Assembly: GCA_013115135.1 (NCBI GenBank)
Contig: JABANP010000013.1
Span: forward strand, 124,001-188,000
Length of the DNA: 64,000 nucleotides
DNA from: Perkinsus olseni
Lineage: Eukaryota; Perkinsozoa; Perkinsida; Perkinsidae
Direction: 5' to 3'
Position numbers and translations under genes: made by a program. Within the stretch, counting starts at the first letter, position 1; every line of letters starts with the position of its first letter. The notes below the pieces were generated by a model. That model had not been told where the DNA came from. It worked only from the letters and a program-made list of their open reading frames with translations, and did not search any database. Below are positions 1-64,000 of the stretch, piece after piece.

Positions 1-1
1 C

Positions 2-376
2 ACCAATGACGGCTTCTTCGATCTATCCGTCATGGGCACGAGCCTTACGCTCGAAGTACACGGTCGACTTTCCCCTGACCAGAAGATGGCCCGACATGAG
101 CTCGGACGAGCGTATCTTCCCGAGGTCCACCTGCCCGCCCGTTCCACTACCAATATCACCGTGCGACAGTTCTGGCCGATTGCCTCGATGGCAGTTTACT
201 CTCTTCTTCGAGATAAAGTCATGAGTGGTCGAATCACAGAACTTGAGTTTGATGGTTTTCTTGATGCGCGTCTTCTAGGCGTCAAAACTTCCGATATTCA
301 CCTTCGCCACAAACGAGCCCGATTGAATAACACGGCTCTTAATCTCACCATGCCAGACTCTGTCAATCAAAGATGA
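2..376 (+). CDS. C-terminal part of a WHy/LEA2-like protein (5' truncated)
   Basis: An open frame enters from the left edge and ends in TGA at 374-376. It runs from about residue TNDGFFDLSV to NLTMPDSVNQR. The order of a short beta-strand segment, a polar turn, then LPARSTTNITV is typical of WHy/LEA2 and TMEM106-type beta-sandwich domains, in which an 'IPARSTT' motif precedes a V-rich strand. Those proteins are usually anchored by an N-terminal membrane segment, which here would lie left of the window. The family assignment rests on the motif only; the true start and upstream exons cannot be seen. It converges on the phosphate transporter on the other strand. Confidence 0.45.
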   Translation, partial: TNDGFFDLSVMGTSLTLEVHGRLSPDQKMARHELGRAYLPEVHLPARSTTNITVRQFWPIASMAVYSLLRDKVMSGRITELEFDGFLDARLLGVKTSDIHLRHKRARLNNTALNLTMPDSVNQR

Positions 377-1183
377 TTTGGTAGTTGCCTCGTACTTGGG
401 TTTATTTTGTACTATTATCGTTCAATTTCATTTTAGCTCTGCCCTTCTGAGTTAAGTGCCGCGTCCGGGTCACCAGTTGGGTGACACCATCATTCGGTTG
501 GACGGCAGGTAGAACGTCGCCGTTGCGATTACAACATTCACATCCAGCCTCGTATCAACTGATATCATACGTGCCTGTTGGCCGATGATCTACATCCGCA
601 GTGTCGATCTTTCTGTGCTCTCCAGAAATTTAAGCGGTGTACCAGAAGAATACCAAGACTGAGGAACAGAAGTTAGGCAAGAGCCGACCTCAATCAATAT
701 GAAAGGTTTTGCGACACGTCACTTCAAGAAGCCTCTTTGTGACGAAGTAAGCTCAGTATACCTTACCCTCCTGACGATCCAACCAATCTGTATAGCACAT
801 CAGCAGACACCACTAGCAGAGTACAAGAAGGTGAAACCATCTCCAAAATCTTTCTTCCCTAACTGAGGAGTAACTCAACACCACCATATGTAATAAGAAG
901 ATTTTCCTTCCAGAAGCACGAATGTGGTACAACGTGTGTAGCCATCATCCGGTCATCAGCTCGACATCATAACTATTTTGGTGGTACACTAGGACAACGA
1001 TCGCCGTTGACATCTACCAACATACTACTGAGTACAGAAGATTGATACCATCATGATGATAATACGACACTGATAAGTTTAATGACGGCGACGCGGCACG
1101 CCAATAGTGGTAATAATCTAATCGTTGATTAGAGGAAAATAACAACGTCACAAACCATCCTCAATGAACAAAAAAAGCGCCAG
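377..1183. other. Convergent intergenic region, no gene seen
   Basis: This stretch separates the 3' ends of two convergent genes. I see no extended reading frame, tRNA, long repeat or strong hairpin in it. It presumably holds both 3' UTRs. Confidence 0.5.
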
Positions 1184-3229
1184 TTAGCGACTGATAGGCT
1201 GACATAGAGGTACCGATAGTGATGCAGACTGCGAGTAACCACCGGCAGGAGTCGTTCCTGTCACCAAAGAGCACTGAAGAGGCCCTGACAGGGCGAAACC
1301 AGTGGCACAAAGCGGCTCGCACACACGGTTAGATAGAGTAGTCAACTCTGTCTTTCCAGCACATCGCCAAGATAGCCAGTCTTCTTCGGTCAAATAGTCA
1401 GCACCATCAACACCATAGACCTCGATCGAGTTCTCATCTGCAGAGGTAACACCCATGCCCGCAGCATCAAGCTCATCCATGGACAGCCTCCCATCACTGT
1501 TCACATCAATCGACTGGAAAACAGCCGAGAGGCCGCCGCCAGTACTGTATGCCGGAGAGACGTTAGTAATGCTTGTGTAGGAGTCCACGAAATTCTGACC
1601 AGATGAGCAGACCACGTCGCTGAGCATGGGATGATAAATCGTCGACATGAAGCCGAAAATAGCACTCGAGGTGACACCAGCAAAGAAGAGAGTGAAAACC
1701 CAAGCACCGGCGATCTTCAGGAAGAGGCTCCAATTGACACTCTTCCTGCCGTTCTTCTCACACAGTCCAACACCGATGGTAGAGCCGACCATACAGTGAG
1801 TCGTCGAGAGAGGGATTCCTAGGTTAGAGCCCACAAGGACAACCCACGCCGATCCGAGCTCGATAGATGAGCCTCGGGCCGGACTGATCTTGATGAGACT
1901 GCATCCGACAGTTCTGATAACGTTATAGCCATAGGTTAGCAAACCAATAACAATACCAGCGCCGCCAAAGAACAAGATCCACATTGGGACGGCAACACTG
2001 GAGACAACATCAGAGGTCTGCCAGATACCCCAAATAGATGCTATGGGGCCGATGGCATTGGCAACGTCATTAGCACCGTGACTGACCGAGGCGAAGGAAG
2101 CACTGACGACCTGCAAGATCTTGAAGGTCTCTTCAGCCTTCGGAGGGAACACCTCGGCATTGTCCTGTATGGCAGCGATCTTGGCATCACCATCACGAGC
2201 CTCAGAATGAAGATCACGATTGAAGGCGACCTTGTTCTTCTTAGGCTGGACCGGACTCTCCCCAACCCTCGTCACTCCCGAGCAAGCATCTTCCTCGTCA
2301 CCAACCCTCGATGATTTACCGCCGCTCACGGCGGCAGAATTACTGACCGAAGCGTTAGCCGGCAATGGAAGCTCGGCAACGTCAGGAGCGGCAGCAATTC
2401 TTCGCTTGACCAGACGATAGGTCGCCACGTAAGTGATGAAGGCCAAGACAACACCCGTACCGATGGCAGCCAGGGCTGCGAAGCCAGGATAGTTGGTAGC
2501 GAACGCCTTGATCTGTTCCTGAGAGTTCTTGAACACTATGAACAGACAGACGCTGATGAAGACAATGAGAAGAAGTATCGGGAAGAAGCGGAAGGAGTAC
2601 TTGGCGGCCTTGTCACCTTTACGGAGGATGAAGGTACGGACCAAGAAGAACCAGCTGCCGCCCACAATGGCTGCCAACAAGGGTGAAGTGATCCAAGATA
2701 CGATGATCAGCAGCACAGAGAACCAATCGACAGCCTCGTAGCTCACGGACATACCAACACCTATCAACCCCCCAATGATGGAGTGGGTAGTGGAGACCGG
2801 GAAGGACATGATAGTGGCGATAACAAGCCAGGCCCCAGCACCTGTCAAGGCGGAGAACATGGCCAGCATCAGCAGGTCTGGGTTGTAAAGGAAATAGTCA
2901 CCGTTAAGGATGCCTTTACGAACTGTATCGGTCACCGCAGCACCCATACCAATAACGCCGACCATCTCACAGACCGCTGCAAGAATCACTGCTTGCTTGA
3001 GTGTGACCGATTTAGCCCCGACTGCCGCCGAGAAGGAATTAGCCACATCGTTGGCACCAATGCCATAGGCCATAATGAAGCCAACGATGAAGCCCATGAC
3101 CACCAACCATAAGAATTCACTTTGGAAGGCGGAAAGGTCACCGGCAATGGTAGTGGGGTTAGCCAGGCCGTGAACCAAGACAGGCAGGAGGGCTGACGCC
3201 ACAAAGGGAGTCCTCATTGCCATCATCAT
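1184..3229 (-). CDS. PiT-family sodium/phosphate symporter with C-terminal EF-hand
   Basis: Single-exon gene of 681 codons. It belongs to the PHO4/SLC20 inorganic phosphate transporters, which import phosphate with Na+ or H+ across the plasma membrane. The duplicated family signature is present: GANDVANSF near residue 58 in the first half and GANDVANAIGP in the second half. Each is followed by a hydrophobic helix block with SFPVSTTHSIIGG or GIPLSTTHCMVGS. The halves are joined by a charged loop of about 150 residues. The C-terminal tail holds a canonical EF-hand loop, DVNSDGRLSMDE, with D1, N3, D5, G6 and E12 in place. That is unusual for the family and suggests Ca2+ sensing (inference). The start is the first of several Met codons (MMMAM) before the first membrane helix. 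The lack of introns contrasts with neighbouring intron-rich genes. Confidence 0.93.
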   Translation of the reverse strand: MMMAMRTPFVASALLPVLVHGLANPTTIAGDLSAFQSEFLWLVVMGFIVGFIMAYGIGANDVANSFSAAVGAKSVTLKQAVILAAVCEMVGVIGMGAAVTDTVRKGILNGDYFLYNPDLLMLAMFSALTGAGAWLVIATIMSFPVSTTHSIIGGLIGVGMSVSYEAVDWFSVLLIIVSWITSPLLAAIVGGSWFFLVRTFILRKGDKAAKYSFRFFPILLLIVFISVCLFIVFKNSQEQIKAFATNYPGFAALAAIGTGVVLAFITYVATYRLVKRRIAAAPDVAELPLPANASVSNSAAVSGGKSSRVGDEEDACSGVTRVGESPVQPKKNKVAFNRDLHSEARDGDAKIAAIQDNAEVFPPKAEETFKILQVVSASFASVSHGANDVANAIGPIASIWGIWQTSDVVSSVAVPMWILFFGGAGIVIGLLTYGYNVIRTVGCSLIKISPARGSSIELGSAWVVLVGSNLGIPLSTTHCMVGSTIGVGLCEKNGRKSVNWSLFLKIAGAWVFTLFFAGVTSSAIFGFMSTIYHPMLSDVVCSSGQNFVDSYTSITNVSPAYSTGGGLSAVFQSIDVNSDGRLSMDELDAAGMGVTSADENSIEVYGVDGADYLTEEDWLSWRCAGKTELTTLSNRVCEPLCATGFALSGPLQCSLVTGTTPAGGYSQSASLSVPLCQPISR

Positions 3230-3559
3230 GAGGCGCGACTACAGACAAATAAGAGAACTGAAACGAAATCGATGGATACCTGTCGCCACACTCTGATCAT
3301 TTCCAGGTTGAACTACAATGAGGTGGTCCCATCAGCTAGCGGCGTGGCTAGAAGGGTCACAAAAAAGGAGGCAAACACAACTGAGGCTAGCAATGTCCCG
3401 AAAGGGGGCTGATCGATGTGCGCATGCGTGCAATGTACGAACGTACAGAAGGCACCGCGAACGCCGACCGATTCGTAACGGTCTGAGTCTCCTAAGCCTT
3501 CAAAATCGACACAGAGTGTTGAACTGCAATAACACTGAGCAGCTCTATCGAGGGCATAG
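3230..3559. other. Upstream region of the phosphate transporter
   Basis: This lies between the transporter start and the last exon of the next minus-strand gene. It should contain the transporter 5' UTR and promoter. Overlapping short frames on both strands look like chance frames. Confidence 0.35.
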
Positions 3560-6281
3560 AAACACACGGGAGATCATCATCATCTTATGAGAGCCTCCAT
3601 ACACCGTATTATCAGGCCAAGCTTCGACAACAGAAGTTTCTGTGCCTACGAGCAGAGGTGAAACATCGCAGGTCCCCTCGCCAACAGCAGCGCCTACCGC
3701 CGTATCGGATTCTCGGATATTCCGGGAATTGACAAAACTACCGGGATCTTGCTCCAGCCCCTTCAACTCTCGGATGGTTTTACTCAGTAACTCCGTTACC
3801 TCCGGCATACCTGAGTACAACGACAGTGCACGACCTGTGTGCCGCTTCGAATGCTACCACGGATGGAGGAGCTGCTCAGTGAGAGGGCTAGCTCACGTAA
3901 CCAATCCATCTTACAGTCTACTACTGTAACGGTCACATCTTCTGCTGGCCTCCGCAACTGCAATGTTAATGCCTCAACTGAAGGGAGAAGATTCATTGCC
4001 GAGGGAATCCGACCTAGCCTTGAATCCGACCTAGCCTTACTCAATTCGACTTTCAAATCAGGTCGGGTGGAGAGGGGAGCGGTGGTCTTGCCAGGCAGGG
4101 GATGGCTAAGCCACAGCTCAGGTTGTGAAGCAGTCATGTCGAGCAATTCTTGGAGGAGATCCTCATTAGGACGCCGCCGGGAGCCTGGATGGGACTCTGC
4201 CTCCTCGGCCTAAGGGGTACATCAACATTTACAGAGAGGTCCCGCAAAAGTTGGTATGTACACATGCACACTCGACGAGTTTACTTCCTTTAATGTATGC
4301 TTGACGACCGTCTGGAAAGCATCCTCCCATTTTCCTTCACCGACCAGCTTATTCATCTGCCGTCTAACCGCAGCAGAGGACCCTGAAGGGAGATATGTTC
4401 TACCCGAGAATTAAACCAGGATCGCTACCTGGCAGGGTAGGGCTTGACGGGACGCTATCCTTCTGGGCATCGGTGCCTTTCATCGCTCTAATTTCCTGAA
4501 ACGAACGCAGAAGGATTAGAACCAGCGGCCTACCGAATGGAGAACGGGTGAACTACCGCGACACCAGCTTCGCATAGCCAACGGCTCCCGGCAAACTTAC
4601 GTCCTGAAGCTCTCTCATTTGAGCGAGCATCGGCCTTATGACTTGCCCTCGCACTTGCTCAAGTACCTTCATCAACAGTTTGAACTGCCGTAGCAGATGG
4701 AAATCACGACTAGAAGTTACGAAAAATTTGGTATGACCGGACGCACCCGGCTACCTGGTCAGCTATCTCAGCCTCAGATTGGCTGGGAAGGTCAGGCGAG
4801 AGAGCACTCGTGTCGAACTGCCTCGCGAAATCCTCATCCTGAAATAACGACAATCGCCGGGATCGAACTTTCGCGGGTAACAGAGCCTGTTACTTTGTCG
4901 AGAGCTCGTAACTCCTTAACCGCCTCCGCTAGCTGCGAGTCGACTCTGTTGCCCGCGAACTGCTGCTTCCTGAAGATTTCGATAACATCCCTGAGCGGTC
5001 TGAGCTTGCACTACTGAGCAAGGCTGCGAACGCGATCCTCCAAACTTTTGCATTTGCTGGACAACAACGAGATCTGAAACATGGCGGCGTGATGGTAAAG
5101 GTAGGCTGCGAGACGGGTACTGTTTTCTGAGATGAATCCAGGGCTTCGCGGAGTTCCTCCACTTGAGTTGACTGGTCTGCTGTAACCTTCAATCTGGAAA
5201 AAAGGAGGGTATCTTCTGGTTGCACGTGGCAGATACGGAATAGGTCATTACGTTAGAGAGTCCACGCAATCAAGCATGGCCGGCACAAGTCGCTGTCTGA
5301 GCTCATTGGAAAGAGACTTCTCCAACTCGGTGTCCAATGCCGCCTGCAGAGCACTCTTAACCTGAGCCAATACCCCACCTGCTGCTGCTGCCCCCGACCT
5401 AATTCCGATCAAGTCAGCCACACAGCGTCCAACTGGGCCCCGTTCAGTGAAATCACGGAGGAGTGGTATGATTACCAACGAGTAATTTCGACCATATTAC
5501 TATCCCGTTGAGGATGAATTCCGAGCAAGTCAGTCACAGAGCCTTCAACAGGCTGTTGAACAGCTGGTATAATCGATGATGGATGATTTCGACCACACCC
5601 CTATCGGACAGATCTTACCGCGAGGTCGCCTCCCCAACCCTGGATGGGCGTAGTACCTGTCCACTGGACACCGCCTCAGAAGTGCCTCTGTCCATCTCCG
5701 AGGCAATCTTCTTGACAAAAGTCTCATCCATCACCATATGCGCTACGGAACGGTAAATAGTAGCCTGCATGCTTCCAACCAACTCCGCTAGGTGTTCAGT
5801 CGTCTGAGGAGGAGAACTCATGCGTGGATGGAAGCATCGAGCGGACCTCGGCCGTCTTCTCTCCCGTTATCTCAGGCAGCATCTTCGTCTGTATGTCGGT
5901 CTGCAATGCAGCTCTTATCGCTGAACACATCATCATCATAGACAGTCCACCACCCCCTTCCACAATTCGACATGAGTGGATACCGTCTACTATATTATAC
6001 TAACCCATCACCGGCGAAGGGTTGTCTGCATGACTTGGCCCTGTACAGCAGCCCTCCCCTCCACTACCTGGACCATACACTTTCAAAGTATCATAGCTGA
6101 GAGTGTCCTCATCAGAGAGGGTCGCTGGTCGTCCATCATTGAATAGCTTCTTGAAAGTTGGATTGGCTGCTCCTATCTTCTTGTGATGCCCCCGACTGTG
6201 CGAGTGGTGTTCTCCCTCCTTCGATACCACCGCCGCCTCGGGTACTGCTGCTGGTTTGTGCTCGACTTTAGTACTAGACAT
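3560..6281 (-). CDS. EDC4/Ge-1-like C-terminal helical protein (multi-exon)
   Basis: Multi-exon minus-strand gene starting at an ATG near 6281 (MSSTKVEHKP). It continues through exons at about 5935-5830, 5821-5620, 5478-5252, 5193-5090 and 5010-4894, then 4838 down to about 3570. The first exons encode amphipathic helices. A later exon around 4280-4370 reads RRQMNKLVGEGKWEDAFQTV, and the one after ends LLPSVEALTLQL...DCKMDWLRELALSL. This resembles the C-terminal superhelical domain of EDC4 (a decapping scaffold of P-bodies), where an EGK-x-E-x-AF repeat is followed by a KLxWLxELLLxLDP-like stretch. No WD40 repeats are visible, so this is either an EDC4-type protein without that half or another helical protein. 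Exon borders are only partly resolved. Two introns carry repeat or tRNA-like sequence (see 4839 and 5194). Confidence 0.4.
4839..4893 (-). repeat. 55-nt intron with tRNA-like B-box
   Basis: Intron of the EDC4-like gene with GT (complement of 4892-4893) and a TATTTCAG 3' end. It separates exons ending ...LRALDK and starting DEDFARQF. In sense it contains AGTTCGATCCCGGCGATTG, a T-arm/B-box-like sequence. The 3' part resembles that of the intron at 55326-55371. Confidence 0.6.
5194..5251 (-). repeat. 58-nt intron carrying a 26-bp dispersed repeat (antisense copy)
   Basis: Intron of the EDC4-like gene starting GTAATGACC and ending TTTTTTCCAG. Its first 27 bases are the reverse complement of a block (5225-5250) that recurs at 55603-55628 with 25 of 26 identical bases. 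The second copy sits inside a 59-nt intron of an unrelated gene, in the opposite direction relative to the host gene. Confidence 0.7.
5389..5605. repeat. Imperfect tandem duplication of about 110 bp
   Basis: Segment 5389-5505 (AATTCCGATCAAGTCAGCCA ... ATTTCGACCATATTACTATC) is followed by 5511-5605 (AATTCCGAGCAAGTCAGTCA ... ATTTCGACCACACCCCTATC). On the minus strand one copy encodes IIPLLRDF...VADLIGIR; the other could encode IIPAVQQP...VTDLLGIH. This suggests exon duplication inside the EDC4-like gene. Confidence 0.65.
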
Positions 6282-6513
6282 TAATAAATTATATTACTTG
6301 ATATAATAGCATAACAGGGACCGGAGGTAAAGGAGAAGATATTGATCTGCTTCTTCGCCTTCTGTAAAACGCCCGGGTTCGATCCCGGGGTCTTCTATTT
6401 CTCCATCATTTTCCGTGCGTTGGTGGATCTTAGGCTCGATAACGGTAAGGTGGGAAGGTTCAAGTGTATTCTCAGTCAACGTATTCATCTTTCTCCCTTC
6501 GACTTGAGTACTG
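6282..6513. promoter_or_regulatory. Divergent intergenic region with both 5' ends
   Basis: 232 bases between two divergent ATGs (6281 minus, 6514 plus). It must hold both promoters and 5' UTRs. No TATA box is assigned. The tRNA-like element at 6334-6396 lies here. Confidence 0.5.
6334..6396 (+). repeat. tRNA-like hairpin element (acceptor-like and T-arm-like stems)
   Basis: AGAAGAT at 6334-6340 can pair with GTCTTCT at 6390-6396 (7 bp, one G-T). Just inside the 3' arm is CCCGGG-TTCGAT-CCCGGG (6372-6389), a perfect T-arm-like hairpin with an exact B-box. The element is 63 nt. No normal D-arm or anticodon arm could be folded by eye, so it is a tRNA relic or SINE-like piece, not a tRNA gene. 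Confidence 0.5.
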
Positions 6514-8491
6514 ATGGACACCCAAACCGCCGTTAAGAAGGACGACGAGATCGTCGTCGATGGTCAAACAGAAATGGACGATTTATTATTCGCTCAGAAA
6601 ATGGCAGAGGTACTCCCGGAAGGTCATCACAGTTATCGGCTCTCTGGAAGTATACTCTCTCTTCGTTCCATCTTGTTGTTGGTGACAGCTCGTCAGCAGC
6701 TACCGGTCCATCGCTAACCATTTGCTTCACATTACTACTTTGTGGTTGGTATACTCCATTTATGTCGAATTATTGTATTGCCTGCTGGTCAGAGTATCCT
6801 TCTCTTCAGGTTGAGCTCAGAGCTACGCCGAGTAGTGCCCCTTTGAACCCTGTGGCACCCACTTTATTATTGAGGAAAGAGGCACAGTGTCGGGATTATG
6901 ATGATCTGTCTGATGATGACGACAGTGATACCGAGGATAAACAACCTGCCGCCCCACAAGCCCCAGCGACGGAGACGAAGGCCCCTATCACGAAGGAAGA
7001 GGTGAAAGGGCGGATTGTCGGCTCAGTCAGAGATACTCTCAGTATGCTCTTTGCCTCAGGCTGAGAAGCCTCAGAAGGCGGAGGATTCCCTCAGCAAGCC
7101 GGCGGAATATCAAAAGGAGAAGTCGATGTTAGATGCCGTTATAGCCGGGAGCAACTTAGATGTAGCCTGCTCGTCGTACCACTCCTTTCACAATTCTTGC
7201 TGCTGCCGATAGGTTATCGAAGATGATGAATCGGACACTGCCGATGAAGAAGGGGAGACTCTGATCGGTTCGCTTGCTGCCTTGGAGGACACCATTCCCG
7301 CGAGTGAGGAAATTCGGAAAATAGGTACTAAAATATTGGAGTGCCGGATGCTGGGATTTGAACCCGGGTCGGTCGATGGCTGAAGCAGGTACTATCCATT
7401 CCATCGTTGAGAAGTGTATTGTCGTCCGTGGTGATGACATAGCGAGCTCGGATCTCGCCCTGGACGTCGAAAGCGTTCTATGTGACGAGAACCGTAAAGT
7501 CCTGGGCATGATCGTAGAGACCTTTGGTCAGGTAATATCACCAGTCGGGAGAGAATCTTTTCTAGATCAGCTCGAATCCTCGAGTTTGTTTGTGAATTGC
7601 CGAACTGCATTCAAAGATTCTACTTATTTCGAGCGCACGTGGCATATTGGATTCCTCTCCCAGACCGCTGCCCCGATGTATCTGGTGTACCCCAAGAATG
7701 CTGTCGATGAGAGCTGGCCGTTACCCACTCCGGATGCCGTTGGACCCGCAGTGTATGCAGTCGTTAGTCGGATGAAGATGGTCGCTATCGCTGACGACTG
7801 GACGCATGAAGGTGACCAGCTATTGATGGTTATTTCGTGGCGCGTGACGACTACTGCTCAGGTGGTAATGCAATCATGGATGCTGGAGCTGATTCTGATG
7901 ATGAGATGAAGAGCTCGCCGCCTAGAGCCATCACCAATGAGCCCAGCTTTGACGCTGAAGCACATATGCGTGACTTACCGCCCCCTGCAGTCAGCAAGGG
8001 CAAAGGGAAGGGAAAAGGAAAGGGAAAGGGGAAGGGCTCGGGTTCGAACCCCGGCAAGGGTACTTCTGAGGCGTCTGGATATGGCAAGGGTGCATACTGG
8101 GGTGGATGGGAAGCCCCTGCTTGGGACTGGGGTTCACCTATGGGATGGGGTCCACCGCCTCCGGCGTATTATTGGGGTGATTACGGTGGCAAGGGGGGCA
8201 GTCCCCAGGGTAAAGGCAACCCACAAGGCAAAGGGCAGCTGGGGTGGCAAGGGTTATAGCGAAGGGCCGCCTAGCGGTGATTTCGGGAAGGGATGGTATG
8301 AGGGTAAAGGCAACCCGCAAGGCAAGGGCAGTTGGGGTGGCAAGGGTTATGGTGAGGGGTCACCCAGCGGTGATTTCGGAAAGGGATGGTATGGCGGTAA
8401 GGGCAGCGATGATGGCAAAGGTGGCAAAGGCCAACAATGGGGCAACAATTGGTGGAGTGGCGCCCCTCAGCAGAATTGGTGGGGATGGTAA
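6514..8491 (+). CDS. NAF1: NAF1, H/ACA snoRNP assembly factor
   Basis: Seven exons fit one frame: 6514-6609, 6810-7016, 7060-7137, 7213-7324, 7389-7531, 7664-7811, 7862-8491. The core reads TIHSIVEKCIVVRGDD...SVLCDENRKVLGMIVETFGQ...APMYLVYP. This is the Gar1/NAF1 beta-barrel that holds dyskerin/Cbf5 during nuclear H/ACA RNP assembly. An acidic stretch (DDLSDDDDSDTED) precedes it, as in NAF1 rather than Gar1. The tail is rich in Gly-Lys (GKGKGKGKG) and Gly-Trp where animals and fungi have RGG or Pro/Gln-rich sequence. The tail contains a 93-nt direct repeat, and the first copy has one extra base that shifts the frame near 8231, so the last about 85 residues need a shifted frame. That may be a sequencing error, a real break, or an unrecognised splice. 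Confidence 0.78.
7138..7212 (+). repeat. 75-nt NAF1 intron flanked by GTTAT direct repeat
   Basis: The intron starts GTTATAGCC and ends CCGATAG; the next exon starts GTTATCGAAG. GTTAT is therefore repeated at both borders (7138-7142 and 7213-7217). The intron shares TACCACTCCTTTC with an NAA15 intron near 32670. Its reverse strand reads GGAGTGGTACGACGAGC, resembling a tRNA D-arm/A-box. Confidence 0.6.
7325..7388 (+). mobile_element. 64-nt NAF1 intron with 8-bp flanking direct repeat and antisense B-box (introner candidate)
   Basis: AGGTACTA occurs at 7323-7330 across the donor and again at 7387-7394 across the acceptor, so excision restores one copy (I-R-K-I-G-T-I-H reads through). This is the pattern left by insertion with an 8-bp target-site duplication. 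Inside, on the minus strand, lies CCCGGGTTCAAATCCCAGC, a T-arm/B-box-like sequence. Confidence 0.65.
7812..7861 (+). repeat. 50-nt NAF1 intron with TTTCGTGGCGC block (sense)
   Basis: Donor GAAG|GTGACC, acceptor CTCAG|GTGG; AGGTG is repeated at both borders. It carries TTTCGTGGCGC at 7833-7843 followed by GTGACG, the A-box-like repeat also found at 22432, 26595, 29747 and 32349. Confidence 0.65.
8209..8395 (+). repeat. 93-nt direct repeat in the NAF1 tail, first copy one base longer
   Basis: Copy 1 is 8209-8302 (94 nt) and copy 2 is 8303-8395 (93 nt, 31 codons, Gly/Lys/Trp-rich). Copy 1 reads GGCAAAGGGCAGCTGG where copy 2 reads GGCAAGGGCAGTTGG. The extra base changes the reading frame between the two copies. 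Confidence 0.8.
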
Positions 8492-8787
8492 GTCCCTCTG
8501 TTCTTCACTGTAACTATCGTTCCTTTCTCACAACGTTTACCAACCTACATAATTTTGTGTTGTTGATGACTACAAGTGGGTCCCAAGAAATGCGTACGAA
8601 GGACTATAGACGCCTTACGAGGCCGTCACATCGGTGCAAGTCTGAGCGGAACTCCGCGTTGGACTACAAACACACGCAACGCCCGGTCATAGCGTGCCGC
8701 GTATTTTAATAGGGGCTCTCAGACTATTTCCGCAAATCGTGCACGTATTTGAAGAATCCGTACCGTCCAAACGCAACAGCAAGATTT
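8492..8787. other. Convergent 3' region, no gene seen
   Basis: This separates the NAF1 stop from the stop of the minus-strand glycosidase. No credible frame or RNA is seen. Confidence 0.4.
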
Positions 8788-11700
8788 TTAGGATTGATTG
8801 TTGCTGTTGTTGTCTGCGACCCTTGTGGCGTGGAAAGCCACGAAACTGAGGGCGTCCGCTGATAAAGTAATCTCATCATCAAGTGATACGGTGGCGAATT
8901 GAGGAGGCAATTGAGGAGTGTCGAAGAGGGACGTCAGTCGCCACGACGAATTGCCGCTGATACCCCACATGTGTCCTGAAGGGCCACTAGGATGACGAGG
9001 GATGTACTCCTCACTCACTCAGGGACGCTCGGGCCTTTCTCGAGAAAGTCCCTGGATTCCGCATTCCGAACACTCCATCGGTGTCGTTGCTTGTAGCCCA
9101 GCCATATCTAATGACACGATCTTGGCGTGCATGAAGCAAGCGTTGAACGCTCACAGCTGCCCTCGCTCTGGGTCACCGCCGATCCACTGAACTTGGCGGA
9201 GAATTGATTGGAACTTGCCATGGAAGCGAACACCATCTGCTAGGATCTTCCAGTGTTCTTTAGTGAGCTCTTCCGGTTGAATGTACCTGACGATGAGACT
9301 CGGGCCGTGCAAACGTGATCGTAGAATCGACTTTTCCCGAGTCCCGGGAGAAGGCAGCTGACCTCTTACAACTCCTGCAGGCCCACTCCACTGAAGAAGT
9401 ACGTTAAAACTTCCGTTTTGAAGGACTTGATGTCTGCTATGCTGTCCTGTAACAACTGAGGAAGGGGCCAATCTACTCAAGTGGTAGTGCCTTCGAGGCC
9501 TACATATCCCGCCTCATTAGCCCGGCTCTGTAGTATCCCATGCAGCATGAGATTCGCTATGGGCATGAGCAGCCCACGCTGGACTACATTTTGGTAGACC
9601 TGCGGACCGGCCATCGACTGAAGCAGAGTACGATGTGGATACGGAAGCATCTCGCTCGGTGATGTGCATATCCCGTCTGTTGCCCCATCCAGCCAGTCCT
9701 ACATCATAGCCGTCTTTCCAAATACCTGACGAGTTGAACAGCATATCAATTTTGTCCAGGAATGCCGTTCCTACTGTCGCCATAGATCAGCCAATAAGGG
9801 CTGGGCCACGTCCCTATGGTAAGGTTAATCCACACGATGCTGCCCTTGCCCCGTCGCCGTATGTCGAGGATCTAACGAGCACTGCTACTACTACGACCAA
9901 CGTCGTGGAAGTCCGCCCCACTCACCAGTTTGAAGAGAGAGTCCACCTCCCCGGCGTACTTGTCCGCACCTTTGCTGAACTGCCCTCCGGCGATCCCGTC
10001 GAATTTGAAAAATACTACCTGAAGGTGATGGCATATCCTCGACCGAAGGCAGGAGACCTACGTTGTCATTCTCGACGAACATCAAGGCTTGGTCGGAGAA
10101 TACCTGAAATGATCAACACCAATCGACGAAGCTTCAATGGTATGATGAGACCTCGGAATACGGAGAACCCCGGCACATCGGGACACGGTCATGAAAGCGT
10201 TGGTACGGCTCTCAAAGGAATCCTGCAGACCATTCGCGATTAATCTCTCTCACTTGAACGCTCTTGTCTCGTAGGCAATATACATCGAAGCCCTACTTAT
10301 TGTGTGAGGTCTAAGGATGGTTCACGTAACGTCGCGCAAATATTCCATCCTCATTGGCGTAGGGAGTCGTGCAGACTAAGGTGGCTATTCCGTTGTGAAA
10401 CGGAGGGTCTACGAGGTTTTAACGTGGGGATACCACTTTCGGTTTGCAGGGAAAATACACCAACTTGGTGGTAATGAACTGGCTGGTGAAAGTTCATGAC
10501 AGGCAACCGAAAGGGAAGTGGGCGTCTGAATCGGGTGCTGTAAGGTCTCGCTCAAGCAGTAGTGCAGTTGAACTTCTATGGTGAAGCTGTTCCACCTTTG
10601 AATATTTCTTTCCAGCTAAAGTGAAGGTCCTCCTTTCCATATCAACTTCATATCCCATCTTCAACCCGTGTAGGACCCTCCTTCGAGATGCTTCCTGGTA
10701 TCTTAACACGATAACATCTTTCATCAAGCTCGCCCGGCCCATAGCTGGATTGGGGGCCATTACTAAATATGAACAACAAATAAGACCAAATCGCACTTTT
10801 AGATGTGCCCCAATTAGCCACATTGGGGGCGGTGAGCGGCGGTCAAGTACTAGCAGTCCATGGACCGGTGGCGAACAAATCCTGCGGCCTCCTCGGGGAA
10901 GCCGTTAACGGTTCTGTACCCTTCGCCGAGGAATACTCATGGACGATTACCCGCCGAAGGGCGACATCCAAACGCCAAGCTTGACGTTATGCTCTTCCTG
11001 AGCCTTCTTCGCCACTTTGCTGAGATCCCCACTCGGGAAGGCTTTCTTGTCAACTCCCCAGAGGGTATCCCAGTCATCCCATCCGTCGTCCAAGAGTACC
11101 CCATCCAGGTGAACCTGATGGACCGTCATGGGGATGCATAAGGTGGAAGAGTAGTCCCGCGGAAAGCCGATGCTCCCTTGCCGTTTGGGTGATTGATGTA
11201 GCCTCGACCCCAACCCACCCCCTCCTCCTCGAGAGCTGTCGCTATGGCACTGATTCGCTGATTGACGTTATCCTCAGTGAACTTCTTAGAGTATTCACAG
11301 TAGGGGTCGCGTCCACCCACCTCCGCGTCGATGCATGGTCTATACCGAAGGTCATACCTGATGGGATGCAGTCGATCACTTCCAGGAGCTAGAGGGCGGC
11401 ATACCAGGTGTTGTAGTGCAGCCAGGAATGGAAAGGGGACGCTCGTATCATCTCAATGTAGTCCGAGAAAGTCCGGAATAGCGAGGATGGCCCCCGGGAG
11501 GGATCGAACCTGAGCAGAATAGTTTCCGTGGGTTAGTGGTTGAGCGAATAAGCCTCCTCCTACTTCCCCACGGCGGCCGAGTATCCGAAGTCGGATATGG
11601 GATGCAGTATGAAACCGGCAGCACGCCGCGACCCCTCCTCGACCACGTTCTTCGCCCGAGGATGCTCAAGCCCGCAGAATAACGATCGTTCAGGGATGAC

Positions 11701-12787
11701 AACCTGAAGATGTGGCCGTTAGGGAATCGCAAGATAGCAAGATTCTCTAGACCTACTGGGCTTCCATCCACCACTCCGGCTCTGTAGGGTTGGTCTCCCT
11801 CCTCTGAACTCTTCCCCTCACCGAGGGGCACGTCCAAGAGCAGCAACGAGCGCATCTCCAATGGGACCTCCGATGTGACCCGGGCTGCCACTCCTGACGC
11901 AAGCCGCCATCACGAGAATGATTCTTGCGAATCACAGAAGCCGGCCTGGAAGGGCTTATACCATAAATGCTTACTAGCAACCGGCGTCGTCACGATATCG
12001 GCCGGCGCATCTCTCATAGTAACCATGCCTGCCCATCGCACCATAAAGGATACTCCATCTTCGCTACAGGTGCATTCAAAATCTAGTCGGAGTTTGTCCT
12101 CATCCCAGCCTCTCCCCTCCAAGGTGAGGACCCCGACGTCATCGGCTGCCCTCAGCCGACACACCTCTGGGTAGGCCTTGCCTGATCCAACAGGCAAGCG
12201 TCATCTCATGTTAGACGCGCACCATTCATGTACTGATATTCTTGCGAGAAAATAGCGGCGATCAATTTCGGGCAAAATTGTCTTCACCCTCGAGTTCTTC
12301 TCTCTCATAAAGACGATACGTCTGCCGAAGCCTCGGCCGTCTTTACTGTCACTCTTCCGTTATACGATGCCGAGATCTACCACAACTGAGCAATGACTCC
12401 TAACTACAGTCATTGGGAATGCTATTCATGAAATCATTCCCACCGGCCAACCTGCCACTACTGCGGGGATCCTCCCGACCTACATCCCCGAGCCGTCTCG
12501 ATGTAGAACAACGGCCCCAAATCTACGATATCCCTCCCACCACCGGTATCGAAGGTTGCCCGCACTCGAAAGGTTTTGCCTGCCTGCAGCACTTCCAAAG
12601 ATACTCGATCGCCGTGGATCCGCATATTGGCCCTCCCTTCCCGTATTGGGCCCGACTGCGGTGGGTCGCGGTGTGCGCCATCAAGGTTCCCTCCCATTCC
12701 AGCATGGACGACATCGACTGCGGCCGGCCGTCTGAGCTCCTCCCGAGCTGGGAGAACTATCATAGCAAGATAGAGGTACCTGACCAT
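8788..12787 (-). CDS. Alpha-galactosidase-like glycoside hydrolase (multi-exon)
   Basis: A long minus-strand gene from ATG at 12787 (MVRYLYLAMIVL, possible signal segment) to TAA at 8788, broken by many short introns. Recognisable blocks in order: beta-rich N-terminal domain (LEVLQAGKTFRVRATFDTGGGRD; YKPFQAGFCDSQESFS); FRTFSDYIEMIR...HYNTWY (11,400-11,500); HLDGVLLDDGWDDWDTLWG...KLGVWMSPFGG (10,950-11,130); RRTFTLAGKKYSK (10,630); SSGIWKDGYDVGLAGWGNRRDMHITERD (9,700); PEELTKEHWKILADGVRF...WIGGDP (9,150-9,300). These blocks occur in order in bacterial GH36-like alpha-galactosidases, often from Planctomycetes or Verrucomicrobia. A secreted or lysosomal enzyme trimming galactosides is likely. 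I could not locate both catalytic Asp residues, so substrate is inferred. Exon borders are approximate. Confidence 0.62.
9478..9491 (+). repeat. A-box-like CAAGTGGTAG block, antisense in a glycosidase gene region
   Basis: CAAGTGGTAGTGCCTTCGAGG looks like a tRNA D-arm. A matching CAAGTGGTAGGGCGGACGAC occurs at 39311 in another intron, also antisense to its host gene. Confidence 0.4.
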
Positions 12788-13410
12788 CTGCCTGTATGAC
12801 GTATTCCTCGCGGCTAATTCATCAGATTGGTCGGTGTCGGGCGTTCAGGGACGTTTCACGGCAAGATTACTGAGGCAGTACCGACTATTGATCGAAGTTC
12901 CTGGGTTTCGCGGCCGTTAATGGCTAAGCGCTCCAAAAGAACTCATTAATGGTAGTAGCAACAGTATCGCTCCAGGCCCACCCCGCCTCGGACTAGATTC
13001 CATAACGGAGGGCAACCCGATGCAGAGTAACTCACCATAGGACAACACACGAGAGGAGTGCAGCAAGCACTCGATTCCGGAAGGTCTTCAACCCCGAGGT
13101 TAGAGGAGAGCGATGATGGCATGAGGCATGATCAACCATCGGAATGAAGCTGACAAGGATCATCCCAGTTATTGTAAAATCGGGGCAGCTATCATCTCCC
13201 CGAAAACTGGGGGGAGTTCATGCGAGGTTGAGAGTGATGAAGATGATGGTGATGTCCGGCAAGCGTATATTGAACCATCACGATCCTGACTGTACTCTCT
13301 CGAACCTGGATAACATGTGGGAAGAAGAAGCTGCACTATGATGACTGGCGATGGTCGTTCGGTGAAAAGAGACGCCGACTCTCTGCACGCATGCACAAAG
13401 TTGTCTTCTG
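12788..13410. other. Intergenic region upstream of the glycosidase
   Basis: Presumed promoter side of the minus-strand glycosidase. Overlapping short frames on both strands at 13,144-13,400 show no recognisable protein character. Confidence 0.35.
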
Positions 13411-13742
13411 GTGCGGAGTGCGGGCGCGGATTTGACCGAGGACGAGGGAAGGCTCTCCATTGGAGTGTGCGAAAATGATATGCAACAACATTGGAATGAA
13501 GGTCTCATGAGAACGGCAGGGAGCTTCAACTACTCAGGGTGGAGGGAACTAAACTCAGCAAAGCATTCAAGTACAACCACCTCACGATCTACGCGGTTAT
13601 TGAGCTTCAGTCACCTCCCCACTCGATTTACCAGATGAACGTCACAGACGCGAGTAGTGACACAAGAGTGATGGCAGCCTGTTATCACCCATCGGTGTTG
13701 AACGCAACTCACGGTGATGATCAGTTAGCTAATCGACGCTGA
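13411..13742 (+). CDS. Possible small hypothetical gene, two exons
   Basis: A plus-strand frame ending GLMRTAGSFNYSG can splice at a ...CAACTACTCAG acceptor near 13,540 into a frame reading TKLSKAFKYNHLTIYAVIELQSP and ending at TGA 13740-13742. The second part has plausible protein composition with alternating strands. No family is recognised and no start is certain. It could be a 3' exon of a longer gene or a chance frame. Confidence 0.2.
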
Positions 13743-15239
13743 GAAGTATCCACGGCGCTGTAGCCTATGGACTGTAGGTAGGAAGAATATCAGACTGATA
13801 TTATCAGTATATTTTCACTTTTGTCACAGCTACGCTATTAGTCCATTGCTGCAACGGCCACCATTGCAATTGTGTAGCATCAGGGCAGAGTTCTTTGGTT
13901 TCGTGATTCACGAAACGTGATGAAACTTCCATCATGCAATGAGCATCTGGTCTCATTTTGCGCTTTTCACTCTCGGGCATGCGTAGGCTTTCTAGATTAC
14001 GCTTCTAGATATCCTTCCGTCCGAAATTCGGGCTGCAAACCCCCATCGCGACCTATTCGGTCACTCTTTAAACTAAAGCGTTGACGAGTAATAGTTGTCA
14101 CTACGGCACATGCACTATGACTCAGTACAGTGTGGCTATTCAAGACGGGGATCAAAGACAGGTAAATTGGACTCGAGGGAAGCTGAGCAATAATGTGATC
14201 TACAGCTTACGAAGCTGAGCTTAGTGTAGCACGTATACTCGTGGACGCGAGTGCAAGGCGCAGTATGATATGAAATACTGGTAGCTAGTGAGCAGTATGT
14301 TACCTATCCACTACTAGAGAAACCCAACGACAATCGAAGAGTAGCCTAGCAGGCAAAAGAGATCTACGAGAATGATTCGGTGACTGAGCACCAGTAGCAG
14401 AGGTAACAACTTCACACAATTTCAATGACTGTGCGTGAGAAGAACCGTTAAGTCCAACCTAATCTTCCCCGAGGACCGACCTCCCATCATCAGAAGATTG
14501 CCCTGCGAGGGCCCGAAAGCCTCCAATCATCACAAAAGCCAGCGCCTCGAGCTGCACGTATGCACATAGCTCGGCAGCAATCCAGGCCAAAAGTGGGCCG
14601 AGGTTCATGCAGGCGAAGCGAAGCCAGTTTCGCGTAGGGTGCAACTTGCAGGCGCAGCAAGTAGAGATGGTTATCAGTATACATGTATGCACAGTCTATA
14701 CATCTATGTAGTACGCACAGGTGCCACCTTAGTGCTGGTGTCTCGGCAGCCGCTGCAGTCCAACGCAGGTGTCGCTTCAGCGCTCAAATTCGAATATGAA
14801 CTGCTAAAATGACATTGCTGTTACTTTGCAGCAGTTTTCGATATTCAGCGGCACGCCCAGCAGCTTGGCCCCGGCCACGAGATTTCAAGTATTGCTTCAT
14901 CGAGGCACATCGTCTTAGCCTTTCCTGTGCTACCAGTAACGCTGCGCACTGTAGTCCAAGGCGACAAGCGTCCCCGCCCAGCAGACAGCACGCGGGCCCT
15001 CGATCGAATAATCTTTAGTTTTTCCTCAGCTATTAAGCGTGCTTAGTAGCATAGGATTGACTCACTTCTATCGAGTACGCGAATATTGGAAGGCTAGGTA
15101 TAACGGTTCTTAATGGCTTCGGGTCGTAGTAACCTCTGTCCCTACCGCAGCATACTACTGCTCACTTGTATTGTACATGTGGTACTGCCTCTCAACGACG
15201 ACAATACGCTCGCTCTCGCCGCTTACCCCGCCGACTGCT
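13743..15239. other. About 1.5 kb with no supported gene
   Basis: No long or protein-like frame, tRNA or strong repeat was found. The short minus-strand frames at 14,459-14,692 overlap in two frames and are probably chance. Confidence 0.45.
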
Positions 15240-15834
15240 ATGGCTGAAGGAGCAACATCCGAAGTTAGCACTAACATGTTCATCAAGAAGGGTACCTGTC
15301 TCTACTCCTTCAAGAATCGTGACAGTAACGGAGAAATAATCGAAAGCACTGGTGTGCGAGTCGAAGGTAACTCGAAGAACTTCATTGGACATACTTTGAC
15401 GCTGCAGTTGAGCATACACGATAATCACTTGAGTGTGGAGACTAATGGGTCGGCTTTCTTGTTCTCTACCTTCGAACACGTTCCGTTCGTATGGAGGTTT
15501 CGTGTCCCTGACGGGCACGCTAAGATATGGCAGAGATTACATGACCCCATCCGCTTCAATGTGTCATCATTCATCTTGAAAAATGCTGAAGATGGTGCTT
15601 CTGCCGCCACCGGGTGGCACATGCTCGAAGGCGTCGCCTCTGCTTTCACATTCAGCCTCTACGGTAATTCGCTGGGCCGTTCCTTCGTTGAAAGGCGATG
15701 AATCCTTCGAGGCAACGGAGAGTTTGAAGATCCATTCGGTGGAAGGAGGCTGGTATTTCGACATGTCTCTCAAACTGAGTGACGCTCAGGGGGCTACTTA
15801 CTGGACGCTTGCTAATGGTCTATTGTATACTTGA
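15240..15834 (+). CDS. Hypothetical beta-rich protein, two exons
   Basis: Join 15240-15594 and 15656-15834 gives 177 residues from ATG (MAEGATSEVS) to TGA. The 61-nt intron starts GTGCTTC and ends CATTCAG, and the frame closes exactly (EDA-STVIRWAVPSLKG). The composition alternates hydrophobic and polar residues (HTLTLQLSIHDNHLSVETNG, FVWRFRVPDGHAKIW), suggesting a beta-sandwich. No family recognised. An upstream in-frame Met at 15171 would add a hydrophobic, Ser/Thr-rich leader, so a signal peptide is possible. Confidence 0.5.
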
Positions 15835-17397
15835 GCTTTGGACCAGCTTGAGGGCTGTGTTCCAACAAACTAAGCAATTCTGACGTTCTCAGAGAACATG
15901 TTGAATGAGCCATGCTCTTGTATCGAGGATGTTGATCTTGTTGATGGCGATGAGGTTGTTGCTGTACGTAGACTAGGTATAGTTCCAACTCGATCTTGAT
16001 CTACCTTATGATTCTCAGAATCAGATTCTGCATCGTCCATCATCTGTGCCATGCGAGTACAACAGATAGATTGGGGTGATTCCCTTTGTCGACCCTTCTT
16101 GTTGTCAACACTACCACAAGGTGCATCACCAAAGTGTTGGGTTGACTATGAGCCTCATAGTATGACAGCGACCAGCTCTCACAGTGAAGCCCCGACAAAC
16201 TCGCCTCGGCAGTATCAATTTAACTCCTGGGAGGACGGGACCCTATGCCCAAATATGGGACGGGCAGCAGAGAATAGTTGGTTGAAAGGGCAAGAACCTT
16301 GCACTCGAGAGCACATAGTCTATCCAGTCGAGTTGCAAAATCCAAAGTCGGCTGCCATTCCACAGCTGTACGGATACGCCGAGGTTTTATATGCTATTGG
16401 TGAGAGAGTTTTCGCTAGTGTGATAACTACCACTCTCCAGTTAAGCCTGATGGGATACCATAGCTAGTTTCTGTCTAGCAGGGGACACGTAATATCTTCT
16501 ACCTACCACTGGGGTCTCAAAACGTCATTCCGGATCGGACTTACCAATCAACTCTCGAATGATTTTGGACGAATGGGTAGCGTCTGGGATTTTCCTCACA
16601 GTATCCGTAGATCCCCGGACCGACTGGGCAAACATATCCTCACTTTTCCTAGAAGAGATCCTCAAGGTGATGCTATATCCTACTCCTGTTAGTTCAGAGC
16701 CTTACCTTCGGGATTCAGCAACTGCCATGACAGAGCCGTTCCCGTTTAGTTTCGCGTTGTATCGCTCCGTTGGCCGTCGTTCACGTGCGGCCAGATGCTG
16801 CGCCATCACCCTGCAGCATCTAATCAAGCGGACCACGCGACGCGACCCGTGTGTTGCCGGCTCAGCCCTGATACGGCATCGCTGATACCTTCTTGATTAG
16901 CGGAAAGCACCTTCCACAATAAATTGAACCACAACATAGACACCTTCCACAAGATATCGACTAGCAAATCGTAGATACCCAAATCGCGAGTTCCAACCCA
17001 GCTGATTCAACTCTTTCGGACTCGGATGAAACTTGATTGATCCCTGGAGTCTCACCTCCTTGCTTAAAGACCCTTTCCGCTGGGAAGATCCCGATTGAAG
17101 CCCGCTCTGGCGGCGTCCCAGGGAAGGAAAGTTACATTATGTAACTGACAGAGAGCAATTGCAAGTGTGCCACCCGGCCCAGTAGGCAGTGTCCATGTGA
17201 AGCGCATGATACGGTTCTTCAGCGATCATCGGACTGTGATTCAAAGTGCCCGATGCGGCACTGCGATGACGGATCCAAATACCTGGCCACTTGAATCGGT
17301 ATTCAACACAATACAATGCACGATCAATAGAGCACTTTACACTGACAAATCACTGACTAATTAGAACTAAAATATGCAGTGTGCGAGTATCGCTCCG
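15835..17397. other. 1.5 kb with uncertain exon-like frames
   Basis: A possible exon at 15,895-15,970 (MLNEPCSCIEDVDLVDGDEVVA) can splice over GTACGTAGACTAGG...GATTCTCAG into NQILHRPSSVPCEYN. Frames at 16,200-16,470 and 16,559-16,885 look only weakly protein-like. I cannot assemble a gene. A decayed gene or unresolved exons are equally possible. Confidence 0.25.
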
Positions 17398-18369
17398 CTA
17401 TATCCTCTCCGATCGAGCAGGCGAGCGTCCAATATTGAGGATTCTATTCGTTGGAGTGACATCAGCATTGAAAGCGGATAGGTCTCTCGGGGTCCGACCG
17501 GTCTTATCCACAGGGATGCCTAAAGGCGGCAAATTGAGTTGCGTCTGAATAACCACTTGTCGGCCAAGGAGCGCCGTTTCATCAAAATTGAAGAGTGGAT
17601 GGTCGGAGATGCTCCCGTCACACACAGCTCTCAGGAGGAGGTACATCTGATAGAAGCACCAACCGGTGATGACCATAATGAGAGGGTCGAGCGAAACCAA
17701 CGATAATAGGAGAAAGAACAAACCGCAAAGGAGGGCCAACCAGACCATGACGAGCCCAGCATTCCTAGCGCTTCTGCAGAGACATCGATAGAACAGTTGG
17801 CCCGTCCAACAGGACGCATCCAGAGGGTAGACGGGTATCAAGAGGTTGATGCCAGCTATCCACAAATTCAAGGCGGCAGCCCAGAAGCATAGGCCTTCCC
17901 AATCGGTGAGGTTGATCTCAATGTCATTGTCCTCGTCATCGAAATCCCACTCTTTGAAACTAGCTCCGCCTGCTAGAAACCATAGACCGAAGAGGATCCC
18001 GTTGACCATAGGGCCGGCAAGGGTGACGATGAGCTTGTTACGAATGGTTCGATCATACCAAGATACAGCAAGGCCACCGAGAGGCCACAGGAGGACTTCA
18101 TCTGTGTGACCCCCAACCAGGCGTGCTGCAGCTACATGGCCCATCTCGTGCAGGAAGACGGTGACCAGGAGGATGGCGACGCTGACGATGCCAAAACCAG
18201 AAAGGTAGAGCACGATCTGGACGACGGCATAGAAGATGATAGTGGGGTGAAGGCGTATCTTAGGTAGAAGTCTGTTGCCCTTGTAGATGGTAAGAGAATA
18301 ATCATTGCCGTCCCTTTCTGCTTGACCATGGCCAGCTACAGAGAGGTTCCGTTGTGTAAGAGCAGTCAT
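17398..18369 (-). CDS. M50 site-2-protease-like membrane metalloprotease
   Basis: Intron-free gene of 323 residues. HEMGH at residues 74-78 within a hydrophobic helix is the HExxH zinc site of M50 intramembrane proteases. A second membrane motif, NLLIPVYPLD, matches the family's NxxPxPxLDG element that supplies the third zinc ligand, but the Gly after Asp is replaced by Ala. Several other hydrophobic helices are visible (IIFYAVVQIVLYLSGFG, MVWLALLCGLFFLLLSLV). An acidic loop (FDDEDNDIEIN) lies between the motifs. No CBS or PDZ domain is seen. It resembles compact M50B-type enzymes that cleave membrane proteins. The substrate cannot be inferred. Confidence 0.85.
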   Translation of the reverse strand: MTALTQRNLSVAGHGQAERDGNDYSLTIYKGNRLLPKIRLHPTIIFYAVVQIVLYLSGFGIVSVAILLVTVFLHEMGHVAAARLVGGHTDEVLLWPLGGLAVSWYDRTIRNKLIVTLAGPMVNGILFGLWFLAGGASFKEWDFDDEDNDIEINLTDWEGLCFWAAALNLWIAGINLLIPVYPLDASCWTGQLFYRCLCRSARNAGLVMVWLALLCGLFFLLLSLVSLDPLIMVITGWCFYQMYLLLRAVCDGSISDHPLFNFDETALLGRQVVIQTQLNLPPLGIPVDKTGRTPRDLSAFNADVTPTNRILNIGRSPARSERI

Positions 18370-19800
18370 TATGAAGTCAAGTTACTAACAATCAAAACCA
18401 CAACCCTCTCTCATACTTCGTTCCGACTCAGCGCGGTTAGCCACTGGACTTAAATGTGTACCGATCCATCCGGCAACTATCTTCCGTGCTTAGGGTTCCA
18501 TACCATTACACGTTATGAAGAACAAGCCCGTCACAAGAAACCGTTTCGAACGAAGAAGATGGGCGAGCGAAGAGTTCAGCTCCTCTCTTCGAAAGGCCAA
18601 GTAATATCTCAGTATATCCCATATCTCAGTATCTTTCCTTCTAGGCAATACTGAACCCGAACTGAAGACTACTTACTACAACACTCAGCAATCAACGCAC
18701 GAGCGTCCCAATAATACGAGTAGGTTGATGATACTGCTAGGCAGTGGGCGCTCCGCGGAACATTGGTGGGCCAGAGCTCCAGCCGTCAACGCCTCACAAT
18801 CAATGCTGGATAGAGAAGAACGGAGGGAAGGGGCATAAGTTTCGGTATTGAACTTCGAGCGACGGGAGTCCATATACCAGCCGTACTAGACGCCACCGCT
18901 GGCTGATGCAACGCCTCCATCGATTGCGGTATTGCCGAATCGGCAATGCCGATCGCTAGTGAAGTGGCGCTACATCACGAAACCCAAAGGCAATCTGCCA
19001 GCACTCAAGCCCCGCATTTTATGCCGTCTTAGAAGAAGGAAACGAGACCAGTTACTCGAGCATGCATGGTCGGCCACCATTGGTCGCAAAGACGGTGCAT
19101 TTCTCCACATGATAACAGCACCGCCGCCTTGTTGTAGGCTGCCTGCTGCATAAGGCCAACATAGAGCGAGACGAAGAGAGAATGGATCAACTGGTTAACG
19201 TTCCCTCTATCTCGTGTAGCATGGAGACATGTGGGGCACGACCGACGCGCGGTAGATGCGCCTTGAAGGGAAGAAAGAGTCTGCAACAGACCGGCCTGCA
19301 TTCACTCCTGAGTCGGCACTGTTTGGAGGGTGATTGTTGCTAGAAGGCGTTACGTGAGATGATGAAACGCCATACCCGGACAGGACCACTGTCTCCCGGG
19401 AGACAGCCGCTAGCTGTCGTACGAGTGCACCCACATTTTTCGGTGGACCTCCTCACTAGTGTTCAGGGGAACTTTGATCTGCATGAAGACTCTCGGACGG
19501 GTACAACTGCTGATTCTATCCGCTCGCGCACATCCTCTCGCGAAGTGGTGCATCTGTAGCCGATGCCCTCTAGATACCATCTAGTGGCTGAACTCTAATC
19601 ACTTCCGTTTCGTGAATCATAACTCGACCCGCCTTTATTCAAGGGCAGCCCGTCGTACTTCCTGACGTAATCCGACTCGAGTTCATCGATGGCTTCCGTC
19701 AATGCATCATCATATCGGCTTCCCGACTGGCGAATACGCCCCTCTTCGAGTTACCTTCACCAACTGTCGTCCCCTCTCAGTTCAGACGTTAGCAATCATT
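18370..19800. other. 1.4 kb with no supported gene
   Basis: This includes the 5' side of the M50 gene and the 5' side of the small secreted gene. Short frames on both strands show no recognisable protein. Confidence 0.4.
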
Positions 19801-20224
19801 ATGGCAAGGTCTGCCCTATTCGGTCTGATGATACTATGTTGTGGTTGCTCCGTGGTCGCTGAGCCATCACCTCAGGGCAAATACGTATGCGACTTCTACC
19901 CTGTATCGGGAGCTCTCACTTTCCTAGCCAATAACACATTCAATATTGACATCCTCTTGCGTGGGTGTAAGATTTCCGTCAACGGTCTGCATCACTCGAA
20001 GCCTATCTTTGAGCGCGGCACTGAGGGGGTCTACTTCCTACCCTTCAGCCATAACCATACGAACCTTCCAAATGAAGTACAAGCTTGTCACAACAAGAAA
20101 AATAAAGATATCTGATTTTGCTATTCCCATCAAGTTCTTCTTTATCGTCAAGTACGACGAGAACTCCATCGTCACTGAATGGGGCCAGGAAGAGGGCATC
20201 TTCGACCACGAGGAGATGCTATAG
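19801..20224 (+). CDS. Small secreted protein, hypothetical
   Basis: The start ATG at 19801 opens a clear signal peptide (MARSALFGLMILCCGCSVVAEP). The following exon reads GKYVCDFYPVSGALTFLANN and so on. The frame changes after FERGTEG. A 49-nt intron (20029-20077, GTCTACTT...AATGAAG) restores YKLVTTRKIKISDF...VKYDENSIVTEWGQEEG and a stop at 20222-20224, giving 124 residues. Signal peptide, small size and Cys pairs suggest an exported or surface protein. No family recognised. The intron is inferred from the frame; a frameshift is the alternative. Confidence 0.5.
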
Positions 20225-21136
20225 TTTATCACGGCCAACATCCGTCGAGAGGTAGATGGTTATGAAATTCCTTGTATGCCATCGGCACCCTCGAGCTTTC
20301 CCATGATGAATGTCACACTGCATGGCGCCTATCATAGGAAGGTGATTCAGTCTTGATATTTCTATAGCGGGAGGAGCCGAGAATGGTTCTCTTCCCGCTA
20401 TTTTAGTATAACCCTTGTCTAGTAATGGTCGTCATAGTATGATGTTTACACAGTTCCACATACACGCTATGGCGTTCAGAGGACTTCTGATCACTATTGG
20501 CATACGGTTTTGACTGTGGGCTTTAACATTGAGGACTGATATTGATTTCATTCTAGAATATCAACCACGCTAGCCGAGTGATTCGCCACAAGTCGTCCTG
20601 ATCAGTTTACATTCAACTGATTCAGCGTGTTGTTTTCGATAAGATTTACCATTCACAGCTCATCGACGAAAAACGGTTGCCTCCGTCACAGCAAGAAGGC
20701 CCAATCCGCTGACGGGTATTGCGGAGAAGTATTCGTTATGACTGCCGATCTCGCAAGGATGATTTATAGCGGAGACGGGAGAAATTATGGTATTCCATCC
20801 ACATAAATATTTCATGACTTTCGTACACATACTATTATCGCTTAGTTTGTTCGTGTCGTCTAGCTTCAAGGTATACATTCATGGCTACCTATGTCAAGTT
20901 TACCAATATGTGATTACGGATACTAGTATGACTACAACACTTGAATATTCAGCAATATCAGTAGTAGCTATGAGCTTATCCTCAGAATGAATCGGATCCA
21001 ACGCCGATTGAAAGAACATAACAACAGCAGACTGACGTAGGAGACAGGTGAAGACACGAGACATAACAGTGTTAACAGAAACCAGTATAGCAAGCTTGAC
21101 CTCATTTATATCTTACTCGCGTGGAGCTCAGATGCT
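20225..21136. other. 0.9 kb AT-richer intergenic region
   Basis: Between the secreted protein and the convergent DUS3 stop. No gene or RNA was recognised. Confidence 0.4.
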
Positions 21137-24100
21137 TCATATACCCAATCTCTTGTAAACGGGCTCAGCGGCCGCTGCATCATAGCTGTTGCTTTTGTGC
21201 TTCGGTACGAATTTGAACCCCTCAGGTGCCGGACAGATGAGGAGCTCCGAGAGCCTTATCCAGTCCTCAGAGTTGCCACTCGCCATCAGAGTCTCCAGAT
21301 CATCACGACCCGTGTATCGAGCAGGCCTCCATCCGATCTTCATCGCTGTCATGCCTTCCATCAGCCCGAGTGGTATATACCGATAAAGGAAGCTGAGGGC
21401 CTCCAACAGGAAGCGCCGTGTGCTCTCGACGCCCCTGGTATCGGTACCCCAGTGAGTTAGACCGTACGATACAAAACGCTTGAGGATGTCGAGCCGCTCG
21501 GCACTAGAGATGTCCCAATCTCGATGTTCTTTGATCTCGGTAAATATCCACGGTTTTATCAGCGCCCCTCGACCGATCATCAAGCCATTAACACCCGGGG
21601 TCTGAGAGCAATGATGAGCGTCACCTTGAACTCAAGATACACTAAAAGATACGGTAAGATGCAACCACAGGAAGTTACCTCCATTCTATCAACAGCCTCA
21701 CGCCAATTGACGATATCACCGCACCCCACCAGAGGAACTTCGTTACCTGAGCTCAAGAAGGACATCGTATCTTCGCTACTTCCGAGACGAACAAATATCG
21801 TGATACTTTTCTATTTGTGATACTCGTGATGATCCCGGCACCTACCAGGGACAGCTTCGTCCATAGCGGAGCGGCACTTAGTATGGAAAGTCCAGTCGGC
21901 GGGGCGACTATAACGTTGCTGAGCAGTTCTACCATGTAGTATCACACCATCGACACCAGAACTCACTGCACGGGCTGCAACCTGGGGAAAGCCGTCAAAG
22001 GGGCTCCTCTACCCTTTCCTGGTCAGGCGGCCGCTCACCTTATCACAGATATGATTCTGACCATAATGGGCAGTCCTGATCTTGACTGTAAGATTCTTGT
22101 CATATGCATGACACACCTAGCACACAAGAACCTAGCACGCATGCACATACCCATTGGTGGTCACCTGAGCCATCGATCCCATAACGCCCTCAGCCTTACC
22201 CAAACGTGTCATCAGAGCCGACCCGGCACCCTGAGAGTACAGAATAGACGAGCAGCCTACTGTGAAGGATGGTCACCTTCCGATGGAGGCCCTCCAGTGG
22301 ACAGCCCATGTTGATGTCGATAAAGTCAAAATCGTCCATCTCGCGGCAAAGCATCTCCGCGCACCGACTCATCATATCAGGGAAGCCTCCTGCAACCTGA
22401 GTGCATCCGAAGGCAAGGCTCGCGAGATTAATTTCGTGGCGCAGTGACAAACCTGTATGCCGAAGATCTTCTCATCGGGGTGTTTCTTGAGCAAAGCATG
22501 TTCAGCACGATTGCCCTTCAGTAAAGATTCCGCGAGGGCCATCTCAGACACAGTCACCTGAGAAGAGATGAGGGAAGGGCACTCCGGAGGGTTAAAAGGC
22601 GGGTAGGCCTCACCTCACAGCCAAGGCTAACGCACAGCCGTCTAAAGGGGAGATTACCCACTGTGGTTAACGGGGCGAGCATCGGAGGCCGGCCTGATAG
22701 ACCGAAGCCAAGCTATACTCAGAGGACAGTTCACCTCCGCCGAGAGCGAAAACCTTTCCATAATTCATCGCTATACTCGAGATATCATTCGATACTCCAC
22801 TCACCAGCGATGAGCTTGGAAAATGAGACTCTTTCTTTCACCCCTGGCCCGACAGGACCGACCCTCTCCACCTTCTTCTTATTAAGCGCGGCCTTGGACC
22901 CAGGGAAAGAGTATCTACAGCGGAGGTAATGAGGGAGGAACGAGCATAACAAACATGGCATAGGAAGCACAATAGATATTAGCAAGATTGAACTGTCATG
23001 AACCGCATACAATGATGAACTATATATGAGAGGTGTTAATCGAATGGTTGAGAAATCGTCGGGGAGGACACATCGTCCTCATCGTGCCTCGAGTAGACAG
23101 TGACACATTCCCGACTAATGCCAGGCAAAGACAAAATCACACTGCACCATGGCCAACATACTTGATGCTGATTCTATCTGCAACCCGCCGCACTCCACCG
23201 AGGTTTCATGCCGTCCCCAAGGAAGATATCCATTGCAATAACGCCTACCGCCCCCGAACTCACTTCTTCCCTCTAAGATCCAGCCTGAGTTGTTGAGTGG
23301 TGGCATTGAGAGTGAGGGAGTCCAACTCCTCACCGGGACCACCCTTCGCCACACCACCATCAACAGCATCCTCATCGCCGACCTTGATGCTAACAGGAGT
23401 CCCGTCGGGCGATACTGACAAGTAATAAGCTCGAATGATGAGTTCTCACAACATTCCACGATCGAGGGGGAGTCTTCACAAGGTAGCTAGTAACGTAGAA
23501 GGCTGCTCATACAGGGCGGTAGGTGGTCGGAAAACCCGCTTGCTTCATCGGGTCCACATAGAAATGCAAAACCGCAGAAACCGACGTGTTGCCACAGAAG
23601 TAATCCTAGAAACTGTTGTCCGGTCTAGATCCAATATTCATACTTTAGGAGGATGAATCAGTTGCAGACAAGTTTTTCGACCCGACTTCATCATCATCAC
23701 CGCCCGCGATTAATCAGCCCGTATTCGAAGTAGTCGACGTGCAGCCCGCGGCACCTACCTTTGGTGTGACAGCCTGCCATCCTACAGTTCAAACCAAAGG
23801 GACAGCGACCGTGCAGGAGGCTTGGGAAGGGACACTCACCGGGGAGATCAGCAGGCCTCTGACATACCACAACATCGTCGACACCAACGTCTGAGAGCCC
23901 CCGAACCACTACGAGGCGCGAAGAATCGCGAAGGAGTGCTCACGAGACGCTAACGACACGGGTTTTCGACACCTCCCTCTCCGCGGACTTCAATCCTGCA
24001 TCGAGGATGAACTTCTTTTTTTTGTACAAACTACAAAAAAAGCCAATGGAAATTTCAAGGAAGTTGTGACCCTAGAGCCAATACTCGAACCCTGGATCTC

Positions 24101-24470
24101 ACAATGCCTCCCAGCCTACCTCAGCCCAGTAACTCTTCACATCATGATTAAACTTACACCCATCACCGAAAGCACATGTCCCTCCTCTAGCAACAACCGT
24201 ACACAGCTGACGGTCATTATTAATGACATCCATGTTCCCCTTCCTGTCCGACGTCTTGTTCTGCCCGTGATTTCGCTTCCTTTTCGTGCCCTGCTGGTCA
24301 TCCTCCTCAGTAGCCTCTTCGACGGGCTTGCTCACATCCGTTGATTGCTGAGCCATATCCACCTCGGGCCGGTCCAGTAGGAGGTACTCTCTTTTGATTG
24401 GTGCCTCATGTCGTGCGATGGCATCAACAGCCCAGCTTGGCATTCCCGAAGACTCCACTGAGGTCATCAT
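21137..24470 (-). CDS. DUS3: tRNA-dihydrouridine(47) synthase DUS3
   Basis: Multi-exon gene from ATG at 24470 to the stop at 21137. Exon 1 has the DUS3 signature APIKREYLL and a CCCH zinc finger (C-x8-C-x5-C-x3-H, CTVVARGG...KFNH). A second CCCH-like finger follows at about 23,800 ([17 protein letters not shown]). The FMN-binding barrel includes [55 protein letters not shown] (active-site Cys expected in GCP), [10 protein letters not shown] and VKIRTAHYG. The last exon reads [34 protein letters not shown] and [10 protein letters not shown], close to animal and fungal DUS3. The enzyme reduces U47 of cytoplasmic tRNAs with NADPH. Exon junctions are clear for the introns at 22397-22452 and 22558-22613, less so near 22,080-22,160 and 22,700-23,400. 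Confidence 0.9.
22397..22452 (-). repeat. 56-nt DUS3 intron with antisense TTTCGTGGCGC block
   Basis: Sense sequence starts GTTTGTCACTGCGCCACGAA and ends CACTCAG; it joins FGIQ to VAGGFPDM. The A-box-like repeat TTTCGTGGCGCAGTGAC lies on the opposite strand (22432-22448). CAGGTT is repeated at both borders. Confidence 0.7.
22558..22613 (-). repeat. 56-nt DUS3 intron flanked by AGGTGA
   Basis: Donor GTGAG|GTGAGG and acceptor TCTCAG|GTGACT, so AGGTGA occurs at both borders. Joins VSLGCE to VTVSEMAL. It is the same length as the neighbouring repeat-bearing intron, but no clear tRNA-like motif is seen inside. Confidence 0.5.
24031..24102 (-). repeat. DUS3 first-intron sequence with B-box-like motif
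   Basis: Donor GTGAGATCC at 24102 directly precedes CCAGGGTTCGAGTATTGG, a degenerate T-arm. A possible acceptor is TTTTTTTGTAG at 24031, though the true 3' end may lie nearer 23,870, where the second zinc finger exon begins. Confidence 0.45.
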
Positions 24471-24778
24471 AAACCAACTGCGTCACAGGTATTGAACTGC
24501 TCTGTAGAGAGCCAATCAAACGTTCTATCTACAACTAAGACATCAAAAGTGATGCTTCAGGTTCTCCTGACGATCAGCCATCCTTCCCGTATTGGATGTC
24601 CTTTGACTGCTTGAACGCACTCACCATTACAACCCTTAAGAAACGTCGATGAGATTCCGATAGGACTGTTCTCACGGAGCGAAGACCACTCGACGGAGTT
24701 CAACAGAGCATACGGCTGAACTGAGCAGTACGCGAATACCATATGACTTTGTGCTGTTTCCATCCATTCAGTGAATGG

Positions 24779-24837
24779 ATCGATTAAAGATATTGATACG
24801 GTGAATGGCATTCACCGTATCAATATCTTTAATCGAT
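24779..24837. repeat. Perfect 59-nt inverted repeat (29-bp arms, 1-nt centre)
   Basis: ATCGATTAAAGATATTGATA at the left and its exact complement at the right meet at ATG-G-CAT. Both 29-base arms match with no mismatch. It lies 300 bp upstream of DUS3 in otherwise gene-free sequence. A small near-palindrome (CCATTCAGTGAATGG) sits directly left of it. Confidence 0.9.
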
Positions 24838-25057
24838 AAGTCGTTTCACGCGGGCAACAGATATACGAATAGCGTGAGTGCTCTGTGCATGGGTGCCAGA
24901 AATGAACTTATAGTAGAGTAATAGCGACGAAATGACAATTTTCTGTTCTGCTCGCAAAAAATGCACCATCAGTACTACTACAACCCAACACCGCGTGGAC
25001 TCACCAACAACGACATCATAATAACAAGAACAAAGACAACACCGGAGAGGTCATGAC
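24838..25057. other. Short noncoding stretch
   Basis: Between the hairpin and the next minus-strand exon. Nothing recognised. Confidence 0.3.
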
Positions 25058-25790
25058 TCATGAGCCCAGGTTGCTCATCCTAGAAAATACAGACTGGAAT
25101 CGAAGTCGGCCAACCCGATCATCATAAGTTAATGACCCGCTTGTTGTTGGCACCTGGAAGAGTGATGTGAAGCGTATCTTTGAAATCTTCCCTGTGCGCA
25201 CCTTGAAGGTATCTCTTGTGGAAGTGGTCCTCCGGAGCGCTTTCCTGACCATTTCCCTATCTTCTGCCATGACATCTTCAAACTCATGACGGCGGAGCGA
25301 GGCGAAAGATTCACATTTCTGCATCTGGATGAATAATAGCACCAACACACATACCGAGTTGAGCGAAATCGATCACACGATCGATATGGATGAACTCACT
25401 CAGTGCAGATTGGTATCTCCAATATCTACACGCCTTGCCGTCCTCGGCTAGAGGACCTCTGGCCGGCGGAAGAGTTAGGTGGTCGACATCCGACCCCGTA
25501 CTGTGATGGTACAACCGAAGGCGAATCATCTCATTCTGACAACCGAGACGATGATAGCAGGGATGGTTACCATAACCGGTCACCCCTCTTATCTCCAACA
25601 GCTTCCCCTCAGTCAATACTGGCAGGTCGCTATTCACCTGCCCTGCGTCGACCAACCTCATCCGCGTATCTTCAAACATGCCGCACGCTTGAGGCAGCAC
25701 ATCCGTTACACGACGTCGAAGGCCCTGAAGATGATGACAATGATGAGGCCGATCCGGTGACAGTGGGGATCACAAGTTACGCACACTCAA
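25058..25790 (-). CDS. Hypothetical protein, two or more exons
   Basis: A minus-strand frame with good protein character reads VTDVLPQACGMFEDTRMRLVDAG, KLLEIRGVTGYGNHPCYHRLGC, EMIRLRLYHH, LAEDGKACRYWRYQSALSEFIHI. A second frame at 25,058-25,330 reads ASLRRHEFEDVMAEDREMVRKA and FKVRTGKISKIRF. The plus-strand frames here are Ser/Asp-rich shadows. No family recognised; start and exon joins are uncertain. Confidence 0.35.
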
Positions 25791-25999
25791 CGTGAGACTA
25801 GGTCACATCGGAAATATTGATTAACTTTCACTCATCCTAATTACTCGAGTGACAAGCTAACAGTACCCCCCAGCCAGAGACGGAGGATTGAAAGGTACAC
25901 CTTCCGGCTACAGCAGCAGCTGGTGAACACTATGTTGTCGAGAGTTGAAAGAGATGCGGTATTTACCTTTGGAAAGGTGAAGTGATGGGTCGCAACCTT

Positions 26000-28900
26000 C
26001 AATAAATATTTCATCATGGTGGGATGGGCTCCATCGACGACTCTAAGCTCGATTAATGCCCTGAGAACAGAAAAATGTGTAAAATGTAATCACAAGTCAG
26101 ATCAACGTCTCGTATAGCTTCTCCGTGCAGTCTAGGGAGAAAATTATTCATTAAACAAGCTGAGGGCTGGCGCTGGCCATTCGTAGTAAAAAGGGTCCAA
26201 CCCTACGGCAGCGAGACCCAGGAGGGAATCAGCTCCATCATGTCGAGACGATCCCCAACCAAGCCCAGCAAACACCCGAGGGTTCAACTCACACTAGGAT
26301 GATAGCTGCCCTCTGCGCTGCCCTCTCATTATTCTTCCGGGTGGTGAAGCTGGTAGCCCTTCCCCAATCCATAAGACCCCTCAACAACTTCACCGCCGGG
26401 CTCTTCCACGACTTATCCGGGCAAAGGGAATCCAAATTTGGCGTCGAGGGCGACGACGATTCTGTTGGCATGCAGCCTTCCTCAAATCGCCTGCATAGAC
26501 ACCATAGAGAAGCCACCATCAAACGTGGACAGTACGCGGAGGAATTGAAAGATGTCAAGATCCTGAGTCCACTGTAAGCCGCGATACCGTCACTGCGCCA
26601 CGAAATTATCAGCTCGTGGTTTACTCACATGGGACGTTTGTCCTCATAGTAATGCACAGCTCGGACGAGAGTGTCCGGAAGAGGAAGGCCGAAACGTCGG
26701 ACCTCCGATAAAGCAGTGTAAAGGGGCTTAGAGACTTCCAACGTCGTGACCTGAGTAGTGTTGCACTCGACAAATCTTGGATTCTTGCTGGATTCCTCAA
26801 CGCGGCCAGCTACCAGGTAGGCTATAAAAATATCATCCAGCATTTGCCTCACTTCGTGTGTTGATGTTACTGGTAACTGTCCAGCCGGCTCGACAAGACT
26901 GAGAACTAATTCATCACAACAGGATCCGACCCATTTCGTATCTTGCATGCTCAAGCTACGGATACCACCTTGCCATTATTGCCCGATTAGGATCAGCTGT
27001 AGCAACGTAGCTGAGCAAAGCGTCGAAGCCCACTCCCAATCTGGTTTGCAACTGTGCGATGAAATCATCTATCACCAAGTCAAGAGATAATGTCGCACGC
27101 TCTTTAGATACCTACATGAAACCGTAAGATATGCAGTATCACGGAATGTATATTCTCGTCAACCCTGAAGATAACTTACCTTATTCTCGAGAACGGAATC
27201 GCCACCTATATCGACCGTTTCTCGAACCATCACCGTCAATAGTCCATCAAAGAATCTTCTCAGACTGCACAGGTCATAGTCAACCTCACACATTGCCGAA
27301 TGGAGCTTCAACAGCCACTGCAGCTTCAATCGCATCAACACCTGAGTCGGGGAAGTTATGGTATCAAGAGCGCGTCTTCCCAAAAAAAGCACGCTATTCG
27401 TTATTGTTTTGCTGGGCAGACCCAAAATATCGGATCTGTGAGGCGCTTACATGAGGCAAAAACTCGGTGTACTCAATCTCAATATCATCATCGCTCATCC
27501 AACAGTCGGCAAACCTCGGACACAGCATGAGTATGAACCGAGGAATGCCAATGTATGACACCGAACCCCGCTCTGCATACGATACCGACTTTTCTTGAAT
27601 TACTGGTGGAAATGAGGAAGAGCCTCCGTAGTCGCCCTTGGTCTGACATAATAACAGCCCTAGGTTACGGACACTGCCGCCGATCACGCAAGCGCGATGA
27701 TAGGAAACTGCGCAACGAATGCGAAACTGATACCATACTATAAGGTATTCCTCACATCAACAAACAGAACAAGCTCACTGGGCTGCTATGTTCAAATGGC
27801 GAACAAATTGGAGATACAGATGACCCTCGGTTGCAGATGCAGGGTCAGCCCGATAAAACGAGTTCCTTCCCGCTTGAGTTCTAAGCCCCTGACATTCCGT
27901 CAATACCCCGTCAATACAACGCTTATTGAATGACGCAGTGTACTCCGCATACTTCATAGATCGGCACTCAATCGGCGCCTGGTTGCCGAGGACGATATAG
28001 GTAGGAGTGTTTCAATGCGGTATCGATTCGAGAGAGGAATGTAATATCGCCCACATATGCGAGGTTGAACTCTCGACATCAAATTGGTTACAAGACAATC
28101 ATACCAATTTCGAATCCCTAGAAGCCGTTTCCCCGTAAACCTGAAGAACCCAGACTACCTCATTCCACGGCCCAGGCTTCGATGTTGATACCGCCTTCTT
28201 GACGCGTATCCGAGCTCGATAAGGGAGCTTAATACGGTATAATGTCGTTGTGTTTATACCCCACGACCAGACGTTAGTAATGTTAGTAACCAATTTGGAC
28301 ACCTCTGCGTATCTAAGAAGTTACAGCCTAAAGTACTGACTCAACTGAGTGATGCATCTTGACTTCATACTTAAGAATCGAGAGCCAGTTCTGTAACCAG
28401 TAGTCACTGGGCTGCAGTGCAAACGACAATCCCAATACCCAATCACAGAATGGACTCGAGTGGGACTAGGAAAATTTCGTGCTCTCGTATATAATTCCCA
28501 AAATAGACATTTCCGAAGCGGCGAAGAGTTGCGTTGTGCGTTGCCGAGTGTAACCGACATACAGTTCAGGATACTACAGCTCATCGACACTCTGTATTGG
28601 AGGTGTTGATCTGCTTTGAAGGAAGCTGGGGCTATCGAAGCGACCGCCGACTCCTTCTGGCATCGGAAAGGGTCAACTGGTCATACCAAAGATTGCCCAA
28701 ATCATGATCGGACTCCCGCCTCCGTACCAGCCCTCGACAGTTGATTGAAGTTAACCCAAGATGTACTTACAGTGTCTATCAATGCTACACGGAGGGAAGG
28801 CTCAATAGCCTCGGCACATGGGTGGACATGAACACGGGCGTCTACGATCATATCCTACACGAGGAGGTATCTGAGGTCAACCAAGTGCTACCAGGCTCGA

Positions 28901-29940
28901 CCTGAAGATACCCCAATACTAAAGTCATGGCGTGACCAGCTCTCCCTGTTGAATGAGATGCTGTGCCTCTGATACTGAAACCTCTGACCGCTGTTGCTGC
29001 TGTGGACGTCGATGGGCGAAATGGGGCAAGAATCTTCAGAAGTTGTCTGATAAATCGAGGAAATCTGTGTACATTCATGAGTGGCCCACGTGAAAATGCA
29101 TCCCGTTTCGTATAATGAATAATCCTGCTACTTTATTTACATCAAATATTTGGAAATGGGGACTGGTAAGCTCCAGTCGCTAAAGAGCGCATTTTGTCAA
29201 CGTCAGAAACTGCGAAAATACACAGATCCGATCACACAGGCCACCTCAGCCACCTGTCTGGCGCTGCTACGATCTACTAAACATCCCTGATAGTAGTACT
29301 TTGATCGTTTCCAGTAAATATGACGATAATCAGGCGGGCTCCTCGGCATTATCGGTTTCCATGGTTTATGCCATCTATCCAATCTATGATCCAAATGCCG
29401 GTATGCCACTCCTGCTGGTGCCGTCTCCGGTCGCATTGACAACCCTCTCCTCACTGCTACACCTTCAATAACGAACCTACACCAACTGATGAACGTGATG
29501 ATACTCCACGTGCAACTATCTAGACCCATCCGGAAGCAGTAGACGATGAAGGTTTATGAGGAAGTTTGCCAAACAATTGTATTAGGACTGCAACCTCTCC
29601 GAGGAACGATCGATCAAGATACGATACCCTCGACCTTAGGCACACCTACCTGTCATCCATCGTCAACCGGTTAGTAGTGACGTACGCCGCCATTTGGAGA
29701 GCAGAAGAAGAAAGCACACAACGCCGCAGCCTACTGATGGAAATATTTTCGTGGCGCGCGAAACTCTGCGGCCAAGTGAATTGGCAGGTTCGATCCCGGC
29801 ACCATACATTTTTCCGTCAGTTATTGAGCTGTGGTCGTGCCGCGACCATCAGTGACTTCTCTCCTGAGACCTCTGGGAATATCGTAGCGCTTCCCAAAAT
29901 CCGCTTTCTATCGTCCATAGTGTCCTCGGAATTTCCATAG
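26000..29940 (-). CDS. Large multi-exon hypothetical gene(s)
   Basis: A series of minus-strand exon-like frames with short GT-AG gaps. A first exon may start at ATG near 29,920 (MDDRKRILGSATIFPEVSGE). Others read MIVDARVHVHPCAEAIEPSLRVALIDT (28,800-28,850), RIRVKKAVSTSKPGPWNEVVWVLQVYG (28,130-28,220), RFILMLCPRFADCWMSDDDIEIEYTEFLPH (27,450-27,540), LKLQWLLKLHSAMCEVDYDLCSL (27,240-27,330), and DELVLSLVEPAGQLPV...LVRAVHYYEDKRP (26,640-26,920), joined over a 57-nt intron to GLRILTSFNSS. The style suggests a helical protein but I do not recognise it. It may be more than one gene. It is divergent from NAA15. Confidence 0.4.
26572..26628 (-). repeat. 57-nt intron with sense TTTCGTGGCGC block
   Basis: Starts GTGAGTAAACC and ends GCTTACAG. 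In sense it contains TTTCGTGGCGCAGTGACGG then TATCGCGGC, the fullest A-box-like copy, comparable with GTGGCGCAACGGTAGCGC of the tRNA-Trp genes at 34310 and 35003. Confidence 0.7.
29740..29830 (+). repeat. Longest tRNA-like element: A-box-like block plus B-box
   Basis: On the plus strand TTTCGTGGCGC (29747-29757) is followed 29 bases later by GGTTCGATCCCGGCACC (29787 onward), an exact B-box. It is antisense to the minus-strand gene and probably within its first intron (GTATGGTGCC ... TTTCCATCAG). It links the A-box-like and B-box-like fragments found separately in other introns. Confidence 0.6.
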
Positions 29941-30031
29941 CCGAAGCTTAGGCCACCTTGAAGGGACTAACGATCGACCTGCTGCTGCATTCAGTATTCC
30001 TTCTTCTTCTGCTTCCTCCTCCTTTATACCC

Positions 30032-33000
30032 ATGGCTACTAGTTCCCTATCACAGCTACCGGCTAAGGACCAGAGCCTCTTCCGGCAGGTAATGATGAGG
30101 GGAGGGGTCGCTGTGGATGTAATATTCAGATGGTGCGGTATTACGAGACTAAACAGTACAAGAAGGGTATTAAGTGTGCTGATCAAATACTGAAGAAAAA
30201 CCCGAAGCATGGAGAGACCGTCTGTATGAAGGCGTTGATCCTCTCCTATGTTAATCCTGAAGATAAAAAGGAAGCTTACGATCTGGTCAAGCAAGGTCTA
30301 TTCTTCGATCTTAAGAGTCACGTCAGTTGGCATGTGTAATACCACAACTTCCCCTAATCGTACCGGCGAGAACGGACAATGATCTCAGGTACGGTTTGAT
30401 GCACAGAGCTGATCGGAATTATCACGAAGCCGCCAAGTGCTACAAGAATGCCCTCAGGATCGACCCTGAGAATCAACAGATTTTGAGAGATCTTTCGATG
30501 CTGCAGGTAACACGTCTCATGAAGTGCGTTGTACTGAGGTGAATTCGATCAGCTCCATCAACGGGATTTGGAGGGCTATACTGAGTCCAGACGGAAGCTG
30601 TTGTCGCTACGATCGTCCCAAAGGATCAATTGGATGGCCTATGCAGTTGGAGAGCATATGCTGGGCAATTATGATGTTGCCAAGACGTTACTGGATTCCT
30701 ATAAGAAGGTAGTATTGTCGGAAGGGTCAAGTGGCCGAACGTCTGTACTCTTCCATTCGTGAGGTCGTTGGTTCGATCCTGCGGAAGGCCTTCTCGCCAA
30801 GCTTCGTTGAGACTCCCTTGCTCGCGGCCTTATCGGACGTTTTATCTATTTTTCATCAGAATTTCGCGGCTGAAGTTTCTGAGGATGCCGACTCGAAATA
30901 CGAGCAGTCCGAGCTCTACCTCTACCAAGTAGTAACGAACTCTCGTCTGTAATTCTCGGTAGCCTCTTCGGTCTACAGGCTTTGCTATTGGAACAAGGCG
31001 GGGAATTGCAGGAGGCGTTGGACATCTTGGAGGAACACAAAAAGTAGTGCAAAAGCGTCCTACCCGTCCATTGAGGAGGCTCGTTTCAAACGCGTCGTTT
31101 GATCCGGCGTAGAGTAGTCTTCGATTCGAAGCGGCTCACCAGGGCTGCACCCCTAACCCCAGACTTGTCTTCGGGCGTCCACTTTGGGGTACGATGAGTG
31201 TGGTAGCATCCTCCTCAGGGAAATTGTCGATGGCACGACGAGATTGGAGAGCATTGCCCGATTGTCGATGAGTTTGGGTAAATTGGATAAGGCCGAGGCG
31301 GCTCTGAAGGAGCTGATCGTCGATTACAACCCGGAACAGGAGAGCTACGTGCTTGCCTGGCTTAGCTGCGTGGAGGGAGGGAAGTAGTACGGGAGGACTA
31401 GATAGTACTTGTCGGGTCGGTTTTACTGTGCATTATTGCGTTAGCAGGTTTTCTCAATTCTGGCCTAGTATAACTTCTAAGGAGTGCTGCTGGCCAGTGA
31501 ACTCGGGTCTGCTTCCCAAGGGCGGTGCTAGGGTAATCTGCCCGGGTTCAATTCCCTGTCGGTGCATTCTTCTGCTCGATTGAACTGTTGTAGGTTCGTG
31601 GATGGTTGCCGAAGCCTGAAGACAGGAAGGTGGCTGCGCCCGTTGACATCGACCTCGCCCCTGAACTGAATGCTGGAAAGAAGGGTATAAGTTATTCGAC
31701 CCGATACGTATCTTACATGATTCAACCTCGGATATTTCCTTAGCTCTTCATGTCAAGGGGGGTTGCAAGGCCCTCTACCGGCCAGCGAGGGAGCTCAGCG
31801 TTGAGGAAGAGCAAGACGTGCTGAGGGCGCTAGATGGCCTCAACGCCGAAGTGAAGAAGGAAACGGGTATGTAGTCTGTTGAAGGGCGGTTTGCGGCGGA
31901 GCGAAGCAACATCTCTGCAGGTTTTGCCTCCGCGACCATTACTAAGTGCGTGCTGTTGTTTTTGACCGGCGAGCGTTTCGAGGCAAGGTTGAAGGAGTAC
32001 GTCACTAAACTCCTTTGCAAGGGAGTACCCTCTACTCAAAAGTAGTGAAAAATCTTTGCAGCAGCAGGCCATCAAGCTAATCCTCGATCAGGTTACTCCG
32101 CGTCTTCTACAAGCAGAGTCCCAGTAAGCAGCTAAGCGTTGATCGTATAGTACGACAATGTCTGGCGGAGGGTGAGGAGTTGATAGCTCTGGCTGAGGCT
32201 CGGTCTGAGGCCTCGACGGCCGCGGACGTACCAAAGGCTCGACAGGAGATATCCAAGCTGCCTCCCACTTACGCGTGCTTCGCCCTCCTCCTCGCAGCGA
32301 ATCACCTCGACCATATTGGCAGTTATGACGCGGCAGTAATACTAATAATTTCGTGGCGCGGTGACGGAGTTCCTTCTTCTCTGTAGATGGCCCAGATTGA
32401 TCGTGGCATGGAAGTTAGCCCTACGTGCATCGACCTTTACGTATCCGCCTCCAAAATGTAATACAGCACCGGGGCGTATCTCCACGCACAGCGAAGAGTA
32501 TCTCAGATTGAAGCATCAAGAACGTTTCGATGAGGCTGCCGAGTACATGAACAAGGCTCGGGAAATGGACCTAGCCGATAGACAATTGAACACGTTGAGT
32601 GTCAAGGCACAGCTAAGGAAGGGTGATATTGATACGGTAATAAATGCGGAGGCGTGCAGATTTCCATCATACCACTCCTTTCGGAAATAGTCGAGGCCTG
32701 ATTTTCTGCTCATTATCGCATGGCATGCAGGCCAACTCCCAAATGATGATGTTCGCTAAGGAGAACGATACGGCTAAGACCTCCAACCTCTACGATATGC
32801 AATGCATGTGGTGGGAGATCAAGACAGCCACGGTTAGTACGGGCGGATGGGGCGGAGCGAAGCGATTATTGTTTGTTCATTTCCATCAGTTATATGAGTC
32901 TCGTGAGGACTACAGCATGGCGTTGAAGCGTTTCAGTGACGTTTTGAAGCAGTTCGAGGACATCCGCGATGATCAGTTCGACTTCGCCACGTATTGCATG

Positions 33001-33905
33001 CGGAAGATGACTCTCAGAACGTACTTAGCATGGCTTGTGATGGTCCCAACGGCAAGGCTGCTGTTGTATCAGGTTTGTGGAATTCCTGAAAACTGAAGAC
33101 AATTTGGAACAGCACATTTACTACCGAGAAGCGAGTGCTGGTATGATAAGGTGTTATACTAAGTTGATGGATAAGAAGGCCAAGGATGCAGCAGAGGCGG
33201 CCAAGGGACGGGCGAACAATGAACAAAATAAAGAAAATGAGTCCAAGGTGGGCGTTGGGGGGATCTCCATCGGGGTCGATGCATTGGAACTATACCCCAG
33301 ATGAGACGGATAGTATCTCAGTGAGAAAGGTGCTTGCACGTATGTGCGCTTCTTCAGTTATCTTCTGCGGAGCGAAAGCGTCTGAAGCATCAGAAGAAGA
33401 GAAAGCAGCACGACCAACAGCAGAATAATACGCAGGATAACTCTAAGAAGCCAGAGGGTGAGACAAGCGGGCGACCCGGGTTTGAATCCTACGGCTCGCG
33501 TTTTAGGAGCATTTGGAATGAAGGCTACCGGTCTCACGATGGAGGAAGAGAGAGCCAAGGGTGATGAACTTGTTGCGGTTGCTGACCCTCTCGAAAAATG
33601 CACTCACATTTGCGAAGTAATAGGTTAGGTTTTTCTCACTTCGTTCGGTAGGTGATTTCTGCGCTCCGCTGTCGCAGGTTTTATCGGAGAAGTGTGGTAC
33701 TTGGCCTGAGACCCAGTCTCTGTGTTTTGACGTGTCCATTCGACGGAAGCAGTGGTTGCAAGCCTTGGCCTGTCTCGAGCGACTGAAGGCCCTGGGAGGG
33801 TCGGTGGCCGAGCAAACGATGAAGCTATCCGAACTAACCAAGGGTGATGAGCTGGAAGGTGTGACAGCGAAGATACTCAAGGAGGAGCTCAGTGCTCTCA
33901 TGTGA
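30032..33905 (+). CDS. NAA15: NAA15, auxiliary subunit of the NatA N-terminal acetyltransferase
   Basis: A TPR-rich protein that anchors NAA10 to the ribosome. ATG at 30032 starts [17 protein letters not shown], as in NAA15 (LPPKENALF). Clear family blocks: [164 protein letters not shown]; a Lys-rich [13 protein letters not shown] stretch; and a C-terminal helix ending SALM-stop at 33903-33905. At least 12 short introns are inferred, including 30089-30129 (41 nt), 30336-30388, 30507-30552, 30709-30859, 30929-30978, 31044-31218, 32336-32386 and 33458-33506. Exons near 31,400-31,740 and 33,600-33,700 are not fully resolved. Confidence 0.9.
30709..30859 (+). repeat. 151-nt NAA15 intron with tRNA-like sequence
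   Basis: Starts GTAGTATTG, ends TTTCATCAG. It contains AAGTGGCCGAACG (D-arm-like) and, 28 bases on, GAGGTCGTTGGTTCGATCC (variable loop plus T-arm-like), in sense orientation and roughly tRNA spacing. Confidence 0.6.
31450..31600 (+). repeat. tRNA-like sequence in an NAA15 intron region
   Basis: GCTGGCCAGTGAACTCGG (about 31,487) looks like a D-arm. CCCGGGTTCAATTCCCTGTC (31,542-31,561) looks like a T-arm. Both are in sense and lie before the TTGTAG acceptor at about 31,594. Surrounding exon borders are unresolved. Confidence 0.4.
32336..32386 (+). repeat. 51-nt NAA15 intron with sense TTTCGTGGCGC block
   Basis: Starts GTAATACTAATAA, ends TTCTCTGTAG, joining HIGSYDAA to MAQIDRGM. It contains TTTCGTGGCGCGGTGACGG at 32349-32367. 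Confidence 0.75.
33458..33506 (+). repeat. 49-nt NAA15 intron with B-box-like motif
   Basis: Starts GTGAGACAAG, ends GCGTTTTAG. CCCGGGTTTGAATCCTACGG sits in the middle. It joins KKPE-G to AFGMKATG. It is the same length and layout as the intron at 36343-36391 in a different gene. Confidence 0.7.
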
Positions 33906-34309
33906 GCTAATGATGCTCATTATTACCCTGAGGATTCTTTAAGATGTGTTTCTTCAATCCTCGTAACGATTGTGGTGGCGATTCCGAGCTATCAGCTTGT
34001 TCAAATAGTAACACTGTCTCTATCAGTATTCCTCCATTCATGTGTTGCTTTGTCAATGTGCCCGATAGGCGATCCAGTACTCGAGGCCGCTGGAGATGGG
34101 TCTTTTATTTGAAAGCTCAACACCTGTGTCGCTCATGGTCGGTTTGTCGGTTCATGTTCCTCCCTAAGGTCGTTATTATTTGTTTTTATTGATGGTTACA
34201 TTATCACGTTTGAATGTTTACTACTTCATGGCCACGCCCATGTGGACTGTAATGAGCAACGACCCGAACTGTGAGCTAGGTAAGCCTTCTCGATCTAAGT
34301 AATTAAAAA
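33906..34309. other. NAA15 3' region
   Basis: About 400 bases after the stop with no supported gene; T-rich near 34,160-34,190. Confidence 0.4.
34304..34309 (-). terminator. Pol III terminator of tRNA-Trp
   Basis: TTTTTA directly follows the discriminator base on the minus strand. Confidence 0.75.
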
Positions 34310-34381
34310 TGACCCCGGCCCGATTCGAACGGACAACCTTCTGATCTGGAGTCAGATGCGCTACCGTTGCGCCACAGGGCC
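34310..34381 (-). tRNA. trnW-CCA: tRNA-Trp (CCA anticodon)
   Basis: 72 nt on the minus strand: 7-bp acceptor (GGCCCTG with CGGGGTC, two G-T pairs), D-arm GCGC-AACGGTA-GCGC, anticodon arm TCTGA-CTCCAGA-TCAGA with CCA, variable AGGTT, T-arm GTCCG-TTCGAAT-CGGGC, discriminator A. There is no intron and no encoded 3' CCA. A TTTTT run follows at once on the minus strand, a good Pol III terminator. Confidence 0.95.
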
Positions 34382-34385
34382 GTGT

Positions 34386-34427
34386 TGTTAGAGCAGAAGA
34401 CTCGTGTTCGAATATCCTCCTTTGTAG
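34386..34427 (+). repeat. tRNA-like fragment beside tRNA-Trp
   Basis: GTTAGAGCAGAAGACTCGTG then TTCGAATATCC, followed by CTTTGTAG. It reads like the end of a D-arm, part of an anticodon arm and a T-arm, with the middle missing. It is on the strand opposite to tRNA-Trp and may lie in a 5' intron of the sushi-like gene. Confidence 0.4.
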
Positions 34428-34542
34428 CATCCGGGAAGTGCGATAGACGAGCCTGTTCTCTTCTACCAGAAGTGAAGAATGCGAAATTTGTCGGCGTAGG
34501 TGGCGTACCCTCTCTAACCAGCGAATTACTCCTCCTAGGATA

Positions 34543-37500
34543 TACCACCCAACGGCGTCTTCGATCACGAGGCCGTCGCGGAGTATGCGTGCAAGGAAGG
34601 GCATACCGCAGATGGGCTTGTCCTAGGTAGGCTATGTCGTTGGGAGGAAGTCGGCTACCTGTTATTCTCAGGTCCTCGGAGAGTCCTTTACCGTTGCCAC
34701 ATCAGCGGTCTTTTCCGCCCTGTAAGAGTTGACATAACGGAATGTAGACGAGATAATGGTCGATCGATATGGATCTCTCCGCGGCTCTTCAGGCAAACCA
34801 CTGCGATGCGGAGCTCCCTTTGAGCTACCACACGCGTATCCAACATCACACAAGATCGGAGAGGCGGTGGTATACCCACAGAGGGTGACTAACGCCTTTA
34901 CAATCACACCGTTAGAGGCTTCATCAGGTCAATTATTCGTGTAATGAACACTTCACTGCGAATGGAGAGGACGATGGACCCAGTAAGATGGAGGGGACGA
35001 AGTGACCCCGGCCCGATTCGAACGGACAATCTTCTGATCTGGAGTCAGATGCGCTACCGTTGCACCACAGGGCCTGCTCGCTAGCACAATATAGAGCAAG
35101 ATAGAGGCAGCATATATGTGTTTTCTCTTTCAGAAACAATTAGTATCCAGTGTGGGTCAGATGGAAAGTTCCACCCTTCCTATCCCCTACCACGTTGTCA
35201 ACCAATACACTGTGGCGAGTTCCCAACTGTAGCCAATGCAGAGCCAGTCAAGCACGTTAGTAATTCCAGTATCGTTACCATCGTGCTCCTCAACATTCAA
35301 GCGTGTCAGATCCGACACGTGTCGTCGAGGGTGAGGGTATGGACTTTGTGTGCTTGGATGGGTTCACTGAGCAAACCATGGGCTTTGAAGTCAAATGCAT
35401 CAACGTGAGCTCCGATGGGACTCCCCTACTACCAAGGCTCGTGTTCCCTCAGATCGATGGTCACGTCCAGTGGGACGTCCCTTCCCGAACTCCATGTAAA
35501 GCAGAATTCAATCCTATCGGGGATTATTGGTTCGGTCAGGCGTAGCACGGAAGTGTGGACAACTCGAGAGGTTCCCAGATGCCCATCAAACTTATTTCGG
35601 GGACAACATCACCTACCGTTACCCATCCAAAGTGCCTTTCGCATGTAACAGTTTTTAGTGTCCCTTTGTGGCGGAGAGAAGCCTCTGGTAGGTGCGCCCG
35701 GCTATGCCCTGGGTGGAGACAAGAGCAGGCATGAGTTCACCGCCTCTTGCAGCATATCCGGCATCTGGGAGTACGACAGAGGAAATGACAGATGCGAGCC
35801 CGTCATCTGCGGTAAGGCTCCCCCTGGTAGTGCTCCTCAGCTTCTCATAGCGCTCTCCGTCAAGGTGATATCAATGACGTCCCACACGAGATGAAGCTTT
35901 TCGCCACAGCTGTTATCACGACAAGGGTAGCATAATCAGGCCCTCCCTGCGTCGAATACCTCATGTCTGTAGGTGCTGCGGCTCGGTGATACGATGGAGT
36001 TTGCCTGTGATGAAGGTGGGTCCCTCGCCGTCCACTCGAGTGTGATGGAGGACACCTCCTTCAGGAGCCTTCATCGCGGGCACCAATAGAGAGCACAGCA
36101 CCTACACCATCCAGTGCAGTGCTTCGGGCGACTTCCAGATGGCACCCGGCCATACCGCTGGATGTGAGCTGCTCATCATGAGTGGCCATTGTAGACGACT
36201 TCCGGCTCAGGCATCAAACCGTGCGGTCCGTTGTTACCTATGAAAGGTGGGAAGATAGCCTACCCCCAGGATGTGAGACCCGGCGACGTTCTTGAGAGTC
36301 CGGCTGCAGTCGTGTACGTGTGCAATGAAGGGCACACTTTAGGTGGGCCGAAGGATGCAAGTTCGAATCCCAGGGACTCCATTTCGTTCAGGCGGAAGAA
36401 TGGAAGGCGAAGTAAAATTCGAACAGCAGTGTCATGCGGACGGGAACCTGTCCCCCGAGGCACAGCCGCCCCCGTGCGAGCTCGTCGTAGGTTATTACCC
36501 CCTCAACCGCTACTGCCCACGTTGGCGATGTCAGAAGTGCGGCCGAGCTCCTGAGGTCCCCCATGGGGAGCGATACCCTGGCACCGATGGTGAGTTCAGC
36601 TATGAGGATGAGGTCAAATACACCTGCGAGGAGGGCACCACACACAATGGCCTGTCCCCTGCGAAAGGGGGAGAGGCGGTTCTGGTCGCCAAGTGTAGGT
36701 CGCCTGCGGTCTCGGCAGCTCTGAAGTCGTGCTCAGGCGGGGTACATGGTTGGGGTATCAGGGATAGTCGTGGTCAGTGGTCGAAGCGACCCGTACAGTG
36801 CTCAGCTCCGAGATGTCAAGAGAGGCTTCCCGACATAGTCAATGCGGTGAGATGTTCATGCTGCGCTTTTAGGGCTGCCACTCATCACATCAGGCACCAA
36901 CATCAGACTACAAGGCCGGCGATAGGTTGCTTTTGAACGCTACTGTCCAATACGAATGCAGTCTTGGATACACCCCGAAGACTGAGGTGAACTTCCCCCG
37001 CTCAGCCGGACTCGAGAGGACACTCGTCTGCTGCACAGTCGGGCTTGCCATCCGTTGTGATTATACCGTCCTTAGGGTAAGCTTGGTACGGTAACGTGCA
37101 GCTCCCAAGGCGACTTGACCATAGCGATGGACAACTTTGAATGTGTAGGGTCAATGATCTGCCTCAAGTCTATCATCCAGATATCCTCGGCTAGGTCCCT
37201 CTGGTCTGCCCACTCCTACCGACTATCATGTACCATGGCACGCTAATCGGCCCTGCAGCGAGAGAGTCCTACATGGCAACCCCAAGTGAGCGCTAAGCTT
37301 GCCTCCTACCGAGTCAATGCCGCCGCCTCCACAGGAGTCTACCAATGCCCCGATCGATGGACACCCGATAAAGTAGAAGTGCAGTGTGGCTCCGACGGAC
37401 ACTACCACGCGGTAGGGCCTGACAACTTCCAAATGGGCGATCCGCAGACTACGCGGTGGGTCGTAGCAGAACTGAGCTACTTATGAGCGACCTCCGTCAG

Positions 37501-37924
37501 TTACCCTATGTGCCAACCCCCGAGGTGCAAGGCTGCTGATATCCCATCAGACTGGGTACACCACAGGAAGCCGGCATCAAGTTGCGCCTGGCTACCGCCT
37601 GCTCCTCCTCAGGCTCATATTTCGATACGTACTCGGCAGCAAACTGGCGACTTCATCTCGGGCACCTCGTACAAGGTAAAATGCCAGCAAGGATTTGGTA
37701 CTTTAAAGATCACCAACACGCTGCCGATCCGATGTAACGATAATTCCCAATGGGAAATCGACGGCAACCCCGAGGAGTACAGCAACTATGGGAAGATTGG
37801 ATGTGGGTCTACCAATCGAATTCTTTTTAGAAAATATCTTCGCAGGTACCGAGAGGTTCAGTGGTACAGGCGAGTTAATTCCAGAGATCTGGCCTCCACC
37901 CGTGCTCTATGGCTGACAACATGA
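34543..37924 (+). CDS. Sushi/CCP-like Cys-rich secreted or surface protein (multi-exon)
   Basis: Many short plus-strand exons repeat a pattern of C-x-x-x-x-P-x-x-P-NG...Y-x-C-x-x-G-x-x-x-x-G. Examples are PPNGVFDHEAVAEYACKEGHTADGL (34,560-34,630), CGSDGKFHPSYPLPRCQPIHCGE (35,150), CLDGFTEQTMGFEVKC (35,350), KYTCEEGTTHNGLSPA (36,610), and CGRAPEVPHGERYPG (36,540). This is the complement control protein (sushi) module style, each with four Cys, usually extracellular. At least eight module-like units are visible. The start and signal peptide are not identified, and the last exon to the stop at 37,924 is tentative. A tRNA-Trp gene lies antisense in an early intron, and a 49-nt intron (36343) carries a B-box. 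Likely a surface or adhesive protein (inference). Confidence 0.6.
35003..35074 (-). tRNA. trnW-CCA: Second tRNA-Trp (CCA), antisense in an intron of the sushi-like gene
   Basis: Identical to the copy at 34310 except two changes: C to T in the D-stem (GTGC with GCGC, still a G-T pair) and G to A in the variable loop. It folds as a full cloverleaf. Unlike the first copy, no T run follows on the minus strand within the next 20 bases, so transcription may not end properly. It may be a recent duplicate that is weakly used or inactive. Confidence 0.88.
36343..36391 (+). repeat. 49-nt intron with B-box-like motif
   Basis: Starts GTGGGCCGAAGG, contains AAGTTCGAATCCCAGG, ends TTTCGTTCAG. It joins CNEGHTL-G to GRMEGEVKFE with exact frame. 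Layout matches the 49-nt NAA15 intron at 33458. Confidence 0.75.
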
Positions 37925-38269
37925 TCATTATATGATCCAATTTGACGTATGGCATCAAGTCTCGCGTTAGTTCTATCCTGGCAGGGCCTCGTCTTTTCTT
38001 CTCTCTCCGGGAAAAGTGAGGTTGGAGAGTAGGATCTAGTCACTAGGTTTACCTGTATGTATACATACGTAAGCGACCCAATGATAACTAAAACCGACGT
38101 GACTCAGAAACGTGATATTCGATACTCATGGGATGAGGGCTTCAAAAGCATTCGGAACGTCGGAAACGTTGGAAGCTGCGGGGCAGTTGAAATCCATTTG
38201 AATCGGCAACTGGGAAGTTCTTCTCCGTCGGGACAACGTAACACGTCGGTGCCAATAACTGAGAGGAGG
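37925..38269. other. Convergent 3' region
   Basis: Between the sushi-like gene and the minus-strand SANT gene; no gene recognised. Confidence 0.35.
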
Positions 38270-39512
38270 TCAGCGTCCAGGTGATCGGGGATTAATGCAT
38301 TTAGTCCAACTCCCTCTCACCGGGAAGCGACGACTCATGATCAATGGCCGAGCGGATTTGGTGACGGCAAGTTCGCATCGGGACTGACGTTGTTTGGGGA
38401 ACTTCACCTCCGTCATATAACGACTGATGACGTCCTCTCTTGGCCGCTGGAGTTCCCAACTGTACGCAAACGAGTATGCGAGGAGACCACGGGCCTGCGA
38501 TGACTGACCTGAGGTATATCCACGGGTCGCCAAAGTTGACATCGTAAACTTCCGCCAGCTGGATGAGTTTCTTGTCATCTTCGTCAGTCCACGGCTTTCC
38601 TTCGTTCTCCAGTGGAGTTCCCTAAGACGCTGCAATACACACTGCCGAACATACCCTATCCTCGCTATCACGATTGAGCAGTCACTCACTAGAACAGAGG
38701 CTTTTCTCGCCGACGCAGATCATCCGAGTTGCCGAACAAAGCATCCCAATAATTGGGACCGAATTAAAATGCTAATACCAGCTTCTCGAATATTATTATG
38801 ACTCACCTTGAAACGCTTCTCGTATTCTCGGAGAGGCCAAACGCCATGGTTGAACTTCCGCAAATAGACGAGAAGTTTCCTACGCTGTTCGGGGGCCATC
38901 TCCTAAGGCAAGAGGATGGGCGGTGGACTGGAGAGAAGATCCACTGACCACACGTTGAACGTCTTCATAGTCCGAGGAAATGAAGTCAGACCAGTCCTCG
39001 AAGCAAGAAGCAACTTCCTCCGCATTCTCACCGAACTCCATCTCCTGGAGGAATCTGAAGTAACAACGACGACGTTCACAGTTGCTCCAACAGTTGCTCC
39101 AACACACAATATAGCCCCTTCGAGAGGATAAAAGAAAGCGATAGCGATTGTTGACAGCCCCACGGACCTGAGGACGTCCCAATCGTCGTTTGGTGGGGGC
39201 TTCGCATATGCTCGCTTGATAAGTCTTTTCTCAGCTCGGCAAAGAGTCTGCCTTTTATGCTTCAACATATTCCGAAACGTCTTGAAATCGAAGTACTGCT
39301 TAGGATGTTTCAAGTGGTAGGGCGGACGACTTCCCTGAAGCATCAAGTATCATCCCTAATCGATCGCGGGATCGATTTACAGGATTCTGCCAAACTTTAT
39401 GTTCCGAGTGTGGCAGGTTAGGATAGTAATCGCTTTTATAGTGCATGATGCGCTCCATCCGGTCGAGCAATGGCCGACTCCTCCTCAGCACAGCAACTCC
39501 ACGGATAGACAT
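38270..39512 (-). CDS. SANT/Myb-like domain protein (multi-exon)
   Basis: Exons in order on the minus strand: MSIRGVAVLRR...LLDRMERIMHYKSDYYPNLPHSEHKVWQN (from ATG at 39512), QYFDFKTFRNMLKHKRQTLCRAEKRLIKRAY (39,300-39,200), EMEFGENAEEVASCFEDW...YEDVQRV (39,050-38,950), RRKLLVYLRKFNHGVWPLREYEKRFK (38,890-38,815), and KPWTDEDDKKLIQLAEVYDVNFGDPWIYL (38,600-38,510). The last reads like a SANT/Myb helix set, in which W-T-x-E-E/D opens helix 1. It then may splice to ELQRPREDVISRYMTEVKF. SANT domains bind DNA or histone tails in chromatin complexes. The specific family is not identified; DMAP1/SWC4-like proteins were considered but not supported outside this motif. Confidence 0.45.
39311..39378 (+). 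repeat. Antisense tRNA-like sequence in a SANT-gene intron
   Basis: CAAGTGGTAGGGCGGACGAC resembles a D-arm and CGCGGGATCGATTTAC a degenerate T-arm, read opposite to the host gene. The intron runs from about 39,380 (GTAAATCGATCCC) to CATCCTAAG near 39,303. Confidence 0.45.
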
Positions 39513-39698
39513 TAAGTGTCCTGTGAACTAGCTATCGGAAGGTCACAGGATCGAACCCTGCCAACTCCCAAATTGAAATAAATCACATCATTCATTTAAC
39601 GTAGGAAACCACTAATGATACAGCAATAGGAGACAATCGTTATCCCATCATAGTATGTTTTCGCGAAACCAATGCCTGAGAAGATTAATGACATAATC

Positions 39699-39851
39699 GA
39701 TCATCTGGGCGAGCGCTTCCTCACCGGATGATTGCAGATAGCCGCATGGCTAGGCTTGCACTGAATGTGATCTTCACCATTGGACCAAGTTTTGAGAGTC
39801 AATCCTGAGCAGAGGGATGTACATTCACGATCGATCAACTGGGCGAGCGCT
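39699..39851. repeat. 19-bp direct repeat at two successive acceptor sites
   Basis: GATCATCTGGGCGAGCGCT (39699-39717) and GATCAACTGGGCGAGCGCT (39833-39851) differ at one base. On the minus strand both read as splice acceptors, GCGCTCGCCCAG, in the last exons of the LENG8-like gene. Confidence 0.55.
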
Positions 39852-42800
39852 GATTGCCATCTGCCTTACCGTGTTCAGTCAACCAAGTTGTGGCGTCCTT
39901 CATATCTGTGAAGTCCAACACCTCAACCAGATGGCTGACAGGGTACGTTTGATACCTGCTCGGAAACCTTCCCTGTGCGCAAGATACGCTAAGGCATGCT
40001 TACGCTTTTGTGATTGTACGTAATGCCTTGAGACGCAAGCGTTGCAGGAAGAGCCTCAGAAGGTGATAAGCATGAGTTGGAGCAGCCCTAGTCGGGATTG
40101 ATGAAGTAGAATCTTCCTCATCAACTTCAGATGACTCCCGACGAGCTATCCTCACCAACCTGATCATGAAGGGAGTGTACAAGTCGTATACGATAAACAA
40201 GTAAGGATAGATCCGTGGTTGGATGTGGCAGACTCGCAACATCTCACTGACGTGGCGAATCCAGAGCGACATGATACATACTGAGACTCGAGGGATTCTT
40301 TTTAGCGACTAGCCCAAGTTTTGGCCACTGTGAACTCAGTAATAGAGACGATGTACCGCAGACCTACCGGAAGCAGGCTTTGTAATCGTTGGTCGCCATG
40401 GCTTGACGAGTCTTCTTGGCAAAGACGACATACGGATGATGCCGCTGTTCCAATGTGAGCATCCTTAAGAACTTCATCTCGTCGGCTCGCAGGGATTGGA
40501 GGGAATAGTACCTGTCACGCGCCGCGAAATGAGGTCAAAAGTCATATGTTCTTGCAACGAGCATGGACAGCTGACAACGGAGTGGTGTACACGCGGAAGC
40601 GAGAGCCCGTTCGATGCAGCTGTGGAAGCGTTCTTCGACTACTCACAAAAGGCGGTAGCAGAGGAACTCGCAGGTGACGTTGCTATCATTCGCGCCTTCT
40701 GCAGCGTAGAGGTATCTGGGGTTGGATTGTGGAAGATTCGAAACAGGTTGGGATGGAGAGCCTCCACTTACTTGAGCTGAGTTTGACACTGATTGAACTG
40801 CCCTAGGTCTTCTGCCTCCAAAGCCCACCTAGCGTTAGCCTCATATACCGATCGCGTGAACTCATCCTTGATGTTCTGCACTGTGAGGTCCTGACGAACC
40901 GCCCTAAGAACAGATAAGCTGTTGCAGTCGCTGGAGACAATACCGGCCGCGTGTTGCAATGAGCCCATCATTGATAATATTGAACTCGCCAATCGATAAC
41001 TTAAAATGAGTGACCGCGGACAGCTCACCACATTCTCAGGTTCACATGTGTAAGACAATCGGAAGCCTAGAAGGATGGTGATGACTGACCTGAGCTGTTC
41101 CCCAACATATTTCCAATCGCGAGACTTGTCCCGATGAAACTCTCTAAGATGCTCCATCCACTTCTTCAAAACCGCTGGAGGGCGGACCTGACAACCCATA
41201 AATACGCGAGACACCGAGATCGAACTCAGAAGGTGAACCGCGAGCAGGTAGGGTATCCTGTTCTTACCAAGCTCGGATCAGGTTGGCTCGTTAAGCGGAG
41301 ATAGTTCTTCTCCATCTTTTGACAGGTCCCCACAACAACGAAGTCCTCCGTCTGGTCGAACACCTCATTCTCATCCACACCGAAGGAGAAATTGACGTCT
41401 AGCGGAGCGACGCGCGGAGCCGAAGACCTGACGATGGCATCTTGACGAAGGGTCGTGTTCGGGTTCACACTTGCCTGTTGGCATCCTCAGTCCAAAGGCC
41501 TCCTGCTGACGAACTTGATACCTCATCTGTTTCTGTAATAAGGAGAAGCGACTGTACTTGAGGACATCCCCCGAGGCGCAGGATGTACAATCGAGAGACG
41601 GAGAAAGCATTGAAAGCCGTTGTTGATGATGCTGTAGTAAAAAGGCCAACAGCGCCCAGCTGGATCTAGAGTGGCTACAGTTCAGTCGAAGGCGAGCGTG
41701 AACGGGGTCTCCGGCTGCTGCTTACTGAAGCGCTCCATCCGTTGTTGGCGTCTTCGAAGCTCCTCCTGCGTAGTCTCGCCCTGCATCATCAGTATTGCAC
41801 CCTGCATGACACCACTGGCCACCACTCTATCATCGAGTCCTCCACTCCCACCTTCTTTGCCTTAGCCTTGGCTTGCAGTTTCGCTTTCCGTTTGTTGTGC
41901 CCTTTCTTGGTGGTACCCGGTGTTAATGTCACGTTGTAAGAAGCTGCCAATCCGTCACTCAATGGTATAAAATCCCTATTGCCGTCTGAAACCGTCAAAC
42001 AACCTTACACAGGTCCTTCATGCGTGAACAAGATACTCATCACCGATACAAGTGGATTCCAGCGGCGCGAAGCTCCACAACGGAATCGAAGCATTGTCGT
42101 TCGATAATACCGCCAGAATACTCACCAAAAGGTGCACGGCGTGAAGGAGACTTCTTCGGGCTGCCTCCTCGTCGAGATCGCTTAGGGGAGGGTACTGCTG
42201 CATCCTAGCACACATTCCGGCTAGAACGGATATAACCATGCTAGAGATTTCCTAACCTCCTCCCACAACTTGGGATCTACTCGAGCATCGATGTCCTTCT
42301 CAGGTGGTATCGGGTAACCGCTCCAGTCGGTGGTCCAATATGTACCTGATCAGGTGGCATCTCAGAGGAAGTAGATCAGCATACTCCCACTTGCTGCTCG
42401 AACGTACTGTATACTCGAGCTGGAAGAATGACAACGGGAATGGGCGTTTGCTAAACTTCTAACGCCCACTCCCATAGATGACACTTGCTCCCCGAACTTA
42501 GTTTGGTCTACATCTCCGGGCGGTTCAGAGGGAACGAGCACCCCGCAGGGAGTGAGCCGAATCTGTGCCCGAGGTCATCACCTTCTGCTTTCAGCTTGTT
42601 GGTAATCTCTTTAACCAACGTGTCTGCAGCAGACAGACGAGCAGTTCTGAGCTCCTGACTCATGCCTGGCCTTCCCCCGAGAGAAGCGTACAGACGCTGG
42701 ACCCACTGGAGCATACCGACAGGATGTTGACTGGCAGCCGCCTGATCATCCGAAGGTCCCCGGATCAACCCCACCACCTTCCATCTGGTTCTACTTTGTT

Positions 42801-43753
42801 TTTCATGGCATTCTGAATTACCGCCGCCGCACCGGGCTGATTGTACTGCCGTGTAGGGACGGCAGCTGCACTCCTGTATGATTGCTGCTGCTGCCGTTGT
42901 TGGTTATACCACGCCTGAGGAGATGTAAGGTTGAGCAAGATTGCAAGTTGGCCGGTAGCCACCTGCTGATATGCCATGGCCGCCTGCTGTTGTTGGTACA
43001 TCATATACATTGCCGCTTGCTGCTGCTGCTGTTGTCTGAAGTAAAATAGCATAAAACACAACATGCCGTCATCGAACGTCTGCGACTCACGGAGGATATG
43101 ACTGTGGCTGCTGTTGCCCACCAGTTGAGGTAACCTGCTGTTTAACCGATTGGGCGGCGGAAGGCGACACCGATGGCCGAACTTGCTTCTGTTCCACTGC
43201 ATGCTCATAGAGGTGGGACACCATGGTCTTCCAAAACTGGTATCTGAACACTCCAACCATCACCCGCCACCTCGTCACATTTTACGGGATGGATTGCATC
43301 ATCATCACAGCGAGGCGTAACGCAGACTTGAAAAGTTCCCGACTGTACCCTCATGATTATTACAATGCAACTCCTTTCTTAGTAGAGTTGGGCTGCTGCT
43401 TATTCAACGTTTTAGCATACTCCTGCACATGTTGTCGGACCTGTCACCACTGTTGGCTACGCTGTTGACGAAGCTACGCTTTTACAGACGACCCATTATC
43501 CTATTCACCAGCTATCAGTTGCCACTTAGTGTTGGACACAATCACCGCCGAGCAATCCCTGTTTTACATGCAACCCCCCGATTCCGACTAACGGATATAC
43601 CTGCAATATTACCTGTTCCTGTTGAGCTGCCGGTAGGACGTTGAACATCCCGCATACTCTTTGCTTTTCTACAGGATTTTCAGTCGAGCTGTCCAACGAT
43701 ACTCCACAGGAAGCCTCTGCAAACCTGCCTTCTGGGGTGGACGAGCTTGACAT
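39700..43753 (-). CDS. LENG8: LENG8-like SAC3/GANP-family protein
   Basis: Gene from ATG at 43753 ([17 protein letters not shown]) through Gln-rich exons ([16 protein letters not shown]; encoded by GCT/CTG runs near 43,017) to a typical SAC3/GANP domain. Family blocks: [172 protein letters not shown], and a last exon with [12 protein letters not shown]. These match LENG8/Thp3 order; the relatives act in splicing or mRNA export with CSN12/PCID2 in the nucleus. [16 protein letters not shown] stretch near 41,850 fits the basic linker. Some exon borders are unresolved. Confidence 0.82.
40716..40771 (-). repeat. 56-nt LENG8 intron with B-box-like motif
   Basis: Starts GTAAGTGGAGG, contains CTGTTTCGAATCTTCC, ends AACCCCAG. 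It joins QTQLK to YLYAAEG in frame. Confidence 0.55.
41188..41267 (-). repeat. 80-nt LENG8 intron with B-box-like motif
   Basis: Starts GTAAGAACAGG, contains GAGTTCGATCTCGGTGTC in sense, ends GGGTTGTCAG. It joins DPSL to VRPPAVLKK exactly as the family requires. Confidence 0.65.
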
Positions 43754-43793
43754 TGGCTGAATAAGTCAACCCCAACTTAACCTCCTTCGTATC

Positions 43794-45611
43794 TTACTCC
43801 TGACAACTTCTAGATACTCGATTGATCACCCAGCGATGCGAATAGGGTCGTCTCACGGTCGACCTCGAGATACTATCTGGACTCCAACGCGACACCTCAA
43901 TACTCAACGTTCGAAAGAGCGAGCGAATGTAACATGGCATGTCTATCGTCCCCATCCGTAGTGCCAATGCCTTAGTCCACATTTCTTCAGGTCTTTCTCG
44001 TAGCCACCGTACTTGAAGTCAACTCGGCCATTCCAATGCTCACCACGGTCCTGGGGCAATACCCGTACTAATACCTGCATCCACCTCGACTGCCGGCCAT
44101 CCTACCCCCCTTTACCACACCATTACACCATCCTTCGTCCTGTACTCCGTATTAGCTTGCAGACTGCTAACTCCTACTGCTTTCTTAACCGTACTATCCA
44201 TCAATTCCATCGACACAAACTCGTCGATTCTCTTGGGAATTCCTCGACTTTCCTGACAACCAGCTGACCCTGTTGTATGGCACCCAGGGTTATGCATGGC
44301 AGCGTGCGAGGTTTCATTGCCCACCAACCAATATTACGTCATGGGCCAGTATCTTTTGAATGGCAGTTTCGAAGAGTTCACCAAGTATAGGATTCCTCGG
44401 GGAAGCAGCGAACCCCCATTGGGAGACCTGTGATTGAGGGAGAGCTCCTCGGGATGGCAGTGAATTCACATCACCTGTTGAGTAGGCATGTTACCAAAAC
44501 TGAATACCAAATCATCAGTTGGCCGGAGGAGATCTTCTATGCTCTCTTTACATCGTGTGTCGATATCGAAGTAGACACCACCTGAGTCCGGACGCCGGAT
44601 GAAGGCCATCACAAAGAGAACATGCCTAGAAACGCGCGAGCTGCATTTTCACAGTCCGTGAAAATCCGCCAAGCTTCCATCACACTATAGACTTGCTCAT
44701 TTGACTTTAGGCCGATAAAGTGCTGCCTGTTAGAAGCCCTCCCCTACGCTTCCCCCAAACCTATGCCGTCGTCATTGATGACATTATAAATTCTACCGGT
44801 CCCCCCTGCCCGAATATGACCATTCATGTAGATGATACTGTAGCGGAACAGCTCGGAGAGGACAACACCGAGGAGTTGTAGACCTCCAGCTTCATCCATT
44901 GTAACCAACTTGTGAAGGGCTGCTCTGATGTCTGATCCTGGCAGGCACTTGATGAACCTCTGATGCTGCATGTCACGAATGATCCTTTGTGACCGGTAGA
45001 AGGTAATGCTATTACCACTTATTTGAGTAAATGGTTTTTCCGTCCCTCTTGCGTCAACTTTCTCGGACAGAGACATGAGGAAACCCCATCGATCACGAGC
45101 ATCGAAGAATGTATAGTCCCAGGCAGGATGGAGGGATGACCATTTCGAGACGACCTCAACACCAAGTAAACATTACTGATACGATCTATGATTACTACTT
45201 GTGCCATCCTAACTGGCATCACCGCAGACTCCATAGTCTGATAAATGGACCTTGGTATGCGCAGTGGCTTGTCCTCATCAGATAAGGAGAAGCTCCGAGG
45301 GAAGCTGAGCATCGAGTTATTGACGATAGACTGGTGATGCGGTATGGTTACTGCTTGGTAAGGATGGCTGTTGATATCCTACAGGTGATGTTGGTCGGCA
45401 TCGACCCTCTTCGTTCCACATCGCCCGATGCTCTAGTGACCTGTAGCCCCCAATGGTCTCGATAATCAAGTACTGCGTGAGCCGACCTCAGCCTGCTTCC
45501 CTCCTTCAGAATGTGTTGTGTACTCATCCCTCCATCCATATGGCAGACTTGGTGGGCATCCCTGTGTAGTACCATACCAATACCTACTCCTACGATAATA
45601 TACCACGGCAC
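43794..45611 (-). CDS. GT32 (OCH1-like) glycosyltransferase
   Basis: Minus-strand multi-exon gene with start MPWYIIVGVGIGMVL at 45611, a short hydrophobic signal anchor. It continues with IPRSIYQTMESAVMPVRM (OCH1-like IPKIIHQTW motif), SKWSSLHPAWDYTFFDARD, QHQRFIKCLPGSDIRAAL, SELFRYSIIYMNGG..., and then GGVYFDIDTRCKESIEDLL (about 44,560-44,590), the DxD motif that binds the nucleotide sugar and Mn2+. A later exon reads WGFAASPRNPILGELFETAIQKILAH. This order is typical of Gly_transf_sug (GT32) enzymes in the Golgi that extend N-glycans or sphingolipid glycans. The C-terminal exons from 44,330 to 43,794 are unresolved and the stop is approximate. Confidence 0.75.
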
Positions 45612-45994
45612 ACCCTAGTGAACTCACCCTGTGGACAGAAGCGCTCCAAGTACGGCTGATGATACAGCCAAGATGAACGTACGCTGGAGGGAAGTGGAAG
45701 GTGACCTTTTACTTCCCATAGATTAGGATGAGAGGCCCGTGGCGTGGAGTGGTTCTACAGATCTTGAATTCTTGTCGAATCTTGCCGATCCTCAGTGGAA
45801 CTTCGCGTTCTCCGAGCAAACGACTTGTGCCGTGTTTGCGTAGCCGCACGTCTCGTAGCTCTTCAGAAGACAAAGGGTTTAGCATATATATCCAATCCGA
45901 GGGGTGTATTACGGTAGGTGTTGTGACGGGAGCATCGAGCATCCTTGAAGTTTTGGGTATAGGCCGCGTTTTCTCATCATCCTACACCTCTCAT
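45612..45994. other. Divergent intergenic region
   Basis: Lies between the GT32 start and the first tandem paralogue and holds both promoters. A plus-strand frame from 45728 runs into the paralogue but overlaps a minus-strand frame and looks unlike protein before 45,995. Confidence 0.4.
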
Positions 45995-46274
45995 ATGATC
46001 GATCATTTCCTGGCCGTCTCGAGGTTCATGTATCGATATCCTGCGATGGAGTCAATGCCCTATGTCCCGGAGGTTCTCTACACCCGGGGGAACGTAGCTG
46101 ACTACTATCTACTCCCTTGGCGTGAATTCATGGGAGTTGCGTCAGAACCCATTGATTGGACTATCGTCGATGACATCAAGTTTGCACCATTAGAGTTCCG
46201 CAGGGACTTCTTTTCTCCCTTTCAAGCGCAGCGTACAAGAGGCGGGGGTCTTTAAAGTGGTGGGGGATGAGGTT

Positions 46275-46440
46275 ACTACATACTACGAGGTGACGCTGAA
46301 TCATGAAACAACAGACGTGTTTGATAGTATTCATGGTATGAAATACACCTTCGATACGGAAGGGGTGATGAGACCTCTCGAGAGAGATGATGCACCAATA
46401 GGGGGTAATGCTACACTCGAGGAGCTACAGAAGCTTATGC
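46275..46440 (+). repeat. 166-bp block shared with 48384-48549
   Basis: Differs at one base only (CTG/TTG, silent) over 166 bp, ending abruptly where the genes diverge (TTATGC|GGAAG versus TTATGC|AAGC). Confidence 0.9.
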
Positions 46441-47096
46441 GGAAGAGTGTTCCATTCGCCAAGACACCGAGAAAAAAGGGTATTAAATTGTGGAGTATTG
46501 GTAGTGAGTATAAGCAGCTCCCTAAACCTGGATCAGCTTACATTGGCGGTGACGATGCACTCTCCATGATTCTGATTTTCGATGAAAGGAGCGAAGTTGC
46601 CTTCTCGTCCGTCAAAGGCGACATCGACTCAGTACGTTATGTCCGATATCACAGTTTTGGATTGGAATCAGGGGCCCTCCTCGCTATGGCCTACACGACC
46701 GAACACCCCGCACACTTCTTTATACTTTTGGCGACGGATCTAGAGAAACTGGCAAGCGGCAACATTACTGGTTACGATCGTAGCACTCTTTGTCTATGGG
46801 ATGAAGTGGGGAGCGGCACATCAATGAGCGCTAGACCCCCGACTGCTCGATTAAGACCGAGAGCCTTGCATCTTCCTAGGATATTACCTCGTAGAGAGCT
46901 TCCAGACACACAAACGTACAAACCGCATGAGTGGCTATTCGGACAAGGGCGAGGAGGCGATGAATATTATATAGCCCCCATTAGACTGTCCTCAGCACGA
47001 TATGAAGTATTTCCATTTGATACTCAGGAGTCGCCCAATATGCAGAGTGAGCTCATACCGTGGCCTTATTATAGTAACGCGACATATGATATGCCT

Positions 47097-47308
47097 CCGA
47101 GTCAGGCATCCATCTATCATGTAGATAGTGAAGGTAGGACTCATTACTACGAGGCATTCGTCGATGGATACAATTCCACTGATTGGTGCTTCTTTGGACT
47201 TCATCAATGGGAATATCCAATATCAGTTGGACAGATGGAGAAACCTCTGAGAGAAAGGCTCGTCAGTATGGATAACCCCGTCGTTAGGGAACTCAACTCC
47301 TTATGTGA
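47097..47308 (+). repeat. 212-bp block shared with 49218-49429
   Basis: Four differences in 212 bp, all silent third-position or Leu first-position changes. Flanking sequence is clearly diverged on both sides. Confidence 0.9.
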
Positions 47309-47702
47309 AAATGGAGAATTACGTAAAAGCAGGATTCAGAAGATTGTTAAGCCACAAGACACGAGGCCTGAGAAAGGTTCCTTCAAGGGTGCACTGGGTG
47401 GGCGTTTCGGTACCCTGGGTCTAGAGTTCGGAAAAAGAACTGTAGAGACGTACGGAACAGTATTTCTTCGGGATGATCTTTACGATACAATCGCCTTGTT
47501 TCCGGTGTTCGATGCTTTGGTGGCGGCTGTCTACGCCAAGGACTCTGAAAATCTAGGCAGAGTCTTGATACTACGCCCAGACGAAAAGAAGACAAGAGCG
47601 TCCGAGGGAAGTTCTCCAGGTAAGATACGTCGTGTGGACTGGGAGGGTATGACAAACGTATCGAAGAGTATGTTGAATTATTGGGATGTTCGTAAGAAGT
47701 GA

Positions 47703-48095
47703 TGGCTGTTGCTCTGTGTGGGGAGAGTAACTGTTCCAATACTTTGATGTTTATGCTAGTGCTCGATCGACGTGTAGGTTCCCAGTTGTTGTAGCCATGT
47801 CTGATGTGTTGTTGTTTATTGAAATTATCTTTTGTATTGTTCACGGCTGCGAGGGCGAGGGTCGTGAGAGGCTCACCTGCACTGGTTTGGAGAAGGTCCG
47901 GCATATTCCGTCTTCATTCATCGTGGACGCGCACGGCTGAACCATAGAGGTCTCCCAGTGGGAGCTGTCGACTCGACTAGGCGCTACATGTCGACCTCCG
48001 TTCAGTAGCTATTACCCAGAGCCGCTACCCGGACCGACACTCTCTTGGATGCCATATGCTTACGCCCTTGTTAGAGGCTGTTGATCTTTTTTCAT
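47703..48095. other. Spacer between tandem paralogues
   Basis: About 390 bases, holding the 3' end of paralogue 1 and the 5' end of paralogue 2. No separate gene supported. Confidence 0.4.
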
Positions 48096-49817
48096 ATGTC
48101 CCATCGCCTACTAGCTGCGGCGAGGTTCATGTATCAGAATCTTCCGAGTGGACCGGATGCCAACGTGCCATACTTGCCGGAGATCCTCTATACCCATTGG
48201 AATGATCAATATTACTTTTTCCTTCCTTGGCGTAATTTCATGAGCGTTGGGGCAGAGGCAATCGAATGGACGCTCGTCGACGATGTCGAGTTTGCTCCAT
48301 TAGAGTTCCGTCGTCACGTTCATTATCCTATTCAACTGCCCGTTGAAGAAGCGGGAGTCTTCAAAGTGAGTCTTGCTTGTCTCACTACATACTACGAGGT
48401 GACGTTGAATCATGAAACAACAGACGTGTTTGATAGTATTCATGGTATGAAATACACCTTCGATACGGAAGGGGTGATGAGACCTCTCGAGAGAGATGAT
48501 GCACCAATAGGGGGTAATGCTACACTCGAGGAGCTACAGAAGCTTATGCAAGCAAGTGTTTCCTTGACCCGGCCATCGGGATGGAAAAAGACTTTAAAGA
48601 CGACTGAGCGTCAGCGTAATCAACTTCCCAAATCAGGCTCCGCATACACTGGTGGTGATGGGTCACTGTTCATGACTTTGATTTTTGGGGAGAGGGGCCA
48701 AGTTGCCTACTATTCATTCAAGGGTGAGACTGGCTGGGTGCGTTACGTTAGATACTACGCATTCGGGTCACACTCGGGAGCCCTTCTTGGTATGGCGTAT
48801 GGTGATGAGGGCCCCGCACACTTCTGCATCCTTCTAGAAATAGGTCGCGTCCCGATTGTGCACGACGGTTCTTCCGGCTACAACGCCCATATCCTTGCTT
48901 TATGGGATGAGGTTAGTAGCGGGACGACTGCTTACAAGAATGCTAAGCTGCCAACTGAGCGATTGAATCCGAGAGGAATGCGGCCTCCCAAGCTAGGAGC
49001 TCGTGAAGGTCACTTGAACATGTCCGAGCGAATCTCTCACTTCAAACGGAAGCAGTGGCTATTCGGTCAGGGACGCAGCGGTGATGAGTACTTCATAGCG
49101 CCTATAAGGTCACCATCACGATATTGGGCATCACCAGTCGACTTCGAGAAGGCGCTGGAGCAGGAGTATGAGGTGATCCCGTGGCCCTACTTCAGTACCA
49201 ACATATTCAACAGACCCCCGAGTCAGGCATCCATCTATCATGTAGATAGTGAAGGTAGGACTCATTATTACGAGGCGTTCGTCGATGGATACAATTCCAC
49301 TGATTGGTGCTTCTTTGGACTTCATCAATGGGAATATCCAATATCAGTTGGACAGATGGAGAAACCTCTGAGAGAAAGGCTCGTCAGTATGGATAACCCT
49401 GTCGTTAGGGAACTCAACTCCCTATGTGAGGAGGGGAAATTGTACGCGAAGAACGTATCGAAGGAGGTTGGAATAGAAGATCTCAAGCCCGAGGAAGGTT
49501 TCTATGAGGGCTCAGTAGGTGAGAGCTCGAGAATACTAGGTCTGGAATTGACGGGCAGCAGGGTGAAGACACATGGAACACTGTTATCTCAGCAGGGTTA
49601 CGATACTGTTGCCTACTTTCCGGTGTTCAACGCATTGGTAGTGGCTGCGTACGAGGGGAGACCACAGGGAGAAGGCGAAGTGTTGATACTGCGGCAGGAT
49701 GAGGGAAGAGTGCCTGAGGGCAGAGCAGGTTCTCCACTAAGGGTCGGGCGTATGGATTGGGAGAATATCATAAACTTCAACAAGAGCATGTTAAAGAATT
49801 GGGATACAAAGTGGTGA
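48096..49817 (+). CDS. Tandem paralogue 2, intact, unknown family
   Basis: Single-exon frame of 573 residues from ATG 48096 (MSHRLLAAARF; a few more residues if an upstream start is used) to TGA at 49815-49817. Landmarks shared with paralogue 1: PYLPEILYT, FAPLEFRR, YYEVTLNHETTDVFDSIHGM, QLPKSGSAYTGGDGSL, VRYVRYYAFGSHSGALLGMAY, HFCILL, LWDEV.SGT, QWLFGQGR.GDEYFIAPIR, PPSQASIYHVDSEGRTHYYEAF, FFGLHQWEYPISVGQ, SMLKNWDTKW. No known domain. Repeating short beta-strand-like units with GS/GD turns suggest a propeller or jelly-roll (inference only). Conserved in tandem, so probably a lineage-specific family. Confidence 0.7.
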   Translation: MSHRLLAAARFMYQNLPSGPDANVPYLPEILYTHWNDQYYFFLPWRNFMSVGAEAIEWTLVDDVEFAPLEFRRHVHYPIQLPVEEAGVFKVSLACLTTYYEVTLNHETTDVFDSIHGMKYTFDTEGVMRPLERDDAPIGGNATLEELQKLMQASVSLTRPSGWKKTLKTTERQRNQLPKSGSAYTGGDGSLFMTLIFGERGQVAYYSFKGETGWVRYVRYYAFGSHSGALLGMAYGDEGPAHFCILLEIGRVPIVHDGSSGYNAHILALWDEVSSGTTAYKNAKLPTERLNPRGMRPPKLGAREGHLNMSERISHFKRKQWLFGQGRSGDEYFIAPIRSPSRYWASPVDFEKALEQEYEVIPWPYFSTNIFNRPPSQASIYHVDSEGRTHYYEAFVDGYNSTDWCFFGLHQWEYPISVGQMEKPLRERLVSMDNPVVRELNSLCEEGKLYAKNVSKEVGIEDLKPEEGFYEGSVGESSRILGLELTGSRVKTHGTLLSQQGYDTVAYFPVFNALVVAAYEGRPQGEGEVLILRQDEGRVPEGRAGSPLRVGRMDWENIINFNKSMLKNWDTKW

Positions 49818-50413
49818 CGGTTGTTGCATCATGCCGGCTGGGCGCTGGGAGTAACAGTTGCAATACTCCAAGATCTATAGATGATACTCATGCTCTCTTA
49901 ACCTCAGGCTCACGACTCGTGTAACCACGCAGTAAGGCCTGTAAGGTGTACATTCATGCCGACTCATTGTCATGTTGTTATGATGTAGTGTTCGTTGAAA
50001 GCATCTATTGTGGCAGTGTTCATCATTGCAGTAGTATTAACTGACGCTGTTACACCGTCGACGACGACGCCCGGGACTAACCTCCCATCGAGGCACCTAG
50101 TCTTACAAATTTGAACTCTTTACAATGTGGCATCGAGCTGATACACCTCTCACTCTGACCCGCGGGAGACAGCCGCCCACGCCCACATTCGGAACGCGCT
50201 GGATGTACCATTGTATATGATGAGACTACGCGATGATTCGAGTCCGGTAATTAACAACGCGCAAGAACTCAAGTCAAGCTCACATCAGATAAGAATCTCA
50301 TTTGGCCACTGGTGACTTTTTATCACTTTGTCCACTATAGTGTGAATCAGCAGGAGTTCTCATTGTATACGATTAAAAGGATGATGCTACCACGTATGCT
50401 CCACAGGTGTCAT
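49818..50413. other. Convergent 3' region, no gene seen
   Basis: 600 bases between the paralogue 2 stop and the glutathione reductase stop. No gene recognised. Confidence 0.45.
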
Positions 50414-52508
<2,095 letters not shown>

Positions 52509-52799
52509 TGCGGAGTCTTATCATCATACTGCTGTTCCTCACCATAGCACAGGACGTGACACACATGAGCCTAGTAGCATAATACCGCGCACAGTTGATG
52601 GTGAGATCTTTCGAGGTCACTGCAACGGCAGTAGCATTGACCATGCCGAGCATCATCATTTATCAGCACGTATTATCAAGTAATAAAAAACTCAATGATA
52701 TACGACCTCTACAGCGACAACTCCTCGAGGAAGCTAAGGCCATTAACGCAAAGCACACCGCGTCACACGACCGGCAGCTGTTCATGCGTGCGCACACGA

Positions 52800-54745
52800 T
52801 ACGTCCAGAGGAAGGTAGTGTTCATCATGCGCCACTCACTAGACTAGTATTCGCCCCACCACAGCAACAAGAGGGGGTAATGCTAGCCGGCATGGGGCAC
52901 TGACGATGAATGACACAAGAAGCTGTCCCGTGCTGAAAGAGAATAACACAGAGGCTGTCTTCAGGATGGACAAAAACATCGCTAGCGATGGATACCGCAA
53001 CACCGGTAATGAAGAAATGCCAATGAATGGTGATAGCAACTCGATGTTGATGGGCAGAACTCACCAGTATTGCTACTACCCTTGGCCGGCAATAGTGGGT
53101 ACCCTCTCCCGAACAACGCTGATGAGGGCATTCGCTCAGGGAGGCTACGAGGGCTTACTTTCCGGTTCTGACAGATTGACGACCTTCCACCACGAAGACC
53201 CTTATTATAGCGGCTTCTACAAGCCTGCAGCGACTGGAGTGATGACCCGATATCCAAGTGAAATAGAAAGCAGCCCATGAATTTGTACACTACCACAACA
53301 CTATCGCTGATTATGATAAATGGGAGTAGCATTGAGCAGAATTGATAGAGTCGGACTTGGACCTGAAGGTCTGCCGTCCGATACCCACAGTATTATACTT
53401 AACAATGACAAACGATACTAATGAAGTATGATATCTATGCTTCTAATGAGCTCGGGTAAAAGGGGGGGCGTCCTTCTTGAACCTGCCACAGTAGGGTACG
53501 CCAACACATGATACCATAGCAACACTGTCCTCGAACTACATATACGCTGATGAGGTTACGCCTGACTACAACTACCACCTCCGATGCTTATCAAATCCAC
53601 AATGTGCTTCATCATCCAGAATGATATCTTCGCGCAGGTCCGTCTGTTTGGAATCAAAATCGGCCCCATCCTCATACGTCGTCTCTTGAGTGCTCCGGTA
53701 GCAATACCGCCGAAGTGGTAGACGAGGACGCAGCCCATAAACGCTGTTGCGATGGGATGCCTGAAGTGAACGTCAGGTGATCGGATTGAACCTCCGACCT
53801 ACTCACCTCCGGCACAGTGCTGACAACGACTCTACTCCGGATGTGCTCTGAGGGAGCCCACCAACGTCATTGATATCGGCTACAGACGCCGCAGCAGATA
53901 TCTGAGTGACGACGATGACGGCGGCGGCTGTTCGATCTTTGTCCATCATTGCTACCGTCCCCGTCGACGATGCCGCACAACCCATATCACGCAGTACTGT
54001 GCATACGAGGTCATCGAGTGATGATCGGGTATGACCTCCATCAGCTGATAGTAAGATACTACTAAGATCATCACAGGAGATGAACACCCTACTGGAGGAG
54101 GCCTTCTCTGATGATGCAGCAGCACTCGATGATGATATAATCACACTTTCCTCCGTTACCAGATCGGAAAGATTGCCACCCGCAATGCTACTACCCTCAC
54201 CATGACATGACCTGAATGGCGTTACGCACGAAAGCCAGGGGCATCACCATCATCAATCCTACTGCCCCGTGATGGAGGTTGTTCTTCTCCCGTCTTCTGC
54301 CGTCTCGCAGTCCACCACATGACTGCTGTTATCTGGCTGTAGTAAGTCCCGAACCGTTGCAGTCCAGTCATCATACTCTAACCAACAACGGGAATTGATG
54401 CCAATGAACGGCGACCAAGCTGATGTAGCGACTCACCAGAGTTGCTCGAGTCCAGCACTCTCTCTCTGAGCATGAGGGCCAATCTCCTCTGTCGCTCTTC
54501 ATGAATAGAATCAACGTTACTAATACTACGGCTGCTGCTGCTGGCCAAAGGAAGTGTGGTATAATCATCGTCATTCTCATGCTTACTCTTAGCTCCATTA
54601 TCAATCATCTGAGCGGAGGTCTCGGTCAACACGAAGGAGGGAGGCGAAAACTCACCGTCCAGGATCGACTGGAGATCACTGAGGGCGTCATTTCTTCACC
54701 CTCATTATGAATAACCTCATCCTCCTTGCTGGACATACTGTGAGA
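52800..54745 (-). CDS. Hypothetical protein, multi-exon, acidic N-terminus
   Basis: Start MSSKEDEVIHNEGEEMTPSV near 54,739. A 47-nt intron (GTGAGTTTTCGCC...CCGCTCAG) leads to MIDNGAKSKHENDDDYTTLPL...SIHEERQRRLALMLRERVLDSSNS. Further exons: a Ser-rich stretch SSSSAAASSEKASSSRVFISCDDLSSILLSADGG (54,100), then after the intron 53761-53806 HPIATAFMGCVLVYHFGGIATGALKRRRM (53,700), with a hydrophobic segment followed by a basic patch. This suggests a membrane protein with a cytosolic acidic, low-complexity N-terminus. No family recognised. The last exons (53,350-52,800) are uncertain. Confidence 0.45.
53761..53806 (-). repeat. 46-nt intron with B-box-like motif
   Basis: Starts GTGAGTAGG, contains GGAGGTTCAATCCGATCACC in sense, ends TTCACTTCAG. 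Confidence 0.55.
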
Positions 54746-54938
54746 TGAGCAGGCGTAGTCGCTTAGCACCGCTATCTGACTATCTGCATCATCATCTATG
54801 CATGGCATGTAAAACATCATTATGCCCTCTGCCTTCTGCGTGGCTTAGTAAACAATACAACAGATTATTATATCCCAACACTAATGTTAGGATGGAAAAA
54901 GGCGATTATTGGACAGTCTTAACGAAGAGGGAGGGTCC

Positions 54939-56424
54939 TCAGTAGCCAGAGGCTACTCTGACTTGATTCGGGAGATCTTCAGGGGACTTCCCCGCGCTAA
55001 ACTCGACGACTAGTTTCATGAACAGATCGACGGTGAGGGTAACATAATCTTCTGTAAAGTCTGCACAGTGTGAGCTGATCAAAAGTCTGGAAAAAAGAGG
55101 TAGTCGAAATGGGTGGCGAGTGTTGAGAATGGCTGCTCACTTGTCAGGTCCGAGACTCCATAGCTTAGAATCCTCTTTGAGCGGTTCGGACTCGAAAACG
55201 TCCATAGCCGCCGCTGCAGGGCCACGATGAGGGGTGCTCAACGCTGTATACAGGGACGACTCATCCACACATACTCCTCTACCAATGGATATGAACACCG
55301 ATGATGGACGCATCAAGGAGAACTCCTAAAATGACACATGCCGGGATCGAACCTGAGCTTTGTAGGCTTACGTGAGAGCCACAGAAGTGTTGGGTATTCT
55401 TTGTGCCAGGGAGGGAGCAAACGAGGAAGTCGGATTCTCGGAACAACTGATGAGAAAAGCGATGTATGACGAATACGGACGCCTGTCAGACCTTGTTCTT
55501 CTCTTCGGGGACTCCAGCGTTGAGCACCTCGTCCGCTAGATCACTACCAGGACCGTCCGGACGATTACGCAAAGCAAGGATCTTCATGCCTACGAGGTTT
55601 GATAATGACCTATTCCGTATCTTCCACGGTTGAGCCAAAGATGGTTACCGAGGGGTCTGCACACCTTGGCCGTCTCCTGGGCTATACTGCCGAATCCAAC
55701 GAATCCAACAGTCTTGCCCCTCACAACAGGCATCTGAAATTTGCGCCAGGTCCTGTCCTTCTGGAGCCTCTGCAGCAGTGGGACTTTCTTATTGAAATGC
55801 AACATGCACATCAGAGAATACCTGCCATCATCAGCAGCAACATGAACAGTCCATAAACCGCCACCATCCTCGTTACTCTGCCAAACTCTTGGAGAATGCT
55901 CCACGGGCATTAGTCAGGCATACCTTATCGGCAAGGTTATTGGAGACAAGGGCAGGGACGAGATTGTCAACACCAGCCGATAGTGAATGAACCCACGAAA
56001 GCTTATCCGTACCATAATGCTGCAGTACACTCTGAAAAGCACAACAAAAGAATAGGGCAAATTACGGTACGGAGAGACGATAAAAAACGTGGTGGGCGTC
56101 AAACCCCCGACCAAACGAGATGGTGTTCCTTTTGTCTGACCTACCGCAACAAGCTGTGAATCTCCGGCAGCCCAGAGGACCATACACTTCTTATCGTCAG
56201 GCAACTGAGGCAGCTGGGCAGTGAACTGTTCAAGCGTGTTACCGAATCTAACATCAGTGAGTGATGGGGGATATGTACACTGCGGCGACGGCTGCTGCTG
56301 CTGCTGTCTACACTGAAGAGACTCCTAGACGGCTGAAGGCTTTGGAAGCTTCCTCTTCATACATGCCATCTTCACGTTGCACAACCAATACCAAAACATT
56401 ATCACAGGACACACTCGACACCAT
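54939..56424 (-). CDS. Glyoxylate/hydroxypyruvate reductase (D-2-hydroxyacid dehydrogenase)
   Basis: Start ATG 56422-56424 (MVSSVSCDNVLVLVVQREDG); exons join through FGNTLEQFTAQLPQLPDDKKCMVLWAAGDSQLV, KLSWVHSLSAGVDNL (substrate loop), CLTNARGAFSKSLAEY, MLHFNKKVPLLQRLQKDRTWRKF, VRGKTVGFVGFGSIAQETAKVCRPLG (Rossmann GxGxxG), MKILALRNRPDG, ESDFLVCSLPGTKNTQHF, MRPSSVFISIGRGVCVDESSL, AAMDVFESEPL, LLISSHCADFTEDY, and end NQVRVASGY. The usual Arg in the INIGRG block is present (ISIGRG); the catalytic His is in SSHCADF. It reduces glyoxylate or hydroxypyruvate with NAD(P)H. Introns include 55326-55371 and 55590-55648, both with tRNA-like or repeated sequence. Confidence 0.85.
55326..55371 (-). repeat. 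46-nt intron with exact B-box
   Basis: Starts GTAAGCCTACAAAG, contains CAGGTTCGATCCCGGCATGT in sense, ends TCATTTTAG. The 3' half resembles the introns at 4839-4893 (GTTCGATCCCGGCGATTGTC) and 62794-62854 (CGGCATGTG). Confidence 0.7.
55590..55648 (-). repeat. 59-nt intron sharing 26 bp with the intron at 5194-5251; spliced-leader-like 5' end
   Basis: Sense starts GTAACCATCTTTGGCTCAAC, then CGTGGAAGATACGGAATAGG, and ends CCTCGTAG. The 26-bp block at 55603-55628 matches 5225-5250 at 25 of 26 bases, but there it is antisense to its gene. The first 19 bases differ by one base and one insertion from the dinoflagellate/Perkinsus spliced-leader consensus as I remember it. Confidence 0.65.
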
Positions 56425-56724
56425 CGTGAACAGGAATCAGAATAACAACAACTAACTAAACTTGGACATGATGATTACGCAGACGAAGCAGAAGCAGAAA
56501 CTCAACACGAAGGGTGGTTATTTGGAACAAGATTCAGTCATCTTTCGAAGCAGCAGCCCTTACGAAGTACCCGCAACCTTCATCGTCATCATCAGCAGAA
56601 GCACTCGAATTGTACATAACAGGGAATAAAGGCGTTGCGGAAGGAGCGACGATCAGTAGATAGAAGTATAGGTACGGCCGGCCCTGAAAAATATGAATAT
56701 AAAAGGAGATGATGAGAGGTACTA

Positions 56725-58036
56725 CTACTTCCCCTCCTTGGGTTTAACGTCCATCCTTTTTGATACATCAAATTCATCGCCATCCTCATCGATATCGCCA
56801 TCTTCTTCCTCCTCATTTTTATAACCACCAGAAAGCAAGGCCTTCAACCCAAATCGATAATCATGTAGCATAACGACGATTGCGCAGACGTTGTCAACTG
56901 TCCCTCTTGCCAAGGCCTGCTTTACTAACGTATATGCTGCTGATCCTGGCGTAGACCGTCTCCCTAATAGATGTAATCGTACCTGACCATCACCCGCAGA
57001 AGTGTCGGGAACCGGAACAGACAGCGATGTATACAAGTATCTTACCGTTTCAACTGCCGTTTGAGGGTCCATAACCTCAAAGATACCATCACTAGCTATT
57101 ATGAGAAATCTATCTACGGGTTCAACGTCAACTTCGACGACCTCCGGGACACTGCTCAAGCCTTGATTCTTCTGCCCAGTAGCTACTACTAAATCGCCAA
57201 GAGAGCGAGTAACCTGAGGGATGAACAGCATGAGGGAGATGTACATGATAATATCCATGCTTACTGCTATGCCAAAGAGGTAGTCCCCGAGGACACCATT
57301 GTTAAAGTAAGGCAAAACTCTCTCCCTCTCTTCCGGTAAAGGGTCCTTAAGATTATGACAGTTAGTTAAGCATATTGCCTGCAACATGAATGATGATATG
57401 ATGAACATGATAACAAGAAGTACCTTCCCCCCTCTATTCAATACGGCTTTGCAATCACCAAGATTAGCTACCGTCAATGTTGCTGGTTTACGAGATGCGT
57501 CCAACATACACACACAAGCTGTGGTACCAGAGGATAATACTGGGTAATCCTCATCCTGACATGCTGACTGAACACTCACAAGTCGTCCACATATCACTTA
57601 CCAGCTCCTCGTAGTTATCATCTATATCGTACTTAGCCTTCAAAACAGGGAACTCCTCCTTTTTTAAATACTGTGACAACGCCTCCTCTGTGCGCTTGTA
57701 TCTAGTACATCGATGAACACCTACCACCACTGCTGCTGCTCCTGCTGTCAGACATACCCGTCGATGAAGGCATCTACTCGATCCTCTTTCATCTCTAACC
57801 CGTTTATGATGAATCGATCGATGTTGTCTCGGGCAAAATTGGCCGCCCCTGGGCCCCCATGCCCATCGAACACACCAAAGATACCTACTTCCACAAGCAC
57901 CACTACTAGTTACTACTACAAGGATCGTGTTACCTCCACTATGATCATTGAATTCATGTAGCATGGGGGCATCCTCCATCCTGTCCTTGGGTCCTATATC
58001 CTCATAATGCCCATAGAAGGTATGAGGGAAGTCCAT
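56725..58036 (-). CDS. PP2C-family protein phosphatase
   Basis: Exons on the minus strand give MDFPHTFYGHYEDIGPKDRMEDAP (metal-binding region, RxxMED), GIFGVFDGHGGPGAANFARDNI, SQYLKKEEFPVLKAKYDI, SSGTTACVCML, VANLGDCKAVLNRGGK, AICLTNCHNLKDPLPEERERV, QVTRSLGD, DRFLIIASDGIFEVM and TVDNVCAIVVML, all standard PP2C motifs including DGHGG and the Asp ligands of SDG and DN. It dephosphorylates Ser/Thr using Mn2+ or Mg2+. The C-terminus adds an acidic stretch (NEEEEDGDIDEDGDEFD) and a basic end. No transit signal is seen. Introns include one at GG|GTACTTCTTG...TTGCAG and one before YKRTEEALS. Confidence 0.92.
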
Positions 58037-58674
58037 CGAAAGATGACTGTCAGCTGATAGATGACCTGACGATTAATAGTAAAGGATAGAGGAGTGGCCG
58101 TTGAGAAGAGGAAGAAGAGGGCACTTACTCGTGCCCGAGCTGATAGCTCTAGTTCGGCGGGGAGTCCCGCGTAAGCGGCTCGATTTATGATCACCATCAT
58201 CATCCGAGTTTAACGATGATAATGGGGATGAGCATAACTCAGCTGAACCAATAACCCCGAGTTAGGAGCGATCGACATATCTTATGTTGATTATAGGAAG
58301 ATGCAGAATATGTCACGATGACCGTTGGTTATTTTGCCTTGCCCCTATTACTGTCCCCCATGCTGGCAGCTCTCGCCCTTCTCTCTCCCGTTGTCCTCGT
58401 GCCAGGACTCCACGTGTTGTGATGCGATTGAATATCACACATTGGCGGATGCCGATTCATTAGCGAAAAGAATGTTATGGAAACACTACGCCACTCGAGC
58501 CTTGCGCTGTATGTCGGCTTCGCTCCGCTGCTGAACCCACGAATCTTTTTACCGCAGAGGTTCGACCCTCACACTCGTATACTCTGTCGTGACGCCCCAT
58601 TTTCATCGCATACTGGATGTGAGCTGTGCATTGTGGGGCTTGAGATTTGCCAACAGTTGACATATTTTGAACTG
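58037..58674. other. Divergent region between PP2C and the phosphatase
   Basis: Promoters and 5' UTRs of both genes. An in-frame extension upstream of 58675 (from 58477) has poor protein character and probably is not translated, or contains a 5' intron. Confidence 0.4.
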
Positions 58675-60690
58675 ATGCCATACGGCAAAGTGTTCGGCCT
58701 CGATGGTGGTAAGTATACCTATCGAGGATACATGGTACTCATCACTTCCACTATGATTGCCTGCAGTCTACTATTAAACATCATAGCACTCGTCATCATA
58801 TACTTCATAAACCATCGCTACGTTGAAGCACCGATCATCAAGGGCGAGTCTTCGAGAGGGAAAGCTCACTGGGCATGGTCACTACTGGTGATAGTCATCA
58901 ATGCCTGGTTGTGTGTTGTATTGTTGGTCGCCTACGTCCTCTTCGGAGCCTTCATCTTCGGTGATTGGCATGCCTGGATTTATTACGTTGTCGTACCCAT
59001 AGTTTACATCGTGTATACCGTCATGATTATCCTATTACGTAACAAGGGTGCCTGTTGTCGATGGTCCTTGGGTGTGTTGGGATATTTATTAGCAGTACAA
59101 TGTTGGTTCATCATACAGATCCCTACCATGTGGAGCTACACCAATCTTGTGTGGTTAGTTGGTATAGCAGCATCTATACCATTGATGATTAAGGTAGCTC
59201 ACTCCTTCGGGTTGAGACCCATTCGAAAGTTATTGAAGAATCCCAAGTTCTATGCTGCTGAGGTTATCGCTCTCGGCATTGGTATATTATTTACCTACCT
59301 ATCAGCCGGCTCCTGTGTTGCTGTTTACAACCCTGTAGCCCCTGGATGGTGGATACCCTTGGAAGGTACGTTGTTCTGGTCATCAAGACTCTTCCGTTCC
59401 TTCGGTTCGAGGCCATGCCCACATGGTCAACGTACTCCCTGTCATGTTTATCTCACTGCTGCTCAGAACATGAGTAGTGGTATGTTCGTCAACATACACA
59501 CATCAACAGCCATCAAGTCAATTGATGTTAGATACACCTCAGAAACGGGCACTGATGTTCTCACTGGGAGCATCACTGCCGACTACTTCGAAGTACCCCA
59601 CTTGGATGAGCGTGATCAACGTAACGTTTATGCAGCCTACCTGCCGGATCTTCTACCAGACTCAGTGGTAACCTTCACTGTGGTGGCTGACGGCGACGAG
59701 TGGCCCGGAAACTACACTTTCAAGACCGCTCCTCTAAGTGGCGAAGTCAAGTTTGTCATCGGGGGGGATGCTGGCACCTCGGAAGTCGTCGAAGAGATAA
59801 ACAGTCACATTGGTGGGCAATCCCCACTATTCGCGGTCAATGGTGGAGATGTAGCGTATGATAACGGTATGTTCCCTTGTGCCTGTACTTGGGACCAATA
59901 CCTCTGGGAGTGGTCTAAAGTGAAGACCGCGGAGGGTCATATGATACCACTTATATTTGCTATTGGAAATCATGATATCGGCGCGAATGACGACAATGAC
60001 GGAGCTATCAACAGCTTCATGGACCCTCGCCAGTGCGACAACTCTAAGCGGGAGAATGCTAGACCATTATACATCGCCTACTTCCCTTTTGAGGAGATCA
60101 ACGGCAAGGCAGCAGCAATCTGTGATAGAAGAGTTAATCACGTCCACACAGCGGGGACTGCTGTAACTCTCTGGTCTTTGGATTCAATGTACGCTGGTGG
60201 ACCATTGGACGCTGTTAAGTTCGTGGATCAGAAGATGCCCAGTATGCGAGGACAGATCAACCACTTTGCCGTGTATCATGTACCGATGTATTCAAACTCT
60301 GAAGTGGAGAAGAATGCTCACAACTCGATGAGGCAATACTGGCCATCGATGATATTTGATAAATACTCCTTCAAAATTGGTTTCGAAAATCATGCGCACA
60401 CGTTCAAAAGAACGATGCCCATGACCAACAATAGTATAGCCAACAACGGTGTTGTTTATGTTGGAGATGGTAAATGGGGTACTACGGGTTCCCTTTTGCC
60501 AGCTGAAAGCTCGATTATGACTGGTAGACCTTTTGTTAAGTCGGGTATAGACCATCACGTATGGTATACTATTACAGATAGTAGTGGTAGAGTCGGTCTT
60601 ACGGCCGTTAATAACCACAATGATGTTATCGATCAACTCGACAATCATGACACTCTTCAATGGCAACTATCCCGCTGTTTATCAGCATAG
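58675..60690 (+). CDS. Multi-pass membrane purple-acid-phosphatase-like metallophosphoesterase
   Basis: Intron-free; start MPYGKVFGLDGGKYTYRGY gives 671 residues. The N-terminal 230 residues hold about seven hydrophobic helices. Then a fibronectin-like strand region (VYLTAAQNMSSGMFVNIHTS...) and a metallophosphatase domain follow: GGDAG (about 360), GGDVAYD (390), GNHDI (430), VYHVP (540) and NHAHTFKR (570). These are the five metal-site motifs of purple acid phosphatases (GDxG, GDxxY, GNH, VxxH, GHxH). The last is N-H-A-H instead of G-H-x-H, and the usual Tyr-Glu-Arg is FKR. Fusion to a polytopic membrane domain is unusual. Likely an exoplasmic or vacuolar phosphatase (inference). It ends ...QWQLSRCLSA-stop. 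Confidence 0.85.
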   Translation: MPYGKVFGLDGGKYTYRGYMVLITSTMIACSLLLNIIALVIIYFINHRYVEAPIIKGESSRGKAHWAWSLLVIVINAWLCVVLLVAYVLFGAFIFGDWHAWIYYVVVPIVYIVYTVMIILLRNKGACCRWSLGVLGYLLAVQCWFIIQIPTMWSYTNLVWLVGIAASIPLMIKVAHSFGLRPIRKLLKNPKFYAAEVIALGIGILFTYLSAGSCVAVYNPVAPGWWIPLEGTLFWSSRLFRSFGSRPCPHGQRTPCHVYLTAAQNMSSGMFVNIHTSTAIKSIDVRYTSETGTDVLTGSITADYFEVPHLDERDQRNVYAAYLPDLLPDSVVTFTVVADGDEWPGNYTFKTAPLSGEVKFVIGGDAGTSEVVEEINSHIGGQSPLFAVNGGDVAYDNGMFPCACTWDQYLWEWSKVKTAEGHMIPLIFAIGNHDIGANDDNDGAINSFMDPRQCDNSKRENARPLYIAYFPFEEINGKAAAICDRRVNHVHTAGTAVTLWSLDSMYAGGPLDAVKFVDQKMPSMRGQINHFAVYHVPMYSNSEVEKNAHNSMRQYWPSMIFDKYSFKIGFENHAHTFKRTMPMTNNSIANNGVVYVGDGKWGTTGSLLPAESSIMTGRPFVKSGIDHHVWYTITDSSGRVGLTAVNNHNDVIDQLDNHDTLQWQLSRCLSA

Positions 60691-61118
60691 AGGTCGTGTA
60701 TTTTCCATTCAACGCGAATGAATCATTATAACATGAACATTGACAATCAGGTTTCCTTTCTTGGTATTGCAACTTTACCATACTTTCTTTCCGTCTTTCG
60801 ACTGCTACAGCTTATTCTCCAACATTATGGTATGCTCGTGTTAATGACAATAACACAAGTAGAGGGTATTAAGGAACATTCAACAGCGCCGTCGACAACA
60901 GTTAGAAATCTGGTATTTGATACAAACTAATTCGCAGTCGCCAGCTTGATATCAATTCGTGGATGTAACTGGAAAAGCCGCCACTGTTATAGATTCTCAT
61001 CAGATTCTGCTGCCATCCCTCAGCACTTGGATCGGAGGCCGCTGCCTCGACGCCCTTAGGATACCACCAAGGATGCCTCCTGTCAAAAAGCACTGATATT
61101 CATCACATACCGATCGAC
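60691..61118. other. Convergent 3' region; possible extra exon on minus strand
   Basis: A minus-strand frame 60,902-61,090 (DRRHPWWYPKGVEAAASDPS..., SYIHELISSWRLRI) has some protein character and could be a 3' exon of the next gene, but no splice fits in frame. Confidence 0.3.
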
Positions 61119-62207
61119 CTACTCTCTTATCCGGTTAAATGCATCGAATATTTCCTTATTCCTCAGCTCGGGCTTAACACCTTCGATATTCTCCATTTTA
61201 CCATCGCTGATGAGGCGGCGTAGCACCCCTGTCGTGAAGTGTTGGCAACATCGATCAATGGTCATACCTCCATCAACCATTACACCATTGTCGATCTTTC
61301 TAGTGGATTCCCAAACGTCGGACAGCCTTACATCATCCCCTTTGGATGGATACTTTGGCCCTTCCTCATTGAATTTCTCCCAGAAGGCTCGGTATCGGAA
61401 CCATACTCCACCATCAGCAGTCTTATCCAACAACAGATGTGACCCAATACCCGGGCAACCCCTCTCACAGGCCCCACGGTATTTCCGATCGCTGTAGTCT
61501 GTATCGAAAGCTATAACAGTATGTCGAGCCCCCATGAACCATCCTATCATACCCAACTTAGCCGACCTTGATATCTCCCTTGCTGAGTGCAATAAAGGCC
61601 AGAAGGCTCTCGGATTCTGATGCCATATTTCGCTTAAAGTAGGTAAAGGGCCTGGTAAATAGTGTTGACAGTAGACAGGAACACATCTCATCGTCTCTTT
61701 ATGACGACTATTACTGTTGGCGTACACTTGTAGAGGTCTAGGTATAGGAGCGGTAGTATACAATCTACCTTCATGCATGAATACTTCACGGTCACCATTA
61801 TACAGCGGCCAGGAAAGCTTGATCTCTACGACCAAAGGATCATCATCTCCTGACTTCAGAGGATATCGAACAAGTGACCGGATGCTCTCCACTTTGTCAG
61901 GATCATCGAAGTCATCACCAGTGAGACCATTCCAGAAGCCTCGAGGGTCGTCTACCTTTGCCACGACTTCCGGCCCTGTTGTGCTACTGCCTCCGCTATA
62001 CGACGCCTCATCATGGAGCTCTTCAGCCTCGGCCTTACCCAAGGGTAACTGTCGTATCTCTTCCATCACTCCAGTGACACATCTATCAAGTGCCTCGTCG
62101 GTATCGGAATAGATCAGTCGCTCAGTTGCATTATCTTCTATTTTAACACACAGATGTCTCTTCAATGTCCTAACGGAAGGTAAAGGATCAATAAAAAGTG
62201 ACGCCAT
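61119..62207 (-). CDS. Hypothetical 362-residue protein
   Basis: Single frame starting MASLFIDPLPSVRTLKRHLC and ending IFDAFNRIRE-stop. Features: an acidic, Ser/Gly-rich segment (GKAEAEELHDEASYSGGSSTT), a strand-rich core (PLVVEIKLSWPLYNGDREVFMHEGRLY), CVPVYCQHYLPG, an ARHTVIAFDTDYSDRKYRGACERGCPG segment, and MTIDRCCQHFTTGVLRRLI. No signal peptide or membrane helix. No family recognised; the core has a loose resemblance to START-type lipid-binding proteins (RHLCVKIEDNATERLIYSDTDEA), which I do not rely on. Confidence 0.7.
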   Translation of the reverse strand: MASLFIDPLPSVRTLKRHLCVKIEDNATERLIYSDTDEALDRCVTGVMEEIRQLPLGKAEAEELHDEASYSGGSSTTGPEVVAKVDDPRGFWNGLTGDDFDDPDKVESIRSLVRYPLKSGDDDPLVVEIKLSWPLYNGDREVFMHEGRLYTTAPIPRPLQVYANSNSRHKETMRCVPVYCQHYLPGPLPTLSEIWHQNPRAFWPLLHSAREISRSAKLGMIGWFMGARHTVIAFDTDYSDRKYRGACERGCPGIGSHLLLDKTADGGVWFRYRAFWEKFNEEGPKYPSKGDDVRLSDVWESTRKIDNGVMVDGGMTIDRCCQHFTTGVLRRLISDGKMENIEGVKPELRNKEIFDAFNRIRE

Positions 62208-62258
62208 GTACTGAACAATACAAAACTAACAAGGATGCTGTCATAACGACAACAACAC

Positions 62259-62294
<36 letters not shown>

Positions 62295-62734
62295 GATATT
62301 GACCAGCCTTCTGACCGCAACGAGACATGACCTCACTCGTACGGCTGCCAAGACGATCATTATAATTATTATGAGCTTCTCGCTATCACTAACGATGTTT
62401 GGCCACGAGGACAGATCCATCAACGACCGTCGAAGAAGCTTCACTATAGTGTAGATGAAGGGTGATAAGGTGGTGGTTAAGATCTCTACACCAACACCCA
62501 ATCGAAGTCATCAATCTCTGTGGACCACGTATCTGGCCGACGGAGCTGCCTTGGACTACGTCAGACTTATAAATGGTCGGTGATGTTAACGTGATAGACT
62601 ACGTCGCAATGGAGCCGAGCAGTTGAATCACGGCGAGGTTGTTCAATCCACACAATACAACTGCACGCGTGCGCAACGAGACGCTAGCTCCCCACTAAAA
62701 CGCAACACTCAAGCCAGGGATACGTTTTGGTAAG
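62208..62734. other. Intergenic region with a (GAT)n microsatellite
   Basis: Upstream of the 362-residue gene and downstream of RPB3. Long frames over the microsatellite encode poly-Met, poly-Ile or poly-Asp and are not genes. Confidence 0.55.
62258..62293. repeat. (GAT)n microsatellite, about 12 units
   Basis: Uninterrupted GAT repeats, then GAAGATATT. Confidence 0.95.
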
Positions 62735-64000
62735 TCAACCGCCCATTTGCTCATCCTCATCCGCCGCCGCAGGATCGATCGGCTGGCCGAATTCTGAAAC
62801 CATCACATGCCGATACTAGGAATCGAACCGGGGACTTCTCGAGACCACTATTACCCTGCTCCCATTTGCCTAGATCCTCATAAAGCCTTATCCACTTCTC
62901 TTTGAAGACTTTGATAGCTGCCATCACGATGTCCTCTGGTGGTCTTGCGCCAGTCGACTCAACAGTAAAGTGAACCTGCGAATGTTCAGGTCTGGGCCAA
63001 CTGGAATAAATTCGACGATGAACCCACCACATCAGTCCTTTGCTTCACCGTAATCATGCCCTTGGCTTGGAAGTCATAGTTCGCCCTAGTTACACATTCA
63101 TCGCAAAAACTGAGAGTTGGAGAACTTGAAATCTTGCGGATCCTCAACGCTGCCTTACTCGCAGAGATCCTTTCTCACCACTTGAATACGATCGGCTGCA
63201 TCCAAGTCTAATACCCTCTTCGGACATGATCTCACCACAGCTTTCCTTTGGGCCACCGATAACTTCTCGTACTCTATCGCTCTATCTATCGTTATCACAG
63301 GCTCATACTAACGATGATAGTAATAAGCAAGGTCAAACTCGAAGGGGAAAAGTTATTACTCTGATGGCAACGGTGCCGGTAGGATTCCATTTAGCGTGCA
63401 TTTTACCAACACCCTTCCGTGCCTCCATGTGCATCGTCAATTGCTGATTCCTTCGCAGTTTAGCGATAACAATACCATTACGTCTCTGCGAAGGAGACAA
63501 TAGCCAAGAGGTACCGACAACGGCAACACTACATTCTCCTCCTCAGTTTTGCTCCTGTCCCATAATGGGACTGGCAGAGGCCTCCTAGATTCGGGGATCG
63601 ATGTACCTACCGATACCATACCATTCCCTACTAATGATGAGTGCAGCTTATATTTTTATTACCCTGGTCTACTGGCTGAATATCTAAATGCGTGACATCT
63701 GTTACACCATGGTCCTCTGCTATAACATCCAACGTGTATCTGTATTATTGTTGCTAGTACCCTTACCGTCGTTCACGTCTCAACTTACTTGACGGTACAG
63801 TTGGGACAGGAGGAATAACATTGACAATCTTTGGGGTCACTATAGCTGTCCACTTCCTTCGAGTTGATCGGCAGTAACCCCAACCGATGGGCTATGAACT
63901 ACAGAACAACCCATGGGAGCACTTCAAGATGAGCCGGGATGCAACTAATACTACCTCGTCAAAGAGAGGACTGCTATTCTCCTCAATCGTAACCGTATCA
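62735..64000 (-). CDS. RPB3: RNA polymerase II subunit RPB3 (5' end beyond window)
   Basis: Minus-strand exons read DTVTIEENSSPLFDE, FIAHRLGLLPINSKEVDSYSDPKDCQCYSSCPNCTVK, YTLDVIAEDHGVTDVTHLDIQPVDQG, LDLDAADRIQVVRKDLCE, CDECVTRANYDFQAKGMITVKQRTD, VHFTVESTGARPPEDIVMAAIKVFKEKWIRLYEDLGKWEQ, and EFGQPIDPAAADEDEQMGG-stop (62735-62737). FIAHRLGLxP, the Cys-rich loop and the VESTG-x-x-PE helix are hallmarks of RPB3 in the Rpb3/Rpb11 (alpha-like) dimer; the DPKDCxC..CPxC Zn loop favours RPB3 over RPAC1. The first exon lies outside the window. The last intron carries a B-box. Confidence 0.9.
62794..62854 (-). repeat. 61-nt RPB3 intron with exact B-box
   Basis: Starts GTAATAGTGGTCTCGAG, contains CCCGGTTCGATTCCTAG in sense, then CGGCATGTG, and ends GGTTTCAG. 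The 5' part ATAGTGGTCTCGAG is D-arm-like, so almost the whole intron reads as a shortened tRNA. Confidence 0.75.

What the first reader, a model, noticed from the sequence alone, without database searches (positions are those of the whole stretch)
4839..62854. A family of short introns built from tRNA-like (Pol III A-box/B-box) sequence: candidate tRNA-derived introners
Seen in sequence: B-box/T-arm-like motifs lie inside introns whose borders are fixed by protein homology in NAF1, NAA15, LENG8, RPB3, DUS3, GHPR and others (4839, 7325, 24102, 30709, 33458, 36343, 40716, 41188, 53761, 55326, 62794). By my count GGTTCGANNCC occurs exactly six times on the two strands (6376, 8041, 11500, 29787, 55343, 62819), where about 0.5 is expected by chance. 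Several introns also show D-arm-like sequence 5' of the B-box at tRNA-like spacing. Established: introners (elements that create introns on insertion) are known in several protists, including dinoflagellate relatives and Parvilucifera. Inference: here a tRNA-derived, SINE-like element is being turned into spliceosomal introns.
Basis: partly seen in the sequence, partly recalled or inferred. Interest (0 to 1): 0.92.

Follow-up and report, generated by a model that had tools for sequence, protein, structure and literature searches.

The report
Introns made from tRNA-like repeats
In a sampled part of this Perkinsus-like protist genome, about one in fifteen predicted short introns (18 of 277, where two or three are expected by chance) carries the T-arm of a tRNA-like repeat, in either orientation; such repeats likely inserted into coding exons and became introns at once, which would add a tRNA-derived source to the known ways genes gain introns.

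Summary
GGTTCGANNCC occurs 8 times at 7 places in the window, against 0.58 expected, but only two of those places lie in short tRNA-like introns. In 264 kb, 18 of 277 predicted short introns contain a T-arm (6.5%; 0.8% in shuffled introns). The intron is the 3' half of a tRNA-like sequence: it usually starts between the anticodon loop and the variable loop, and a T-run most often begins right after nucleotide 73. In sense introns AG follows, so a Pol III-type terminator likely serves as the polypyrimidine tract. Alignments to solved proteins (TOR, two SNF2 helicases, a DEAD-box helicase, an AGC kinase) show conserved domains cut cleanly. One ammonium-transporter intron is absent from three paralogs, without an alignment gap. 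Lengths equal those of other short introns, so insertion into older introns is unlikely. Against: no empty site in 23 close copies, no insertion scar in sense introns, no T-stem covariation, no RNA data. Best reading: introners built from 5'-truncated, tRNA-derived repeats.

The parts
4839..4893 (-). 55-nt sense tRNA-like intron (T-arm, TTATTTCAG end)
   Evidence: Predicted by the self-trained gene finder; T-arm score 7.2, added by eye; used to build model R1, so its E = 1.9e-4 is not independent
7325..7388 (+).
   Evidence: Gene finder; T-arm score 17.8; 8-nt direct repeat
33458..33506 (+).
   Evidence: Gene finder; T-arm score 4.7, added by eye; R1 E = 1.1e-6, not independent
36343..36391 (+). 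49-nt sense tRNA-like intron in a CCP/sushi-like gene (named by eye)
   Evidence: Gene finder; T-arm score 3.0 on the other strand, added by eye; R1 E = 2e-7, not independent
55326..55371 (-). 46-nt sense tRNA-like intron, ...GGTTCGATCCCGGCATGTGTCATTTTAG
   Evidence: Gene finder; T-arm score 12.5; also listed by the genome pattern search (C35:179325)
62794..62854 (-). 61-nt sense tRNA-like intron in RPB3-like gene
   Evidence: Sequence read; T-arm score 13.2; R1 E = 4.8e-5, not in the training set. The gene finder called a 618-nt intron here. A PDB search gave weak RPB3-type matches (E 0.05-0.1) for the upstream exon; its downstream part was typed one base short and so out of frame, so the junction itself is untested
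30758..30797 (+). borderline tRNA-like element in NAA15-like gene with A-box-like sequence (recalled motif) about 40 nt upstream; intron borders not settled
   Evidence: R1 E = 0.016; sequence
31533..31573 (+). tRNA-like element inside a predicted 415-nt intron of the NAA15-like gene (possibly a shorter missed intron)
   Evidence: R1 E = 0.0019, not in the training set
29747..29814 (+). non-genic copy with TTTCGTGGCGC and, about 40 nt on, GGTTCGATCCC...CATTTTT: possible longer form of the element
6364..6404 (+). tRNA-like element upstream of the NAF1-like coding sequence
   Evidence: R1 E = 3e-8, not in the training set
11482..11522 (-). tRNA-like element outside predicted genes
   Evidence: R1 E = 1.3e-4, not in the training set
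8029..8069 (+). tRNA-like element in a predicted Gly-rich exon of the NAF1-like gene (exonised copy or chance)
   Evidence: R1 E = 9.6e-9, not in the training set
   Evidence: R1 E = 0.0054, not in the training set

Best explanation
A subset of the 42-72 nt introns predicted in this genome consists of the 3' half of tRNA-like repeats (variable loop, T-arm, 3' acceptor strand, T-run), and these repeats likely created the introns by inserting into coding exons in either orientation. Shown by sequence: 19 of 25 sense introns start at positions equivalent to tRNA nt 31-42; the T-run starts most often right after nt 73, and AG follows; the same segment with a recurring T-rich tail (CATTTTTCTGTATTTTTTAG-like) occurs in unrelated genes; orientation is balanced (10 sense, 8 antisense). 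Inferred: a Pol III-type transcript was copied with loss of its 5' part and inserted into exons. In the sense orientation the variable or anticodon-loop region (GTAGGTC, GTAAGC) gives the 5' splice site, and the terminator T-run plus C/TAG gives the polypyrimidine tract and 3' splice site. In the antisense orientation GT comes from the boundary beyond the T-run, perhaps from a target duplication, and AG from the antisense of the anticodon-arm region. Splicing from the start would keep the protein intact, so insertions in genes survive. Afterwards the copies decay like ordinary intron sequence.
For: Enrichment: T-arm score 8 or more in 18 of 277 short introns versus 0.8% of dinucleotide shuffles, 1.1% of CDS and 1.4% of non-genic pieces. 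Without any tRNA assumption, counting 10-mers recurring in introns brings GGTTCGATCC and its overlapping words into the top ten. Genome-wide: B-box followed by TTYAGG 150 times versus 11 for the pattern read backwards, and 87 with AG swapped to GA, 31 of those in one contig array (my count of its list; the 150 also hold arrays, 9 entries on C41 and C270 among the 100 listed). Geometry: of the 87 distinct strings among the 100 listed, the first T-run starts at the position after nt 73 in 46 (13 have no run); A73 60%, C72 66% (one search had 79 of them). Shared by unrelated genes: intron-limited BLAST matches, e.g. 87% over 46 nt and 86% over 44 nt, with flanks unlike. Junctions fit protein homology: TOR, seven sites within aligned blocks; ISWI-like SNF2, DEAD-box helicase, AGC-type kinase, second SNF2 helicase LLTG|TPIQNN antisense. 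Presence/absence: ammonium transporter C58 has the 46-nt intron; three paralogs (61-69% identity) align across the site without a gap; a distant SNF2 paralog on C113 (41%) reads across the ISWI-like site without a stop. Length: median 50.5 nt versus 51 nt for the other 259 short introns (p 0.98), so the element is the intron and not an addition to one.
Against: No empty site: 24 of 30 joined-exon sites were searched; nine had further copies, 23 in all, and every one keeps the intron; the last six sites are single-copy. T-stem pairs do not covary and are paired no more often than shuffled (67.9% vs 71.6%). No target-site duplication in 28 sense introns; weak in 10 antisense ones (p 0.01-0.02, one 8-nt repeat). 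The three intronless ammonium-transporter paralogs could be cDNA-derived copies, so loss is not excluded. Acceptor positions 66-69 are nearly random in the pattern hits, which fits several sources or long decay. Scores are bimodal: no excess between 2 and 8, so there is no sign that the other introns are decayed members. Of the 51 model places at E <= 0.01, the 18 in predicted short introns are exactly the 18 training introns; the 33 independent ones carry labels long intron (15), exon (10) or non-genic (8), and only some of these read by eye as missed short introns. Of the 40 pattern-hit loci fetched, 19 were judged introns by eye; the rest are repeats, non-genic or unclear. Intron borders are predictions; no transcript data. 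Nine of the 18 curated introns in the sample lie in one gene (TOR), so independent genes are fewer than introns.
Confidence: 0.66

Rival explanations
1. tRNA-derived repeats landed in introns that already existed, and deletions later trimmed those introns to about 50 nt, leaving mostly repeat.
For: All 23 further close copies share the introns, so they are not very recent; 33 of 51 model places are not in predicted short introns.
Against: T-arm introns have the same length as other short introns (50.5 vs 51) and lie almost wholly within tRNA coordinates plus tail; the ammonium-transporter site has no intron in three paralogs.
Confidence: 0.16
2. Pieces of ordinary tRNA genes or pre-tRNAs were captured at chromosome breaks, one by one, with no mobile family.
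For: Acceptor positions 66-69 vary as if from many tRNAs; no target duplications in sense introns.
Against: A shared non-tRNA tail with two T-runs recurs in introns of unrelated genes; T-stems do not show the compensatory changes expected of many intact tRNAs; density is high, 51 model places at E <= 0.01 in 264 kb, 18 of them training introns.
Confidence: 0.12
3. The B-box/T-arm is kept by selection in introns, for example as a TFIIIC-binding or splicing-enhancing element.
For: The B-box is the best conserved part in the alignment, though that part was also the search criterion.
Against: Among 32 sequences of nine gene sets the T-arm changes about as fast as the rest of the intron (5.9% vs 7.0%; exons 3.7%) (part of the T-arm value comes from misaligned indels in one set).
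Confidence: 0.04
4. Chance B-box matches plus gene-finder artefacts.
Against: Enrichment over shuffles, CDS and non-genic sequence, genome-wide 150 versus 11, and conserved protein domains restored when the segments are left out.
Confidence: 0.02

Closest known systems
Introners ('Transposable elements drive intron gain in diverse eukaryotes', 2022, PMC9860276; section 7 and passages read)
   Same: Short repeats shared by introns of unrelated genes, repeat limited to the intron, splice sites at or near the element ends; families with and without target duplications, and families that take both splice sites from the target, are described there.
   Different: Most reported families fit DNA transposition; the words tRNA and Perkins do not occur in the main text. 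Here the unit is a tRNA 3' half with a T-run and occurs in both orientations.
Amoebophrya introner elements (2021, PMC7789003; passages read)
   Same: Intron-borne repeats in a parasitic relative of dinoflagellates.
   Different: Those have inverted and direct repeats and non-canonical splice sites; these have predicted GT-AG borders and a tRNA-like core.
tRNA-derived SINEs (recalled)
   Same: B-box, tRNA-like core, T-run, thousands of copies by rough extrapolation; a separate repeat of about 255 nt here (L089-L092) has a tRNA-like T-arm, a similar T-rich stretch and an (AACG)n tail.
   Different: Intronic copies lack a recognisable A box, the SINE body and the tail; no LINE partner was looked for.

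Membership tests
introner | similar sequence in introns of several non-homologous genes | tested here: met
   Intron-limited BLAST matches among DEAD-box, kinase and other loci (names lipase-like and DnaJ-like for L056 and L058 are by eye)
introner | repeat ends coincide with intron ends | tested here: met
   T-run at a fixed tRNA position with AG just after it; exons conserved up to GT where alignable
introner | present in one copy of a gene and absent from relatives at the same site | tested here: inconclusive
   One clear case (ammonium transporter, three intronless paralogs); 0 of 23 close copies in nine sets lack it; distant DEAD-box paralogs cross the site but align with gaps; one distant SNF2 paralog crosses it
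introner | target-site duplication or terminal inverted repeats (in some families) | tested here: inconclusive
   None in 28 sense introns; weak signal in 10 antisense introns; inverted repeats not tested
introner | spliced by the spliceosome | not testable with these tools
   No transcript data; borders GTRRG...YAG and the protein reading frame fit
tRNA-derived SINE | B box | tested here: met
   GGTTCGA(T/A)(C/T)CC in alignment A1 (15 of 33 rows were found by that motif)
tRNA-derived SINE | A box and full tRNA-like head | tested here: not met
   No tRNA match in introns of the window by ARAGORN or Rfam; 20 of 25 sense introns begin after nt 26
tRNA-derived SINE | 3' tail shared with a LINE, target-site duplication | tested here: inconclusive
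   (AACG)n tail only in the separate 255-nt repeat; LINE not searched; duplications weak
functional tRNA gene | complete cloverleaf with compensated stems | tested here: not met
   T-stem 67.9% paired versus 71.6% shuffled; outer pair formed in 12 of 33

The most novel reading that the evidence does not exclude
A Pol III-transcribed tRNA-derived retroelement is an introner: 5'-truncated copies of its 3' half insert into exons in either orientation and are ready-made introns, the Pol III terminator doubling as the polypyrimidine tract and the tRNA variable or anticodon loop as the 5' splice site. With two further intron-linked repeat cores (TTTCGTGGCGC, GCGGAGCGAAGC) it would have remade gene structure across a Perkinsus-type genome.
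Probability: 0.45. Interest if true: 0.87.

Novelty: new variant of a known kind. Interest (0 to 1): 0.72.

Why it matters
Where new introns come from is a long-standing question. Known introners are mostly tied to DNA transposition. A tRNA-derived source would link Pol III retroelements to intron gain, explain how a terminator can supply a 3' splice signal, and give a small, culturable parasite genus in which gain can be dated by comparing species.

Tried and rejected
Whole-tRNA searches in the window's introns gave nothing. Covariation of the T-stem, expected if many intact tRNAs were the source, was tested and not found. Close gene copies were searched for empty sites without success, and a protein search for a second copy of the window gene with the 36343 intron found only itself. 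A slower rate for the B-box was tested and not found. The idea that the other short introns are decayed members was tested: no excess at intermediate scores. A link of the TTTCGTGGCGC core to a downstream B-box was tested in the 16 sampled places: 1 of 16. The first gene finder was replaced by one with an explicit length distribution; it still merges neighbouring genes (the TOR model runs into a cysteine-protease-like gene). A first strict T-arm count gave 45 vs 24.5 and 8 vs 3.3 and was superseded. The spliced-leader core was absent from the 98 loci held before the genome search found it. The curated set of 33 introns for alignment A1 dropped five of the 18 score-passing introns as likely false hits (C13_8218; C35_55931, 104382, 33031, 37867), added five lower-scoring ones by eye (52664, 54867, 104838, 133457, 136342), and relabelled 49148 from antisense to sense by eye; names such as C35_54332 are 0-based offsets in a join that starts at C35:24001 (C13:250001 for C13). 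The other 15 of the 33 came from a search that required GGTTCGANNCC and TTYAGG, so conservation of those letters there is by selection, and the common-prefix excess of sense introns is discarded for that reason; the antisense excess there (2.5 vs 0.81, 0 of 4000) uses a looser null than the within-class test I quote. L046 (97 nt) and the copies L055, L059, L063 were left out of the 33. Paper searches were seen as listings only, apart from the three papers named.


Full report
What the window is. The window is C35:124001-188000 of an unnamed 61.5-Mb genome in 968 contigs. A spliced-leader exon of Perkinsus type (CCGTAGCCATCTTGGCTCAAG; pattern recalled) has 183 matches with up to 2 mismatches, control 0. 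PMC3101222 (passages read) states that Perkinsus marinus SLs have TCTT or TCT where dinoflagellates have TTTT, and that introns there are 39-1622 nt, most under 100. So this is a Perkinsus-type genome by inference. I could take 264 kb of it as a sample (window, 100 kb next to it, 100 kb of C13), which is not a random draw.

Introns. A self-trained gene finder (improved) gives 463 introns in the 264 kb with a strong peak at 40-60 nt, donors AG|GTRRG and acceptors mostly YCAG. It still misses and merges introns and genes, so intron counts are approximate.

The observation. GGTTCGANNCC has 8 matches in the window against 0.58 expected. In 264 kb, 39 T-arms reach a score of 12 against 9.3 in shuffled sequence; 11 of the 39 lie in the 14.9 kb of short introns. 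By intron, 18 of 277 short introns reach a score of 8, against 0.8% of shuffled introns, 1.1% of CDS pieces and 1.4% of non-genic pieces. A model built from 33 curated introns finds 51 places at E <= 0.01 in 264 kb. The 18 in predicted short introns are the 18 training introns of the sample. The 33 others carry gene-finder labels long intron (15), exon (10) or outside genes (8). Some of these read by eye as missed short introns (for example the SNF2 site below), some are the two copies of a duplicated block of C13, and one is a tRNA-Trp gene. Scaling to 61.5 Mb suggests on the order of 10,000 places, a rough extrapolation.

Anatomy. The genome pattern search lists 100 of its 150 hits, 87 distinct. 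In these the positions after the B-box follow tRNA geometry: nt 72 is C in 66%, nt 73 A in 60%, and the first T-run starts at the next position in 46 of 87. AG follows soon (35 of 87 at 28-30 nt from the B-box start) or after a second T-run (11 at 40 nt). In tRNA numbering, 25 sense introns begin between nt 11 and 42, 15 of them at 31-37 and four at 40-42, and end at 79-93; eight antisense introns begin at nt 12-32 and end at 72-91. So the intron is mostly the 3' half. Exons are conserved up to the GT where they can be aligned, so no 5' half is hidden in them. T-stem pairs are paired in 67.9% of cells against 71.6% shuffled, without covariation. These are not intact tRNAs.

Genes. Aligned to mTOR, the sites at DIR|FSVF, ITQ|ALND, SPR|YTSL, NVQ|DTRS, RRQ|AIRA, ESK|VYMG and ELR|TLVV fall inside matched blocks. 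An ISWI-like SNF2 gene, a DEAD-box helicase, an AGC-type kinase (DHQ|GHVK) and a second SNF2 helicase (LLTG|TPIQNN, antisense) give the same picture. The RPB3-like junction in the window was not tested, through a typing slip.

Gain. The ammonium transporter on C58 carries a 46-nt sense intron at VLG|TMILWFGW. Three paralogs (C112 twice, C33; 61-69% identity) align across the site without a gap in open frames of 310-532 aa. By eye the same C58 gene has further short introns, among them another tRNA-like one and one with the TTTCGTGGCGC core. The paralogs might be intronless through cDNA, so this is strong but not final. Among close gene copies (23 further copies in nine sets) none lacks the intron, so the insertions predate those duplications. 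Within these sets introns differ by about 6-7% and exons by 3.7%; the T-arm is not clearly slower than the rest.

Insertion scars. Antisense introns share more letters between intron start and next exon than permuted pairs (2.4 vs 1.93 within class, p 0.01, n = 10), best at window 7325 (AGGTACTA on both sides). Sense introns show nothing (n = 28). Known introners include families with and without target duplications and families that take both splice sites from the target (PMC9860276, section 7).

Other cores. Counting 10-mers in introns without assumptions also brings up GCGGAGCGAAGC (18 of 24 occurrences in predicted introns) and TTTCGTGGCGC (13 of 16). They may be further introner families; the second looks A-box-like (recalled motif), but only 1 of 16 has a B-box downstream.

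Literature. Searches for introner with tRNA-derived, and with Parvilucifera, gave 0 papers. Introner with Perkinsus gave one, about Amoebophrya, using Perkinsus for comparison. The 2022 survey's main text does not contain tRNA or Perkins. The library lacks most subscription papers and preprints, so absence there is weak evidence of novelty.

Verdict. tRNA-like introns are real here, and insertion into exons is the best explanation for those examined. The retroelement step, the source RNA and the time of gain are inferred. On rechecking, confidence was set down from 0.68 to 0.66, because the model's independent places do not fall in predicted short introns.

Noticed in passing
264-kb sample, e.g. 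window 7833-7843, 22432-22442, 32349-32359 (+): Core TTTCGTGGCGC (often TAATTTCGTGGCGCGTGACG) occurs 16 times, 13 in predicted introns (9 sense, 4 antisense), some of them 44-56 nt long: likely another intron-linked repeat family.
   Followed up: partly
264-kb sample, e.g. window 31896-31907 (+): Core GCGGAGCGAAGC occurs 24 times, 18 in predicted introns.
   Followed up: partly
L089-L092 (C105, C440, C357, C88), also L053 and L062: About 255-nt repeat starting ACTAGGCCTTCG, four copies 96-99% identical and two at about 85%, with a tRNA-like T-arm, an internal T-rich stretch and, in at least two copies, an (AACG)n tail: a probably recent SINE-like element.
   Followed up: partly
window 5225-5250 and 55603-55628: A 26-nt stretch, 96% identical in opposite orientation, in predicted introns of two different genes.
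   Followed up: no
window 34310-34381 and 35002-35074 (-): Two tRNA-Trp genes, 96% identical, the only whole tRNAs found in the window.
   Followed up: no
window 24779-24837: Perfect 29-nt inverted repeat with a 1-nt loop.
   Followed up: no
window 46028-47702 and 48096-49817: Tandem pair of related genes of unknown function.
   Followed up: no
C137:48923-79924: 31 listed B-box hits, most spaced about 653 nt apart, probably a tandem array.
   Followed up: no
L009:8922-8962: In an AAA-ATPase-like gene (named by eye) the predicted 3' splice site falls just before the B-box, so part of the element seems to be read as exon.
   Followed up: no
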